64,000 nucleotides of DNA, from positions 5,127,501-5,191,500 of the forward strand of contig JAPYXD010000250.1 of assembly GCA_030998225.1 (NCBI GenBank), given 5' to 3'. The notes beneath the pieces were generated by a model that was not told the DNA's origin, did no database searches, and saw nothing but the letters and a program-made list of their open reading frames with translations. Source of the stretch: Diplolepis rosae. Taxonomy: Eukaryota > Arthropoda > Insecta > Hymenoptera > Diplolepididae. The first letter of the stretch is position 1. Each line of letters starts with the position of its first letter. Positions 1-64,000 of this stretch are shown here, piece by piece. The translations under genes were made by a program, and so were the position numbers.

Positions 1-2324
1 CAAAACTTAAAATCTCTACGGAAATGGAAAATTGTCTAATAGCAGTAGATAAATTAAAAAGCTAAAATATGTGTTTATTGGTATTTCCATATTAACATAT
101 AAATATCAATCAACTTTAAATTTTACATAAAAATGTTCGTTCGAAGTGTTCAAATCTTGTTACAATTTGACAAGATTTTATGGAGGAGTGCAATATTTTG
201 GATGAAATATTTTGTAGTTCTTAATTTGTCTGTCCGTGTGAAATCGTAGTAAGATTTGAACAGTAAACAACAAATTTTCCAATAAAATTCAGGATCAATA
301 ATAATTGATTCAGGAAATACTTCAACTCTGTAGAGCATTTTTGTATTTCGAATTCAAAATGTGTGCTTAAGCCACAAAAAAGTAAGCTGAAAATGTAGAT
401 ATAAAACTAATTATGTCATGTTTATGTCTTCTTAATGGAAAATACTTTGCATATAATTCTCTAATTCGATATTTTTTTAATGTATGAACATTCAAGAAAT
501 TGATAAATATTCCATCTTTTTATAGGAACTAAAAATTTCCGGATAATGCTGTGATTGAGAAAGCTAAAAATTTGTCAAATATTGATATAAATTGCAATTT
601 TACAATTGCATTATTTTTCAAATATTTTAACATCTCTTCAATCTTGATAATTCTTACAGAAGTTTATTTCATGTGAGTGACTTTTTCTTTTTCTAATGAA
701 AGATTTCGTAATTCTAAATTCAGCCCAATTCGTAACATTGTAAAATGATTTTAAAACTTCATAAAAAATTTTTTTCTGTTTTATTCAAAGTCAATAAATA
801 TTCAATGTTTGGAATCGAAATATTAAGTAAATGATTTTTAATTTCTGGGAATGAACTGCTTTAATAAGACAATCTTTCTTCTTTGTGAGAAATCTCAATT
901 TTAAAATTAAAATTCTACGCATAGGATACAAAAACATAATATGAAAATACTTTTATTACAGAATTTTGAAATATACAAGTTGACCAATTTTTAATCGAGT
1001 AAATCGGCTACTTTAAGCAAAAAATTATGTTAAAAATATTTTATCAAAAAAAAATAAGACACATTAAATTACGGTTTAAAATCCACATTCATAGATTGAT
1101 GGTAAAAGCAGTTTAGAGTTGTTTAATCTTACGTTTTAGTGACGTATGCACAGACTTTTAATCAGATAAATAAAATGCTTTATAGAAAGTCAAAATTTTC
1201 TTATTACTGCACTTAATCAAATTTATAAAGTAAAAATATTTTTTAATTGATGCTTTCACTCAATTCTTTAAACATTCATTAATTGAAAATTTTACTCAAA
1301 ATTTAATCTTGCAGCGTTCCAATATTCCCACAATGTTACAAAATCTTATTAATCATTATTTTAGTCGAATTATTTTCAAAATATTTAAAAAATAAATGTA
1401 AATATTTTGATTAAATACTCTGTCTATGTTTGCATTTGACTGATCTTGCAAAATTGTTGAAAGTTTTGAATACCGATAGAAGAAACTTTAAATGAAATTT
1501 TATGTCCATAAATGCTTAAAGTTCTATATAGAAATATCAACTACAACATTCTCAAATTTTATAAATAAACTACTAAATTCAAAAAGTTTCGGATTTTTTT
1601 AAAAACTGTACAAATTTCAAATATGAATCAGTCAAAATCTACTGATTATCAGTGAAATTTGACTGATTTAAATAACTAAAAACAGGTTACTGTGAATCAG
1701 TCAAATTTCACTGATTACTTCAGTGAAAAGTAACTGATTTAACAGTGAAAAATATTGTTTCCACTGATGATTCAGTAAAAAGGCAAATCACTGATTCAAT
1801 CAGTGAAAATTTGACTGATTCAGATTTAGAGTGTATACAAATTTCAAATATAAAGTGTACTCTGTACATTAATCAAACAAATTTAGAAGATGAATATTTT
1901 AATAAATATTCCTAAATATTATTGGAATATGACACATATCGATTTAGAAAAACTTCTTCAAAGTACTCAGACATTTTTCTTATTTTACGACATTTTTGCA
2001 CCATGTTTGACCTTTGGGTAGGACTCAAGAAAACAGTTGTAGACATACTTTCATTACTTAGTAAAATTCTATGAAGACTTGCTTTTTAAATTAAAGCGAA
2101 AACTTTTAAAACCTTTAACAATCGGTTGCACAGATTCTGCTCCAATCTTGGACGCAATTAGAGAAATAGGTTTTTTTGCTTTTTTTAGATCTAGTTTTTG
2201 CCTTAAACATAAAAGAAAGAAAACACATTTGAAATATTAAAGTAAAAAAGCTGGTTCATTCTTAGAGAATCCCAAATATTCTGAAATAAAACTCCTTTCC
2301 ACACCACCACGGAGGTAGAGTTTA
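1..2324 (+). repeat. Left arm of long inverted repeat (hAT-core element)
   Basis: This arm is the reverse complement of 5401-6785 joined to 24399-25336; position 1 pairs with 25336 and 2324 pairs with 5401. The arms are about 2,324 and 2,323 bp and differ by a few substitutions and small indels, so they are recent or homogenised. The arm is noncoding and AT-rich and contains an ACTGATT-type array (1625-1850). The left end may lie outside the window, so the true terminus and target duplication are not visible. Arms this long are unusual for hAT elements, whose terminal repeats are normally short. Confidence 0.9.
1625..1850. repeat. Array of ACTGATT / AATCAGT motifs inside the arm
   Basis: About 205 bp are filled with ACTGATT and its complement in both orientations, often spaced by GAAATTTG or AAATTTCA. 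The array is flanked by a short direct repeat (ACAAATTTCAAATAT), which suggests a small palindromic element inserted in an ancestral arm. A mirror copy lies at 5885-6110 in the other arm with a small indel difference. No coding capacity. Confidence 0.7.
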
Positions 2325-2944
2325 AGGCTCGTTTTTTTTACGTGGTATCCCCTGTAGGCCTAGTCCACGTCCTACGAAACGAAAAGGGTTTTTGCTTTCA
2401 AGCAAAAAGAAAAAAGGAAAAAAATGAAGCAAAGTGGTAAAAAACGCAACAAATGTAGCCCTTACTTCAGGCTTGCCTCTATCAAATGCCAGTATACGTC
2501 GAACAAAAATGTTTTGTTTTAAATCAAATAATGAAGAAATTTGATTAATTCGGGATGATTTGGGGTGCTTGATTATTGTGAGTCCCCTTGCCCCTCACTT
2601 ATGCCCAAAGCGTGATATTACTCAATTTCAGTATGTTTTCTTACTCACAAAATAATAATTAAAACTAAACAATTTCCATACCCGAGGCACGCGAAGAAAG
2701 GAATAATGAACGTATCTCTGATATAAGAAATAAAATGTCATTATTTTGTGAGTAAGAAAGGGGTTTGAAATTGATTGACCCCATGCCTTGGCCATTAGAA
2801 TTAATCCTCTCCTTCGTGAGCGAAGAGCGACAAACCACTTTCCCTATCACTTTCTGCCATCTCATATAGATTTTCGGTCATTAATTGCAAATGCTTCGAA
2901 GTGATGCTCGTTGTTCTGGCTGTTTCAGCTCTCGCCTTTAGGGC
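2325..2944. other. hAT-core 3' flank, no intact gene
   Basis: This is the left end of the unique core between the inverted arms, downstream of the transposase on the minus strand. It holds a 19-bp inverted pair (about 2646-2664 region against 2738-2757, built on CTTACTCACAAAATAAT) and a short segment near 2571-2600 that recurs at 58495-58530. An open minus-strand frame at 2665-2865 has no recognisable domain. Confidence 0.45.
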
Positions 2945-4833
2945 TGATCAAGTAACACAAATTGAGTTGTCCGTCCTGTTTCCTAAGCGATTTCTTTTGG
3001 GAGTTTTCGCGTCCGTGAGCATGGAGAAACCTCGCTCCGCCTCAGCATTTGAATGAGGAAGACTCCGAACATGATTCAATACTGAGGTCAAATTTGGAAA
3101 AAGTTTTTCTCCTGTACTCGTCGAAGATACACCGATACTAGACCACATTTCGTCAAAAGATAAATTCGACCACTTTTCTTTGAGTTCCTCTCTGATTTTA
3201 AGTAAAGAATCCCACTCTTTTTGTACACCTATTCTATCAAACGACCCTAAATCTTGACAAACTTTCCAGACCTTAGGAAAAGTTTCGCTTCGATCAGCAT
3301 AGAAAGCTACTTGAGGCCAACGTCAATGTCTTGAAGCGGCTTTTGATTACTAGGATCTGCAAAGTTAACATTTCTAATGATTTGAAAGAATAAATTCGGT
3401 TGAAGAAGACCCTCTTTCAAATAACTGCTAAGAATCCATACGAAGAATTTAGCCGAGTTTAGCTGGAGTTCCTGAACCATTGTTTAGCGACTTTGAAATT
3501 TCGCATTGTATACGTTGAACCTATTCAAAGTAAATTTCAAGAATAGGAAATATGCGAGTGTCAAAGGATTCTGCATTTTTCCTAACAAGTCTTTGGCCTT
3601 CTCTACCTTCTCAGATACAAGGACCATAAGATACTGAAGAATAACTTCCCAATTCTTTATTATAATATCTATGCATCGATAGCGGACAAGCCAGCGAGTT
3701 TCAGAATGACTAGGAATTTTTTGATAGTCATTTCCTAATTCCAAAACAATCGATCGAAAAATAGCCGTTCGCTTGGAGCTAGCATTAAGAAAAGCTGGCA
3801 AATCTTTGATTAAATCCTCTACATCTGGGATTGTGGCACAAGCATATTTTGCTACAATTGCTGACGAATGCGAGACACACGGGAAAACAATTAAACGGGG
3901 ACTTTTTTCCTTTAATTTTGTTTTAAATGAGGACCTATTGCCGACCATCACCTGTGCATTATCACAAGCTAAAGCACAGATATTAGATAAAGGGATTTTC
4001 TGCCCGGACAATGCTTTTTCGAACGCATCAAAAATTTTAGAGGCAGAACAATCCGAAGCATTTACATTAATAAGCTGGAGCAATTCCACCCTGACAGAAA
4101 ATGTCGTTGGCTCCACATATCCAACCATTAATGACAGCCACTTTTCTAGAGTCCTGTCGGTCGTTTCGTCTTCGTACACTGAAAATGATTGCATACGCAA
4201 AATATTTGCCATGCGATCAGTTTCAGCAGCACATACGACGTTATTTACAACTAGGACCATTTTAGTGTGGGTCAATCTAACGTATTTTAAAACCGAAGGT
4301 TCCATATCTTGGAAAAGTCCTATCAATTCTGATGAAATCGCGAATGGTAAATTATGCTCTACGAAAAATGTACTAATCCTAATCTCTGCTTCTTGTACTT
4401 TCTGTTTGAAAGTAACACTTTCCGGAATCGTGGAATTTGTGAATTCTGAAGCAGAAGAACTTGCTACACAAGGTTCAACACTGTAAGAATTGGCAGTTAC
4501 ATTAGAAGAATTTTCACTTACTACTCCATAACATTCTAATTTATTTGAAAACTCTTGCTTCTTTCTGTGTGGTAAAGATGCTTCATGCTTTTCAATTTCC
4601 GATTTGCCACATAGCAACGTTTTATTGCAAATTTTGCAATGAAATCTTGTTTCATCTGCTGATGTAACCACCCACTCTCTCCACGACGGAAATTCCTCAA
4701 ACCATCCCAACTGAAAGTTTCTTGCATTTTTCATGACTTTTCTAGCGGGTTGACATTCGTTTGAACCAGAGTTCAAACGGTGGTCAAGAGCGAATGTGAA
4801 TAATTTGTAATCTGCACACAAATTAAGTTTCAC
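2945..4833 (-). pseudogene. Broken hAT-superfamily transposase with N-terminal zinc finger
   Basis: The main frame (4833 to 3484, 449 codons) starts with a BED/C2H2-like finger (CKIC near residue 98 followed by two histidines). It continues with hAT catalytic-core features: an ETTDRTLEKW block typical of the DEST region and an ALACDNAQVMVG block followed by FPCVSHSSA. An in-frame stop at 3484-3486 is followed by continued homologous reading to about 3312. A frame change follows, and the C-terminal dimerisation block with the motif SNAEAERGFSML ends near 2945. Family knowledge: hAT enzymes cut and paste DNA in the nucleus and make 8-bp target duplications. With one nonsense and one frameshift it should be inactive here. 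It sits between the long inverted arms and is probably their ancestral gene. Confidence 0.85.
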
Positions 4834-5400
4834 AAAATAAACTTACCCACAAGCATCAAACAATAACGTACGTAAGAGCACTCACGTATCACCAAATAAT
4901 AATATAATATTCTTACTTTTGCCGTTTTCAATAAGGAATTACGATAAAAATATGAAGAATCCACACTCTTGCCTTCTCAAATAACGCATAAAGTGAGAAT
5001 CAAGTATATCTTAGAAGAAAACAAAAGAAGGTTGCTATTATTATTTGTTTTCGTCTCCAATTTGACCTCTATACCGTTCGTTTGCGATTTAAAACATTGG
5101 TAACTTTTTGGCTATTAATCTGATTGAGCTACAACTTTTCAGAAAACTTTCTTTACTAAAGTATTAAAATTTTTCTCCTGTAGATAGTTTCAGAAAATGT
5201 AGACACTTAATACAATATTAATAAAATCGTAAAATTCTGAAAATTTGTTAAGCTAGCGCGAGTGGAAGTAGAGAAAACAATTTTTTTTATTAAATGTACT
5301 TCTCCCAATTACTTGAAAAATTAGAAGTTTTAAAAATTTTTGCAAAAGGAAAAACGATGTGCCTTGAAAGTGTACATAAAATTTATTGAACTATTACTAG
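4834..5400. other. Core flank upstream of hAT transposase, noncoding
   Basis: AT-rich sequence between the presumed transposase start (minus strand) and the inner edge of the right arm. It would hold the transposase promoter, but no convincing TATA or initiator is distinguishable. No ORF with recognisable content. Confidence 0.5.
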
Positions 5401-6785
5401 TAAACTCTACCTCCGTGGTGGTGTGGAAAGGAGTTTTATTTCAGAATATTTGGGATTCTCTAAGAATGAACCAGCTTTTTTATTTTAATATTTCAAATGT
5501 GTTTTCTTTCTTTTATGTTTAAGGCAAAAACTAGATCTAAAAAAAGCAAAAAAACCTATTTCTCTAATTGCGTCCAAGATTAGAGCAGAATCTGTGCAAC
5601 CGATTGTTAAAGGTTTTAAAAGTTTTCGCTTTAATTTAAAAAGCAAGTCTTCATAGAATTTTACTAAGTAATGAAAGTATGTCTACAACTGTTTTCTTGA
5701 GTCCTACCCAAAGGTCAAACATGGTGCAAAAATGTCGTAAAATAAGAAAAATGTCTGAGTACTTTGAAGAAGTTTTTCTAAATCGATATGTGTCATATTC
5801 CAATAATATTTAGGAATATTTATTAAAATATTCATCTTCTAAATTTGTTTGATTAATGTACAGAGTACACTTTATATTTGAAATTTGTATACACTCTAAA
5901 TCTGAATCAGTCAAATTTTCACTGATTGAATCAGTGATTTGCCTTTTTACTGAATCATCAGTGGAAACAATATTTTTCACTGTTAAATCAGTTACTTTTC
6001 ACTGAAGTAATCAGTGAAATTTGACTGATTCACAGTAACCTGTTTTTAGTTATTTAAATCAGTCAAATTTCACTAAAATCAGTAGATTTTGACTGATTCA
6101 TATTTGAAATTTGTACAGTTTTTAAAAAAATCCGAAACTTTTTGAATTTAGTAGTTTATTTATAAAATTTGAGAATGTTGTAGTTGATATTTCTATATAG
6201 AACTTTAAGCATTTATGGACATAAAATTTCATTTAAAGTTTCTTCTATCGGTATTCAAAACTTTCAACAATTTTGCAAGATCAGTCAAATGCAAACATAG
6301 ACAGAGTATTTAATCAAAATATTTACATTTATTTTTTAAATATTTTGAAAATAATTCGACTAAAATAATGATTAATAAGATTTTGTAACATTGTGGGAAT
6401 ATTGGAACGCTGCAAGATTAAATTTTGAGTAAAATTTTCAATTAATGAATGTTTAAAGAATTGAGTGAAAGCATCAATTAAAAAATATTTTTACTTTATA
6501 AATTTGATTAAGTGCAGTAATAAGAAAATTTTGACTTTCTATAAAGCATTTCATTTATCTGATTAAAAGTCTGTGCATACGTCACTAAAACGTAAGATTA
6601 AACAACTTTAAACTGCTTTTACCATCAATCTATGAATGTGGATTTTAAACCGTAATTTAATGTGTCTTATTTTTTTTTGATAAAATATTTTTAACATAAT
6701 TTTTTGCTTAAAGTAGCCGATTTACTCGATTAAAAATTGGTCAACTTGTATATTTCAAAATTCTGTAATAAAAGTATTTTCATAT
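5401..6785 (-). repeat. Right inverted arm, inner part
   Basis: Reverse complement of the left arm from 2324 inward to about 943. It is interrupted at 6785/6786 by the retrovirus-like element and resumes at 24399. The mirror copy of the ACTGATT array lies at 5885-6110. Confidence 0.9.
6782..6785. repeat. Target-site duplication ATAT, left copy
   Basis: ATAT precedes the 5' LTR and is repeated after the 3' LTR at 24395-24398. The uninterrupted site in the opposite arm at 939-942 carries a single ATAT. This confirms both the insertion and a 4-bp duplication, which is usual for Ty3-type integrases. Confidence 0.95.
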
Positions 6786-6935
6786 TGTCACGTCCCGCGA
6801 CGCATTAGAATGTACTATAGGCATAGGCTAGGTCTAGAGAGAAATCTGGGGAAATTACTAAAAGAGAGAGAAAACCACCTATTGAAAAGAGAGGTATAAC
6901 TACGTCACACGCAGCGGGAGACTGCGCAACGCGTG

Positions 6936-6966
6936 ACGTCACCAAAAAATATAATATAAAAAGGAC
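6936..6966 (+). promoter_or_regulatory. LTR promoter: CRE-like site plus TATA box
   Basis: TGACGTCA at 6936-6943 is a perfect CRE/ATF palindrome, 13 bp before TATAAAAAGG at 6957-6966. Transcription should start about 30 bp further on, defining the U3/R border near 6990. The same pair is at 23783-23790 and 23804-23813 in the 3' LTR. Stress- or cAMP-responsive control is an inference. Confidence 0.65.
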
Positions 6967-7518
6967 ACGCCGCCAAGGGAAAACTAGTCTTGTGAGCAAA
7001 ATTAAGTGCGGGGAATTTCTAAAATCTTAAAAGGATTCACAGCGTGAGATACGTGTTTAGTTCAGTTTTCCGAAGAAACGTGTCGTAAATTCTCTGATTG
7101 TACTTTCAATCTTTGAAAGGATCTTAGAGTCAGTGTAGAGTGAAATAACTATTCTTGTCCTCCTCACACCAGTGGGATATTTGTTTCTGTCTTCCTCACA
7201 CCAGTGGGATACCTATTGCTGTCTTCGTCGCACCAGTGGAAGAATCTTTCTCTCTCCCTCACACCTGTGAGGATCATTCATAAAAAAGGGACTATTCACA
7301 ACTCAACAAAGGTACCGAAAATTCTCTCTATTCTTTACCTATTCCCTGTGCCATTGTTTGAATCATTGTAAAATTTTAACCTTGTTTATATCAGTGTTAA
7401 TTTAAATAAATTCAATTTGTATTACTTTACTAATCATTGTGTACTTTTCATTGACTTATCCTCATCCCTAAGAGAGGATCATTCGATCCTAACTTAAAAC
7501 GAGGAATCTTCGATCAAA

Positions 7519-7524
7519 GTAAGT
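7519..7524 (+). promoter_or_regulatory. Candidate 5' splice donor in U5
   Basis: AAA|GTAAGTAT matches the donor consensus well. It lies downstream of the TATA box and upstream of the primer site. It could join a short LTR leader to the acceptors found before the downstream ORFs. Confidence 0.55.
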
Positions 7525-7561
7525 ATTTACGTACTTGTGACGTAACATACTTCCTTTTTTC

Positions 7562-7579
7562 TGGTGCATCGGCCGGGAA
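7562..7579 (+). promoter_or_regulatory. Primer binding site, tRNA-Gly
   Basis: TGGTGCATCGGCCGGGAA is complementary to the 3' 18 nt of animal tRNA-Gly(GCC) including CCA. It starts 15 nt after the 5' LTR. It primes minus-strand DNA synthesis in retroelements. Confidence 0.85.
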
Positions 7580-8429
7580 ACACAAGTCAATTGAAATTGA
7601 ACACATTGGTTCTTAATAATAAATAAATAAATAAATAAATGATTATGAAATATTATTTCAACTTTAAAACTTAAAATTTCAATAAAATAGATTTGTTAGA
7701 TCACAAAGGGATTTGACCTTGAGGCTAACCTTAATGATTTAATAATCAGATCATTTCTTTAAAATTTTATAATTTATATAAATTGTTTAAAAATAAAATA
7801 AGTTTGAAAAATCACGCAGGGATCTGACCTTGAGGCTAACCTAAGTGATTAAGTAACTTATCTTATTTAAAAAGATATTCTAATTTGTTAACCAAGTTTT
7901 GATTTAAGTTAAAACAAACATAAAAAACAGAATATTTTTATTTGCAAAAAAAAATTTTTTGTCCAAAGATTTGCACTTAAGTTAACTTTTCCAATATAAT
8001 AAAAATAATTTATGAATATTTCGAATGATCATTATTATAAACAAATTTGTTTAATTGTTATAAACAATTTATAAATAAATAAAATAAATTATTTTAATTT
8101 TACATAAAGGGCACATGCAGTTGGTAAAGAAAAATATTTTATTATTTTAAGAAATTTATTATTAAAAATTATAAATTTACAAACAATTGAGCGATTATTT
8201 ATTTAATTTGAATATTTGAAATAATTATATTTTTATATCATTATTTTATTTTCAAATGACGAAATACAAATTTCATTTCAAATTATATTGTTATTAAAAA
8301 TAAATAAACAAATTAAAAATAAATTTTACTAATCTCATTTTATAGTTTTTTTTATTGTTATAAACAAATTTAAAATAACAATAAACAATCAACGCTCAAT
8401 ACAAAATATTGTAAATTTATAATGACTCA
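7580..8429 (+). other. Untranslated leader with paired hairpin repeats
   Basis: 850 bp of AT-rich leader. An AATA microsatellite lies at 7615-7640. Two copies of a 40-nt unit (7700-7739 and 7811-7850) share TGACCTTGAGGCTAACCT, and each is bounded by complementary ends (ATCA/TGAT; AATCAC/GTGATT), so each can fold as a hairpin. Position between primer site and gag fits a packaging or dimerisation signal (inference). Confidence 0.6.
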
Positions 8430-10295
8430 ATGTCAAAACCAAATATCCCTTTAGAATCTACCCCGAAAGTCATAACACGTAGTCAAGCTAAACACGATAG
8501 TCAGCTTGCAAAAATAGTAGATTTGAATCAAAAGGGTAATTTAAAAATAAAACCAATTAGAAATAGAGAATATTCAACTGATAATAAATGCCAAAATATC
8601 CCTGATCCAATCCCTACAGAACAAGAATTAGATAACACTCTTAAGTTAGATGATTCAAGTTTAGACAAGACTCTAATTAATAATCAAAATATATCACGTG
8701 AAAATTCAGAAAAAACTAGCGGGTTTCATTCAAGTTTCTGTCCAGATTTAAGCATTGTAACAGGATCCAGTAATCAAGATCAAACTCTAACGAATGAATT
8801 ATCTTATTTTGACGAATTCAATTTGCTAAGCTCAACAGTAATAACAGTAGATAATAAAACTTTGAAAGAAAGATTGGAAACCTCATTGGCACGCGAATCT
8901 ATAATTAGTAACAACGATAGCGACGACGACAAAAGCGACACAGAAGCCATAAATCAGGATAATCCCGTAAGAGTAAATAACGAAGAGATGGCCGTGGTCA
9001 TACCCAACAGCCAGCAGGTATCCTTACGCGACGCGCTAGAGGTGGTCCCATTGTTTGACGGAAGTAACCTCCCATTGTCACATTTTATTGAGGGTTGCAT
9101 GGAGGCAAAGGCAATGCTACCGACACCTGCAGCTCAAGAAAACCTCGCAAGGCTATTAAGAGGTAAATTAACTGGAGAAGCCAGAAAATGCATTTTTGGT
9201 TCTACTTATACAACAATAGAAGAATTGATAGAAAAATTGAAAAGAGTATATGCCCCTGCGAAAAGCGTGTACCAGTTACAGGGAGAATTAGGTAATACAT
9301 TTATGTGGGAAAGAGAAAATGTACTTTCCTATGCTGCTAGGATAAAAGAAATTGCCGACAAAATCGAAGATGCTCACAGGCTCAATAATAATGGTCAGGT
9401 AGATAATAATTTTAAAGTAAACCTTGAAAAAGACGTAATTCAATGTTTTATACGCGGTTTGCGTCCTGAGTTGGAAATTCGTGTTGAAGAAAAGGATACT
9501 TTTAAAGAAGTTATTAGCGACAGTATTGATATAGAACGAAGATTAGCTGCAAATTCCGCACTACGAAGACATAAAAATATGGATTATTCAAAAAGTGACG
9601 AATCATCTAATAATAAAAATAACAAAACAACCCGATTTAACGTAGCACTTGAAAACAAAACTATTTGTTTAATTTGTAAAAAACCAGGTCACACAACTGA
9701 AAAATGTTTTCATTTAAGTAAAGCTCAAGATGCAGTTTTTAATAATAAACAAAAAAATTTTTTGTTGCGTCCTAACCAACAAGGATATAGTAATTTCAAT
9801 GGTCAAAGAAGTAATAATAATAATAATTTTGCAAGAAACAATTACAATAATTTTTCGAATAACAATTTTTTAAGAAATAAAAATCATAATTTTAATAACA
9901 ATAACAATAATAATTTGCAAAATAGAAATAATAATTATAAAAACAATAATAATAATGTTTTACAACAAAGACACAACAATAATAACAATTTTCCTAGAAA
10001 TTTTTACAATAATAACAATAATGTTAATAATAATAATAGACAATGGAATCCAGGACAGTATCAAAACTTTAACTTAGGACAGTCTCAAAATCGAAATAAA
10101 CCATATGAAAATAGATTTTTACAAAATAATAACACTCAACAAAATTCAAATTATACTGAAATAATTTGCAATTACTGTAAACAACCCGGTCATTTAGTAC
10201 GAGACTGCAAGATACGACCAAATAACCAATCACAAACAGCTAATCAGGAAAACTCCAAAGCTCTCCCCAGCACGGGTGCACTGAGGAAAGCATAA
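8430..10295 (+). CDS. gag: Gag polyprotein
   Basis: 621 codons, intact. Residues about 1-190 are a charged N-terminal region. About 200-390 is a Ty3-type capsid (begins EVVPLFDGSNLP; contains FIRGLRPELEIRV). A CCHC knuckle CLICKKPGHTTEKC lies at 413-426 and a second, CNYCKQPGHLVRDC, at 580-593. Between the knuckles lie about 130 residues dominated by asparagine, an unusual low-complexity nucleocapsid. Gag forms the particle shell and packages RNA. The pol frame is -1 relative to gag and overlaps it from about 10244. Confidence 0.93.
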   Translation: MSKPNIPLESTPKVITRSQAKHDSQLAKIVDLNQKGNLKIKPIRNREYSTDNKCQNIPDPIPTEQELDNTLKLDDSSLDKTLINNQNISRENSEKTSGFHSSFCPDLSIVTGSSNQDQTLTNELSYFDEFNLLSSTVITVDNKTLKERLETSLARESIISNNDSDDDKSDTEAINQDNPVRVNNEEMAVVIPNSQQVSLRDALEVVPLFDGSNLPLSHFIEGCMEAKAMLPTPAAQENLARLLRGKLTGEARKCIFGSTYTTIEELIEKLKRVYAPAKSVYQLQGELGNTFMWERENVLSYAARIKEIADKIEDAHRLNNNGQVDNNFKVNLEKDVIQCFIRGLRPELEIRVEEKDTFKEVISDSIDIERRLAANSALRRHKNMDYSKSDESSNNKNNKTTRFNVALENKTICLICKKPGHTTEKCFHLSKAQDAVFNNKQKNFLLRPNQQGYSNFNGQRSNNNNNFARNNYNNFSNNNFLRNKNHNFNNNNNNNLQNRNNNYKNNNNNVLQQRHNNNNNFPRNFYNNNNNVNNNNRQWNPGQYQNFNLGQSQNRNKPYENRFLQNNNTQQNSNYTEIICNYCKQPGHLVRDCKIRPNNQSQTANQENSKALPSTGALRKA

Positions 10296-11980
10296 ATCGA
10301 GAACCACTGGCATCCACTTCTAACGATCATACAACAACAACAATAAATATTTCAAAGTCCACTTCAATTCCATCAATTATAATATCAACGGAAGGTCTAA
10401 AAAATCCAACACACATGATGATTGATACTGGTGCTGCTCGAAATTTAATTAAACAAAAGGTTCTCAACCCTGAACTACCCATAAATAGCCAAAACGTATT
10501 GAAACTTACAGGAATTAATGATTTACCACTTTACACGTTAGGACAGGTAAAAATAAACATTTTTGGTTATCCAACGATATTTAACATTATTCCCAATGAA
10601 GTCCCAGTAGAAGAAGATGGAGTATTAGGATCAGAATTTTTTCAAGATAATAGTGTGAATATAAACTATACTTCAAAATGCTTAGAAATTGAGAACCACT
10701 GTTACCCTTTTAAATCTGCCAATACATTTACTATTCCAGCTCGAACAGTTACAACATTTTATGTTAATATAAAAAATACAGAAAAGAGTGAAGGGTATGT
10801 ACCTCGATTACATATCCAAGATGGCGTCTACGTAGGTGACGCAGTTGTAAAAAATCACAGAGGAAAAGCTTATTTAAAATTTGCAAACACAAATGAAATC
10901 CCAATTACATTATCCGTCCCATTAGTTAATTTAGAAGACTTTGAAGAACAAGAATGCTATAAACAAATTGAAAATTTAATTAATTTCAAACAAACAAATA
11001 ACGAAGATTTATCAAGTAAAATATTAAATAACTTTTTAAAAACTGACAATTCTCTAATTAACTCATGCAAATTTTATAATGTAACAGACGAAGACAGAGT
11101 AGAATGTATTAAAAAACTTCTTCGATTAGACCATTTAAATCAAGATGAATATGAACATGTAGAAAAATTAATTAAAAATAATGCAGACAGATTTCAAATC
11201 CCAGGAGAACCACTTGAAGCTACTAATGTATTACAACATTCAATTCCAACTGTAGATGACGCTCCAATTTTTTCAAGACAATATAGATTTCCCCCAGTTC
11301 ACAAGGAAGAAATTACAAGACAAGTCGATGAATTATTAAAAAATAAAATAATCAAGCCCTCACAATCACCATATAACACTCCAGTATGGATAGTTCCTAA
11401 AAAACCTGATTCTCAAGGAAAAACAAAATGGAGAATGGTTCTTGATTTTCGTAAATTAAATGAAAAAACAATTGGCGATTCGTATCCTTTACCTAATATA
11501 AACGATATACTTGATTCTCTAGGATCAGCAAAATATTTTTCAGTGTTTGATTTAGCTACCGGTTTTCACCATATAAAAATGGATCCAAAAGACTCGCATA
11601 AAACCGCGTTTTCTACACCTCACGGTCATTACGAATTCGATAGAATGCCTTTCGGTTTAAAAACTGCACCTGCCACATTTCAAAGATTAATGGATTTAAC
11701 ATTAACTGGATTAATAGGAACGGAACTTTTTGTATATCTCGATGACATAGTTATATATGCAAATACTCTAGAAGAGCACGAAATTAAATTTAACAATTTA
11801 GCAGAAAGACTTAGAAAAGCAAATCTTCACTTACAACCAGACAAATGCGAATTTTTACGACCTGAAGTAGGATATTTAGGTCATATAATTGATAAAAATG
11901 GAGTACGTCCAGATCCAAAGAAAGATAATAGAAAAACTTCCCAGTCCCAAAAACACAGAAAAATGTTAAACAATTTTTAG
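10244..11980 (+). CDS. pol: Pol, protease and reverse transcriptase part
   Basis: The frame is open from 10244, overlapping the gag end in -1 register, so frameshifting is the expected way in; the first Met is at 10415. The aspartic protease motif is MIDTGAARNLI at the start. The RT follows: WRMVLDFRKLN, DLATGFHHIKM, the FGLKTAPATFQRLMD block, and the catalytic YLDDIVIY (residues 441-448 counted from 10415). The frame is lost near 11925, just before the conserved FLGLAGYYRRF connection block, which resumes in another frame at 11932. The break is a small indel and would truncate the enzyme unless it is an assembly error. Confidence 0.92.
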   Translation, partial: SGKLQSSPQHGCTEESINREPLASTSNDHTTTTINISKSTSIPSIIISTEGLKNPTHMMIDTGAARNLIKQKVLNPELPINSQNVLKLTGINDLPLYTLGQVKINIFGYPTIFNIIPNEVPVEEDGVLGSEFFQDNSVNINYTSKCLEIENHCYPFKSANTFTIPARTVTTFYVNIKNTEKSEGYVPRLHIQDGVYVGDAVVKNHRGKAYLKFANTNEIPITLSVPLVNLEDFEEQECYKQIENLINFKQTNNEDLSSKILNNFLKTDNSLINSCKFYNVTDEDRVECIKKLLRLDHLNQDEYEHVEKLIKNNADRFQIPGEPLEATNVLQHSIPTVDDAPIFSRQYRFPPVHKEEITRQVDELLKNKIIKPSQSPYNTPVWIVPKKPDSQGKTKWRMVLDFRKLNEKTIGDSYPLPNINDILDSLGSAKYFSVFDLATGFHHIKMDPKDSHKTAFSTPHGHYEFDRMPFGLKTAPATFQRLMDLTLTGLIGTELFVYLDDIVIYANTLEEHEIKFNNLAERLRKANLHLQPDKCEFLRPEVGYLGHIIDKNGVRPDPKKDNRKTSQSQKHRKMLNNF

Positions 11981-12657
11981 GCTTAGCAGGATATTATAGA
12001 CGATTTATTGATGGATTTTCAAAAATTGCAAGTCCTTTAAATCAACTTCTGAAAAAAGATACACCTTTTAATTGGACAGAAAAACAACAAGCAGCTTTCG
12101 AAATTTTAAAAGCAAAATTATGTGAAGAACCACTTTTACAACGACCTGATTTTTCTCAACCTTTTATACTCACAACAGATGCCTCAGGATTTGCAATAGG
12201 AGGTATTTTATCACAAGGTAAAATAGGTAAAGATAAGCCAATAGCATATGCTTCACGTAGTCTAAGTGATACTGAGAAAAAATATGATACATATGAGAAA
12301 GAAGCTCTTGCTATAATATTTTGTGTAACTCATTTTCGTCCTTATTTGTATGGGAGAAAATTTACTTTAGTGACTGATCACAAACCTCTAGTTTGGTTTC
12401 AAAATTCTAAAGACCCTTGTTCACGAGTTTCACGTTGGAGACTGAAACTCGCAGAATATGATTTTGATGTAATTTACAAAGCAGGAAAAATGAATGTAAA
12501 TGCAGACGCTCTCTCAAGAAACCCTATTGATGATAACAAAGAGAAATCAAGATATTTACAAGTTGACGCCAATGATACTTTTATGACTTCTCAAGAAAAA
12601 ATGTTTTCCAAGAAAACTTTTACAAGAAAAAGCAAAAAAACTCTAAAAACGAGGTAA
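11932..12657 (+). CDS. pol: Pol, RT connection and RNase H part
   Basis: A continuation of pol in a different frame: VKQFLGLAGYYRRF (RT thumb/connection), then RNase H with LTTDASGFAIGG, the KKYDTYEKEALAIIF helix and FTLVTDHKPLVWF, ending with NADALSRNP. The domain removes RNA from the RNA-DNA hybrid. The frame ends at 12657, shortly after an A7 run (12634-12640) where reading must move to the next frame. That could be slippage or a homopolymer indel. Confidence 0.9.
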   Translation, partial: KNFPVPKTQKNVKQFLGLAGYYRRFIDGFSKIASPLNQLLKKDTPFNWTEKQQAAFEILKAKLCEEPLLQRPDFSQPFILTTDASGFAIGGILSQGKIGKDKPIAYASRSLSDTEKKYDTYEKEALAIIFCVTHFRPYLYGRKFTLVTDHKPLVWFQNSKDPCSRVSRWRLKLAEYDFDVIYKAGKMNVNADALSRNPIDDNKEKSRYLQVDANDTFMTSQEKMFSKKTFTRKSKKTLKTR

Positions 12658-14822
12658 GACCTTCAAAACGAAGAAACTTGAATCCAGAAATCGTACCAGG
12701 CGACGTACATAATTTTAGCGAAATTCCGGAAGCCCAAATATTAAATATTGACTCAAAAATTCCAGAATATTTTCCGGAATTCCTTAGTGAAGAATCACTC
12801 GGTGAGATTGGTAAGAATATTTTAAAATACACAAATTTATTCAAAAATATGGCTTCAAGACTTATTTTTATGACAATATTTTTACTAAGTCCAATGTTTT
12901 CCAAAAAATACGAAAATTTATCATGGAAAACTATTACTACAAGAGCTCAAAAGAGAATAGAGCAAGAAAAAGCAAAAAATTTGAATCGAAACGAAACTCA
13001 AGAAAAATTAGACGAAAATTTTTCTTCTAAACCTCTTATGAAAAAACCACGAGGTAGGCCAAGAAAAAATCTACTTACAAATTTGAAAAATATTCCCTCT
13101 CAAACAAAAAGAAAGAGAGGTAGGCCAAGAAAACAAATGTTTGAAAACGAATTACCAGAAATAAATGTGCAAAAGGGAAGCCGAACAAAAGTAGAATCAG
13201 ATTCCGACTCTGATCCTGATTATTTAGATTATTTGAAACAAACTCAAGCCAAAAATAAAAAAAAGAAGAATGCCAAGAAGCCAAAAAATATTAATGAATT
13301 TGAAAGTGAAGAAAGTGAGAATTATTTTTCAACCTCAGAAGATGAAATCAACGACATTGAAACCTCACACGAAGGAAATGATGGAGAAAATTATGAAGAA
13401 AATTGGGAAGAGAATTTTGAAGATGATCTTGAAGACGATTTTGAAAAGAATTTCGAACAGAATTTTGAAGAAAATTTTGAAGACAATCTTGAGGAAAATT
13501 TTGATGAGAAGTTTGAAGAAAACCAAGAAGAAAAATTGGAAGAAGAATTTGAAGAGCCTTATTTTGAAGAAAATTTGAGATTAAACCGAAGATCTCAAAT
13601 AAATTGTGAAAAAATCGATAAAGATCATGATAATTATAATCGTCCACCCCCAGAACCTCCTCCTATAAACTCTCAAACAGAAAAAAAAAAAAAAAAGAAA
13701 AATTTAGTTGAATGTCGCGATCAATTAACTATGCGAAAAGATAATTATGCATACTTTGTTACAACAAATGGAACTCCTCGCGACAACGGATCAAAAATTT
13801 TAGAAAAACGTGAAACTTTACCAAAATTTAAAAATTTACAAAAGGGGATAGCAAAAGAGATTAAAAAAGGAAACTACTACCACTTTGCACTTCCAATTGA
13901 AGAAGAAACTAAAGATAATTTATCTGAAACTTTAAATAATATAAAATTATCAATTCATTCATTACATGAATTATCTCAAAAATTTAAATTACGATCTATT
14001 AGTATATCAAAAACTTCCAGAATTAATCATATACCTTGGGAAGAAGTGAAATCAATTTTCGATTCAATTTTTTCAAATTCAACTACAAAAATTATAGTTT
14101 GCAATGGAATAACGCAATATCCAACAAAGGAACAACGAACTCATTTAATTGAAGAAGCTCACTCCTCAGCATTAGGAGGCCATAAAGGCGTTACAAAAAC
14201 TTATAGCCGAATTCGCCAAAAATTTTTTTGGGAAAATATGAAAGTAGACATTCAAAAATATATTCAAGGCTGTTTACAATGTCAACTGAAAAAATTAATC
14301 AGAGTCAAAACAAAAAACCCTATGGTAATCACTGACACACCCACTACTGCTTTTGAAAAAATATCAATGGACATTGTTGGTCCACTACCTGAAACAAAAT
14401 CTGGTAACTTATATATTCTAACGATACAAGATAATTTTACCAAATATTCTTTAGCAATACCTCTTCCTAATCACCAAGCTAGTACGATAGCAGATGCTTT
14501 CGTGAAAAAATTTATTTGCATATTTGGATCACCGAAAGGAGTACTTACTGACCAAGGCAGAGATTTTTTAAGTAATTTATTAAAAAGATTGGCAAAACGT
14601 TTTAGAATTAAACAATTTCGTACCACAGCATTTCACCCTCAATCAAACGGGTCATTAGAACGTTCACATCATGTTTTAGGAGAATATCTCAAACAATTTG
14701 TTGCAAAAAATTCAGAATGGGATGATTGGCTTGAACTAGCAATGTTCTCATATAATACTAGTGTACATGAAGGCACAAAATGCACACCCTATGAATTGGT
14801 TTTTGGTAAAACTAGCTCGTGA
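12636..14822 (+). CDS. pol: Pol, AT-hook/acidic linker and integrase part
   Basis: Two AT-hook motifs (KPRGRPRK near 13044-13067 and KRGRPRK near 13113-13133) lie in a basic segment, followed by a Glu/Asp/Asn/Phe-rich repeat (about 13370-13575). This roughly 400-residue linker between RNase H and integrase is not standard for Ty3 pol. The integrase follows: an HHCC zinc domain (two His near 14160-14185, CLQC near 14275-14285), then catalytic SMDIVG, LTDQGRDF and NGSLERSH with 35 residues between the second Asp and the Glu (D,D35E). The frame ends at 14822 before the C-terminal domain. Confidence 0.9.
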   Translation, partial: KNSKNEVRPSKRRNLNPEIVPGDVHNFSEIPEAQILNIDSKIPEYFPEFLSEESLGEIGKNILKYTNLFKNMASRLIFMTIFLLSPMFSKKYENLSWKTITTRAQKRIEQEKAKNLNRNETQEKLDENFSSKPLMKKPRGRPRKNLLTNLKNIPSQTKRKRGRPRKQMFENELPEINVQKGSRTKVESDSDSDPDYLDYLKQTQAKNKKKKNAKKPKNINEFESEESENYFSTSEDEINDIETSHEGNDGENYEENWEENFEDDLEDDFEKNFEQNFEENFEDNLEENFDEKFEENQEEKLEEEFEEPYFEENLRLNRRSQINCEKIDKDHDNYNRPPPEPPPINSQTEKKKKKKNLVECRDQLTMRKDNYAYFVTTNGTPRDNGSKILEKRETLPKFKNLQKGIAKEIKKGNYYHFALPIEEETKDNLSETLNNIKLSIHSLHELSQKFKLRSISISKTSRINHIPWEEVKSIFDSIFSNSTTKIIVCNGITQYPTKEQRTHLIEEAHSSALGGHKGVTKTYSRIRQKFFWENMKVDIQKYIQGCLQCQLKKLIRVKTKNPMVITDTPTTAFEKISMDIVGPLPETKSGNLYILTIQDNFTKYSLAIPLPNHQASTIADAFVKKFICIFGSPKGVLTDQGRDFLSNLLKRLAKRFRIKQFRTTAFHPQSNGSLERSHHVLGEYLKQFVAKNSEWDDWLELAMFSYNTSVHEGTKCTPYELVFGKTSS

Positions 14823-15180
14823 ACCTTCCAGTGAACCTTTATCACAACAAGAAAAATTACAAACATATGACGATTATTTAATTAATTTCGTAACACAACT
14901 ACATGAAATGCGAACACAAGCAAGAGAAAATCTTATTTCAGCAAAAGAAAAATCGAAATTATATTATGACAAAAAAATAAGTCCTTTAGAAGTAAAAATT
15001 GGAGATTACGTGTTTTTATTAAAAGGAGGAAAAATTAAAAAACTTGACAGCCATTATACAGGGCCTTATGAAATATTGGAAGTGTTAGGAAAAGGGAATG
15101 TCAAAATAAGCTATAAAGGCAAACCTACTGTTGTCCACATTAATAGACTAAAACGCTCACATGTGCAAGTACAAAAGTAA
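14761..15180 (+). CDS. pol: Pol, integrase C-terminal domain (GPY/F)
   Basis: The last part of integrase in a new frame; reading shifts around 14800-14815, near T- and A-runs. It contains KIGDYVFLL and YTGPYEILEVLGKGNVKI, the GPY/F module found at the end of Ty3/gypsy integrases, ending in VVHINRLKR. This module helps strand transfer and target choice. Confidence 0.88.
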   Translation: MYMKAQNAHPMNWFLVKLAREPSSEPLSQQEKLQTYDDYLINFVTQLHEMRTQARENLISAKEKSKLYYDKKISPLEVKIGDYVFLLKGGKIKKLDSHYTGPYEILEVLGKGNVKISYKGKPTVVHINRLKRSHVQVQK

Positions 15181-15424
15181 ATAAATAAAAATAGAAACAA
15201 AATATCTGTACCTTAATTATAAAAAAAAATATATATATATATATTTATATATATATACATATACAACTTAAATAAGATATAGAAATTTTATTTTGTCGAT
15301 AAATAGTAAAAGTATAAAAAATAAAATTTTTTTTTTGGTTATGAAAATATATGTTTTATATATAAAATAAAAAATATATATAAAACAAAATAAAAATGAA
15401 TTTTCAGACATAACACATTATTCC
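15181..15424 (+). other. Spacer between pol and accessory region
   Basis: AT-rich, with TATATA runs at 15225-15265. No ORF. Ends in a candidate splice acceptor (TTCCAG, AG at 15425-15426) just before the CARD-like ORF. Confidence 0.6.
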
Positions 15425-15431
15425 AGATATA

Positions 15432-15713
15432 ATGGAACAAATTCATCGCAAACGCATAGATGATCTCATTGAAATAGTTCCCTGTTTTATCGACATGGTA
15501 GCTCTCTGGCCATACTTAATTCAAACTGGAATTTTTAAGAAAGACGACTGCAATATCCCCACATGGAACAGAAATCTAAACAATCCAGAAATAATAAAAG
15601 ACATTTTTTCAACAATCAAAACAAGAGGACCGGACGCATACAAAAATTTAATTCTCAGTTTACGGCTATCAAATCACATTGTCATAGCCGACATGTTGGA
15701 TATAATGAACTAG
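15432..15713 (+). CDS. CARD-like accessory protein
   Basis: 93 codons starting 6 nt after a candidate acceptor AG (15425-15426). The sequence has the layout of a single death-fold CARD: an N-terminal HRKRIDDLIEIVPCF helix, then LIQTGIF, and the signature TRGPDAYKNLILSL followed by HIVIADML. This matches the RGP-AY-LI pattern of insect initiator-caspase (Dronc-type) CARDs. CARDs pair with other CARDs in apoptosome assembly, so a free CARD could act as a decoy that blocks caspase activation (inference). Its end overlaps the upstream part of the glycoprotein frame. I know of no standard retroviral gene of this type. An alternative is a chance helical protein, but several signature positions agree. 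Confidence 0.72.
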   Translation: MEQIHRKRIDDLIEIVPCFIDMVALWPYLIQTGIFKKDDCNIPTWNRNLNNPEIIKDIFSTIKTRGPDAYKNLILSLRLSNHIVIADMLDIMN

Positions 15714-15828
15714 GAACGCAAAATACAAAAAGTAAATCAATAACTTCAAAAATATACATATTTAATGATAAAACATTTTCCTATTCTTATATTACAAAGC
15801 AAGCTGCTAATTGGAACCTCCTTTTTCC

Positions 15829-15830
15829 AG
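15829..15830 (+). promoter_or_regulatory. Candidate splice acceptor before glycoprotein
   Basis: CCTCCTTTTTCCAG ends at 15830, 2 nt before the likely glycoprotein ATG at 15833. Gypsy-type envelopes are made from spliced mRNA, so this is the expected position. Confidence 0.6.
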
Positions 15831-15832
15831 AG

Positions 15833-16072
15833 ATGGGATTACGAGGCTTCCTTTTGGCACTGCTCACTTGCAACTTCAACTATATAACAACAGTCTACGC
15901 CATCATAGGATTCGATTGCGGTTCAAATCAATCAAATATTACGACATTATCTTTACTAGAGGTAGGAGAATGTGATCTACCTCGATCTCAAGTACATGTT
16001 GAAAGAACTTATATACAACTTTTACAATTAACTGGATTTTCAAATACAAAATTAATACAATGCAAAAAATAG
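15833..16072 (+). CDS. env: Envelope glycoprotein 1 (chuvirus-like), N-terminal part
   Basis: ATG 15833 is chosen because a hydrophobic signal peptide (GLRGFLLALLTC) follows directly and a splice acceptor precedes it; the frame is open further upstream from 15563. The mature part begins FDCGSNQSNITTLSLL and resembles the ectodomain start of glycoproteins known from chuviruses and from arthropod LTR elements that captured them. The frame ends in an A6 run at about 16065 and continues in the next frame at 16060. Confidence 0.75.
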   Translation: MGLRGFLLALLTCNFNYITTVYAIIGFDCGSNQSNITTLSLLEVGECDLPRSQVHVERTYIQLLQLTGFSNTKLIQCKK

Positions 16073-17067
16073 AAATTCGACGCGCCATCTCTCATTGTGG
16101 TATGCATTCTCACAGTTCCATAGTAGCAAATGGCCACAGTGAATATATACATGATGTTACACGAGATCAATGTAATCAAATGCACACAATAGGAACATTT
16201 TTAGTAACCCCTTCTCTTCAGATATCAAAGTTAAAAGTAAATGAAACTTCATTTCATAGCGTTACTTTAGCAGGTTCTGTAACACCTAATGGAGACTGTA
16301 CTGGTACACAATTTTCTGACCCATACGGAACATGGAATAATGTCGTAGTCCAAGCAATATTCAAAATAACTTTACAAGAACATTACGCGACTATTCATTT
16401 AAATTCAAATAAAATTCAATTAGGATCTGGAATAATATGCACACTTTCAGACACATTCTGTACTGACGTAGAATATGGACAAACATTCTGGGATACATTA
16501 CCTAATGACGTATGTAATTTTAACAAATATGAAATTATTTATGAAGGACCAGCAAATAAGACCTATGACAACACGACAGACAATTCTGAAACCTTTTATT
16601 CTTTAACGACTGAGGATATAACTTTCGTACTAGCTGAAAAAACAAGAAAACCAGTTTGCAGTTACGTTTTAATACAAACCGAACATCCAAAATTATTAAT
16701 TTTTGAAACCAGACCTGGGAATTCATTTTTAGAAAATAAACATTTAGAAGTTCAAAATATGGACATTTTCACATACGTCAATTCTAAATTTATATATGTA
16801 GAACGACACATACGCACTGAAGTAAATAGACTTTATCACGATGTTCTTACTCAACGATGCATACTTGAACAGCAAGTTTTTAGAAATACATTAACCTTAG
16901 CAACCCAATCACCAGACGAATTTGCATATCATTTAATGAAAGGCCCAGGATATATGTCAGTAATTGCAGGAGAAGTAGTACATATCGTAAAATGTATACC
17001 GGTTGAAGTAAAATATCGCAAAACTGAAGAATGTTATCTACAACTACCAATATTTAGAGGAAATTAA
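16060..17067 (+). CDS. env: Envelope glycoprotein 1, central ectodomain
   Basis: 335 codons, cysteine-rich (e.g. HCGMHSHSS, CTGTQFSDPYGTW, GIICTLSDTFC, DVCNFNKYEI), with NxS/T sites. These blocks match the conserved ectodomain of the chuvirus-type glycoprotein family, whose members are thought to be class III-like fusion proteins. The frame is interrupted at 17067 by a one-base change and continues to 17864. The real reading frame enters from 15833-16072; the Met at 16060 is not a likely start. Confidence 0.78.
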   Translation: MQKIEIRRAISHCGMHSHSSIVANGHSEYIHDVTRDQCNQMHTIGTFLVTPSLQISKLKVNETSFHSVTLAGSVTPNGDCTGTQFSDPYGTWNNVVVQAIFKITLQEHYATIHLNSNKIQLGSGIICTLSDTFCTDVEYGQTFWDTLPNDVCNFNKYEIIYEGPANKTYDNTTDNSETFYSLTTEDITFVLAEKTRKPVCSYVLIQTEHPKLLIFETRPGNSFLENKHLEVQNMDIFTYVNSKFIYVERHIRTEVNRLYHDVLTQRCILEQQVFRNTLTLATQSPDEFAYHLMKGPGYMSVIAGEVVHIVKCIPVEVKYRKTEECYLQLPIFRGN

Positions 17068-17864
17068 TCCTTTTCCTTTCTCCACGAACTCATATATTAA
17101 CAAAATCAGGTATCCAAACAAATTGCAATTCTTTCCTTCCACCAATGTACCTTTTTGGAGAAACCTGGTACAAATTACTTCCAAACCCTGTCGAATCCAT
17201 AGCACCAACTATAGTTAAACCTCTCACAAAAGCAACCTGGAAATACACAAATCCTTCATCCTTAGCAACAAGTGGCATTTATTCTCAATCTGATCTTGAT
17301 AAACTGCGAGATCATATTATGTTTCCAGCAGAAAAACCAATGATTCTAAATTCTTTAGCTAGAGAAATAACAGGACATCCAACTATTAATCAAGGAATAT
17401 CATTAACGAATTTATTTAATGAAGATGTAATTGATAAAATTGCTGAATCCGCATGGGGTAGATTTTGGACAATTTTTACAAGTTTTGGAACTACTAGTGC
17501 AGGCCTAATTGGATTAATAATAATAATTAGAGGGATTAAATTGATAGCTGATACCATTATTCATGGATATGCGCTACACAGATTATTTGGATGGTCTCTC
17601 CATCTACTAGGCGCCTTCTGGGATTCGGTCACTAACCTCTTATTACACTTAGGTACCCATCGACCTTCTGGACCTCCTGCTGAGAGTCATCAAGAACTGC
17701 TAACAGCTTCAGCACCACAAAGCTCGAAAGAGGCACCTAAAAGTCCATCGTATTACGCAAACACTACTTCAGGTAAAGATCACAATAATACAAACACAAC
17801 TCTTTATCCTCACTCTGAATTAAAAGAAGAACTTAATAGAACCCACTACTCTATCCAAATCTAA
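17067..17864 (+). CDS. env: Envelope glycoprotein 1, membrane-proximal and tail part
   Basis: The frame is open from about 17067, with the first Met at 17145. It contains the SLATSGIYSQSDLDKLRDHI block typical of the family before the membrane, a hydrophobic segment (AGLIGLIIIIRGIKLIADTII, split around 17495-17560) and a second weaker one (GWSLHLLGAFW). A polar cytoplasmic tail of about 75 residues follows. Confidence 0.75.
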   Translation: MLFLSPRTHILTKSGIQTNCNSFLPPMYLFGETWYKLLPNPVESIAPTIVKPLTKATWKYTNPSSLATSGIYSQSDLDKLRDHIMFPAEKPMILNSLAREITGHPTINQGISLTNLFNEDVIDKIAESAWGRFWTIFTSFGTTSAGLIGLIIIIRGIKLIADTIIHGYALHRLFGWSLHLLGAFWDSVTNLLLHLGTHRPSGPPAESHQELLTASAPQSSKEAPKSPSYYANTTSGKDHNNTNTTLYPHSELKEELNRTHYSIQI

Positions 17865-17874
17865 CATCTTCAGA

Positions 17875-18612
17875 ATGTCGCATGTTCCTTTTACAACCTT
17901 ACTAAACAAAATTATTCAACAAAGAGGAGATCCACTCCTGATTTATGAGATACTCATTGAACAAACCAATAATAATGAATGTCTATTTCACGTTAATTTA
18001 CAATATAAAAATTTTATAATAATGAATAGTGGCAAAGATAAAGAAAATGTAAAGCAAAAGGTAGCACAAAATTTATATAATGCCTTAATTAATGAATCAA
18101 AGGAAACAAATCAAAACGTCCAACCAAACTCTATTAGTAAAAATTGCAAAAAATTAAACGAAATTTGCACTGAAAATAAATTTGAGTATCCAAAATATAC
18201 AGTATTACGAATAAAAACCTCATCAAAAGACTCAACATACATAGCGATTTGTTTCATTAATAACATTAAACAAATAGGAATAGCAAACTCAATAAAAACA
18301 GCTAAGGATTTTGCTGCCATAAAAGTTATTAATTCTCTTTCGCATAAAGACGAGAAATGTGAACTACGTTTGATAAACTCGCTAGAACATTTGCATGTAA
18401 CAATTCAAGAATCATCTATAAACGATCCAAAACCTTCAACGAGTAGCCAAATAACAAAACCTATTACTTCAAATAACTATCGTGATAAAAATACAAATTC
18501 ATATAAAATGAAAACAAATAATAATCATACTGCATCATCTTTCTCTACGAAAAGCTTTAAAAAATGTTTTAAATGCGGATATAGACCTCCCAACCAGTAC
18601 AATAAATTCTAA
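17875..18612 (+). CDS. Accessory protein with two dsRNA-binding domains
   Basis: 245 codons. The ATG lies 1 nt after a candidate acceptor (CTTCAG, AG 17872-17873) and 10 nt after the glycoprotein stop. Residues about 6-72 and 90-155 each show the dsRBD alpha-beta-beta-beta-alpha pattern: YPKYTVLRI strand, then a C-terminal helix with Lys and Ala positions (VKQKVAQNLYNALI; TAKDFAAIKVINSL). The end carries CFKCG, the start of a zinc knuckle that is cut by the stop. dsRBD proteins bind A-form RNA without sequence preference, and many insect viruses use them to block Dicer/Argonaute silencing. That role here is an inference. Confidence 0.72.
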   Translation: MSHVPFTTLLNKIIQQRGDPLLIYEILIEQTNNNECLFHVNLQYKNFIIMNSGKDKENVKQKVAQNLYNALINESKETNQNVQPNSISKNCKKLNEICTENKFEYPKYTVLRIKTSSKDSTYIAICFINNIKQIGIANSIKTAKDFAAIKVINSLSHKDEKCELRLINSLEHLHVTIQESSINDPKPSTSSQITKPITSNNYRDKNTNSYKMKTNNNHTASSFSTKSFKKCFKCGYRPPNQYNKF

Positions 18613-18649
18613 TATAAACATTCCATACCGATTCAGGAAATCAACTGCA

Positions 18650-18970
18650 ATGGAGCATTACTACGACGAGCATAAACACTTACCAAGTTACCCAAAAAAG
18701 AAATACAGAACAGACTCCATGGGATTTTTAAATCATGTAGAAATTTTAAGAAACTTCACGATAAAATATGGACTGCCGTTACCGCAATATACAGTCTATC
18801 CTGATCCGAATTCGAAAACAAACTCATTTTTTCTCGCACAAATTAATATAAATGAACATTTCGTTATACAAGCCGGCCCTACTAGTGAATTAGCAGAAAA
18901 TAGAGCAGCTTTAAAATTATTATTACTACTAATAAGATCATATGATCTCTGCGACGAAAAAATTTTATAA
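18650..18970 (+). CDS. Accessory protein with dsRNA-binding domain (2)
   Basis: 106 codons; a candidate acceptor GATTCAG lies about 15 nt upstream of the ATG. Residues about 24-97 form a dsRBD: GFLNHVEILRNFTIKYG helix, LPQYTVYPDP strand, then SELAENRAALKLLLLL helix. The protein ends shortly after the domain, but the next frame (18942-19235) adds a zinc knuckle. The original product was therefore probably dsRBD plus knuckle, like the gene at 22758. Confidence 0.72.
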   Translation: MEHYYDEHKHLPSYPKKKYRTDSMGFLNHVEILRNFTIKYGLPLPQYTVYPDPNSKTNSFFLAQININEHFVIQAGPTSELAENRAALKLLLLLIRSYDLCDEKIL

Positions 18971-19235
18971 TAATGATGATAAAAAAAGGCAAAAAACCAA
19001 AAATCAAAGTATTCAAACCGATCCAAGACCAAAATTAATACCTTGGGAAAATTCCTGTAGATTTTGTAACACTCAAATGCATGCTACAAAAGAGTGCCGT
19101 AGACGAAATATTTTTAAAGTAGACAAATCAACCCAATTTCCCCCTCCAGTTCCACCAAGAAACTCCTCAACATTTAGTAGACTTTTTTCCCCTTTTCTCC
19201 AAAAAACTTCTAGACCTAAATCCAACCATATGTAA
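18942..19235 (+). CDS. Zinc-knuckle continuation of dsRBD protein 2
   Basis: 97 codons overlapping the end of the preceding ORF by 29 nt. It contains a CCHC knuckle CRFCNTQMHATKEC (19056-19097; CX2CX4HX4C), flanked by basic residues and a proline-rich tail. The overlap lies in a run of A (about 18957-18963), which suits a one-base frame change rather than a separate gene. Confidence 0.6.
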   Translation: MISATKKFYNNDDKKRQKTKNQSIQTDPRPKLIPWENSCRFCNTQMHATKECRRRNIFKVDKSTQFPPPVPPRNSSTFSRLFSPFLQKTSRPKSNHM

Positions 19236-19276
19236 ACATCCTATTTTATCCAATATTAATCCTACTTTTCTTTTTC

Positions 19277-19278
19277 AG
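19277..19278 (+). promoter_or_regulatory. Candidate splice acceptor before envelope 2
   Basis: CCTACTTTTCTTTTTCAG is the best pyrimidine tract and AG in the 3' region, 16 nt before the ATG at 19295. Confidence 0.65.
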
Positions 19279-19294
19279 CCTTCCGAGAAGCCTA

Positions 19295-20035
19295 ATGAAT
19301 TTCCTTAATCAACTAGCATCCAGAGTGTATTTAATTTTAATTCCACTCCTTTTCTCCAAAGCAGAAAAATACTTCATAGACTCACAATTTTCTCATTCTT
19401 CAGGGATTTATTTTGAACCAATTTCAAAAGTTCGTCTTTTTTCTGAAAAATATCATTTTATATCTTATATCGATATCTTTCAGCCAGACGTACTTAAATA
19501 CAAAATAATAGATTTCTCACATAAATTATATGAATATTGCATACTCTCAAATATTGCCAATAATTGTAATTTATACGATCATCAGACACAACTTGATTTT
19601 ATAGAACAACGCATCAACTATTTTCTTGAAGAAATATCATTTATATCTAGACAAGCTCGTAATATCACGAATATTTCTAACACTAATGATCCATTCTTGC
19701 AACAGATACAAAAAGTACTTTTAGAATTAAGAATGAGAAATGAAACCTCCCTTTACTGGCCCAAAGAAAATTTATTTCTACTTCCTAATCCATTTTTCCA
19801 AAAAGTTACAAATCTTTCTTCAAAACTTGACAACATTATGACCTACAAAAAATGGCATAATTCTCAAAAAGATCCAAATATTCACCTATATCGAATATTA
19901 GCAGCAAATTGGCTTAAAGACCTGCATGAAATTTCTCAATCTTTTTCTTTTTACTCCTTGACCAACTTACAGAAGCTATTACTCATGCCGCAACTAATTT
20001 ATGGCACCCTATGCTACTTCCTGATACCTTCTTAG
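19295..20035 (+). CDS. Envelope 2, F-type (errantivirus/baculovirus F-like), N-terminal part
   Basis: 246 codons with an N-terminal hydrophobic signal (VYLILIPLLFSKA), then SGIYFEPISKVRLFSEKYHF and ISYIDI. This resembles the N-terminal block of insect gypsy-type envelopes and baculovirus F proteins. A conserved-looking cysteine pair (EYCILSN...CNLY) and long helices (LDFIEQRINYFLEEISF) follow. Family members are class I-like membrane fusion proteins. The frame shifts near 20020 into the next segment. Confidence 0.6.
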   Translation: MNFLNQLASRVYLILIPLLFSKAEKYFIDSQFSHSSGIYFEPISKVRLFSEKYHFISYIDIFQPDVLKYKIIDFSHKLYEYCILSNIANNCNLYDHQTQLDFIEQRINYFLEEISFISRQARNITNISNTNDPFLQQIQKVLLELRMRNETSLYWPKENLFLLPNPFFQKVTNLSSKLDNIMTYKKWHNSQKDPNIHLYRILAANWLKDLHEISQSFSFYSLTNLQKLLLMPQLIYGTLCYFLIPS

Positions 20036-20424
20036 ACTTCAAATCCAACAAAGAAGACCCACACCTTTCAACATCCCTTTTTTCTATGGTCCTTCCATTT
20101 TCTAAAATACAATACTTCTTATTCGATAAGTACTTGATTTTTATTATGACTATACCAATCCCATCTGCTGAAGAATTTCAATTATTTAAACCACATCCAA
20201 TTCCAATACATCTCGATTTTAATACTGACGTAATTTCCTCTATTTACATAAAACCTCAAAATTCTTATCTCGCTATTTCTTCAAATAACCAATCATACTT
20301 TATAACAAATGAAAATTTCCTCAATGCATGTTATCAAAAAATGGATTCCAAACATTTTGTCACCCACCAAGATCTATATCTAACATCGATAACAATCCTA
20401 TTTGTGAAACATCAATGTTTCTAA
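20011..20424 (+). CDS. Envelope 2, central part
   Basis: 137 codons overlapping both neighbours in other frames. It includes SKIQYFLFDKYLIFIMTIPI, a strand-rich ectodomain segment typical of this envelope family, and a basic/aromatic stretch with one Cys. It is not an independent gene on this reading; entry is by a frame change near 20020 and exit near 20390. Confidence 0.52.
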   Translation: MLLPDTFLDFKSNKEDPHLSTSLFSMVLPFSKIQYFLFDKYLIFIMTIPIPSAEEFQLFKPHPIPIHLDFNTDVISSIYIKPQNSYLAISSNNQSYFITNENFLNACYQKMDSKHFVTHQDLYLTSITILFVKHQCF

Positions 20425-21080
20425 ATTCAGAACCATACAAGTGTAAAATATTCATCAGTTTTAGTGAATATCCCTTTCTAACACCATTGCAATTTCATCA
20501 TGGATGGCTATACTCAACAATTTTCCCCCGACAAATTTTCTTATCATGTCGAAAAAACTCTAAGACCTTAATCACACTCCAAGGAATAGGAATTTTGCAA
20601 ACAAAATCAGGTTGCAATCTAGATTCATCAACTCCATATTACCATCTTCAAAACCATTTGAATATAATGGATAATTCAATTCCAGTCAGCAAATCAACTA
20701 CTTCCCTTGCTATAATTTCACCATTTTTATATAATATTTCCATTCAAGAGCCTCACTTACTAAAAAAGGTATTACTTCTTCTTCAGCAAAAAGAAGACAT
20801 GCCATTATCAATCTTCGAAAACCATGTCTTTATCCTTACAAAATATGCAAACATTCAAAAAATCATTCCATCAATTTTTATTTCTAGTGCACATAAATTA
20901 ACATTAGCACTAATCTTTATCACTTTACTTATGATTACAATTTTAGGATTATTACTATTGAAAATTCAAAAAATATCTAAAAAAATAAACAAAACGCCAA
21001 CACGTATAGAACTTATACAAAAAACTCCTTTAAGCTCAGTGACAAAACCTTTACTGACCGACTTAACGTTTAACTTTTGA
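20328..21080 (+). CDS. Envelope 2, C-terminal part with membrane anchor
   Basis: 250 codons. Cysteines (CETSMF, CKIF, LSCRKNSKTL, GCNLD) form a disulphide-rich ectodomain end. A membrane segment (LTLALIFITLLMITILGLLL, about 20905-20965) is followed by a short basic tail. The layout fits the C-terminal half of F-type envelopes. Confidence 0.58.
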   Translation: MLSKNGFQTFCHPPRSISNIDNNPICETSMFLNSEPYKCKIFISFSEYPFLTPLQFHHGWLYSTIFPRQIFLSCRKNSKTLITLQGIGILQTKSGCNLDSSTPYYHLQNHLNIMDNSIPVSKSTTSLAIISPFLYNISIQEPHLLKKVLLLLQQKEDMPLSIFENHVFILTKYANIQKIIPSIFISSAHKLTLALIFITLLMITILGLLLLKIQKISKKINKTPTRIELIQKTPLSSVTKPLLTDLTFNF

Positions 21081-21417
21081 CCTTTCCTTTATTCCATCTT
21101 TCACCCTTTTCTTTAATAGACTTAAAGTCAATTCACAAAATTTTCAGATACAGGTACATTCCGTCCTTACCTTTCTCAAAACCACGTGCATGAACGTCCT
21201 ATACCGTCAGAAGGACAGTTTTTGTACCCACGTCTTTAATGTTTCTTACTAAAGGAAAAACAAACTGTAATATAAAAGTTGTTTTTCTGACGGAAAGTAA
21301 AATACCTTTAGCAAAATCTTTTACCTTGCATGATTAGAAAATATATTCAAAAAAGTTATTTTTCAATCTCCTTATCAGACCTTAATAAAATAAATCTATT
21401 CTAACAATTTGTAGAAA
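21081..21417 (+). other. Noncoding spacer after envelope 2
   Basis: No ORF. Contains a 9-nt inverted pair (CCGTCAGAA near 21208 and TTCTGACGG near 21283) that could form a stem, and a candidate acceptor TTTGTAG (AG 21413-21414) just before the next ATG. Confidence 0.5.
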
Positions 21418-21684
21418 ATGATACCAACTCCAAGTGAACCTATTGTTAACCATCTTGGACCAGTAGACGGTGTATGTCCGCAAGACTATCCGATAGCATA
21501 CGCGCACTTATTACAGAGCTATTGCTTCGAATTAGAACCTTCAACATTGTTTTTATATTATAATCACCAAACCACAAAAAGATATTGCCAATTCTGTTTC
21601 GAGAAATTAGATGAGGAAACTCAAAATAACTGTGAATTTTTACATCATGGCATTCCATTTGTAAATTGGAATGCATATATATGA
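21418..21684 (+). CDS. Small accessory protein with CX2C motif (1)
   Basis: 88 codons; ATG 3 nt after a candidate acceptor AG. It carries RYCQFCFEKLD and further Cys/His (NNCEFLHHG), suggesting a small zinc-binding fold. Its stop overlaps the next ATG as ATGA (21681-21684). No family recognised. Confidence 0.55.
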   Translation: MIPTPSEPIVNHLGPVDGVCPQDYPIAYAHLLQSYCFELEPSTLFLYYNHQTTKRYCQFCFEKLDEETQNNCEFLHHGIPFVNWNAYI

Positions 21685-21824
21685 ATTGTTACGGTTGTCA
21701 AGAACTATTAATTACTCCGCGAAAAAGAGCAGCTGATTGTAGAGAATGTATCGAACAATATTTAAATTATAAATTCGAAATTAGTCAAGGAAACGAAGTT
21801 CTAGTAGAAAATACCCCTGCATGA
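21681..21824 (+). CDS. Small CX2C-CX2C protein overlapping by ATGA (2)
   Basis: 47 codons starting at the ATGA overlap. It contains CYGCQE and CRECIEQ, a CX2C-X13-CX2C pattern consistent with a treble-clef or ribbon zinc site. The overlap suggests termination-reinitiation from the upstream ORF, or alternatively that both were one protein separated by a frame change. Function unknown. Confidence 0.5.
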   Translation: MNCYGCQELLITPRKRAADCRECIEQYLNYKFEISQGNEVLVENTPA

Positions 21825-21963
21825 TTATACGTATCTACCTTCCACGCATGTAATCACGCATGAAAAATTTTGTTAAATTTAATAAAATCCTTAATACTAA
21901 AAAATTGTAAATTTTACAAATATTTCAAATTCCTTAAATATTGTAAATTTCCCCAACAGAAAA

Positions 21964-22397
21964 ATGCTACCCCAAGAAATCGAAACAATCGAAGCAGTAG
22001 AAGTTCGAGCAAGCGAGCAGGATGTTCAGCCGTATTTTGAAAAATCAATTATGGTCAGAATACTGCTGCACAACCCTTGGTCGAGAATTTTTACATGAAT
22101 GTTCTCGAAAAAAAACTTGTTTGCGAAGATTGTTGGATGACAGAACTCAGCTTTTTCGAAACCGAAGTAACATTACCCGTCCGAATAGACCACATAGTTA
22201 CTAAAGACTTATATTGTACGTTAAAACTATCTAGCCTCGACTGCTCCATTTGCAATACACAAATTTTTTACATGCGGCAAAGAGCAGATTTATGTGTAAC
22301 TTGTGCCGAACGTGTAATTCATTTATACCAACAAGAAGCACTGTATAACGACGTCGATTCCGAAGCATCGACTATTATTTATAACAACGACGAATAA
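21964..22397 (+). CDS. Small zinc-ribbon-like accessory protein (3), one frame break
   Basis: ATG 21964 lies 4 nt after a candidate acceptor (CCCCAACAG). The first frame runs about 45 codons. Reading continues in another frame from about 22041 to 22397. The second part has CEDCW, CSICNTQIFY and CVTCAERV, i.e. paired CX2C motifs like the two ORFs just upstream. The three small ORFs may be a diverged family. Function not recognised; metal binding is an inference. Confidence 0.5.
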
Positions 22398-22745
22398 AAA
22401 TAATAAATCAAAACATATTTTTTATTATTCTTTCTTCTAAATATAAACAATATCTATTACTAACTTTTGTTAAAAAATTTTCCCTTTTAATTTTTATTCG
22501 TTGTTTAAAATCATATTTCATATACACCACTACTTCTTCCTTAACCGCTATAATGTAACGACAAACCTTAATAAATTAAAATATTCTAAAAAACGGACCA
22601 CTGTTTTCTCTGCATGAAATATCTCTTTGAGTTAGGAAACGCGGAAAGTGAATATATCAACAAACACAAAATTATTACAAAAAAACTAACTAACTTTAAA
22701 ATTTCAATAAATTCAATCATCAACTCAAACAGGTAATTCTTTTGC
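22398..22745 (+). other. Noncoding spacer before the last accessory ORF
   Basis: AT-rich, no ORF of note on the plus strand. Ends with TTCTTTTGCAG (AG 22746-22747), a good splice acceptor. Confidence 0.5.
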
Positions 22746-22757
22746 AGATCAAAAACA

Positions 22758-23207
22758 ATGGCCTTGCAGACAAGAGACCTATCGAAAGGCACTGCTGTAC
22801 AAGTTTTAAACGAGATAAGCATTGAGTATGATTTCTCCGAACCCTCATATACTGTAAAATCGCTTGGAAAACACCAAGAACTGCCACCGTTCCAAGCGAC
22901 TTGCGAAATTTTTAAAAATAAAATAACTTTTTCTTGTATTGCGGAACCAGCCCCTCAAAAAAAGTCTGCAAAGCAAAATGCAGCATCTAAACTCTTGGAA
23001 ATGCTTTCCACAAGATATGTATTTTTAGAAGAAATGAAAGAAAAAAGCTTAATCCCAGAAACGAGAATTTTCAAAATAACTGATGAAATCAGTAAAGAAA
23101 CCTTACAAAAATGGACCAACTCTTGTGAAAGGTGTTTTCAAAGAGGGCATTTAGCTCATAACTGCCGCAATCCTTTACGTAATAGAAAATATAAAAATAA
23201 TTCTTAA
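22758..23207 (+). CDS. Accessory protein: dsRNA-binding domain plus CCHC knuckle (3)
   Basis: 149 codons, intact, ATG 10 nt after a good acceptor. Residues about 10-78 are a clear dsRBD: VQVLNEISIEYDF helix, PSYTV strand, FQATCEIF, ITFSCIA, and the C-terminal helix KKSAKQNAASKLLEML with the RNA-contacting KKxAKQxAA pattern. A CCHC knuckle CERCFQRGHLAHNC lies near residues 126-139, then a basic tail. The same dsRBD-knuckle layout recurs at 17875 and 18650/18942, suggesting duplication within the element. Likely role: RNA silencing suppressor or RNA chaperone (inference). Confidence 0.83.
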   Translation: MALQTRDLSKGTAVQVLNEISIEYDFSEPSYTVKSLGKHQELPPFQATCEIFKNKITFSCIAEPAPQKKSAKQNAASKLLEMLSTRYVFLEEMKEKSLIPETRIFKITDEISKETLQKWTNSCERCFQRGHLAHNCRNPLRNRKYKNNS

Positions 23208-23621
23208 AAATCTACATTATGAAATTACGTTACAGTTTTATATATTATTATATTACATGATATTTATAATTTACGAATATGAAATAAAAATTATTGATGT
23301 ATTTAGTTATATAAGAAAAAATCATATGTAACCTTATGTTAAGTTCATACTATTTCAAAAAAAAAACTATGTAATTATTTATAACAAAAAAATTATAATA
23401 TTTAGATAATATAAATTTTTATGACATCAAAAAAAAAAAAAAAAAAATCGATATTGGAATCAAATAGTCAAATGCAAAAAATACAAATTGTAAAAGAGAC
23501 CCCGAAATGAATGTTGGTTATTACGTCAGAAATAGAAATTCAATGTATCTTCAAAAACATTAACGAATGTATTCTTCTTCCGAAGATTCGATCGCGGATG
23601 CTTCACCCCCGCGCTCGAACT
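23208..23621 (+). other. 3' untranslated region of the element
   Basis: AT-rich with A-runs (about 23428-23446). It becomes GC-richer near 23580-23620. No ORF. Confidence 0.6.
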
Positions 23622-23632
23622 AGGGGGGGAGG
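23622..23632 (+). promoter_or_regulatory. Polypurine tract
   Basis: AGGGGGGGAGG directly abuts the 3' LTR start at 23633, the expected primer position for plus-strand synthesis. Confidence 0.92.
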
Positions 23633-24394
23633 TGTCACGTCCCGCGACGCATTAGAATGTACTATAGGCATAGGCTAGGTCTAGAGAGAAATCTGGGGAA
23701 ATTACTAAAAGAGAGAGAAAACCACCTATTGAAAAGAGAGGTATAACTACGTCACACGCAGCGGGAGACTGCGCAACGCGTGACGTCACCAAAAAATATA
23801 ATATAAAAAGGACACGCCGCCAAGGGAAAACTAGTCTTGTGAGCAAAATTAAGTGCGGGAAATTTCTAAAATCTTAAAAGGATTCACAGCGTGAGATACG
23901 TGTTTAGTTCAGTTTTCCGAAGAAACGTGTCGTAAATTCTCTGATTGTACTTTCAATCTTTGAAAGGATCTTAGAGTCAGTGTAGAGTGAAATAACTATT
24001 CTTGTCCTCCTCACACCAGTGGGATATTTGTTTCTGTCTTCCTCACACCAGTGGGATACCTATTGCTGTCTTCGTCGCACCAGTGGAAGAATCTTTCTCT
24101 CTCCCTCACACCTGTGAGGATCATTCATAAAAAAGGGACTATTCACAACTCAACAAAGGTACCGAAAATTCTCTCTATTCTTTACCTATTCCCTGTGCCA
24201 TTGTTTGAATCATTGTAAAATTTTAACCTTGTTTATATCAGTGTTAATTTAAATAAATTCAATTTGTATTACTTTACTAATCATTGTGTACTTTTCATTG
24301 ACTTATCCTCATCCCTAAGAGAGGATCATTCGATCCTAACTTAAAACGAGGAATCTTCGATCAAAGTAAGTATTTACGTACTTGTGACGTAACA
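23633..24394 (+). repeat. 3' LTR of the retrovirus-like element
   Basis: 762 bp, one substitution from the 5' copy on my reading, followed by ATAT at 24395-24398. Supplies the polyadenylation signal AATAAA at 24252-24257. Confidence 0.97.
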
Positions 24395-24398
24395 ATAT

Positions 24399-25336
24399 TA
24401 TGTTTTTGTATCCTATGCGTAGAATTTTAATTTTAAAATTGAGATTTCTCACAAAGAAGAAAGATTGTCTTATTAAAGCAGTTCATTCCCAGAAATTAAA
24501 AATCATTTACTTAATATTTCGATTCCAAACATTGAATATTTATTGACTTTGAATAAAACAGAAAAAAAATTTTTATGAAGTTTTAAAATCATTTTACAAT
24601 GTTACGAATTGGGCCGAATTTAGAATTACGAAATCTTTCATTAGAAAAAGAAAAAGTCACTCACATGAAATAAACTTCTGTAAGAATTATCAAGATTGAA
24701 GAGATGTTAAAATATTTGAAAAATAATGCAATTGTAAAATTGCAATTTATATCAATATTTGACAAATTTTTAGCTTTCTCAATCACAGCATTATCCGGAA
24801 ATTTTTAGTTCCTATAAAAAGATGGAATATTTATCAATTTCTTGAATGTTCATACATTAAAAAAATATCGAATTAGAGAATTATATGCAAAGTATTTTCC
24901 ATTAAGAAGACATAAACATGACATAATTAGTTTTATATCTACATTTTCAGCTTACTTTTTTGTGGCTTAAGCACACATTTTGAATTCGAAATACAAAAAT
25001 GCTCTACAGAGTTGAAGTATTTCCTGAATCAATTATTATTGATCCTGAATTTTATTGGAAAATTTGTTGTTTACTGTTCAAATCTTACTACGATTTCAGA
25101 CGGACAGACAAATTAAGAACTACAAAATATTTCATCCAAAAGATTGCACTCCTCCATAAAATCTTGTCAAATTGTAACAAGATTTGAACACTTCGAACGA
25201 ACATTTTTATGTAAAATTTAAAGTTGATTGATATTTATATGTTAATATGGAAATACCAATAAACACATATTTTAGCTTTTTAATTTATCTACTGCTATTA
25301 GACAATTTTCCATTTCCGTAGAGATTTTAAGTTTTG
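24399..25336 (-). repeat. Right inverted arm, outer part
   Basis: Reverse complement of the left arm from about 938 to 1, resuming exactly after the second ATAT. Differences from the left arm are few (for example one base near 25087). Confidence 0.9.
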
Positions 25337-25660
25337 GAATGAAAAGTTTGTGCTTAGGCTACAAAAATGTGAGATGAAAATATTTCTAACATATAACTGA
25401 AAATATAAATTATGAACTTGAATTTTATGTTCATTTTATCTTGATAGGAAATATTGTTCTAATTGAAAAATTGTTATATGTACAAAATTAGTAAGAAGTA
25501 TATAAATTTGAATGGAAAATTATATATTGATTCAAATTTTATACATTTATTGTCACTAAATTTCACTGAAAGTTTATTTTTGAAGTGTTGAAATCCTCAT
25601 GAAATTTTCCAAGATCATACTGATGTTTATTTCATGCAGACTTTCTTCAAGAAATTGAAG
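25337..25660 (+). repeat. Diverged direct copy of left-arm subterminal sequence
   Basis: 25340-25660 resembles 349-680 in the same orientation (shared blocks around GTGCTTA-GC-ACAAAAA and GTTTATTTCATG), but with many differences. Since 24658-24990 is the reverse complement of 349-680, the right end forms a quasi-palindrome around 24990-25338. The outer edge of the element is therefore uncertain. Confidence 0.5.
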
Positions 25661-25869
25661 AAAAGTGTTATTTCTTGAACTATATACTTCGTAAATTCAA
25701 ATTCGTCGTCTGCTTCGCGCCTCTTTTGCACGTACTCGAGAAAAATACAATTCTTAATTTCGACTCGATAAACGAAAGCGTGAAATCTAAAAATAACTTG
25801 AAAACTCAAGCTTTGTAACGAAGTCCGTCTTCGTGCACCTTCGGCTTTACACGAAGCTGGTGACCGCAG

Positions 25870-26595
25870 CGTGTAGCAGAGCACCCACTGACACGCCTCG
25901 TTTGCATGTGTTTCTCCCAGATGGGAACGTGGTGGGGGCCGAAAAATCCCACGTTCTGGAGACACTGCTGGGAATGAGGTGTCAGACAGACTGAATGGCA
26001 CCAATAACCTCTTTCAAGGCGAAATCTAGCCGCCCTCTGCCCTCCTTGAAGGATTTAAGCTCCACCAGAAGGTCTTTGGGGCGTGTCTCCCTGATGCTGT
26101 GGACGGTGACGCCCACTTCATGAGGATTAGCACGCTTTTAAAGTTCCTTCAATATGGTCCCGTAGCTCATTCCCTCTGCGGGCTTTATGAGAAGCGCTTA
26201 TGGGTAAGCACGTCTTGTCCTATCTAGTTTTTTAGCCTCCGGTTTTGTCTTTTGTTTCCGAAGATTCTTCCTAGTTGGAACTTCCACCTACTCATCTTCC
26301 TTAGTAGAGGCTATCAGCCTCTTTCCCTCCGGCTTTCTTGCTGCCATCTGCTTCGGGCTCACAGTCGGCTCTTACGGCCGTTTTCGCAAGTACGAAGTAG
26401 ATCTCACCTTGGGTTGTGGGCAGAGATGCCATCTAGCAAGCGAACAGTGGGCGTACACATAAAGGCGATAAGTATCGGTGAGCTCAATAGAGTGCGCAAT
26501 GACGACGTACGATATACGCGTCCTTTTTGCGTTCCCCGGCACAGACGAAGGAAGCTATAGAGGGCGCGGAGAGGGTCGCATACGTAATTTTCCGA
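25870..26595 (-). mobile_element. R1-like LINE fragment, ORF1 (gag-like)
   Basis: On the minus strand, 26200-26000 reads SYGTILKELKKRANPHEVGV then a KDLLVELK block. This is the conserved central part of R1/Jockey-type ORF1 and is related to the copy at 41640-41880. Stops and frame changes interrupt it. The right part (26400-26595) recurs in opposite orientation at 32478-32680 with the shared words ATCGGTGAGCTC and TTTTGCGTTCCCC. Confidence 0.65.
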
Positions 26596-26599
26596 TTTT

Positions 26600-28017
26600 T
26601 AAATTACGTTGCAGCATTATTTTTTTAATTAAATTTTCAAATTTTGTTTCTATTGTAAAAAACTATATTTCAGAGGATCAATATTCATATTTCAATTCTC
26701 AAAACCTTGTTCAAAACAACTTATTTTTTAACGCGTTCGAAGTTTTGTTATCGAAACACCATTTGCAAACATATATAAAGTCCTGTATTTCAAATATTAT
26801 TCGATTTTTCAAATTTATAACTTCCTAATATTTGTCTCTGTCATTCTTAGAATTTCATCTGCAAATTTCATTTTTATGATATTTTTTCAAAACTTTAACT
26901 GACGAATCATAATTTTTTAAAGTTTATTTTCTGAATTCCGTTTTTCAAAATTTTATTACCAAATAGTCATTTTTTTTAATGATTGCCTCGAAAATTTTCG
27001 TTTTAATCTGCATTATTAAAGGTGTTTGCCGAAATTGAATATCGCAAATTACATTCACAATTTCCAATTTTAATTAGTACAATTTCATTTTCAAACATTT
27101 ATTTTAGAGGTTTCTGTTAATTTAGCGGTAGGATCGATAAATAATAGTATATATCATCTTTAATTAATATTAAAATAATAATATAGTAAACATTTATTGT
27201 AACATACGTGTGATTAATTAGATACATGTAGATTCTAATTCACATGTATATGCCATAGCGAGATGCGTTCTTTCGTGGGCTACATGGCTAACTTGCGTCT
27301 TGGCACGCTCTCTGTCCTCACACTTGTTTTAACGCTGCGCGCGCATACTCTGTTCGCTCGTATATAGGGGTCATTCCACGAATTTTTTGCCACTAAAAAT
27401 TTTTTTTGGCTGAAACATTTTTTTTCCTGTTCTTAATTCATTTTTAATCGATGCGTGTTTTTTCATCCCAATGTGATACATGTCATTCAGGAATTCCGAT
27501 TTTTTGAAGTTCCAAAACCAAAAAAATTCAACTTTGGGTAATTGCTGACTATTTGTGAAATATTTTATCTAAAAATGTGATATGTTTACTCGATGTAGGT
27601 GAATGTATGAGTTTCAAATGTATATATAAAAGAACTCGTAATTTTTATTATTTATGCAAATAATGTGTCGTTTTCTTAAACAAATAGAAATATCGAAAAA
27701 GCGACCTAAGGAAAATCGAAAATTATTGACTCCAATTTTGCATCGTTGTCCTACGAATGTATAATCAAAATTTCGGAATGGTAAGTTAAATGGTTTTTGA
27801 ATTATGAGCAATTTTATGGAGTCGCATCGACTTGAAGCACTGTGTCGCGCGCTGTGCATTCACTACGAGTGTACGTTCGTATCAGATTCCCTTGCGTATG
27901 CTTTGGATTTCGTTAAACCTGTTTGAAATAATTGTGGAAAAAAGGTTTTGGATCTTAGAAAATTCATTTTATTCAGTATTGTTTCTCAGAAATACAATTT
28001 TACATGTATAAATAAAA
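26600..28017. other. AT-rich stretch without recognised gene
   Basis: No coding similarity recognised. From about 27365 (GGGGTCATTCCACG) to 28017 it probably belongs to the transposon carrying the next gene, as its 3' flank on the minus strand. Confidence 0.4.
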
Positions 28018-29528
28018 CTATTCTCGTTTACGTTTCAAATATGAACGCTTGGACTTCTGACGTTCTGTAAAGCTCATGATTTCAAAATCAGAACACATCG
28101 AAAAAGTTTTCAATTTTAATTCGCATTCTTGAGCGGGTTCAACATAGTGAAATTTTTGGGTACTTGTTATTGTCTTGCAATTTTCGAATCGGCTTTTCAA
28201 AAAATTCTCTCCAATTTTGTAATCTTTTTCAGTTGTGAAGAGCACAAAAATATTCAAAAAACAATTATCTCCTACAGCCCACTGGTAAAGTTCCTCGGCT
28301 GATGTTATTTGCTTATCCGCTGTCATTTGGAGACTGGCTTTTCGTGCTTTTTTTTTTAAAGCACCACCAGCTCCATCGCAAGGACCTTTACCGTAAGCTG
28401 TGGCATGAAAATGCCATTTGGCAGTGCGACCCGCGGTGTGCTCACTCCTATAGGCCAAGTGGCGAAAGAAAAATAGTAATTGCTACGTCCCCTAGTCGCC
28501 GCTAGTATGTCATCGAAATGAACATCGTGCGGAGTCGACATATTGTCACTTGTCTGCCTGTTTTAATTGATTAAAATTCATAGCGATTTCAAGTGATTTT
28601 AATGAAATTCGATCTATAAAGTGCAAATACCTAATGTGCCAACAATTAGCAGTTCTTTACTGTTTGCCCTCCAAATTAAAATAGTTGTAGCTGCAAATCG
28701 GGTAAGTCACCAATAACTTTTGTTTTAAATCTAAAATAAAACTCGTAAAGGCTTGGTTTCTCGTTTTTGTGCATACAAATTCATTACGTATTATCATATT
28801 GCAAAACCCGGTAAGAAAGCTTGCATTAAAAAGTATTTTTGTCCTTCAGTTTTAAATCCGCATTTAAGTGTTGATAAAGCTCTAGTTACCTTCAAAGCCG
28901 ATTTGAGCCAGGTGCAAAGTAACCTCAAATATAATAAAATCCGAATTTTTCCTTTTTCGCATGGGATGGCGAAAATTTTGCGCCCTTCATTACTGGATCT
29001 GAAGTGGAGGGGAGATGGGTAGTTTTCGTGCAATCTAGTTCCTGCTACGTCCCCTAGATGTCGCTGATATAAATTCATTCGCCCCGCCACCATCTGTAAG
29101 TACCCCTTCAAAATACATGGGAGTGGGCACACCGTGGTGCGACCAAAGTCTTGCTCATGATAGTAGATGGTAGAGAAATGTTTTAAATTTTTAAATTTTT
29201 GTGCGGCACCATCAGAAAAATAAATACATTCTCTAATATTGTCATTGAAACCTGATAAAAAATCATTGAATCCTTTCAAAAATACATACACTGCAGTCGA
29301 ATCATGTTTTTTACAATCTGAAATGAAAACAATTGTTTTGTGCCTAATTTCACCATTTTCATTATAATAAAAAACCATTGGAAAGAGTGTGGCCTGGTCA
29401 TTGTTCCAATGGTAACCTGTGATGGCATTTTGAATGATAAAGGCATAATTTTCAGCAAAATCGCAAATTACGAGACATTGGTCGTTCTGCAAATTTTTCT
29501 TAATATTTTTGTAATGACCCTTCCCCAT
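28018..29528 (-). pseudogene. Orphan transposon protein (DDE-like) split by a MITE
   Basis: The minus-strand upstream part (29528 to about 29145) reads CLVICDFAENYAF, GYHWNNDQATLFPMV and IYFSDGAAQKFKN. The downstream part (28431 to 28018) resumes with AKWHFHATAYGKGPCDGAGG, KKARKASLQ and ends in a basic tail. I recognise this as a widespread multi-copy arthropod protein family with conserved Asp positions (ICD, FSDG, CDG) that may form a DDE-type nuclease, but I cannot name the superfamily. Removing the 705-bp insert and one 8-bp repeat joins the two parts in frame, so the insertion broke it. The N-terminus upstream of 29528 looks lost. Confidence 0.68.
28432..29136. mobile_element. hAT-type MITE, 705 bp
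   Basis: Terminal inverted repeats of 17 bp: CGCGGTGTGCTCACTCC at 28432-28448 and GGAGTGGGCACACCGTG at 29120-29136 (two mismatches). Perfect 8-bp target duplication GTGCGACC at 28424-28431 and 29137-29144. 8-bp duplications are the hAT hallmark. No transposase inside; direct GCTACGTCCCCTAG copies lie at 28483 and 29043. Confidence 0.88.
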
Positions 29529-29529
29529 T

Positions 29530-30060
29530 TGTGTCAGTCACGTCAAGTTTTTTTTTCAACTCCCAGATCATGCATTTTCCCACTTTCTCAATAACCTTTT
29601 CCTGCAGCACAAAAAGAATTTGAAATTATAAGTTCAAGGGTGTGATGGGATTAGTTAATCATTTAAGTTTAGGTTAAGAATAAGAACATAACGAATAGAA
29701 AGGGTAGTTCACAACATGTATAGAGTACCAATGCTAATTTTTGCATACAGAAAACATTCACGCATCAGATAAACAATAAAATTAGCTATACTAGGCTTAT
29801 TTTAAATCAATTTCGTAAAAGGTAAAGTGAATATGAGGACACCCGGTATAAACCATAACATCCCTTATGTTCACTTTGTCCTACTCATAGAATGAGAAGC
29901 TGATAAATAAAAATTTTAAAAATAAGACAAAGTTCTTTAATTTTTTTTTAAACCGATCTTAAAAACGTTTATTTCTTTTAAGTTTTCGCCTCACAGTTTC
30001 GTTTTGAGTTTCAAGTAGCTTCAAAAGTGCCTAATATATTCATCCAAATCTTTATATAAA
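29530..30060. other. Stretch without recognised gene; small hairpin
   Basis: No coding similarity. AAAGTGAA near 29823 and TTCACTTT near 29870 form an imperfect hairpin of about 55 nt around ACACCCGG. Confidence 0.35.
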
Positions 30061-30064
30061 ATTT

Positions 30065-30950
30065 AATTGAACCTTGTGCTAGGCGTTTTTATATTGATAG
30101 GATATGCTTCATTCTTCAATCTGAATGAATTTTTTTATTATCCAACATTTCAATTATTCAATATTATTGAATCTTGTACTAGGCATTCCAATAGTGCTAG
30201 GCATTGACTTAATTTTCAATTCAATCATCTTAATCTCTTTATTATCAACCATTTTATTAATTCAATTCAATTCTGTGCTAGCCGTTCCAATATTCTTAGG
30301 CATTGATTTAATTTTCAATCCACTCGAATTAAATCTCTTTTTATCAACTATTTCAATAATTCAATTGAATCTTGTGCTAGACGTTACAATATTGCTAGGC
30401 ACTGATTTAATCTTGAAATTAATCAAATTAAAATCTCTTCTGTTATTAAAATATTTCAGTCATTCATTTATATTGAATCTTGTGCTAGGCGTTCCAATAT
30501 TGTTAGGCATTGATTCAATCTTCAATTTAATCATCTTAATCTCATTATTATCAACTATTTCAATAATTTAATTCAATTGAATCTTGTGCTAGGCGTTTCA
30601 ATATTGTTAGGCATTGATTTAATTTTCAATCCAATCGAATCAAATCTTTTATTATGAACTATTCCAATAACTCAATTCAATTCAATTTAATCTTGTGCTA
30701 GGCGTTCCGATATTACTAGGTATTGATTCAATTTGAAACTCGATCAAACTAATTTTCTTTATCATCAAATATTCCAATTTTTTAATTTCCTTGGTGCTAG
30801 TGCAAGGCTTTCAAACATTGCCAGGCATCAGCACCATTTTTTTCAATTCAACCAAGATAAGTCTTCTATTATCAATTTCTTTGATCGAACCTTGTGTTAG
30901 GCGTTCTAATATTTCTAGGCACGGTTTAAACTTCCAATCAAACCAAATAG
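30065..30950 (+). repeat. Tandem array of about 100-bp repeats, roughly nine units
   Basis: Units begin near 30071, 30171, 30270, 30368, 30476, 30581, 30691, 30790 and 30886. Each carries CTTGTGCTAGGCGTT, then ATATT-CTAGGCA and TTGATTTAAT, and most end in ATTCAATT. Units differ by 10-25% and a few indels. One frame stays open over four units (30125-30571) and encodes a hydrophobic repeat of about 33 residues; I regard this as probably fortuitous. Diverged copies of the unit also occur in the palindrome arms near 31542 and 32187. Confidence 0.82.
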
Positions 30951-32455
30951 AAGCTGTAGGGCCCGAATTCTTTGTTTCGAGTTTTCGCCCTCGCGAAAAC
31001 CTAGGTTGGCAATTTTTTTTAAATTTCAATTTACCAAACATAGAGATTTTCTAAATTATAAATAATTACCACAATCCTGTGAATTAATGTAACTCATCGA
31101 ACCTCTGGCACTATTCAATTTGAAAATAATTATTCCAAACCTATGAATTGATCTAAAACTTGCCGAACCTGGCGCTATTTAATTTAAAATTCATTACTCT
31201 GTTACATCCAGAAACGCTCAATCGCACATTAAATCGAATTAATGATCGCTTTTAGATCAACCCCCACGCGCTATAACCTAGAGAACGACTATGCGTGATT
31301 AGAAATATCCGTGACAACCTTAACCATAACGAAATATGCTTTCCGCCTAAACGATAGAAGTTAATAAGATTTGAAGAAACGATTTTTCAATCTTATCAAT
31401 GGATTTTGAGGTTTGTTTTTCCCAAGACCAAGAGCCAATTTACTAATCAGGTTTTAAACCTTATTTAAAATGCCTTGCTGGAGTATATTGTTAGGTTGTG
31501 GTTATTTGGAACCTCAATTGTTCCAACATTAAATCCGTGCATAGGAATATTAGAATTCCTAGCAAGACACTTAATTGGAAAGAATTTTCGAGATATTCGA
31601 TTAAGTTTACGAAATTGAAAATCAAATCGGTACCTACACCGAAAAAAATCTCTTCCGGATTTCGCACAAATCTGAATTTATTAAAATCGCAACACATTCG
31701 TTTTACTTTTATTGCACAAATTTAAACGAATTTCGTATGGACATCAGTATAGCAAAATAGCAAAGCCAATATACGAAGAAAGCACACCACTCTGCTTGCG
31801 GAAAACGCACGGCACCCGCATTCTCTCGCTATGGCTAAGTTGGTATGACAACGTATTGCAATACACTGAAGTTGCCGAATCTAATTTATTGCAATAAATT
31901 GTCAAACCAACTTGGTCAAACCGAGAGAGTACGGGTGCCGTGCGTTTTTCGCAAGCAGAGTGGTGTGCTTTCTTCGTATATTGGCTTTGCTATTTTGCCA
32001 TACTGATGTCCATACGAAATTCGTTCAAATTTGTGCAATAAAAGTAAAACGAATGTGTTGCGATTTTAGTAAATTCAGATTTATGCGAAATCCGGAAGAG
32101 ATTCTTTTCGGTGTAGGTACCGATTTGATTGTCAATTTCGTAAACTTAATCGAATATCTCGAAAATTCTTTCCAATTAAGTGTCGTGCTAGGAATTCTAA
32201 TATTCCTATGCACGGATTTAATGTTGGAACAATTGAGGTTCCAAATCACCACAACCTAACAATATACTCCAGCAAGGCATTTTAAATAAGGTTTAAAACC
32301 CGATTAGTAAATCGGCTCTTGGTCTTGGGAAAAACAAAACTCAAATTTAGAAAATCTCTGTTTGGTAAATTGAAATTTAAAAAAAATTGCCAACCTAGGT
32401 TTTCGTGCGGGCGAAAACTCGAAACAAAGAACTCGGGCCCTACAGCTTCTATGCA
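30945..32455. repeat. Large palindrome, about 1.5 kb
   Basis: The left arm 31400-31870 is the reverse complement of 31915-32350, and 30950-31053 pairs with 32350-32455. The left arm has an unmatched insertion of about 345 bp (31054-31400). The centre lies near 31890 around AATTTATTGCAATAAATT. Arms are about 95% identical. Mirror ORFs (31491-31697 minus; 31912-32259 plus) are translations of the same repeat. This could be a foldback-type or long-TIR nonautonomous element. Confidence 0.82.
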
Positions 32456-32462
32456 AGCGTGA

Positions 32463-33023
32463 AATTCGTTTCCGCACTTAGCGTTTTGGAAATCGGAAAA
32501 TTAGGTATGCTTCCTTCTCCGTGATCTCTCTGGCTTCCCTCGACCGTGCCGGGGGAACGCAAAATGACGGGTATGTCGTGACGCCGGTATTGAGCGCTCT
32601 CTCGAGCTCACCGATACTACGCGCCTTCGTGTGTGTGTCAACGTTTCGTTTGTTGGATGACATCTCTGGTTGTGGAGCTGTCTGGCAGCCTTCGTTCTTT
32701 ACGCCAACCCGGCATTCCGCGATTTCCCGCTTCGTTCTCCTACCACCCACCACTCTCAGCTAGTACTATAACGAAGCGGCTCAACCTACCGTCCACTCTG
32801 TATCAGTGCGGAGTTCTTCGAACTGGGACAGCATCCCATCGATGTCGTCCCTGATTGGCAAGAACATTCTCTTCTTAGTCCCACAAAAGGCCTCCATGCT
32901 CCTCACGGTTGCTTCCACGCCCGTAATGCGGTTCAAAATTTTTCGGAACGCCTTATGCATACCGTCCTTGGTTAATTTTGTCTTAATTTTTAATCCCCTG
33001 CAAAGCCCCGCATGCAGGGGCAA
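32463..33023 (-). mobile_element. R1-like LINE fragment, ORF1 N-terminal region
   Basis: 32753-32478 (minus) is related to 26426-26590. 33023-32781 reads KTKLTKDGMHKAFRKILNRI and EAFCGTKKRMFLPIRDDIDG, resembling the N-terminal region of LINE ORF1 proteins. Degenerate and truncated. Confidence 0.5.
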
Positions 33024-33678
33024 GCACTAAATACTCTAGGAAGCGACCTGGTTTCCTAGAAAATCAAACATAGTAATAGAGGATTTTCTGGAGTACTGAT
33101 TACAAATTTGAACAGTATATTCCAAAATTCAAAATGGACGATCCAAATAGCTACCCAAGATTTAAAAAATTTCAACTAATTGGCGTATTTTGATGAAACT
33201 TGGTTTGAGGGAAGTCTTGCTAAAGTTAAATAGAATTTTAAGGTCAACATTCAAAATGGTCAATCCATTTTGTTTTAAAATTTTAGGTTGGCATAATGAA
33301 TCGTCCATTTTAAATTTTTTAAATTTTAATCCTAAGTTTGTATTCAGCGGCCTAAAAAGTACCATATGAAATACAAATAGTACCATATGGGTTGAAAATT
33401 GATCTTCCAGATCGTTCGGCAGATTTTGGGCCTAATTTGTAGTTTTCGTCCAATACAGCGAAGATGTTAAGAAAGACTTGTATGAAATGAGTAAAAATAG
33501 ATGATTGTAAATTGCAAAAAAAGGAATTAAATCTCAAGAAATTGCTGGTCATACCTTTTCTCTTGCTTTGATATTATTCTTATTGTATGTAATAAATTTT
33601 TTTTACTTATTCTTGATTTATATACAGTATGCTAGGCTCCAAATCTTCGTAAAATATTGATAGCTATATTTGACTATT
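33024..33678. other. AT-rich stretch, no gene seen
   Basis: Contains AAAATGG-type and ACCATATG direct repeats (33360-33395) but no recognisable coding sequence. Confidence 0.4.
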
Positions 33679-34500
33679 GTTACGTCAGAAACGTAACATT
33701 TCTCTTCTTGAAAGATCTCCTCGTTTTATGTAAGGATCAGAAGGATCCTGTCTAAGGGATGAGGAATAGTCAGTGATTGAGAATGGTTAATGATATAAAA
33801 TATATTTATTGACAATCAAATTGTGAACCAAGTAAGCACCATGGAATTGGAAATTGATTTGTGATTTGGTAGTACCTTTGTAATTACCCTGAATGTAATT
33901 TGCTTGATGATTGATTGAGTCCCGTGGAGCGAATGTGGTCAGTTGAGTTTTCGTTGCAATCTTTGAGATAGTACTTGTCAGATGGGAAATCCGCAGTTCA
34001 GACGGTTGATCTAGTTAATTCCTTGATCTTAGTTTCAGAGAGAATTTGGAAGGCGATTTCCCTTCACTTTTTAAAGTCGTTGAACTCAGCGTCGAGTTAG
34101 AATTAGTCTGAGTAGCGGTAAAATCTGATGAGTCGGACTAGGCTGAACTGAACTCGCCGTGTACAGATGATGGTACTGGACTGGATTCGCGTTGGTTACA
34201 TTGTAGAAATCGCACGTTGACTATAAACTGAACTGAACTCTGTTGGAACTTTCGCTTTTTATAGAACTTTGAAAGGTCACCCATGGTGGGAGTAAAAAAC
34301 AAGGTGTACCACCTTTTCCATATATGGTATTAAGATCGGATGAGTTGCCTCCTCTGATGACTTGTGCTCCAATGAAATTTATTACCTGGCACTAATGTCG
34401 CAGTCAAATATATCAATTCTATTTTATCTGCTATTCGATTCTAATGAAAAGGTCAACTACGGTAGAAATAAAAACAAGGTGTATCATCTCTTCCATATTT
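33679..34500 (-). repeat. Old LTR related to the young element (minus orientation)
   Basis: Starts TGTTACGTCA and matches the reverse complement of the young LTR's U5 (CTCCTCGTTTTA-GT-AGGATC and AGGGATGAGGA-AGTCA). A TATAAAAAG box on the minus strand lies at 34254-34263. Two direct copies of a 60-bp U3-like unit (from 34268 and 34445; shared AACAAGGTGTA and TTCCATAT-TGGTATT) lie beyond it. The outer boundary and target duplication could not be fixed. Confidence 0.65.
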
Positions 34501-35480
34501 GGTATTTAAGTATTTAGAAAAATTCGTTTAGTTGTTTTCAGTTATAGTTAATATTGTTGAGGATGATGGCCTTTCTGGTATTTTTTTAGATAGATGTTAT
34601 GCAGTAAAAAAAAATATCATTTTAAAATGATTTAAAATTGAAATATATTTCATTCCTGTTGAAAGTCATCGTTTCGACTAATTTATCAGTCCTTATCAAG
34701 ACTAAAAATTGTAAAACCATCATAGAATTATATAAACATATAAACAGACAAATTAGAGTCTTAACCTATAGTAAAAAATATCATAACATTGTTATCTTTA
34801 AAAAAACTGTTGTATCAGCTTACATTGTGTTTAAAAATTCAGATATATACAAAGGCATGTAGACATTGTTATTAGTGATGTAGTAGAACATTCATTTTCG
34901 TAGTAAACATGGTACATTGTTATTAAAAACCTTTTGTAAGGAATTCAACATGTTAAAAATTCCAGGAGATATATTTCTTATGATCCATTTCTTATTTCTT
35001 TTAATAATAATATTATTTTATTTATTAGTATTAGAATTGTTAAAAACTTATTTTCATTTTGTAGGTTATGTTGTAAAGATGATATTTAAATTCTGAAAAA
35101 AGACTTTAAATTATAATACTATTCAGCTTAGGAATATAGTATTAATATATGTGTTAAGAAAATGTATTAAATTAAAAATTAGTATTAATAAATTAGTATT
35201 TAACTTACATGTTTTTTTTACTTTTGTAACGTATGAATTTAAAATTAAAAGTAGTTAACATCATGGAGGATCCATGATGGCTAATTTGAAATGTAAATAG
35301 GATGCTAGGTTAAGATCGATTATGATATTGTTAGGCGGGAAAAATTTTTGAATTCAAGAAATATTATTTAAAACAAATTATCAACAAATCAGTAAATATG
35401 TAAATAGAGTAATTAGTTAATTTAATAATATTAGAATAAATGTCATTAAAATTTTTAATATCCGTTCTGAAGTTAATTGA
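34501..35480. other. AT-rich flank of the Penelope element
   Basis: No gene seen. A 21-nt palindrome (CATCATGGA/TCCATGATG) lies at 35259-35279. May include the 3' untranslated part of the Penelope element. Confidence 0.4.
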
Positions 35481-35499
35481 ATTATTTTTTTTTTTTATA

Positions 35500-35861
35500 T
35501 GAATCATTTCTAAGCAGAGTCGTTTTTTTAAATTTTGTTCATGTTCTAAAATTTTAACTTCTTTAAAATCAAAGGTGTCTTTAAAAGTATGCGCATGCTG
35601 CGCTAGAGCAGTACTATTAGCGTTATAATTTTTAATCGATCTTGCGTGTTCTAAATCCTGGTATGTAAAAATCTACATGTTTGTCCAATGTTAATACTAT
35701 TGCATTGTATGCATTTAATTTCATAAACTACATTGTATTTCAATTTTTTTGGTGTTGGTGTTTTAACCGACGTTAAAATTTTTTGCTGAATAGTATTATC
35801 ATAGATCAAAATGATTTGCAGATTTGAATTTTTAAAAATTCTATAAAATTGTTCTTGAAAG
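35500..35861 (-). pseudogene. GIY-YIG endonuclease domain of the Penelope element
   Basis: Minus-strand reading after the frame change gives VVYEIKCIQCNSINIGQTCR, the GIY-YIG core with a Cys pair as in Penelope endonucleases. Another frame change near 35665 is followed by ALAQHAHTFKDTFDF and ILEHEQNLKKRLCLEM. The domain nicks target DNA during insertion. Confidence 0.75.
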
Positions 35862-37376
35862 TTATGTATATATGGTAGTTATAATTTTTTTAAAGTCTTT
35901 AGTTTCAGATGTATCATTTATATTGTTTTTACTACATTTATTATTCATAAGAAGTTTATATCTCATGTCAATTTTATCATTTAACAAATCAAGTGGATAT
36001 CCATTTTTGATAAGCGTTTCTTTAACTAAATTTAAGTTTTCTGAGTGGAATTTATCATGTGACAAAAGTATAGCTCTATCAGTTAGTGAATAGATAATAC
36101 CTATTTTGTTTGATAGGCTATGATTTGAATAGAAATGCAAATAACGTCCAGACCAAACATCTTTTCTATACCAATTTGTGATAATTTTATTATTTTCAAC
36201 TTTAATATTGAGATCTAAGAAATTGATACTATCATTGACTGATTTTTCTAATGAGAAAATTAATTTTGGATGAATTTGATTAAATTTGTAAAGAATATCA
36301 TTTATTTTATTATTAGGTAGACAAATTAATGTATCGTCTATATAGCGATAATAAAATTTAATATAGTAAGTTAGCTCGTTAATAATTTTAGTTTCTGATT
36401 CTTCTATTACTATATTAGCTAGAGTTGCAGATAATGGTGATCCCATTGGTAGGCCATTAATTTGTTTATAAATATTATTATCATAGTTGCAATAAGCTGA
36501 ATCAAGGCATAAGAGTACAGCTTTATTAAAATCCATATAATTTAGAAAAGTGTGTTTTTTAATCAATTTCCATCTTTTTTTGATAGAAATAGTAATCAGA
36601 TCCCAAGTAATGTTGGTGTACATAGATACAATGTCCAATGAAATAATATTAAATTTTTTTGTTATATTTAAATTGTTAATTTTTCGTTTGAAACTCCAAC
36701 TATCTTTGATATAAAATTCATTTTGTTCTATTGTTTTTTGTAGTGATTTTGAAATGCTTTTTGATAGATTATATGTAGGTGAGCCAATAAATGAAGTGAT
36801 GGGTCTTAGTGGACAATTAGGTTTACTTAATTTAGATGAACCGTAAAATTTTGGTGCGTTATTTGTGTTTGAGTGTAGAAATTTAAAAAGATTATCATTA
36901 ATAATCTTTTTACTCTTCCATGTTAATAAAATTGATTGTAATTGTAAATTAATATCATTTGTTGGATGTTTTTCAAGTTTTATGTATGTAGAATCATCAG
37001 CTAAAAGATTTTCGATTTTAGTATTGTAGTCTGTTTTATTCATAATTACTGTTTTATTACTTTTATCTGCTTTAGGAATTAATATATCTTTATTATTTTT
37101 CAAAAATGTTTTTGTTTGGAAAATTTTATCTGTTAATTTTAAACAACCATTGTTAAAGTTGTTTGTATTATAAGCTAAATTTTGTATCCAATATAACACA
37201 TCATTTCTTATTTTATTTCTTTCTAGATTCGGAATATTATGAATATTATATTCAATATTGGTGATGATTTTATTAATAGGTAGTATTTTTTTAGTATAAT
37301 TGTGATAGAATTTACCACTAAGACTTAGTATGTCTAAAACATCACTTGGGGTTTGCTTATTTGAGATATTTACAAC
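35862..37376 (-). CDS. Penelope reverse transcriptase
   Basis: Open from the codon after the TGA at 37377-37379; the first convenient Met is near 37199. Motifs in order: APKFYGSSKLSK and PLRPITSFIGSPTYNLSKSI (typical Penelope RT3), ISLDIVSMYTNI (motif A Asp), INGLPMGSPLSATLANIVIE (motif B), FYYRYIDDTLIC (catalytic YIDD), NFLDLNIKV and TNWYRKDVWSGRYLHF (thumb). Penelope RTs are related to telomerase RT and use target-primed reverse transcription. The frame ends at 35862 by a single-base change; homologous reading continues into the endonuclease. Confidence 0.9.
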   Translation of the reverse strand, partial: VVNISNKQTPSDVLDILSLSGKFYHNYTKKILPINKIITNIEYNIHNIPNLERNKIRNDVLYWIQNLAYNTNNFNNGCLKLTDKIFQTKTFLKNNKDILIPKADKSNKTVIMNKTDYNTKIENLLADDSTYIKLEKHPTNDINLQLQSILLTWKSKKIINDNLFKFLHSNTNNAPKFYGSSKLSKPNCPLRPITSFIGSPTYNLSKSISKSLQKTIEQNEFYIKDSWSFKRKINNLNITKKFNIISLDIVSMYTNITWDLITISIKKRWKLIKKHTFLNYMDFNKAVLLCLDSAYCNYDNNIYKQINGLPMGSPLSATLANIVIEESETKIINELTYYIKFYYRYIDDTLICLPNNKINDILYKFNQIHPKLIFSLEKSVNDSINFLDLNIKVENNKIITNWYRKDVWSGRYLHFYSNHSLSNKIGIIYSLTDRAILLSHDKFHSENLNLVKETLIKNGYPLDLLNDKIDMRYKLLMNNKCSKNNINDTSETKDFKKIITTIYT

Positions 37377-37668
37377 TCAGTTTTCTTTATCAGTTATAAG
37401 TTTTGGTAATTGCGAGATATTAAGATTTTCTAATTTATTATTCAAAGAAATACGAGTTTTAGAGGCAATTTTTTTGAAAGTTGGCAATTGTTTATTGTAA
37501 AGCTGAGTAAAAAAATCTAATGTTGAAACGTTAATAATTTTTCTTTTAAAAAAAATAATATTCTTATGTATATGTTGAATTTCTTGTATGATGTCGGTAA
37601 TTTCATGTTCCAAAATTTTTTTGCTGAAAAGTTGTATAGAATTTTCTATTTTAGTCTGGACCATACGA
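37377..37668 (-). CDS. Penelope ORF N-terminal segment
   Basis: About 97 codons of helical, lysine-rich sequence (IQLFSKKILEHEITDIIQEI ... FKKIASKTRISLNNKLE), in frame with the RT after a TGA codon at 37377-37379 that probably was a Trp codon. Residues upstream of 37668 belong to a LINE, so the start is lost. Confidence 0.6.
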
Positions 37669-37679
37669 CTTCGTGTTCC

Positions 37680-38880
37680 CCAACCTCTGCCTCTTCCATT
37701 CGCCAAAGAACCTCCTCTCCCGAATACTGGAGTTAAGGGCTTCCAGAAAGATCTCTGGGCACCATTCATCTATCCTTGAGGTAAGACAGGGGCGCCTTGA
37801 TCGTGAGGTCGATAATCGACCCCCTGGCCCCTCGCCTGAATGTCATTTTCCAACCAGTGTTTAACACCGTCAGGTCGTTTCTGGCGAACGTCTCACTGAT
37901 CCGTATACTCCTTCTATCGAAGCGGGCAGTACGTCGGCCCTTCTTGCCCCGAATCGTGCATGTCAGGCATCTGAGGGGGGGGGGGGGATACACTCCTTAG
38001 CCCTGTGCGTCCCATCACTGCACCTCCAGCAAGCATCATTCCTGTTAGGGAGCGTGCAGTCACACGTGACGTGGCCATGTGCATGTCGTGGCATCTGTAG
38101 CACCGGGCAACAACGGTATGCTACCTAATACGGCAGCTTTCCCATCCAACCGTCCTGCACTTCTTCCTCTATCTTTTTTTCTTCTTCTCCACCAGTTGCC
38201 ATTCCCCAATATCCTTAGGGGCTTGGTTCCTGGTTTCAGGGGTATCTCCCAGAGACGCTGATCTAGGTCTTCGGAAAATTCCCATCTTTCTGGAGGCGGG
38301 GTGGAATTCCAGCCTCTTCTGGATTTCCACTCCGCTTTGCCATAAACACTTATTAATGTTGACGATGGTGTCCAAAACCTCGGCAGCTTTTCCAACACTC
38401 ATTTTGATGGTGATCGGGGTGTTTTGACATATCCCGTCTTGGATCACTTTAAGGTTCACGCTTAGCTTCTCCATTTTTTAACTTTGCTCCTTCAGGAGCT
38501 GGGGGATATCTTTCAAACCCCCATTTCCCGAAAGAGTCTCATAGTCTTCATTTCTCACGTTTTTTCCCATGCTTTTTTGTTTTTTTTCATCCATAAATCG
38601 TTTTACCAGCGCATCGTGCGTAGAGGAGCGGGTTGAAATAGTTGGTTCTTTCACCTTTCATGGGAATCAACTCATCTATAGCGTACCCCTCTTTCAGCTT
38701 AGAATAAACTTGTTTTTAGAGCACCCCTTATGTAACTGGGAAGATGCTCGTTTACAGAACCCCCTGCACTTTTTCACCGATTCATCGGAACACTGCAATC
38801 TTCATGACCCGAAGGCCGTCCGCTATGCCTCCCACCCGTTTTTTTTTGGCATAGCCAAGAGAAAGACTTCGTCAAGGTGA
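37680..38880 (-). mobile_element. R1-like LINE fragment: ORF1 with zinc knuckles and endonuclease piece
   Basis: Minus strand: 38474-38170 is ORF1 (MEKLSVNLKVIQDG, KMSVGKAAEVLDTI). Near 38100-38000 are retroviral-type knuckles in two frames (CYRCHDM; CWRCSDGTHRAKEC, CX2CX4HX4C). 37930-37780 is the end of an APE-type endonuclease (LTVLNTGWKMTFRRGARGS, IIDLTI). The middle is deleted. A G-run of 11 lies at 37976-37987. Degenerate. Confidence 0.72.
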
Positions 38881-38899
38881 AACCCCAAGGAGAGGTACA

Positions 38900-41290
38900 T
38901 AATCGTAATCAGCGACCTCGAAAACCCCCGAGTATCTATTTCCAAGGCGATTTAGTTGCAGGTAGCACAATCATTGACATACAGCCGCCATGTTAGATCC
39001 ATTATTTTAAATTTCAATATGTGTCATATGGTTCATCAAAGTACCTATGCTTAAGTGTTAATTTATTAATACGCTGATTGTTCAATAGAGTCAGACCTAG
39101 ATCATTTGCATTTGTTGGAAGAATTGTACAGAGAAGTTAAAATGGTCGAGGTAGGCACAGTAAACATGCGCGCATAATTAAATATATCAGGTTATTTTTG
39201 TTTCTGCATATGTTTTCGTGTATGGCTATCTGTGCAAGTATCAGCTAGAAGCTAGGCACGAGTGGTAGACACAATATGACAAGGATTAATCGAAAATTAA
39301 TCGAAAATTAATCGAAGTTCACAAGTTATTTATTCTTAGAGCCTGATGCAACATTCGCCACAATAGTTGCTACCGTGTTTCAATGTGGCATAAAGTGGCA
39401 GCATTGACCATGAAAAAACAATAAGGTGATTGCCATTAGCAGACTGCAACGCGTTCCTGTCTGTTCAGCAAACTAAAATCTCTCATAAAGTCAGGAAATA
39501 TTACATCTTCTTGCACAGGTCTGTTCCATGATATCTGCGAGAATATCGCGGAGAGCAAAATTAGACGAGAGGCGCTGAAAAGCGGCATGACTGATTTCCG
39601 AGGTAACTATCAGCAATTCGCCGCCATAACACCACGAAAGTGTGAGTGTAATTCGTCTCTCTCGAGAGAAGAAATACCCGACATTAAATCATACCTCCCC
39701 TCGCCTAGTGTATGATACCGTTGACAGTCTCAGTGATTTACCGAAAGGAGACATTCCGAGTGGTAATTATTCATGAGGGCCAAGAACATTTGCAAGTGTC
39801 CGCGGGGTAGAAAAGCCAAGTTAGCCGTTTTCGCCTTACCAGAGGCTACACGCCCAAGGCACGTGTCAGACAACTTGAGCCTCGGGAATCCATTCAGTTG
39901 CGTTCAATCCCGAAAACGTTTGTTTGTTCAACCAGGATGTGGACGCTGCCTCCAAGATTAATTTGGACACGTTTACCGCGGGAACCGACTTGGAATTCTG
40001 AGTCTCGGAAGACTTACGCACTTGCGGCCCGCCATATAGGACGGGCTCGTTCAAAGAGAATAAATGGACTCATGGGTCCATGAAGCTCCTTCAAAAGACA
40101 TGTAACTGGTCAGAAGACCTATTTCGTCAGATGTTTGGCAGCGTCCAAACTGCCATTTGAGTTCAACCGTTCAATCACTGTATAAAATCGTCTCTGTAGG
40201 ATACTCGTATTAGGTATATACTCGTATAGGATATCGTATTGATATTAAATGAACAATAACAACAACATTAGTGTTAAAAATTTTCTATGTATGTGAAGAA
40301 GATGAATTTGTGTTAAACTACGTTCCAGAACTTCAATATATATATTCTCAAATCGCACTTACTAGCTATTTTTTGCCCACCAATCATGATATCAATTTTT
40401 TTTATATAACTGGGTGCAGGTGTATAGCATAAATGTCAGTCATTAAACTCGGTCAAAGCGTTTTGTAAAAAGAATTGTTTTTACATTTTTGATTTCAATA
40501 TTGTAATTTTTTAAAATTCATATTCATTTCAGGCGGTGTATTCTCGTGTCGCAAGAGTCTGTAAACATGATCGAGGAGGTCCTCATCGTTTTCGAAACAG
40601 GTGGACATCCTTTTTAAAGTCTCGCCTTAATTGTTCGGTCACTGGAGATTTTCCTTTTTACTTCAATGAAATACGTAAGTATAGTATTATATCAGAAAAA
40701 TAAATTTACATCGAAGCAATTTCGACATAAAATACGTTAATTCACATTTGAGCCTCTGGATGGTATAAGGGCATATGGGATTATTTAACCATTCTTGTAT
40801 GTCCCATAACCTTGGATAGTTTTTACAATTATCATTCATGTATCATCATTTATAGGAAATTCATTAGTGCTGTTACTCGCGTAATGAATTTTTTTCTATA
40901 TTTGTTAGAGCCATTATTCGATAAAATAATTTAACCACAATGGTATCATTCTAACGCTGAATATTCCAAGATTCTTTTCAAATAACAAAGCATAAGATAA
41001 TTTACTTATGGATTTCTAAAGATTGTTATCAATACAAAGCAAATTATTAAATTACCACTTTCCGCCTCGTCACCCGCACTGAGTCTTCTAATGGCCGAGC
41101 AAGCTTCACCCAACCAAGCCCATCAATGAACCTGGTTTCCACGAGCTTTTCTCAAAGCTTATGTTTGCAGATTCATCTTGTGTTCCAGCCGGTGCTCCTT
41201 CCTTACTGCCGCTTTCTGTGTGCACTGGGTGACTTTGCTCCTGCAAACTGAACTCAATGTATTAATGGTCGCTCGAGGTAGTCACCTCGA
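38900..41290. other. 2.4 kb without recognised gene
   Basis: I see no domain on either strand. A 12-bp tandem (AATTAATCGAAA, three copies) lies at 39287-39317. 39640-40180 is GC-richer with short ORFs of no recognised content, and TATAAAATCG near 40180 might be an LTR promoter, unsupported otherwise. 41050-41290 may be a LINE remnant. Confidence 0.35.
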
Positions 41291-41960
41291 AAACACACCG
41301 TCGCCTATCCTCGAGGCGAGATAGGGCGCGGTGATTGCAAGGTCAATTATTGATCCCATGGCCCCTCGTCTGAATGTCATCTCTTGACCTCGAGAGGATC
41401 GCCCGGAGAGAAGTAGCTGCTGCACACATGCACCCCCTCAACCTCCACACGAAAGAATCCCGCGTCAGACTCCAGAATGTTGCCGACGCCATAATTGTGG
41501 TTACACGCAAGGATCCCGACCTTCCTTGATTCATTCTAGTACCAGGCAGAGTTTTAGGACCATTCGTACTGCTCACTAATGAGCAGCAGGTCAGCCCCCC
41601 TCTCCCTGGCCATCTGCATCAGGAGGTCTTGGGTGTCCTTCCCTCTCCCGAGGTTGAGTTTCAAGTTTCAGGTTTCAATGGCAGAAACGTCGACCCCTTT
41701 TTTCAGGACCAGGAGGATCTCCTCCTTCCTGGTTCTTCGGGTGGACAGGACCCCCAGTACTGCGTCAACGGGGTTCACCTTCGCCTTCATTTTTTTCAGG
41801 ATTTCAGCATATGACTGTTCATCCCTCGCCGAAACCCTGATTGCATCGCCCGGCCTGGCGGGTGGAGAGCATCTTGGCGCCTTCTTTGTGCCTCCTTCCT
41901 TCCTTTGTCCTTCTCATCCGGGTTGGAGGCCGGAAATGGCAGATTTTTTCTAATATAGCT
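41290..41960 (-). mobile_element. R1-like LINE fragment: ORF1 end and APE endonuclease start
   Basis: Minus strand: 41830-41680 reads SYAEILKKMKAKVNPVDAVL and LSTRRTRKEEILLVLKKG (ORF1). A stop follows, then ORF2 begins with LNLGRGKDTQDLLMQMARER and ADLLLISEQYEW. ILACNHNYGVGNILESDAGF and FRVEVEGVHVCSSYFSPGDP are the APE strands. After an internal deletion GSIIDLAI-like sequence ends near 41330. Several stops. Confidence 0.72.
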
Positions 41961-42138
41961 GTTAAATTCTTTGATTACTGAGAGAAAAATTACGTAATAT
42001 TAACTGAAGTAGTTCAGTGTATTTTAACGATAAAAGAAAAGTTTTGTTATGACTAGTGGAAAAATGGTATTTTGTAAACAATGTGCTACAAAATCTTGAT
42101 AATGAATCAATAATGAATGCCTAGTATAGTAGTATATA

Positions 42139-43057
42139 CCAGGTGTACAAGTATGAAACTGGTAATGACATCTATGTGTCACTAGGTAAAACTATACGCT
42201 CTGTCAAACCAAATCATTGACGCCATTTCTTCGCATTGAGTTTTGTCAACAATATTCAGTTCATAAACAATCAAGTTTCATACAACTAATTTTTTTTCGC
42301 TACTAACAATGTCGATTCTTGTGCCTTCAAACTACGATTTGCGGACATCATTGATTTTCTGTTAGCAATTGAAGAAATCTGCTTTGGAAGCCCATCGAAT
42401 GCTTGTGGAAGCTTACGGACAGCATGCTCTAGGCAAAACACAGTGCAACGAGTGGTTCAATAAGTTTAAAAGTGGCGATTACGATGTGAGAAACGAAGAA
42501 CGTGGAAAACCACCGAAAAAGTTTGAAGATGCCGAATTGCAAGCATTATTGGATGAAGATGATGGTCATACGCAACAACAACTTGCAGAACAATTAAATG
42601 TGACCGAACAATGCATTTCTCAACGTTTAAAAGCCATGGGATTGATTTTGAAGGTGGGAAGATGGGTACCGCATGAATTGACTGAAAGACAATGCACCAG
42701 CACATCGAACAAAAAAGACTCGGGAATTGGTAAATTCGTACAGCTGGGAAGCCCTCCCCCATGCGGCTTATTCACCAGACTTGGCTCCATCTGACTACCA
42801 CTTATTTTCATCAATGGGGCACGCACTTGCTGAACAGCGCTTCGATTCATACGAAAATGTGAAAAAATGGCTCGATGACTGGTTTGACTCAAAAAACGAA
42901 CAATTTTTTTGGCGAGGCATACACAAATTGCCAGAGAGATGGGAATAATGTGTGGCTAGAAATGGCCATTACGTTGAAGATTGAATGTATAACCATTTTT
43001 ATTAAATAAACGTGTATTTTCTCAAAAAAATTACCGGTTTCATACTTGTACACCTGG
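42139..43057 (+). mobile_element. Mariner element with internal deletion
   Basis: 919 bp. Left terminal repeat CCAGGTGTACAAGTATGAAA at 42139, right complement ending CACCTGG at 43057, about 28 bp with one or two mismatches. TA precedes the left end; the right flank reads TT, so the duplication has decayed. Contains two parts of one transposase. Confidence 0.9.
42369..42948 (+). pseudogene. Mariner transposase, catalytic core deleted
   Basis: 42369-42680 encodes the paired helix-turn-helix N-terminus (KKSALEAHRMLVEAYGQHAL; QCNEWFNKFKSGDYDV; QQLAEQLNVTEQCISQRLKA) ending at WVPHELTERQ, as in SETMAR-type mariners. 42700-42948, in another frame, encodes the end: AYSPDLAPSDYHLF (with the third catalytic Asp of DD34D) to the terminal LPERWE. 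About 390 bp carrying the first two catalytic Asp residues is missing. It can bind ends in principle but not cut. Confidence 0.88.
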
Positions 43058-43059
43058 TT

Positions 43060-45056
43060 CCATAATAATAATTACAAATTAATTTCTTGCGTTTGAAAAA
43101 TTTATAAAGTTAAAAATATTTTTATTCTCGATATACTTCAAACATTGCGTTAACGATCCATCATTAAATTAATATATAATGTTCTTAACAAATAGATTTT
43201 TTCATTACTATATCTTGAGGGGGGAAGCGCATGCAAACCGTCAAAAATTTTCCTATTTTGGGAACATTTTTTTATGAATAATGAGTAGTCCTAGTTTTAT
43301 TGAAATTGTTCATGTTTATTTATTATGAGTAAAGAACAGTTTGTCCTTTTTAACTAGAAAAAAAATTTTAATGGCGAAGATACAACACCCTGAAGCATCC
43401 ATGGTCCGAAATGCCATGAAAAACTGCGTACACGACAACGAAAGTTATATTTATCTGAATCATCCAAATTTTTGACGATTGTTATTTTATGAGTGTGATT
43501 CTGCCCTAGCAGCCCTAAATTTTCGAAATTTTTCTCCACTTATTTGCAATGAAAAAGTCGATTTAAACAATAATTTGAAAATTCTGAAACCGTCATCTAG
43601 TAAAAATGAATGTTTTTAATGAATGCTATGAATTTCATTAAAGCTGATAATTTCTCCATTCAAAAGGTGTGTAGAAATGAGGATCGCCATTTTGTAAAAT
43701 CTACAAAAGTTCAGGTTCGAACTAACGCTTATGAGCGCAACCATTGGCTAATGTAATAACATTTGTCTATTTCACAACACCTTTTATTTAAACAATTATA
43801 TTTTAAACTTTTACGTAAATCCGACGATTTCCTAATACAAAAGTCTTGAGCGTAAGAGCTCCAACAAATTTGACACCAACCCAAAAAGTGGTTAGCGAAT
43901 CGACCAGCGAAAAAACAAAACTAAACAAACTAACTCGACTAGGCTAGCAACGGCTTTATTTTTCCTGAAGTTGTCACTCTCGCTTTTGCCTTGAACGATG
44001 GAGTGATAATCAAAATTTGAAAGGACGAATAATAATGCAATCGCTTTTATTGATCGTCCAACCTTATTACTAAATATAAATTAGTCTAATCCTTAACAAA
44101 AGGAAAATTTAAATATAATAACTTTGACCTGAAGTATTGCGTTATTATGAATAATAAATGCAGTTTTCATTTCAAATGCAACTGTACTTTGAACATCAAT
44201 GGAACAATGGAACTGCAGTTGCTTCTAATGCATAGGACTTTGCCGAAAATTTCCAGTTAATATTACTGACTTGAATTTTTTTCAGTGATAATATGCCCAC
44301 AATTTGGCTTGTGTCATATATATTTTATATAGTGATTAAACGTGTAGGACATAGTCGAAAAATAGAAATCGAAAAGTTTCTTTCTACTGCTGAAATTTGA
44401 TGTGAATTTTGATATATAAGTGCTAATAAAAGGTTTTATTATTTAAAAGAACATGAATTATATCTCAATTTGCATACGAAATTACAGCTAGAGATTGTTC
44501 TAGTATTACATCAAATTCAAAAATATTCTAGTCGAACAAAATACTATGAAACATTTTTTATAATAAGTAAAATCTTTTGCATGACAATTTCAATATATAA
44601 TATCTGGATTAATTAGTAAAGCACTATAAAGGCATATCTTTAAAATGAGACCAACATTTTTTTCAAATGCGTGTGTAAATTCGTATCCAAATTAAACATG
44701 ATTTTTTTTAACATTTAAATTCTTTATTCACACTTATATATTCAAATTGTTATGTAAAAGATGCTACATATTTCAAAATGTTTCTTTGAAAGTATTCTCA
44801 TCTATAGTAATTGCTTCCTCCTCGACAAATTAGTGCCTTTGCCTTATATCAAAATTGTCATGTATAAAATTTTACGTATTTTGAAAGTTTTTTCACATGT
44901 CACACGGGTAAGTGGTGTGGGCCGAAAACGTCTGCGATTTGTAAACATTGAACTATACCATACAGCTTTCAATTTCTGAAAATGTTATTTTTTGTCACTT
45001 CTATTAATTGTTTTGCAGAAAAAGAATGAAAGGTTTGGGCCTATAGTTCAAAAGAG
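43060..45056. other. 2 kb AT-rich, no gene seen
   Basis: No recognisable domain, RNA gene or element end on either strand. Confidence 0.4.
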
Positions 45057-45189
45057 TACAGTCGAGATTCGTTTACCGGTACGACCCCGAATCGAATAAG
45101 TCTCGTTTATTTGGGCGCGGTAGGGGCTCCTACCTAATGGGGCTCGTTTGAAGGGAAGCGTTTCATTGGTCCGTCGAGTCTCGACTGTA
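45057..45189. mobile_element. Pogo-like MITE, 133 bp
   Basis: Ends TACAGTCGAGA (45057-45067) and TCTCGACTGTA (45179-45189) are perfect inverted repeats starting at TA. CAGTCGAG ends and TA targets are typical of pogo/Tigger elements. GC-richer than its surroundings; no coding capacity. Confidence 0.75.
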
Positions 45190-45298
45190 TTTTTAATCTA
45201 TTTGTCTTCAGACATTGAAAAAAGTCCTTAACACGTGTATTAGAGATAGTCACCATATTGATGCAAGAAAAAAAATTTGATTTTTTGAAAATTATAAA

Positions 45299-45460
45299 CC
45301 AGAATGATCTCTTAATCTCACGAAAGTCTAGACATATGCGGTAGATTCCATGGGAATTGGGGAACATCACTACCAGATTAGACCATTCGCTGGCCGATGG
45401 CTCGACCATACCTGCATCCAAAAGTTCGTCCAGCTCTTTGTTCATATACTCCATATTTTT
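45299..45460 (-). mobile_element. Ty3/gypsy reverse transcriptase fragment
   Basis: Minus strand reads MNKELDELLDAGMVEPSASE, WSNLVV, GIYRICLDFREIK, the first RT motifs of Ty3 elements. Only about 50 residues remain. Confidence 0.7.
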
Positions 45461-45639
45461 CGTTGAATAATACCGGCCACTTGCCTTTCCATTTCCAATA
45501 AGTTTATTGGCAGAACGCTTGCCAAGACCAGCACAGACACAAGTCTTCTTTTTCCTTCCCTGGGACCATCAATGTTGAACACGAGATGAGCTAAGTTAGC
45601 TCCTACATTGGATAACTTTATTCGTTGCGATACGTAGGT

Positions 45640-46330
45640 GTTCGCCGAAGCTAAGCCTTCGATCCAATTATACTCCCAAATACTTAATTCTCCTTTTCCA
45701 CGCTACTTCGTGTTCACCTCGTACAATCTTCAGGAACCCGAAGGATCTCTTGTCCGTGTCCATCAAAGCCTTGATCTTTTGAGAAGCCATTTCAAGGCAT
45801 CTGCTGTTCAGCCAACGCTTTGCCCACCGCAGACTTTCATTGATGCTCAGCTCCAGGATCCCAATGTCATCAGCAGCACACACGACAAGTGCGTCATCCT
45901 CGAAGCTAACGATGCTCTTTTCAGCAGGTAGGTCTACCATATGCATAGAAAATCGTCATACATGACGTTCCACACGAATGGTCCTACTTTCGACTTCTGA
46001 GGGGCACCACATGTCATCTGTTCTTTGAAGAACCATTTGTCGCCCTCGTATATCATCCACGTGTTGCTTAGACAGTCGTTCAGAATCCGCAACGAGTAGT
46101 CTGGAATCTTTTTACGAATCATCGCCTCGATGCATTTCTTCCTTTCGCTTACCAGTTTCTCTTCTTGCTTGTGGCGATGTCTACCACTGCCTGAATGGCG
46201 TACACTGTGGACCTACCTCTCCGAAAGCCGAACTGATTCTCCAAGAGATTGTTCTCATCTCCTAATTAACTTTGAAGTCCTTGCAGAAACAAATCCTCTA
46301 GCAGCTACCCCATTGTGTCCATTCGATATA
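45640..46330 (-). mobile_element. R1-like LINE reverse transcriptase fragment
   Basis: Minus strand in order: NQFGFRRGRSTVYAIQAVVD (about 46250), IPDYSLRILNDCLSNTWMIY then TCGAPQKSKVGPFVWNVMYD (motif B, 46122-45940), SFEDDALVVCAADD (the catalytic F-DD motif, 45930-45890), and EVAWKRRIKYLGV. Frames change between blocks and part of motif A is missing. An R1/Jockey-group RT; inactive. Confidence 0.8.
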
Positions 46331-46619
46331 GTCCAAGCAACAGGGAATTTGTTATGAATGATTTATGACATTATTTATTTCAGAAAACGGACTGCGCCAA
46401 CAGAAGAAAGGTTGGTCATAGAGTAATTGTGTCATGTTTTGGACAACGAAATATGAACTATATACAAATTTTTCTAAATCATTTCAGTCGATTATGTCGA
46501 TAATTAGAAGAGTTTATCATTCGCCATGATAACCGAACCCTACCATATCGACCCTATCAACGTGTGATTTAGAGTTAACGTATATTTAAATATATAAATT
46601 TGTATGTAGTTCATGATAT

Positions 46620-46960
46620 CTTTGTAGCTATGCGCGGTTGTGAAGCCGCGTGGGATACCTAGGGTCATTCGGCCTATAACTCCCGATCTTGAAGCGAAGC
46701 ACTTCCGCATCCGAAAAGTCGGTAAGGCGGAAGGCACGCAAGCTTACTACCCACTTGTTTCGCATACTCCCATCACCAAGGATCCGGGCTCGGAAAAACT
46801 CCCGCCACCTCGGCGGGCCACAGAAGACCGAGTGTCTCTTTCGAGAGCGTGCGCCTCTGTTGGAGCTATCGGCACCCGGGTGTTAAACCAGATGCCTCCA
46901 GACTCCGTAACAGCGGGGTCCCCGTGAAGGCCACGCACGTAAGATCAAACATGATCTTCA
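46620..46960 (+). other. GC-rich repeat-like segment, unclassified
   Basis: Distinctly GC-richer than its flanks and open in several frames (46640-46927 plus is longest), but no domain recognised. Composition suggests an untranslated region of a LINE, possibly of the R1-like family nearby. Confidence 0.35.
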
Positions 46961-47021
46961 CTCCCGTCGATCGTGTTGAGTTGTTCAAGTCTGGTCCTGT
47001 TTTTGTTTCGAAACCCATTTG

Positions 47022-47138
47022 AAATTTTCTGACAAAAAAGGGGCACCGAAGCGCCCCATTTATGTTAGCCTATTTCTGAAATTTTCTGACAAAAAAGGGA
47101 CACCGAAGCGTCCCAGTTTATCTCAGCCAATTTACCTC
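47022..47138 (+). repeat. Tandem duplication of a 58-bp hairpin unit
   Basis: Two copies (from about 47022 and 47080) of TGAAATTTTCTGACAAAAAA followed by a stem-loop. Copy 1 has GGGGC-ACCGAAGC-GCCCC and copy 2 GGGAC-ACCGAAGC-GTCCC. The paired G-to-A and C-to-T changes keep the stem intact. Confidence 0.8.
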
Positions 47139-47589
47139 TAAACTTGATTTAATTTCAAGTCTTCTGCTCAGAAGAGCGCAAGCGCCCAAAGCAACTCAGA
47201 GAGCCGAATGAAGTCAGTTTTTGTGTTTTGCCTCATTACATAGCACCATTTACGTCTTTCGTAACAATTAGCGGACCTGTTGAGAGCTAGCGGTAGACCA
47301 GAAGTTGCTTCAAAACTTCACTTGACAGAGAGAGAGTTGCTCATCGCTCTGCCCCGCTGTGTCGACCTCGGCGATTAGCCGCTGAGAGAAACTCTCAACG
47401 TTGCCTGCCTAGCACCAGCGGAGAGGTTCGCCTGTCGGTATGCGCAAGTTACTAGTACTCGTTTGAAAGGGTGGGTGCACACCATTTCTCGCGAGCCGTT
47501 TTCCTTGACAGCAATTTCGATAGACATAGTTCATGATATATCCGTGGCCAGATTGGCGTACATAGATTCTGTGAGAAAAGGTTTGTGGA

Positions 47590-47661
47590 ATCTCCGTAGC
47601 TCAGATGATAGAGCATTCGACCGGCAATAAAAAGGTCCTGGGCTCGGTACCCAGCGGAGTG
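47590..47661 (+). pseudogene. tRNA-like sequence, probably SINE head
   Basis: CTCCG/CGGAG acceptor-like ends (47592-47596, 47655-47659). An A-box-like TAGCTCAGATGATAGAGC and a B-box-like GGCTCGGTACC in a paired TPsiC arm (TGGGC...CCCA). The anticodon arm is irregular and A-rich, so it is not a working tRNA. A poly-T/A tail follows at 47670-47690, as in tRNA-derived SINEs. Confidence 0.6.
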
Positions 47662-47889
47662 AAAGCGTTCCTTTTTTCACAGAAAAAAAAATTGTTCAAA
47701 TATATATTGAAAATTCTATCTGATCTGAAATGACGTTAATTCTAAATCACAGGTTGATAAAGTCGATATGGTTCAATTGATAATTGATAATTGTTCAAAC
47801 GAAATATGATTTATAAATTTTTTATTAACATTCAAGTATAGAGTATTTTTTTCGCTCTTATGGTCAAGTCGAATTCAAACGAAACAAAA

Positions 47890-48435
47890 AAACACGTTAG
47901 AGCATCATGGTTTAATCATTCATATAAAATACAAATCTACGTTTCGGCACATATTGCGGGCCTTCTTCAGGAATATGTTACAATCTAAAAATATTATATA
48001 TTCACAAGTAATCCTATACAATCTCAAACCTTTATAATTAAGAATTAACATAAGTTAAACAATTTACAATACCTGTGAATGATTCTCAATCTTTGGAATA
48101 AACATAATGTCTAGTCAAATTAACAATTATATGTCAAACATTGTTATAGCCTCTAGAATTTTATTAAAGAGGATTTTTCAATGTTATTACATTTTAATCA
48201 CATTTTAATCACATTTGGGATACAACTACAACAGTACGTGATGCAGCGGAGACAAGACGAGAACTGAACGAACTTTATAATAATAATTACAATCAACTAC
48301 CATGAACCTCAGATGAGAATAGCGCGACTTTGCCTAAGAAACTAATTAGTTATACTTTGGTAAATCTGATTTATATCAATAACTTCTGTTTTTAAGTTTA
48401 TAGAGGTTTCTGAAAATTTGATGTCAATCATAATT
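47890..48435 (-). repeat. Penelope terminal remnant and flank
   Basis: On the minus strand 47990-47920 reads GAAGAAGGCCCGCAATATGT then GCCGAAACGTAGATTTGTAT, a sequence type found at Penelope ends. The rest is AT-rich with no gene. A weak relative (GGCCACATATGGGGGCCC) lies at 57700-57745. Confidence 0.45.
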
Positions 48436-48578
48436 TAAATATCTACCTGACCAAGGCGGTTTTTTATACCAATTTGTAATTAATTTATTATCATGCGTTT
48501 TTATAATATTTACATCCAAATAATTTAAAGCGTTATTGCTTTTAGTTTTGTAAGTGAATTGAATTGAATGATCAATTC

Positions 48579-49312
<734 letters not shown>

Positions 49313-49396
49313 ATTCTATTAAATGCGTTTACTAAATCAAGAATTTTATTAGTTGGTATAATAATAAATATGTCTTCCACGTACCGTTTGTAAGAC

Positions 49397-51046
49397 CGTA
49401 TATATAGTAATAGTAGCGCACAGCGCGACGCATTTAATATTTTTGATTATCTCGGCACTATCTGTAGCTAATTTATTACTTTTTTTTTATATTTTAGCGA
49501 TAATAGACTCAAGGACATTTATGCTTATTCCCAATTTAGAAAACAATTAAAAAATAAGTCGCTCTTGTATATTTATTACATAAATTTATACATAAATTTA
49601 TTTATATGATTAATACATAAGTAAATTAAGAGTAAATGCAATTTCAAACTTTGTCATTCGAAAGCAGGTGTACATTTATGTAATGATGACGTCGTCATAG
49701 GCTGCTCGCAAAGCAAACAATTCATTTCTTCCCACTGTTTGTCATTTTCATCATCTTCATCTTTGGAACTGTGGTCATGTCTGAATAAAAATATTATATA
49801 TGATAAAAAATGCTTGCGATTTATCAGCTATATGAATATAGCTGTATATTTTTAAGTAATTCAACAAAATATATTTGACAGTTAACCAAAAATATTGCTG
49901 CAATAGTAATTCATATGTTTGGAATACACACACAGGCTGAACTGATACAGGCAAACCTTGGTTTTTGGTAAATCTCCAATATAATATAGGTCAAGGAACC
50001 ACAATTATGTCTGTATCATCCAATTTTTTTTTCAGTCTAGGCTCCATCACGCTGCTAGTAAATAATACACATAATTACATATTACACTAAAAGTTATAAT
50101 CAACGCTGTATATGCGTATAAAAAAATAACACACGCAGCTATACGAGCTTCAGCAGCATTATTGGCCAGTAAGGGCATGTGTTAAGAGTATGTAATAGCA
50201 ATTTCTTTTTTAATCATTTTTTAAATTGTCAAATTTTCACTAAATAACTTACGATATTTGCATTTCAATAAAGCTAAAATAAAATCGACATTTGCTTTAG
50301 AGACATTGCCACTGACAGAAGGAGCAGCAAAACAGCATGCATTCCATGTTTTCTATCGAGTACAATGTTGGTTAGGAAACACAACTCTAAAACCAACTGA
50401 TTGGGGTTGGCGAGTTAAAAACAATCTGTTGATACCCGTAGGTAGTGCCGATAAACCGATACCCCAAAAATTGCTTGACCAAATTTCATGTTCATGCAGT
50501 AAAAAGGGGTGCATTGATAACTCGTGTGGCTGTAGAAAAAGCGGTTTGAAACGCTCGAACCTTTGCGTTAATTGTTGCCACGACACGTGCTGCAATTTAG
50601 AGACAACTAATCAGCCGACTGTGTCCGACGATGAATGTATATTGAACGATGATGTGATTGATGAATTGATGAACGAAGAAAATTATGAAATTGTAATTAA
50701 TTTATTACTCGAAAATGCTGAAAATGTTGAAGAAAATACTGAGGAAGTGAATTGTTCCGAACCTGCGAGAAAAAAAAAAGAAAGTTGTAATTTTGTACAC
50801 TCAAATAAAAAATTACTCTTAATTTACTTATGTATCAATCATATAAATAAATTTATGTGTTCCATAAAATATACAAGAACGACTTATTTTTTAATTATTT
50901 TCGAAATTGGAAATAAGTATAAATGTCCTTGAGTCTATTATCGCTAAAATATAAAAAAAAGTAATAAATTAGCTACAGCTAGTGCCGAGATAATCAATTC
51001 AAATATTAAATGCATCGCGCTGTGCGCTACTATTACTATATATACG
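49397..51046. mobile_element. 1.65 kb inverted-repeat DNA element with CXC-domain exon
   Basis: Left arm 49397 to about 49640 is the reverse complement of about 50810 to 51046 (outer ends CGTATATATAGTAATAGTAG). Arms are about 240 bp with scattered differences. It lies at the edge of the Penelope fragment. The core carries the CXC ORF on the plus strand. Likely a deletion derivative of a larger element; the target duplication is not clear. Confidence 0.75.
50258..50932 (+). CDS. CXC (tesmin/TSO1-like) domain protein fragment
   Basis: The frame opens at 50258 without an ATG at its head (TTG), so it is probably a downstream exon or truncated. AAKQHAFHVFYRVQCWLGN and DWGWRV-N are followed by a Cys-rich CXC module, CSCSKKGCIDNSCGCRKSG then LCVNCCHDTCC (about residues 82-116), then an acidic tail. 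CXC modules bind DNA in animals and plants. The same WLGN-DWGW-CXC layout is known to me from multi-copy, probably transposon-encoded arthropod proteins. The last 50 codons run into the right inverted arm and are not trustworthy. Confidence 0.72.
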   Translation: MHFNKAKIKSTFALETLPLTEGAAKQHAFHVFYRVQCWLGNTTLKPTDWGWRVKNNLLIPVGSADKPIPQKLLDQISCSCSKKGCIDNSCGCRKSGLKRSNLCVNCCHDTCCNLETTNQPTVSDDECILNDDVIDELMNEENYEIVINLLLENAENVEENTEEVNCSEPARKKKESCNFVHSNKKLLLIYLCINHINKFMCSIKYTRTTYFLIIFEIGNKYKCP

Positions 51047-51419
51047 CGCTTCTCCTACTCTCCTTCTCCTCGCTCCACTCAGTTACTTTGCTGCGTTCAA
51101 GCATTTGGAGCGATGTTTGGGCATTTTTTTAATAAACTTTGCAACATTTTAGCGAAGAACCAAGATTGACGTTCTGTTGTGCTTGATTTATATTTTTAAA
51201 AGCCGTTTTCAAAATAAAAATCGGACCACCTCTGCGGCAAGCAGACATTTTACAATTAACGCATTAAATAAATTAAAGTGTCCATAGCGCGGAAACGTAT
51301 TATCTTTAATTGTCCGTTTTTTATAGATTTGAAGAGCATAACGTCTGCTACTTTTCCACCAAACCTCAACCTAAAAAGTTAAAAATTAACTGAAATATTA
51401 ATTTGTTTTACAAAAGCTT

Positions 51420-51880
51420 GGACTAATACATTTGTCTACAGGATGAAGCTTTATCTGGAGGCTTCTCTCCCTTTTTAACAAGGACCTGCTCCTGCTTCTT
51501 CCAGCCCTCCAAGAAACTTCCTACTCAAAGACAGGAGTTAAAGACTTCCAGGCGGATTTCCGGGTATACTGTAATCACCTCTTTGAGGATCTCATTTTGG
51601 TACCCCGCCCATCCCTGGTGCCGTATTGGTTTTTAGCCTTTCACCGGTTTTCTTTAGTTTCTTGAGTGTAAAAAGCTCCCTACCTCAAACTTTGCAGGAA
51701 CTTCGGTCCTCTTGCGAAAATGATTCTACCCGTGGAAACAGGCTTTGCACGATGTGCCTGATCCCGATCAGGATTATCTGTGCCGAGGATCCTTCTTTTA
51801 GTCACCAATCTCTTAGTGACTTCCAGGGACTTACTTATTTTACTCATTTCGAACACCATTAAATCATTCGGCAATATTTC
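51420..51880 (-). mobile_element. R1-like LINE RT N-terminal fragment
   Basis: Minus strand 51620-51440 reads NTAPGMGGVP then a change, IRLEVFNSCL, VGSFLEGWKKQEQVLVKKGE and RPPDK. This is the start of LINE RT domains (APGxDGVP, FN-CL-G-FP-WK-LV-KG-PP). Sequence 51880-51640 looks like linker. Degenerate. Confidence 0.65.
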
Positions 51881-54290
51881 ATTCTATACATCGTTATTGA
51901 ATGATGGATCTGCGATGGTAAAATATTATTATATACTATACAATTATTTCGTACTCTATTTGTTAGAAAATTGATTGCAAATACTATAAAACGCAAACCT
52001 GTTTCTTTATTATGGAAAGATGAGGGAGGAAGTGAGCGGGCTAAATTGGAAATTCCTTCTGTGTTGTCCTTGTTTATGAGCGAATAATCATCTCCTTTTG
52101 CAATTTTTAAAAAAAATTGACCTATCAGCGAAACAATGTCACCCACTAAATTTTTTGATTCAGGGTGAGATTATAGCCATTTTTCAACATTATTTTTTTA
52201 AAACTTTTATGTAGATTTAAGAACTGCATTATAAAAAAGACTGTGCACTGGACGAGTTCCTTCAACGCATTTTACTGGTTCAGGATTATCTAATTCGTTT
52301 TGTACTGCGTGAATGAGTTCACTGAATGAATTACGTTTTTCTGTTTCGTCTGTAAATAAAAACTTCAGTGACAGTAAATTTTATTATGTTATACTTTTAC
52401 TTTATTTTATATTTACTCTAGGGTACATAAAATCGAATTGGTTTTAATAAAATTTCTATCGACTTCCAATATTATTTGCAACGAAGAACAAAAGAACATT
52501 TACAGCTTTTCAAAAACTATTTTTTAAGTACAGAAGTGTTTATCTAAATATAAGACATTTAAAGAAATTTTTTTTTTCACGCCCACTTCAAAAATGCATT
52601 AGAAACAAGAAAAAAACATAGCAGAGTTCTAGCTCAAAGATGTATCAACATAAACTTTGAACTTCTCAAAAAATTATTGACTTGCATTATTGTAGAAATA
52701 GTCGAATATTTTACGTACTTTTCTTACATACAGATTGCATTAGATCAAGATTAGTTCTACATTCTACTTTTTCCGTTCTATCACGCCCCATATGAAACTT
52801 TTTATATCTTAATTTAATTTTTATTGCTGAATAATAAAATTTGCTATGACAATGACATTAAATCGAAGTTGATAAACTAATCTTTCTGATAAATGTACAA
52901 GTAGGTGGCTGTATTTTTTTTGTATATGCTGATTTCAAGGCATATTAAATTTATACTTGTGAATAATGTTAATGGTCCGCATTTTCATTGCACTTTTTAA
53001 TTTCTATTTCAAATTGTTTTTCACACTTTTTCATTAAATTAAGTTGCTAGGACATATTTCTTTCAAATTTCATGAAAGGATTCGAGGTAAAAATATTTGA
53101 TAGCAGAAAATAAGCTTGCATGCGATGCTTGTATGCTCATTTTGGTCGGGTTGACGACATCGATGTCAGAAAGATTTTCTTACTAGCCTACAATTCCTTG
53201 AACTATGACCTATAATTTTACAGTTTTATCACCCTAGACGAACTTCACTTGTCCCTGCTGTAGGGATTCGTGTTGAAACCAATCCAGTGACCGCCCTGAA
53301 GGTCGTTTGGATTTCATGAAATGCAAAAATATTAACACCAAAAAACACCCAAAAATTTAAAAGGCAAGGTGACTTACCAAAATGCAATTCGAAATTAAAC
53401 AGGTGAACCGAATCATCTACCACAATCTTTTATTATTCTGTTATTAACTATCGTTTTTTTTTACAATGAAACGGTTTCGAGAGTATCTGTTAGGAGATAT
53501 CTGAATTGTCCTCGAACTATCAAAAAGTGGGAATAAAATAAAATCTTCATTTTACGTGAACAGAAAAATCATTTTGAACAAGTATCAAAACCACTGAGTC
53601 ACTACAGCACGCCTGGTAGCACTGTAGCTAGTTAGCGTGAGGCACCTACGTTCTTATGACCTTCTACTTGAGTGGAGGCATCCTCGTAGCGCGACGCACG
53701 CTATCACTACGCGCTAAAATGAAGCTCAATGGGACTCCAAAATTTCAACTTATTCGGTACTTTATCATTCAAATGTCACATACTTTTTTGCAATTGGATT
53801 TTCCTTTTTCACAGTTAGCTTTACCTTTTTCTTTTTGTATATTCGAAATAATCCTCAGAAAATCCAGTTTCTTTAGCAATGATTTGGCAGAAAAGCATAA
53901 TATTGTAGTGTGTCTGGGATCACGATCGGTTTATTCAATATTTCATGAGGTTTTAAGGTCATCTCAGTGTGATTTTTCTTGGAACTAAGCAGTATAATCG
54001 TTTCACGAGACTTTCGCGTGCCCATGTGAATAAAGCATAAGCGTTCGGAGTCTGGTTTTCCAAGGAACGCTGTAAATGATTTGCGTCAAGTACGATAATT
54101 GTTACAGGCATTCAAAGCGAACGGTGCGCGCGTTATAGTCAAAATGTTCACCTTCGCGCTTGCGCAAATTATTTGTTTGATGTACCCAAACCTTAGCATT
54201 CTATCCAATAGTTAAATAAATTGATCCAGTTTTAAGCCGGTCTGACAACTTAACATTTTTGGGTGGGATCACTTGAGAAATTATGTCCCA
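51881..54290. other. 2.4 kb without recognised gene
   Basis: AT-rich; no domain found on either strand. Short ORFs such as 53656-53988 have no recognisable content. Confidence 0.4.
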
Positions 54291-54294
54291 TTTA

Positions 54295-54756
54295 CACTGC
54301 TGTGCTAAAGTCATCGGGCACTTGTTTTAAACCATTCACATAAGAACTTCTAATTTATAAAATACCTAACAATGAATTTTTATCGTAGAATATCATGGAG
54401 GTAACAAAATTCTACATTCATTCATCCCAAAACGAAGTGTATTAGTCAATTATTCACGTAGATATTGCGAAAAAAGTCAAGTTTCAAAAGTTCCCTTGAA
54501 TTTTAAACAACTTTTGAAACTATGAAAATTTTTAAACTTTTCTGAGCTTATCATAAAGGTAAATATTTTTGATAGATATTTTGTTAGAATTTTTCTTGAT
54601 ATTATTAAAGTTAACATTTAGAAAAACAAAGATGTGAAAATACAAAGGATTCTCATACATGAAAAATGGATCTTAAAAATTATAAAAATTGATACAGTCT
54701 CGTTTTTTTATGTGAATGGTCAGAAACAAGTGCCCGGTAACTTTTGCACAGCAGTG
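54295..54756. mobile_element. Tc1-like MITE, 462 bp
   Basis: CACTGCTGTGCTAAAGT at 54295 and its complement ending at 54756 (ACTTTTGCACAGCAGTG) are inverted repeats extending about 45 bp through GGGCACTTGTTT. Flanked by TA on both sides (54293-54294, 54757-54758). No coding capacity. Confidence 0.85.
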
Positions 54757-55049
54757 TATAATCCCTTAAGTCCAGAGCAGGTACATTATTGACGGTTACT
54801 TTACCCTTGCACACTTTCTAGAGCTAGCTTGTGTGGATGATAAAATCTTCCTGTCGCTTTACGAGGAAAATTTAAAAATTTGTTAAAATTAGAGTATGAA
54901 TTAAACGTAAAGATTAGTAAAATTTAAAGATAACATTTTTTATGCATATTTTTCGTGGAAAAATATTCTTCGCGTTAAAACTTCTCAAATAAAATTAATC
55001 AACGGTAAGTGGCTAGAGAATCCTAATTGATAAATATGTGAAAATGTAT

Positions 55050-55850
55050 TCTTAGACGGATAGGAGATTGATGCTCAGATCAGGGGCGTGTGACGTATTT
55101 TCAATAGAAACACTGTTTGATTCACCATGCACTTTTGTAGTAAACTGTACTGTTCCTCTACCTATAATTTCAAATGTGTAGGTATTAGCCAACTTTAATA
55201 CTCCGTGGTTAGAATCGGTATCTATAGAAAACTTCATTAGTTGTTGTATAGATAGGTCGTGGCTCTACTATCGAGATAGCCATTTCGACACTGTTCGGTA
55301 GTAGATTATGCAGACCGCTTTAAGCACACATTTTCCTCCCCGTACTTAGCCGAAGGCCTTCTATTTTTCTTTAAATAAGATTCAGACTTCTTACGTCCAG
55401 TCGTTTTTATCACGCAGCACCGCTTTTCCTTTCGAAAGTTTTATTCCACGCTAGCACTGTCATTCTCTTTGGGCTTTTGTCTACGGTTATTGCGAGTGCC
55501 ATGTTTGTTCATAATTGTTCAAACATTGCGTCTGAACTTTCGCCACGCGGACTGCTCTTCTGCCCGTCGCTTCCTTCAATGATTGTTGTACGTAGAGACT
55601 CAGGAGCCGGTAGGTTGTATCTTGACTCAATGGCGCACCTAAAGTTTTTAAAACTTCCGGGTAGGCTGTATAAGAACATCACTGTCAACAAATTAGGGTT
55701 GATTACAATTTCTCTATCCGCTAACTTCAGCGGAGTGTCGAAAAAAACAATTAAGATTTCCGCGCATATATCTTATTACTCCACCACCTTTTACATGGCG
55801 TATCTTTTCAGCAATGTGGCCTTCCTTACCAAACCTTTAGAATGATAGAT
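55050..55850 (-). mobile_element. Ty1/copia gag-protease fragment
   Basis: Minus strand: 55691-55509 reads LYSLPGSFKNFRCAIESRYN and LPAPESLRTTIIEG (copia gag). 55237-55052 reads FEIIGRGTVQFTTKVHG and ENTSHAPDLSINLLSV (region between protease and integrase in copia pol). The stretch between has stops and lacks the usual knuckle. Confidence 0.75.
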
Positions 55851-58018
55851 TTCCGCTAATCTTAGCGACATTTCCCTCGATGTACAGTGGTCAGAAATCG
55901 CAAAAAGGCGCGTATAAGGGAAAAAATTAAATTTTGATAAAAATTGTATCCTATAGTCTAATTATGTAGTCGGCACTTTAGACACGACAAAATGACAGTA
56001 TGCTCAGATCGGACACGCCAACCATGCGCACACAATTACATGGTACATCCGTGTGAGTAAAGTAGGAGCTGTAAGTATGGTTGCGCGCGCAACCGACTTC
56101 TCCTCTTCTGAATTCGAGAACTCGAAGATGCTCGAAAATCTTCGGGAAACTTCGGCTCTCTCCTTATTTCGTCTATATATAGTATATACGAACTAAAGTA
56201 AAAGCAAGCGTTCCTTAATTTTCTGAGTTTCTGCGATTTCTTCGATTCGATGTCATGTGCATCTCGTCGTCTGCTCGCGTGGCGACATCTGTTTACAAAA
56301 TTTGACAGCAACAAATTTTGTAAAAAGTATTAAATAACATTGAAGACGTGACATCATTTTTATGAATTCCAGGAAATGTTAAATAATTCTTTCCAGTGTG
56401 TGATCTGCAAGGACTATTTATTTAAAACTATTCGTTTGCAGAGTTTAAATGCAGAATTTGAGGTTAGGTTCATAACCTGTTGTATTTAAGTAGTTTTATT
56501 TATCAACTTTCGTTGATTTCACTCAATTGACTTTGAATATTGTAAATTTAAAATTTGAATTAATTGTATTTATTTTTAATTTTTAAAATAATCATTATTT
56601 TTACTTAATACATTCTGTCATAATAACGTTTCTTGTAATTCTATTTTCTGACAATATATAACTCTTTAATTCTTCCTTACCTATATCTTAGATAATAAAG
56701 TACACCTATAAAGAGAAAAATTGTTACTATCAATATTTTTGGCTGAAAAGAGACATTGGAATTTTGAGTATAGAATTTAGATCCAATACTCTAAAAATCT
56801 TGCAAATGAAAATTAAATTACAGATATAAAAATGTCACAAAAGTACAATATAAATCAGATAAATTAATGATACAATGATCTGAAAACGAAAGAGTTTTAA
56901 AATCGTTTTAATTCAAACATTTTTTAACGTTTGAAAGCTTCTTTAAAGCTATAAGTGCTTTTTAAAAGTGATTAATTAAAAGTTTACAAGAGAATCATAA
57001 GTGGACAAATTAAAATTAATGAGGTATTGAAAATTGCTACAATTAGTAATATTTCCAATTTTAAATTTAATAAGTTGGGAAGATTTAAATGAAAAGATCT
57101 GCAAATAATTATAATGGTTTCTCTTAACAAAAATTTTAATTGCAAACAATTCCAATTGTAAAAAGTCCTGGATTTTTAAGCGTTTTTAAACTAAATCTAT
57201 ATAATTTAAAGTAATTCTATTTGTATACTTATAGAAAAAATTGAAATAGTCTTCGGACTTTAGAAAACTAGAAAATTTATTCATGAAAACCATTTCAAAT
57301 TGCAATTAATGAAATATTTCAAATGAAACAATTATAAGCTGAAAGTACTAAAAAGTGCATAATTTTACAGTTAATATATTATATATATATCTCATATCAT
57401 ATCATATGGTATATATTTAATATATAATAATGTTTACATTGAAAATTTTAATCTTTTCAATATGATCACGTTTAATGTTTTGGTTCTAAAAATTGTGTAG
57501 TTCAGACTTCCTCCACAATATTCAAATATTGTTGATGTGTTAAAGTGACATGTTTGATAACATGTCTGCTATTATATTGACCCAAAATTCATAGAATTTT
57601 TGTTCATTTCTCGTTATTTTGGCATAGGGTCAGATTCTTTTTATTTTCTTCGATTAAAATTATCACTATTAGATATAAAAATACGCAAAAAAAGAAAGAA
57701 AGGCAAACGTCTCGGCCACATATGGGGGCCCTTTTCAGTGCCACAAATTTAAAGATTAATTCAAAATTTCTGTAAAAGATAAGAATATAGATAATTAAAA
57801 TAAGGATTATCATAGAAATCAAAAACTCATCTCATAGCTTCCAATTCAAAATGAAGTAGTCCAGTATGCAGCATCACGAATTGGAAAAATATTCAGAGTT
57901 CACTGTGAATAAAAAACCGGATAAAATGAAAAAACATTAAAAAATTTGCATACAAACCGACCGGCAATTTTAAAAAATTTTATTATTAGAAAAGTATGCC
58001 CAATTGGTATATAAATAC
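55851..58018. other. 2.2 kb without recognised gene
   Basis: 56030-56320 is GC-richer with a minus-strand ORF of unknown content (56036-56314). The rest is AT-rich and low-complexity, with TA repeats near 57375-57425 and the Penelope-like word at 57700-57745. Confidence 0.4.
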
Positions 58019-58020
58019 AG

Positions 58021-59300
58021 GGTGTCTAAAAAGTCCCGGGACGGTTGGATATTTCCTCACGTAAAATATTTTTCAAAAAAGTGAAGGTCATTCCTAAAGT
58101 GAATTTCAACGAGGAATTCAATGGTGACCTTCATTTTGACCTTGAAGTTGACCTTCATGGCTTTTTGAAGGTCAAATTTGTTTTTTTAAATGGAAACCCC
58201 CTTTTTTCACATCTGCAATCGATAGAGCGAAAAATACTACGTTCAAGTACGTACCCAAGTCATAGGTCAATTGTAACGTTCCAGGTCAGTTAAAGGTTAT
58301 TTGAAATTAACAAAGTTTTCCAAGAGGTCAGTGTAATTCCTGAAGTCAATTTCAACGAGAAATTCATTGGTTAGCTCTGTATTGATCTTGGTGATGATAT
58401 TCAAAGTTTTTTCAAGATTTTTTCCAAGCAGTTTACGTTTACGTTTAGCATTACCCAGGAACAACGACGAGGATGTAGTAAATTCTGTTCCCTTTGGGGT
58501 GCTTGATTAGCGTGAGTCCCCTTGCCTCTCACGCTTCAGTGAAGATATTCGAACTGAAAACCTTGAGCTTCTTGACAAAAAGCTATGCGATTGTAAAAAT
58601 GAGTTACAGCATTACGAATCATCTCCCTATCAATCTCTGAGAAGCTCTTCATATGCACGGGCATTGAGATTACCATCGATGAAGAAAGGGCCTATCAATG
58701 TATCATTCAAGATACCGGCCCAAACATTAATCTTTTGTGGATATTGTGTGTGACTCTCCAACATCCAATCAGGATTTGTGTCGGACCAATATCTACAATT
58801 TTGCCTGTTAACTTCACCTTTTAAAGTGAAAGTAGCTTTATCTGAAAATACTGTATTGTACAAGAAAAGAGGATCTCTATCAATTCTGTCCATCATAATT
58901 TCAAAAAATTCAACCCGACGATCAGGATCGTCTTCATTGAGCTCTTGTACCAGATGAACTTTATACGGATGGAAATTAATGCTTTTTAAAATATTTCGCA
59001 CTGTCTCAGGAGAAACGTCACGCTCATCACTAGCTCGACGTAAACTAAGGTGTGGGTTTTCAACAAATGCTTGGGCTATGTCCATCTGCATCTCCTCAGA
59101 TCCTGCAGATTTTAGCCGACCAGTTCTCTGAAGGTCCTTGATAGATCCATGATTAATAAAGCGCCTTACAGTTCTTTCAATTGTTGATTTTGAGACAGAA
59201 TTTAACCCATCTCCATTACGAAAAGTGCGGTTAAAAAGCAAACAAACTTGATCATAAGATCGAACTCGATCTCCCAAACTGTTACGAGCGACCAAAAATA
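58021..59300 (-). mobile_element. Tc1/mariner-superfamily element, truncated
   Basis: CAGGGTGTCTAAAAAGTCCC at about 58019 is the type of terminal sequence found in Tc1-like insect elements, followed by repeated TGACCTT/AAGGTCA words (58080-58330). No matching right terminus found near 59300. Carries the transposase fragment below. The CTTGATTA-TGAGTCCCCTTG segment at 58495-58530 recurs at 2571-2600. Confidence 0.7.
58560..59295 (-). pseudogene. Tc1/IS630-type transposase fragment
   Basis: 221 codons from 59295 to 58630. N-terminal helix-turn-helix (SKSTIERTVRRFINHGSIKD then GRLKSAGSEE; LSLRRASDERDVSPETVRNI), first catalytic region TVFSDKATFTLKGEVNRQN then RYWSDTNPDWMLE, and INVWAGILNDTLIGPFFIDG. 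A stop at 58630 is followed by the C-terminal end (EMIRNAVTHFY ... QFEYLH). The middle with the second and third catalytic residues is missing. Inactive. Confidence 0.82.
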
Positions 59301-60990
59301 AAAATAAAATAACTTCTTTTTCAATCAGGACAATTAACAGGGGTCATTAAACTATTTGCATCGAAATTAGCTACTACAGGTGAACGCGACGAATTTGTAT
59401 TCTTGGTGCTCGTAACCTGAGTATGTTATAGGCTCAGCACAAAATATAATGAAAAGGAGGTCAGTTCACAAGACCGGAGGGGAATAATATCAAAACTTTA
59501 AGAAATTCCTTTCTTCCTTTTATTATTATTATTATTATATATATGTGTGTGTGTGTATATCATGTCTCCAAACAAATAGGTAAATAAAATTTCGGATTAA
59601 TTCCAAACCGATATCAGGTAACTAAGTACGCACACACGACGTGTATTTAATTACCTGACACCTAATTATAAATCTATAAAATACGGGAAAATTAAGAAAT
59701 GTACCTCACATCACGATGCCCAAATTTAATTAGAAACAGAATGTAATGTAACAGGGAGAAGGATGAGGTGTGAGATGAATGAACAAAAACATACGCGCAC
59801 GTAACAACTGTCGCCGATTTCATAAAAAGCTTGCACTCATCCGCACACGTGTACTCGCGGACCATATACGTGCTTCCATATTTTATATAACAAACATTAA
59901 AATTTCTCAACTACTGGTATCGATGTCATGCCTACGGAACATTTCCTATCATACCTATCCATACCCAACAGAAGTACAATACACAGATAATGGAAATGGA
60001 TTATTTTGAAACTTGGATAGCCACGACTTGTCATAGCCAGTGAGTAAAATGTTAGGAGATCTAAACCACTATCTTCTTAATATGAGAATTACGTAAAAAG
60101 AAGAAGGAGGGTTCAGAATCAAAATTAACAAACCTAAAGGTTTAAATTAACATCGACCTCTTATTCAGCAATTCTACTGATCGAAAATAAAAGAAAACGA
60201 TTACGTAGCAGAAAGAGGAAAAATTTCTTAGTTTGTCAATAGACATGGAGGTGATTAAGGCTACCAAGTATTTAGACATCATTATTTCCATATTCCTGGT
60301 CAGCACGTTCCACATAAAATCTTAAGTCATCAAAATTCCCTTCTCCAAGTGACATCGATACAAGTGTATAGTAAAGAATCAATTTCATTCAGAAAACGCA
60401 GTCTTACAAGCTTCTTGACTCAATCAAGAAGTTTAAAGAAGTAAAGCCCGGTCTTTGCTTTTGCCCGTCCGCGGTTCGGAACAGGTGTCAGTAAATCGAA
60501 CGAAGTCTCGTGAGTACACAGTGGGCGGACGTGAATAATATTCAATCTTCTCTCCGACGGAAGCCTTTCGCGGGATTGACACGCAGGGAAAACATTATAT
60601 TTTTTGGAAAAAATATTTTTTCTCACCACTACGATTCGCGCCCTAGCGTTAGGGCACGCCGGTGGTCGGTTAGTAGAGTAAACTAATAGTGCGTTGGCAG
60701 CTTGGGGTCGAACACAAAAAAGAGAACTTCATTCCGTCGAATCTTAAAACGACGGGGAGATTTTCCGTTTTTTTTAAAAAAACCAGCACTAGGGTTGCGA
60801 AGAAAACAAGAGTGGAGAGAACAAACAATTTAAACGTACTGTTTGTTCGCTGTTCGAAAACCATCCACCTTATTCTTTTCCCAAAACTAGGGTGTAAAAA
60901 GGTGATAGAGATAACGTGCATGTGTGTGTGCGGCAAAAAAAAAAACTTGAGTGACTTTTCTTAGTCACCATCCTGAAAGGAATCTAAGGC
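59301..60990. other. Stretch without recognised gene; may include LTR U3/R
   Basis: A short TA/TG microsatellite lies at 59520-59560. No domain on either strand. If the LTR ending at 61334 is several hundred bp long, it starts in this stretch, but its left boundary is not identified. Confidence 0.35.
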
Positions 60991-61334
60991 CCAGACGTCA
61001 TCCTTCTCGACAGGTAGGATTAAGTATCAAATAAGGGTGAGTCTGTATCATTCATAATTTTTGTAATAATTAATTTCAAATCCAATAAAACTGTCATATA
61101 CAATTGGGAATCTTTTTAACAAACTTTCGTCTATAAATTTATTTCCTATCACCATAGCATTAAGAAAAATTGGTGGAGATAAGGCACCCTCAGCCGAGGG
61201 TAGAAAGATCGCGGAACCACATAAAAAAATAAAAAGACACATTCGTGCGTTGCGGTTTGTGTAGCCTCCACGTATGCAAATCAAATATAATTAATTTTAC
61301 TTTTAATTATTATTTTTTTGAGTCGTACGTAACA
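60990..61334 (+). repeat. Probable 3' part of a 5' LTR (second element)
   Basis: The end GTCGTACGTAACA at 61322-61334 resembles the young LTR end (GTGACGTAACA) and is followed 6 nt later by a primer site. GGGTGAGT (donor-like, GT at 61037) lies upstream. Left boundary unknown; no second LTR in the window. Confidence 0.5.
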
Positions 61335-61340
61335 AATTGT

Positions 61341-61358
61341 TGGTGGCAGCGGTGGGAT
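61341..61358 (+). promoter_or_regulatory. Primer binding site, tRNA-Leu
   Basis: TGGTGGCAGCGGTGGGAT is complementary over 18 nt to the 3' end of animal tRNA-Leu (…ATCCCACCGCTGCCA plus CCA). Supports an LTR element starting upstream and running rightwards. Confidence 0.75.
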
Positions 61359-62211
61359 ATCGGTCTTTCGCGCTATTCTCCACCGGCTACGTTTACTAGT
61401 AACCATCTGTTACTAGCAAACAATTTTCTATTTCCAAAATATTCTTTTTAGGTTTAATATATCCTCAAGCTTGGTTAATCTGAAAAATAAAAATAAAAAC
61501 AGTTAATCTTTTGTGCTTCATTCGGATTTTCATGAAATATTTTTGTTGAATCTCGTGATTTAGTGGTAATTGATTTACTTAATTTTATTTATTTATACTA
61601 CTCCAGAAAAGTTGTAAAAATTGAATCCACGCAAGCTTTAAATTATGCTAAAGGGATCAGTTTATAAGTTTCCTGTTTTTCAGGCTAGAAATCGTGCCGC
61701 TTAACTGAGACTTTCAACTTTTCAGAAGTAGATAAAAAAATAAAAAATTAAAAGTCACGATTGTTTCCCTTTTATCTGGATATTCATATAAATCAAATCC
61801 ACGTAAGCTATCAATTATGCTAAAGGGATTGATTTAACGTTTTGACTGGAAGGTTATTGATCTTGCTAACTAGTCAAGACCTTTGACTATCCAAAATAAG
61901 TTGAATCAATCGACTCGTAGAATTAATTTCAAAATTTCACGAATTGTTCTCAAAATTTTTATTCTTAATAAGAAATAATAAAATTAAAAACAGTTAAAGT
62001 AAACTTATTAGAAATTCTCAAGGGTTAAATTTTGCTGATAAAATAAAAAGGAACAAAAAGAAAAAAGGACAATAGAATTACTTTAGCAGTCAATAGGCTA
62101 GTTTAACCCAGGCAAGCTTAAGGATCTATTTTGCTCATATTAATTTTATGAGTACATTTCGGTGAGATATTTCGTAAACGAAATACGCTGAATAGACGTA
62201 TTAAAATAAAG
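61359..62211 (+). other. Leader-like noncoding stretch of second LTR element
   Basis: AT-rich, no ORF. Two similar segments (61620-61665 and 61795-61840) share CCACG-AAGCT then ATTATGCTAAAGGGAT, reminiscent of the repeated leader units of the first element. Confidence 0.5.
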
Positions 62212-62271
62212 GTGTTATTCATACATATAAATGTCTCACGGCCGGTCCCTATTGTCAAAAAGAAAGCAATT

Positions 62272-62673
62272 ATGCACCGATCGGGAAGGAGATTTCGTGA
62301 GCGTAAACATAGAGCTTTATTCCAAGAAACTGTGAGACAATTTCTCGAGAGCAAAATCATTACACATAATACAGCCGAGTTCATTACTCCCGAAGGAGAC
62401 GTGATCGACCTTCCTATTGAAATACAGTTTGTGAACCCTCCCCTAGAACAACAAGACCAAAAAATTAGGGAACTGACGAATTCAGACGATTTTTCGACGT
62501 TTTTTGATCGTGTTCTCGACAACACAGAAAAGGAAATTAGAGAATTGACACACAGACGACACAAAGTCTTAACAGGTATAGACCTTGTAGACATAGACAC
62601 CGACTCGGACGCGGAAACAATAGTTCCGAGCGACAAGAAATCTGAAACCGAGGTAGTCGTCCTCAGTGATTGA
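62272..62673 (+). CDS. Unknown acidic small protein with SUMO-interaction-like motifs
   Basis: 133 codons from the ATG at 62272 (frame open from 62212). Basic N-terminus (HRSGRRFRERKHRALFQE), then an acidic C-terminus with GIDLVDIDTDSDAE and the terminal TEVVVLSD, both hydrophobic cores next to acids as in SUMO-interaction motifs. No family recognised. Placed downstream of the tRNA-Leu primer site, where gag would be expected, but it has no capsid or knuckle. It could be an accessory ORF of the second LTR element or unrelated. Confidence 0.5.
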   Translation: MHRSGRRFRERKHRALFQETVRQFLESKIITHNTAEFITPEGDVIDLPIEIQFVNPPLEQQDQKIRELTNSDDFSTFFDRVLDNTEKEIRELTHRRHKVLTGIDLVDIDTDSDAETIVPSDKKSETEVVVLSD

Positions 62674-62892
62674 GCATAAAACTAGAGTTGCAAAAAAATT
62701 AATAATAATAAAGAAAAATTAAAAATATTTTTTTATTCCAATGTAAGTAGTGAATCGTACAACTAGTGTCTTTTGAGATGATAAAGTAATATCACACGTA
62801 ATTTTTGTAAATAAATTAATGTGTATATCAATATTGTAGTGATCAAATTTTATTTTTTTTAACCACCATATATTTATAAATAAAGCGCCGGA

Positions 62893-63156
62893 ATGCCAAA
62901 TTCTGATTTCATGCAAGACCAAAAAGAACCCGGCGTTGAAAAACGTGATTTTAAAAAACAACAGAATTCTCAAGACAATATCGCAACAGATCAACAATTG
63001 CTGACTCAATCACATACCTTACATCCGCTTGACCTGTTTCGACCTAACAAACCGCTCAAGCGTGTGTATCTTCAACCTCCTACAAGTCAAAAACACGTTC
63101 CCACTAATATGACTGCCCTAGACGAGTTTTTAGAAAAAAGGAAACGTCCGTGTTAG
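62893..63156 (+). CDS. Unknown small hydrophilic protein
   Basis: 87 codons, Gln/Lys/Pro-rich (KKQQNSQDNIATDQQLLTQS; LDLFRPNKPLKRVYLQPP), no recognised domain. Same strand as the preceding ORF, 220 nt downstream. The ATG is preceded by CCGGA with no clear acceptor. May be a chance ORF. Confidence 0.35.
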   Translation: MPNSDFMQDQKEPGVEKRDFKKQQNSQDNIATDQQLLTQSHTLHPLDLFRPNKPLKRVYLQPPTSQKHVPTNMTALDEFLEKRKRPC

Positions 63157-64000
63157 CAAATATAGAGACGAAAAATTTAAAGCATAATCCCAGCAAGAGA
63201 TAGGAATTTCCTATTAAAACATAACACATCGCAGGCACGTCAGTATTTGCAAATTTTCGTCGCATCATATCTCCCCCTCGATCCGTGCGCTATTGCTACC
63301 GTAAGCGGAAGCCCGTCTTAGTAATTGTCGTCAGACACCTGACACATATCATTCAGTGTCTTTAAAAGAGATCACAGCATTACTCACGTATGCGATCAAA
63401 ATAAAGTAGGCCAGACCTCATAATTCACGAATCCAGAAGATTGCTAAATAATCATGATTATGGGTCATTGGTAAAAAACCAACAAAAATATATATACATA
63501 TATTTTTTTGTAAAATACACATATATTTATTAATAAGTATATATATATATTTTTTTTTTTTTTGAGTATATGTTGCAAGATAGCAGGAAACATAGTTTCA
63601 GATAAGAAAAAAAAATTTTCCCAATTGTAAAACTCTAATTGCAGTGCAAATCAAGGGTGAAATTATACCATCTCTCTGTTGGATACATTGAAATAATAAT
63701 ATAATAAATTAACAAATTATGATAAATAAATTAAATTAAATAGCATTAAAACCTCATATAAGTATTTAACCATTAGTATCCAACAAGTAATGCATGAGAC
63801 GGAATGATTTAATCCCCGTTGCATTGTATTTAATCGGACATATGATCAACTTTGAGTAAAACATTATTTCTTGAAATTGCGAAATTCACATTTTTGCCCC
63901 ATGTGATGAATATAATGATTTGCATATATTATATGTAGTAGATTGTACTCCACCTCATTCTAGTGGTTTTATACAGCGTGTAGCTTATACATGATTGTAG
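63157..64000. other. Right edge, noncoding as far as seen
   Basis: AT-rich with TATATA and T runs (63490-63565). No gene seen. The second LTR element may continue beyond the window. Confidence 0.4.

What the first reader, a model, noticed from the sequence alone, without database searches (positions are those of the whole stretch)
6786..24394. A 17.6 kb insect retrovirus-like element with a complex accessory gene set
Between integrase and the 3' LTR there are about 8 kb with at least eight ORFs beyond one envelope: a CARD-like protein, three dsRBD/zinc-knuckle proteins, a second envelope and three small Cys-paired proteins. Insect errantiviruses known to me have gag, pol and a single env. The content suggests a retrovirus lineage equipped against RNAi and apoptosis, comparable in complexity to vertebrate complex retroviruses but with different genes.
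Basis: partly seen in the sequence, partly recalled or inferred. Interest (0 to 1): 0.96.

Follow-up and report, generated by a model that had tools for sequence, protein, structure and literature searches.

The report
Insect endogenous retrovirus with two envelopes
A young virus-like insertion in what is probably an insect chromosome carries two unrelated kinds of virus envelope gene plus extra genes that look made to handle double-stranded RNA and perhaps cell-death signals, which would make it an unusually gene-rich insect retrovirus.

Summary
The element is real and its coordinates are exact: 17,609 bp, 762-bp LTRs identical at 761 sites, 4-bp target duplication, primer site, polypurine tract, gag, Ty3-type pol. 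Some 8.4 kb after integrase hold two envelope genes of unrelated families: ENV1, chuvirus-type (Monjiviricetes_fusion, E 1e-131), and ENV2, baculovirus-F/errantivirus-type. Around them lie a CARD-like ORF and three dsRBD genes, two with or followed by zinc knuckles. It is no accident of one copy: CARD has 52 and dsRBD gene 1 has 36 database relatives, and ten natural fused proteins join modules in window order (two of them weakly).

Best reading: a Ty3/Gypsy endogenous retrovirus lineage, probably hymenopteran, that holds a chuvirus-type envelope beside an F-type one and has accessory genes. A new variant of a known kind; the papers consulted describe single envelopes.

The parts
6786..7547 (+). 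5' LTR, 762 bp, with 32-bp tandem repeats (about 3.7 copies, 7156-7274)
7562..7579 (+). primer binding site, 18 nt; complementary to the 3' end of insect tRNA-Gly(GCC) as recalled, not searched
   Evidence: tRNA identity recalled
8430..10295 (+). gag, open, 621 aa, two CX2CX4HX4C zinc knuckles (9666, 10167)
10244..11980 (+). pol piece 1: protease (by its DTGA motif only) and reverse transcriptase; the open frame overlaps the gag end by about 50 nt in the -1 frame; no XXXYYYZ slippery heptamer found there
12346..12657 (+). pol piece 2: RNase H (C-terminal part of the profile); frame-broken on both sides in this copy
12678..14822 (+). pol piece 3: two AT-hook-like motifs (RGRPRK; Pfam AT_hook only E 0.13), acidic repeat stretch, integrase H2C2 and rve core
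14761..15180 (+). pol piece 4: integrase C-terminal domain, in another frame
15432..15713 (+). CARD-like protein, 93 aa
15854..17864 (+). ENV1, chuvirus-type (Monjiviricetes) fusion glycoprotein, in three frame-broken pieces covering profile positions 6-76, 76-406 and 434-649 of 653
17875..18612 (+). dsRBD gene 1: dsRBDs at residues 6-70 and 92-155, half a zinc-knuckle motif near the end
18650..18970 (+). dsRBD gene 2 (one dsRBD, residues 33-94, 22.2 bits, just below Pfam's 23)
18942..19235 (+). ORF with one CX2CX4HX4C zinc knuckle (19056); may be the tail of dsRBD gene 2 in another frame
19295..21080 (+). ENV2, baculovirus-F/errantivirus-type envelope, in three frame-broken pieces; TM segment near its end; no RX(K/R)R furin site
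21418..21684 (+). Cys-rich ORF c1, 88 aa, coding status unproven
21636..21824 (+). Cys-rich open stretch c2, resembling c3; coding status unproven
22041..22397 (+). Cys-rich open stretch c3, 118 codons (ORF with start from 22077); DZR_2 match E 0.0023, below cut-off
22758..23207 (+). dsRBD gene 3: dsRBD with KKSAK motif plus CX2CX4HX4C zinc knuckle (23124)
23622..23632 (+). polypurine tract
23633..24394 (+). 3' LTR

Best explanation
It is a recently inserted copy of a multi-copy Ty3/Gypsy (Metaviridae) endogenous retrovirus lineage, probably of a hymenopteran host. Shown: LTRs, priming and polypurine sites, gag, pol, two envelope genes of unrelated families, and CARD-like, dsRBD1 and envelope modules found in window order in other copies. 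Inferred: the chuvirus-type ENV1 is the working entry protein, because its changes against relatives are conservative. ENV2 is an older or auxiliary F-type envelope that may have lost fusion activity, as the F homologue did in baculoviruses that acquired GP64 (recalled analogy). The paralogous dsRBD genes arose by duplication and bind the element's double-stranded RNA to shield it from Dicer-2/siRNA processing. The CARD protein acts as a CARD-only decoy in the apoptosome. Envelope and accessory proteins would be made from spliced subgenomic RNAs.
For: Anatomy. RT closest in the PDB to Ty3 (168 bits; foamy virus RTs 80-82, other retroviral RTs 54 or less; best 60 of 205 shown). ENV1 PF24664 E 1e-131 and 1e-68; ENV2 PF12259 in three pieces. 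Of 208 proteins collected, all map to the element (tblastn E <= 1e-3) and 10 span modules in window order: pol-CARD (2), CARD-ENV1 (1), CARD-dsR2 (1, a 19-residue match), ENV1-dsR1 (1), dsR1-dsR2 (3, one of them reaching only the first bases of dsR2), dsR1-ENV2 (1), ENV1 to the stretch before ENV2 to ENV2 (1). CARD: 28 of 35 members match PF00619 at E<=1, the best, P0185, above cut-off (25.5 vs 23.9 bits). dsRBD gene 1 has two separate dsRBD matches (4e-11 to dsrm; 2e-7 to the dsRBD part of an RNase III model, below that full-length model's cut-off). dsRBDs d1C, d2 and d3 are mutually similar (0 to 1 of 1000 shuffles). ENV1 changes are far more conservative than random single-base changes; CARD likewise against P0197 (fraction 0.0004).
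Against: No function was tested. Pol, ENV1 and ENV2 are broken in this copy despite near-identical LTRs. dsRBD changes look neutral in nearly all comparisons, and so do CARD changes in most. The window's CARD match is below cut-off; a profile search of the PDB found no CARD chain, its best hit being a designed helical repeat protein (E 8.7e-5). CARD and dsRBD1 relatives all come from 'ena' records without organism names, perhaps one host, so spread across species is not shown. The structure model of dsRBD1 was poor (mean pLDDT 37.5). The integrase core scores higher to foamy virus than to Ty3.
Confidence: 0.5

Rival explanations
1. The dsRBD/zinc-knuckle proteins serve the element's own RNA: packaging, annealing or splicing control, working as extra nucleocapsid-like chaperones rather than as suppressors of host RNAi.
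For: dsRBD gene 3 and the region after dsRBD gene 2 carry the same CX2CX4HX4C knuckle as gag; the + strand holds four, the reverse strand and 100 simulations none.
Against: dsRBDs are not a usual part of retroviral nucleocapsids (recalled); the dsRNA-binding protein 340R of an insect iridovirus is a shown RNAi suppressor (abstract of PMC4231766).
Confidence: 0.3
2. Both envelopes are functional and serve different steps or cell types, for example ENV2 for soma-to-germline transfer inside a host and ENV1 for another cell type or host-to-host spread.
For: Both envelope domains persist in another copy, P0063, a protein that holds ENV1 and ENV2 pieces; ENV2 keeps a strong TM segment.
Against: ENV2 matches only profile positions 17-120, 296-365 and 368-588 of 609, has no RX(K/R)R site (a minimal RQAR is visible in the ORF), and I see no glycine-rich fusion peptide after it; constraint on ENV2 could be tested on 9 changes only (fraction 0.055).
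Confidence: 0.2
3. The lineage is already defective: it spreads in trans and the accessory genes are decaying passengers captured once.
For: Frame breaks in pol, ENV1 and ENV2 in a copy with 761 of 762 identical LTR sites; singleton changes in CARD and dsRBD1 copies look neutral; no constraint signal in most dsRBD comparisons.
Against: Gag, CARD, dsRBD gene 1 and dsRBD gene 3 frames are open in this copy; 32 of 52 CARD relatives cover the whole query (the database holds predicted proteins, so this is biased to open frames); ENV1 constraint; relatives P0095 and P0098 read through one ENV1 stretch that is broken here, so less damaged copies exist. Assembly indels could also explain the breaks.
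Confidence: 0.2
4. The cargo is accidental: a nested insertion or host sequence picked up by this single copy.
For: Accessory relatives were found only in 'ena' records without organism names.
Against: 88 database proteins related to CARD or dsRBD1 (52 and 36), including diverged ones (P0197, 58%), and ten cross-module proteins in window order.
Confidence: 0.03

Closest known systems
Errantivirus / insect endogenous retroviruses (gypsy, ZAM; Metaviridae)
   Same: LTR element with gag, Ty3-type pol and a baculovirus-F-type envelope downstream of integrase.
   Different: Described with one F-type envelope as a third ORF (PMC12992720 passages) and as having at most gag, pol, env (PMC7879559 whole text). 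Here a second, unrelated chuvirus-type envelope plus CARD-like and dsRBD genes.
Anakin (BEL-Pao element with chuvirus glycoprotein, mosquitoes)
   Same: A chuvirus-type glycoprotein held inside the LTRs of a retroelement (PMC7642597 passages).
   Different: Anakin is BEL-Pao; the passages seen mention no F-type envelope or accessory genes. Here pol is Ty3-type.
Jingchuvirales glycoprotein EVEs of ants and other Hymenoptera
   Same: ENV1's named relatives: 23 ants, 3 other Hymenoptera and 1 beetle among the 27 of 120 listed hits that bear an organism name. Gypsy fragments beside such glycoproteins in Hymenoptera were reported (PMC10084718 passages); ant genomes are rich in them (PMC6540820 passages).
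   Different: The 2023 study reports no clear evidence of capture by Gypsy elements; here the glycoprotein sits inside the LTRs of a Gypsy-type element.
Complex vertebrate retroviruses (Retroviridae)
   Same: Several genes downstream of pol around env; spliced expression (inferred).
   Different: RT is Ty3-type; no vertebrate retroviral accessory family among the Pfam matches.
Group I nucleopolyhedroviruses carrying GP64 plus an F homologue (recalled)
   Same: Two unrelated fusion-protein families in one genome, the F-type one possibly demoted.
   Different: DNA virus; the comparison is an analogy from memory, not tested.

Membership tests
Metaviridae (Ty3/Gypsy) | two LTRs flanking an internal region of 3 to >15 kb | tested here: met
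   762-bp LTRs, internal 16,085 bp (definition PMC7879559)
[quoted passage not shown]
   PBS starts 15 nt past the LTR; tRNA identity recalled
Metaviridae (Ty3/Gypsy) | pol order protease-RT-RNase H-integrase, RT of Ty3 type | tested here: met
   protease only by its DTGA motif; integrase core scores higher to foamy virus (104 bits) than to Ty3 (79 bits)
Metaviridae (Ty3/Gypsy) | one, two or three genes (gag, pol, env) | tested here: not met
   CARD-like, second envelope and three dsRBD modules beyond these; the text describes canonical members, so I do not take it as a bar to the family
Errantivirus | F-type envelope downstream of integrase | tested here: met
   PF12259 in three pieces, two above and one below the cut-off
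Errantivirus | pol falls inside the monophyletic errantivirus clade | not tested
   no reference set of errantivirus pol sequences was at hand
Errantivirus | a single envelope gene | tested here: not met
   ENV1 and ENV2 belong to different Pfam families; so it is not filed as an errantivirus
Anakin / BEL-Pao with chuvirus glycoprotein | chuvirus-type glycoprotein inside the LTRs | tested here: met
Anakin / BEL-Pao with chuvirus glycoprotein | BEL-Pao type pol | tested here: not met
   RT best to Ty3; no BEL-Pao-type Pfam family (that Pfam has such families is recalled)
CARD superfamily | sequence match to the CARD profile above its cut-off | tested here: inconclusive
   window copy 15.5 bits, below 23.9; 28 of 35 members at E<=1, best member 25.5 bits; PDB profile search found no CARD chain
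CARD superfamily | six-helix death fold | not testable with these tools
viral RNAi suppressors with dsRBD | dsRBD fold profile | tested here: met
   genes 1 and 3 above cut-off, gene 2 just below; 25 of 31 gene 1 members at E<=0.1
viral RNAi suppressors with dsRBD | binds dsRNA and inhibits siRNA production or loading | not testable with these tools
   needs a bench assay

The most novel reading that the evidence does not exclude
Insects of one order host a lineage of complex retroviruses that arose independently of vertebrate ones: a Ty3/Gypsy virus with two unrelated fusion glycoproteins and a dedicated set of RNAi- and apoptosis-counteracting genes, the dsRBD genes having expanded by duplication in an arms race with the host's small-RNA defence.
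Probability: 0.35. Interest if true: 0.92.

Novelty: new variant of a known kind. Interest (0 to 1): 0.8.

Why it matters
If the accessory genes are functional, retroviral complexity evolved more than once, with genes suited to an insect defence (siRNA) rather than to mammalian restriction factors. It also shows something a 2023 survey looked for and did not find (PMC10084718 passages): a chuvirus-type glycoprotein held inside the LTRs of a Gypsy-type element, here beside the F-type envelope rather than instead of it. That makes envelope switching in insect retroviruses open to study in extant copies.

Tried and rejected
Accidental cargo was rejected. A gag-pol slippery site of the XXXYYYZ type was looked for and not found. 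Eight junctions inside fused relatives were looked at in the window DNA; none shows GT...AG at the alignment edges, which are imprecise, so deletion or recombination looks likelier than spliced retrocopies. IMG/VR scans with ENV1, its alignment, dsRBD1, RT, the CARD alignment, dsRBD3 and ENV2 and GTDB scans with the ENV1 alignment and RT gave no relatives; these collections hold mostly other organisms. The PDB gave no match to the ENV1 profile. The AlphaFold model of dsRBD1 was too poor to search with; only its helix-strand order fits two dsRBDs. Rfam gave nothing at gathering scores. NCBIfam gave no match above a cut-off. The host could not be named.

Searches in print: (10 of 10). No title or abstract start among the papers they listed (1 to 15 a call; the lists are capped, for example 10 of 3,868) describes a Gypsy element with two envelope types, or with CARD or dsRBD genes. 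Papers: PMC7879559 whole text; PMC12440569 outline and part 1 of 5; passages only of PMC10084718, PMC7642597, PMC6540820, PMC13172572, PMC12992720; outline and abstract of PMC4231766. Subscription papers and the errantivirus survey by Chary and Hayashi, cited inside PMC13172572, were not seen.
Full report
1. The observation. The element spans 6786-24394 exactly. The two LTRs are 762 bp and differ at one site; they begin TG, end CA, and are flanked by ATAT. An 18-nt primer site starts 15 nt past the 5' LTR and a G-rich polypurine tract abuts the 3' LTR. I recognise the primer site as complementary to insect tRNA-Gly(GCC) from memory. The LTR carries 32-bp tandem repeats and the leader a 111-bp repeat. 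By LTR identity the insertion is recent.

2. Gag and pol. Gag is open, with two exact CX2CX4HX4C knuckles. The pol frame overlaps gag by about 50 nt in the -1 frame, with no standard slippery heptamer. The RT is closest in the PDB to Ty3 (168 bits), then to an 'Enzymatic polyprotein' that I take to be caulimoviral (145), foamy virus RTs (80-82; the foamy label is partly recalled) and other retroviruses (54 or less); the best 60 of 205 matches were shown. The integrase core scores higher to foamy virus (104 bits) than to Ty3 (79). Between RNase H and integrase lies an unusual insert: two RGRPRK motifs, AT-hook-like though Pfam's AT_hook scores only E 0.13, and a stretch up to half acidic residues built on a 12-bp repeat. 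An in-built chromatin tether is conceivable; that is speculation. Pol lies in four pieces here.

3. The downstream region. In 15181-23632 there are 12 + strand stop-free stretches of 90 or more codons, pieces of broken genes counted singly, against a mean of 0.86 in simulations and 3 on the other strand. From 5' to 3': a 93-aa CARD-like ORF; ENV1; dsRBD gene 1; dsRBD gene 2; a zinc-knuckle ORF; ENV2; three Cys-rich stretches; dsRBD gene 3.

4. The envelopes. ENV1 matches Pfam Monjiviricetes_fusion over nearly the whole 653-position profile in three pieces (E 9.8e-18, 1.2e-131, 1.3e-68). ENV2 matches Baculo_F in three pieces (E 1.2e-4, below the cut-off; 1.5e-6; 4.7e-9). These are different Pfam families. 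ENV1 has 128 database relatives; 120 were listed, 27 with an organism name: 23 ants, 3 other Hymenoptera, 1 beetle. In a tree of 52 rows (the window and 51 of the 120, picked by me for length and name) the window sits with five unnamed sequences in a supported group (100/99), two of them under half filled, on a branch of length zero; how that group joins the ant, bee, wasp and sawfly sequences is not resolved. ENV2 has no match at profile positions 121-295, lacks an RX(K/R)R site in its ORFs, and has a TM segment in its last piece, as ENV1 has in its own.

5. The accessory genes. The 93-aa ORF is below the Pfam CARD cut-off alone (15.5 vs 23.9 bits). Of 35 aligned family members (of 53, counting the window) 28 match CARD at E<=1, and the best, P0185, exceeds the cut-off; of ten looked at singly six matched CARD, three nothing and one another family weakly. 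A profile search of the PDB found no CARD chain; its two hits are designed helical repeat proteins (best E 8.7e-5). CARD is therefore likely, not proven. dsRBD gene 1 has two dsRBDs: residues 6-70 (E 2e-7 to the dsRBD end of an RNase III model, below that model's cut-off) and 92-155 (E 4.3e-11). dsRBD gene 2 scores 22.2 bits against a cut-off of 23, gene 3 29 bits. The C-terminal dsRBD of gene 1 and the dsRBDs of genes 2 and 3 are mutually similar (1, 0 and 0 of 1000 shuffles reach the scores); the N-terminal dsRBD of gene 1 resembles gene 2 (6 of 1000) but not gene 3 (167) or its own C-terminal one (871). Gene 3 has the charged KKSAK helix motif of RNA-binding dsRBDs; gene 2 lacks it (read; motif recalled). 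Two zinc knuckles of the gag type lie in this region, at 19056 and 23124; none occur on the reverse strand or in 100 simulations. The Cys-rich stretches are unproven (118 codons in 1.3%, 89 codons in 14.8% of simulations).

6. Is it one copy's accident? No. dsRBD1 has 36 relatives and CARD 52, all from 'ena' records without organism names, at 58-98% identity; 32 of the 52 cover the whole CARD query. All 208 collected proteins map to the element; 10 span more than one module, always in window order: P0201 and P0204 pol-CARD, P0205 CARD-ENV1, P0193 CARD-dsRBD2 (a 19-residue match), P0155 ENV1-dsRBD1, P0152, P0153 and P0156 dsRBD1-dsRBD2 (P0153 reaching only the first bases of the dsRBD2 ORF), P0132 dsRBD1-ENV2, P0063 ENV1 to the stretch before ENV2 to ENV2 (module borders are mine). 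These are deleted or frame-shifted copies, but they show the same genes in the same order elsewhere. The Cys-rich ORFs and dsRBD gene 3 were not protein-search queries, so nothing is known of their spread.

7. Selection. Without a second DNA copy I compared amino-acid changes reachable by one base with random single-base changes, by mean BLOSUM62; given is the fraction of simulations at least as conservative. All changes: CARD 0.135, dsRBD1 0.905, its domain 88-160 0.754, its tail 0.931. CARD: singletons 0.595, in two copies 0.097, in three or more 0.400, in six or more 0.032; against P0197 0.0004, P0194 0.577, P0189 0.138. dsRBD1: singletons 0.839, in two 0.762, in three or more 0.803, in six or more 0.340; inside the domain 0.038 for changes in three or more and 0.952 for singletons. 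ENV1 against the aligned relatives 0.0000. Against single relatives: dsRBD1 (five) 0.13-0.88, its N part 0.92, dsRBD2 0.84 and 0.71; ENV2 0.055 on 9 changes; ENV1 0.015 against P0098 (76% identical) and 0.0008 or below against eight more diverged ones. Many tests were made, so values of 0.03-0.05 carry little weight. The reading: most database copies look dead and drifting; ENV1 is constrained; CARD is constrained between the window and its most distant relative; for the dsRBD genes the question is open.

8. How it would work. Shown: anatomy, family, gene order. Inferred: full-length RNA starts in the LTR, is primed by tRNA-Gly, and gag-pol is made by frame change; Env and accessory proteins come from spliced RNAs, as Env typically does in insect endogenous retroviruses (PMC12992720 passages). 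ENV1 is the likelier fusogen. dsRBD proteins would coat dsRNA, as iridovirus 340R does when it blocks Dicer-2 processing and siRNA loading (PMC4231766 abstract). The CARD protein would cap the apoptosome. The last two steps are untested.

9. Against the known. Metaviridae are described with one to three genes (PMC7879559, whole text) and insect endogenous retroviruses with one F-type Env as a third ORF (PMC12992720 passages). Mosquito Anakin is a BEL-Pao element with a chuvirus glycoprotein (PMC7642597 passages). A 2023 survey saw Gypsy fragments beside such glycoproteins in Hymenoptera but found no clear capture by Gypsy (PMC10084718 passages). Ant genomes are rich in these glycoproteins (PMC6540820 passages). 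The element works like an errantivirus and shares its type of pol order and F-type envelope; it fails the single-envelope feature, and its place in a pol tree was not tested.

10. Limits. Pol, ENV1 and ENV2 are frame-broken here though the LTRs are nearly identical: either the copy was inserted defective, or the assembly has indels. Relatives P0095 and P0098 read through one ENV1 stretch broken here, so less damaged copies exist. The window's own genome could not be reached in ten tries.

Noticed in passing
12678-14822: Two AT-hook-like motifs and a long acidic repeat between RNase H and integrase in pol; possibly a chromatin tether.
   Followed up: partly
7156-7274 and 24003-24121: 32-bp tandem repeats inside both LTRs, enhancer-like in arrangement.
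   Followed up: no
33678-33776, minus strand: Fragment 77% identical over 102 positions to the last 100 bp of the LTR: an older relative's LTR end.
   Followed up: no
35862-37199, minus strand: 445-aa ORF with a reverse transcriptase match (RVT_1 E 5.7e-11); looks Penelope-like to me from memory.
   Followed up: partly
42369-42794 and 58630-59295: Mos1-type (HTH_48 E 3.7e-10) and Tc3-type (E 8.1e-6, below cut-off) transposase fragments.
   Followed up: partly
28794-29528 and 3484-4833 minus strand; 50258-50932 plus strand: Long ORFs with no Pfam match at 0.01.
   Followed up: partly
62118-62673: Two long ORFs overlapping on opposite strands; the plus one has a sub-cut-off Imm3 match.
   Followed up: partly
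7548-23632: Sense strand of the internal region is A-rich (40% A, 13% G), as in some retroviruses.
   Followed up: no
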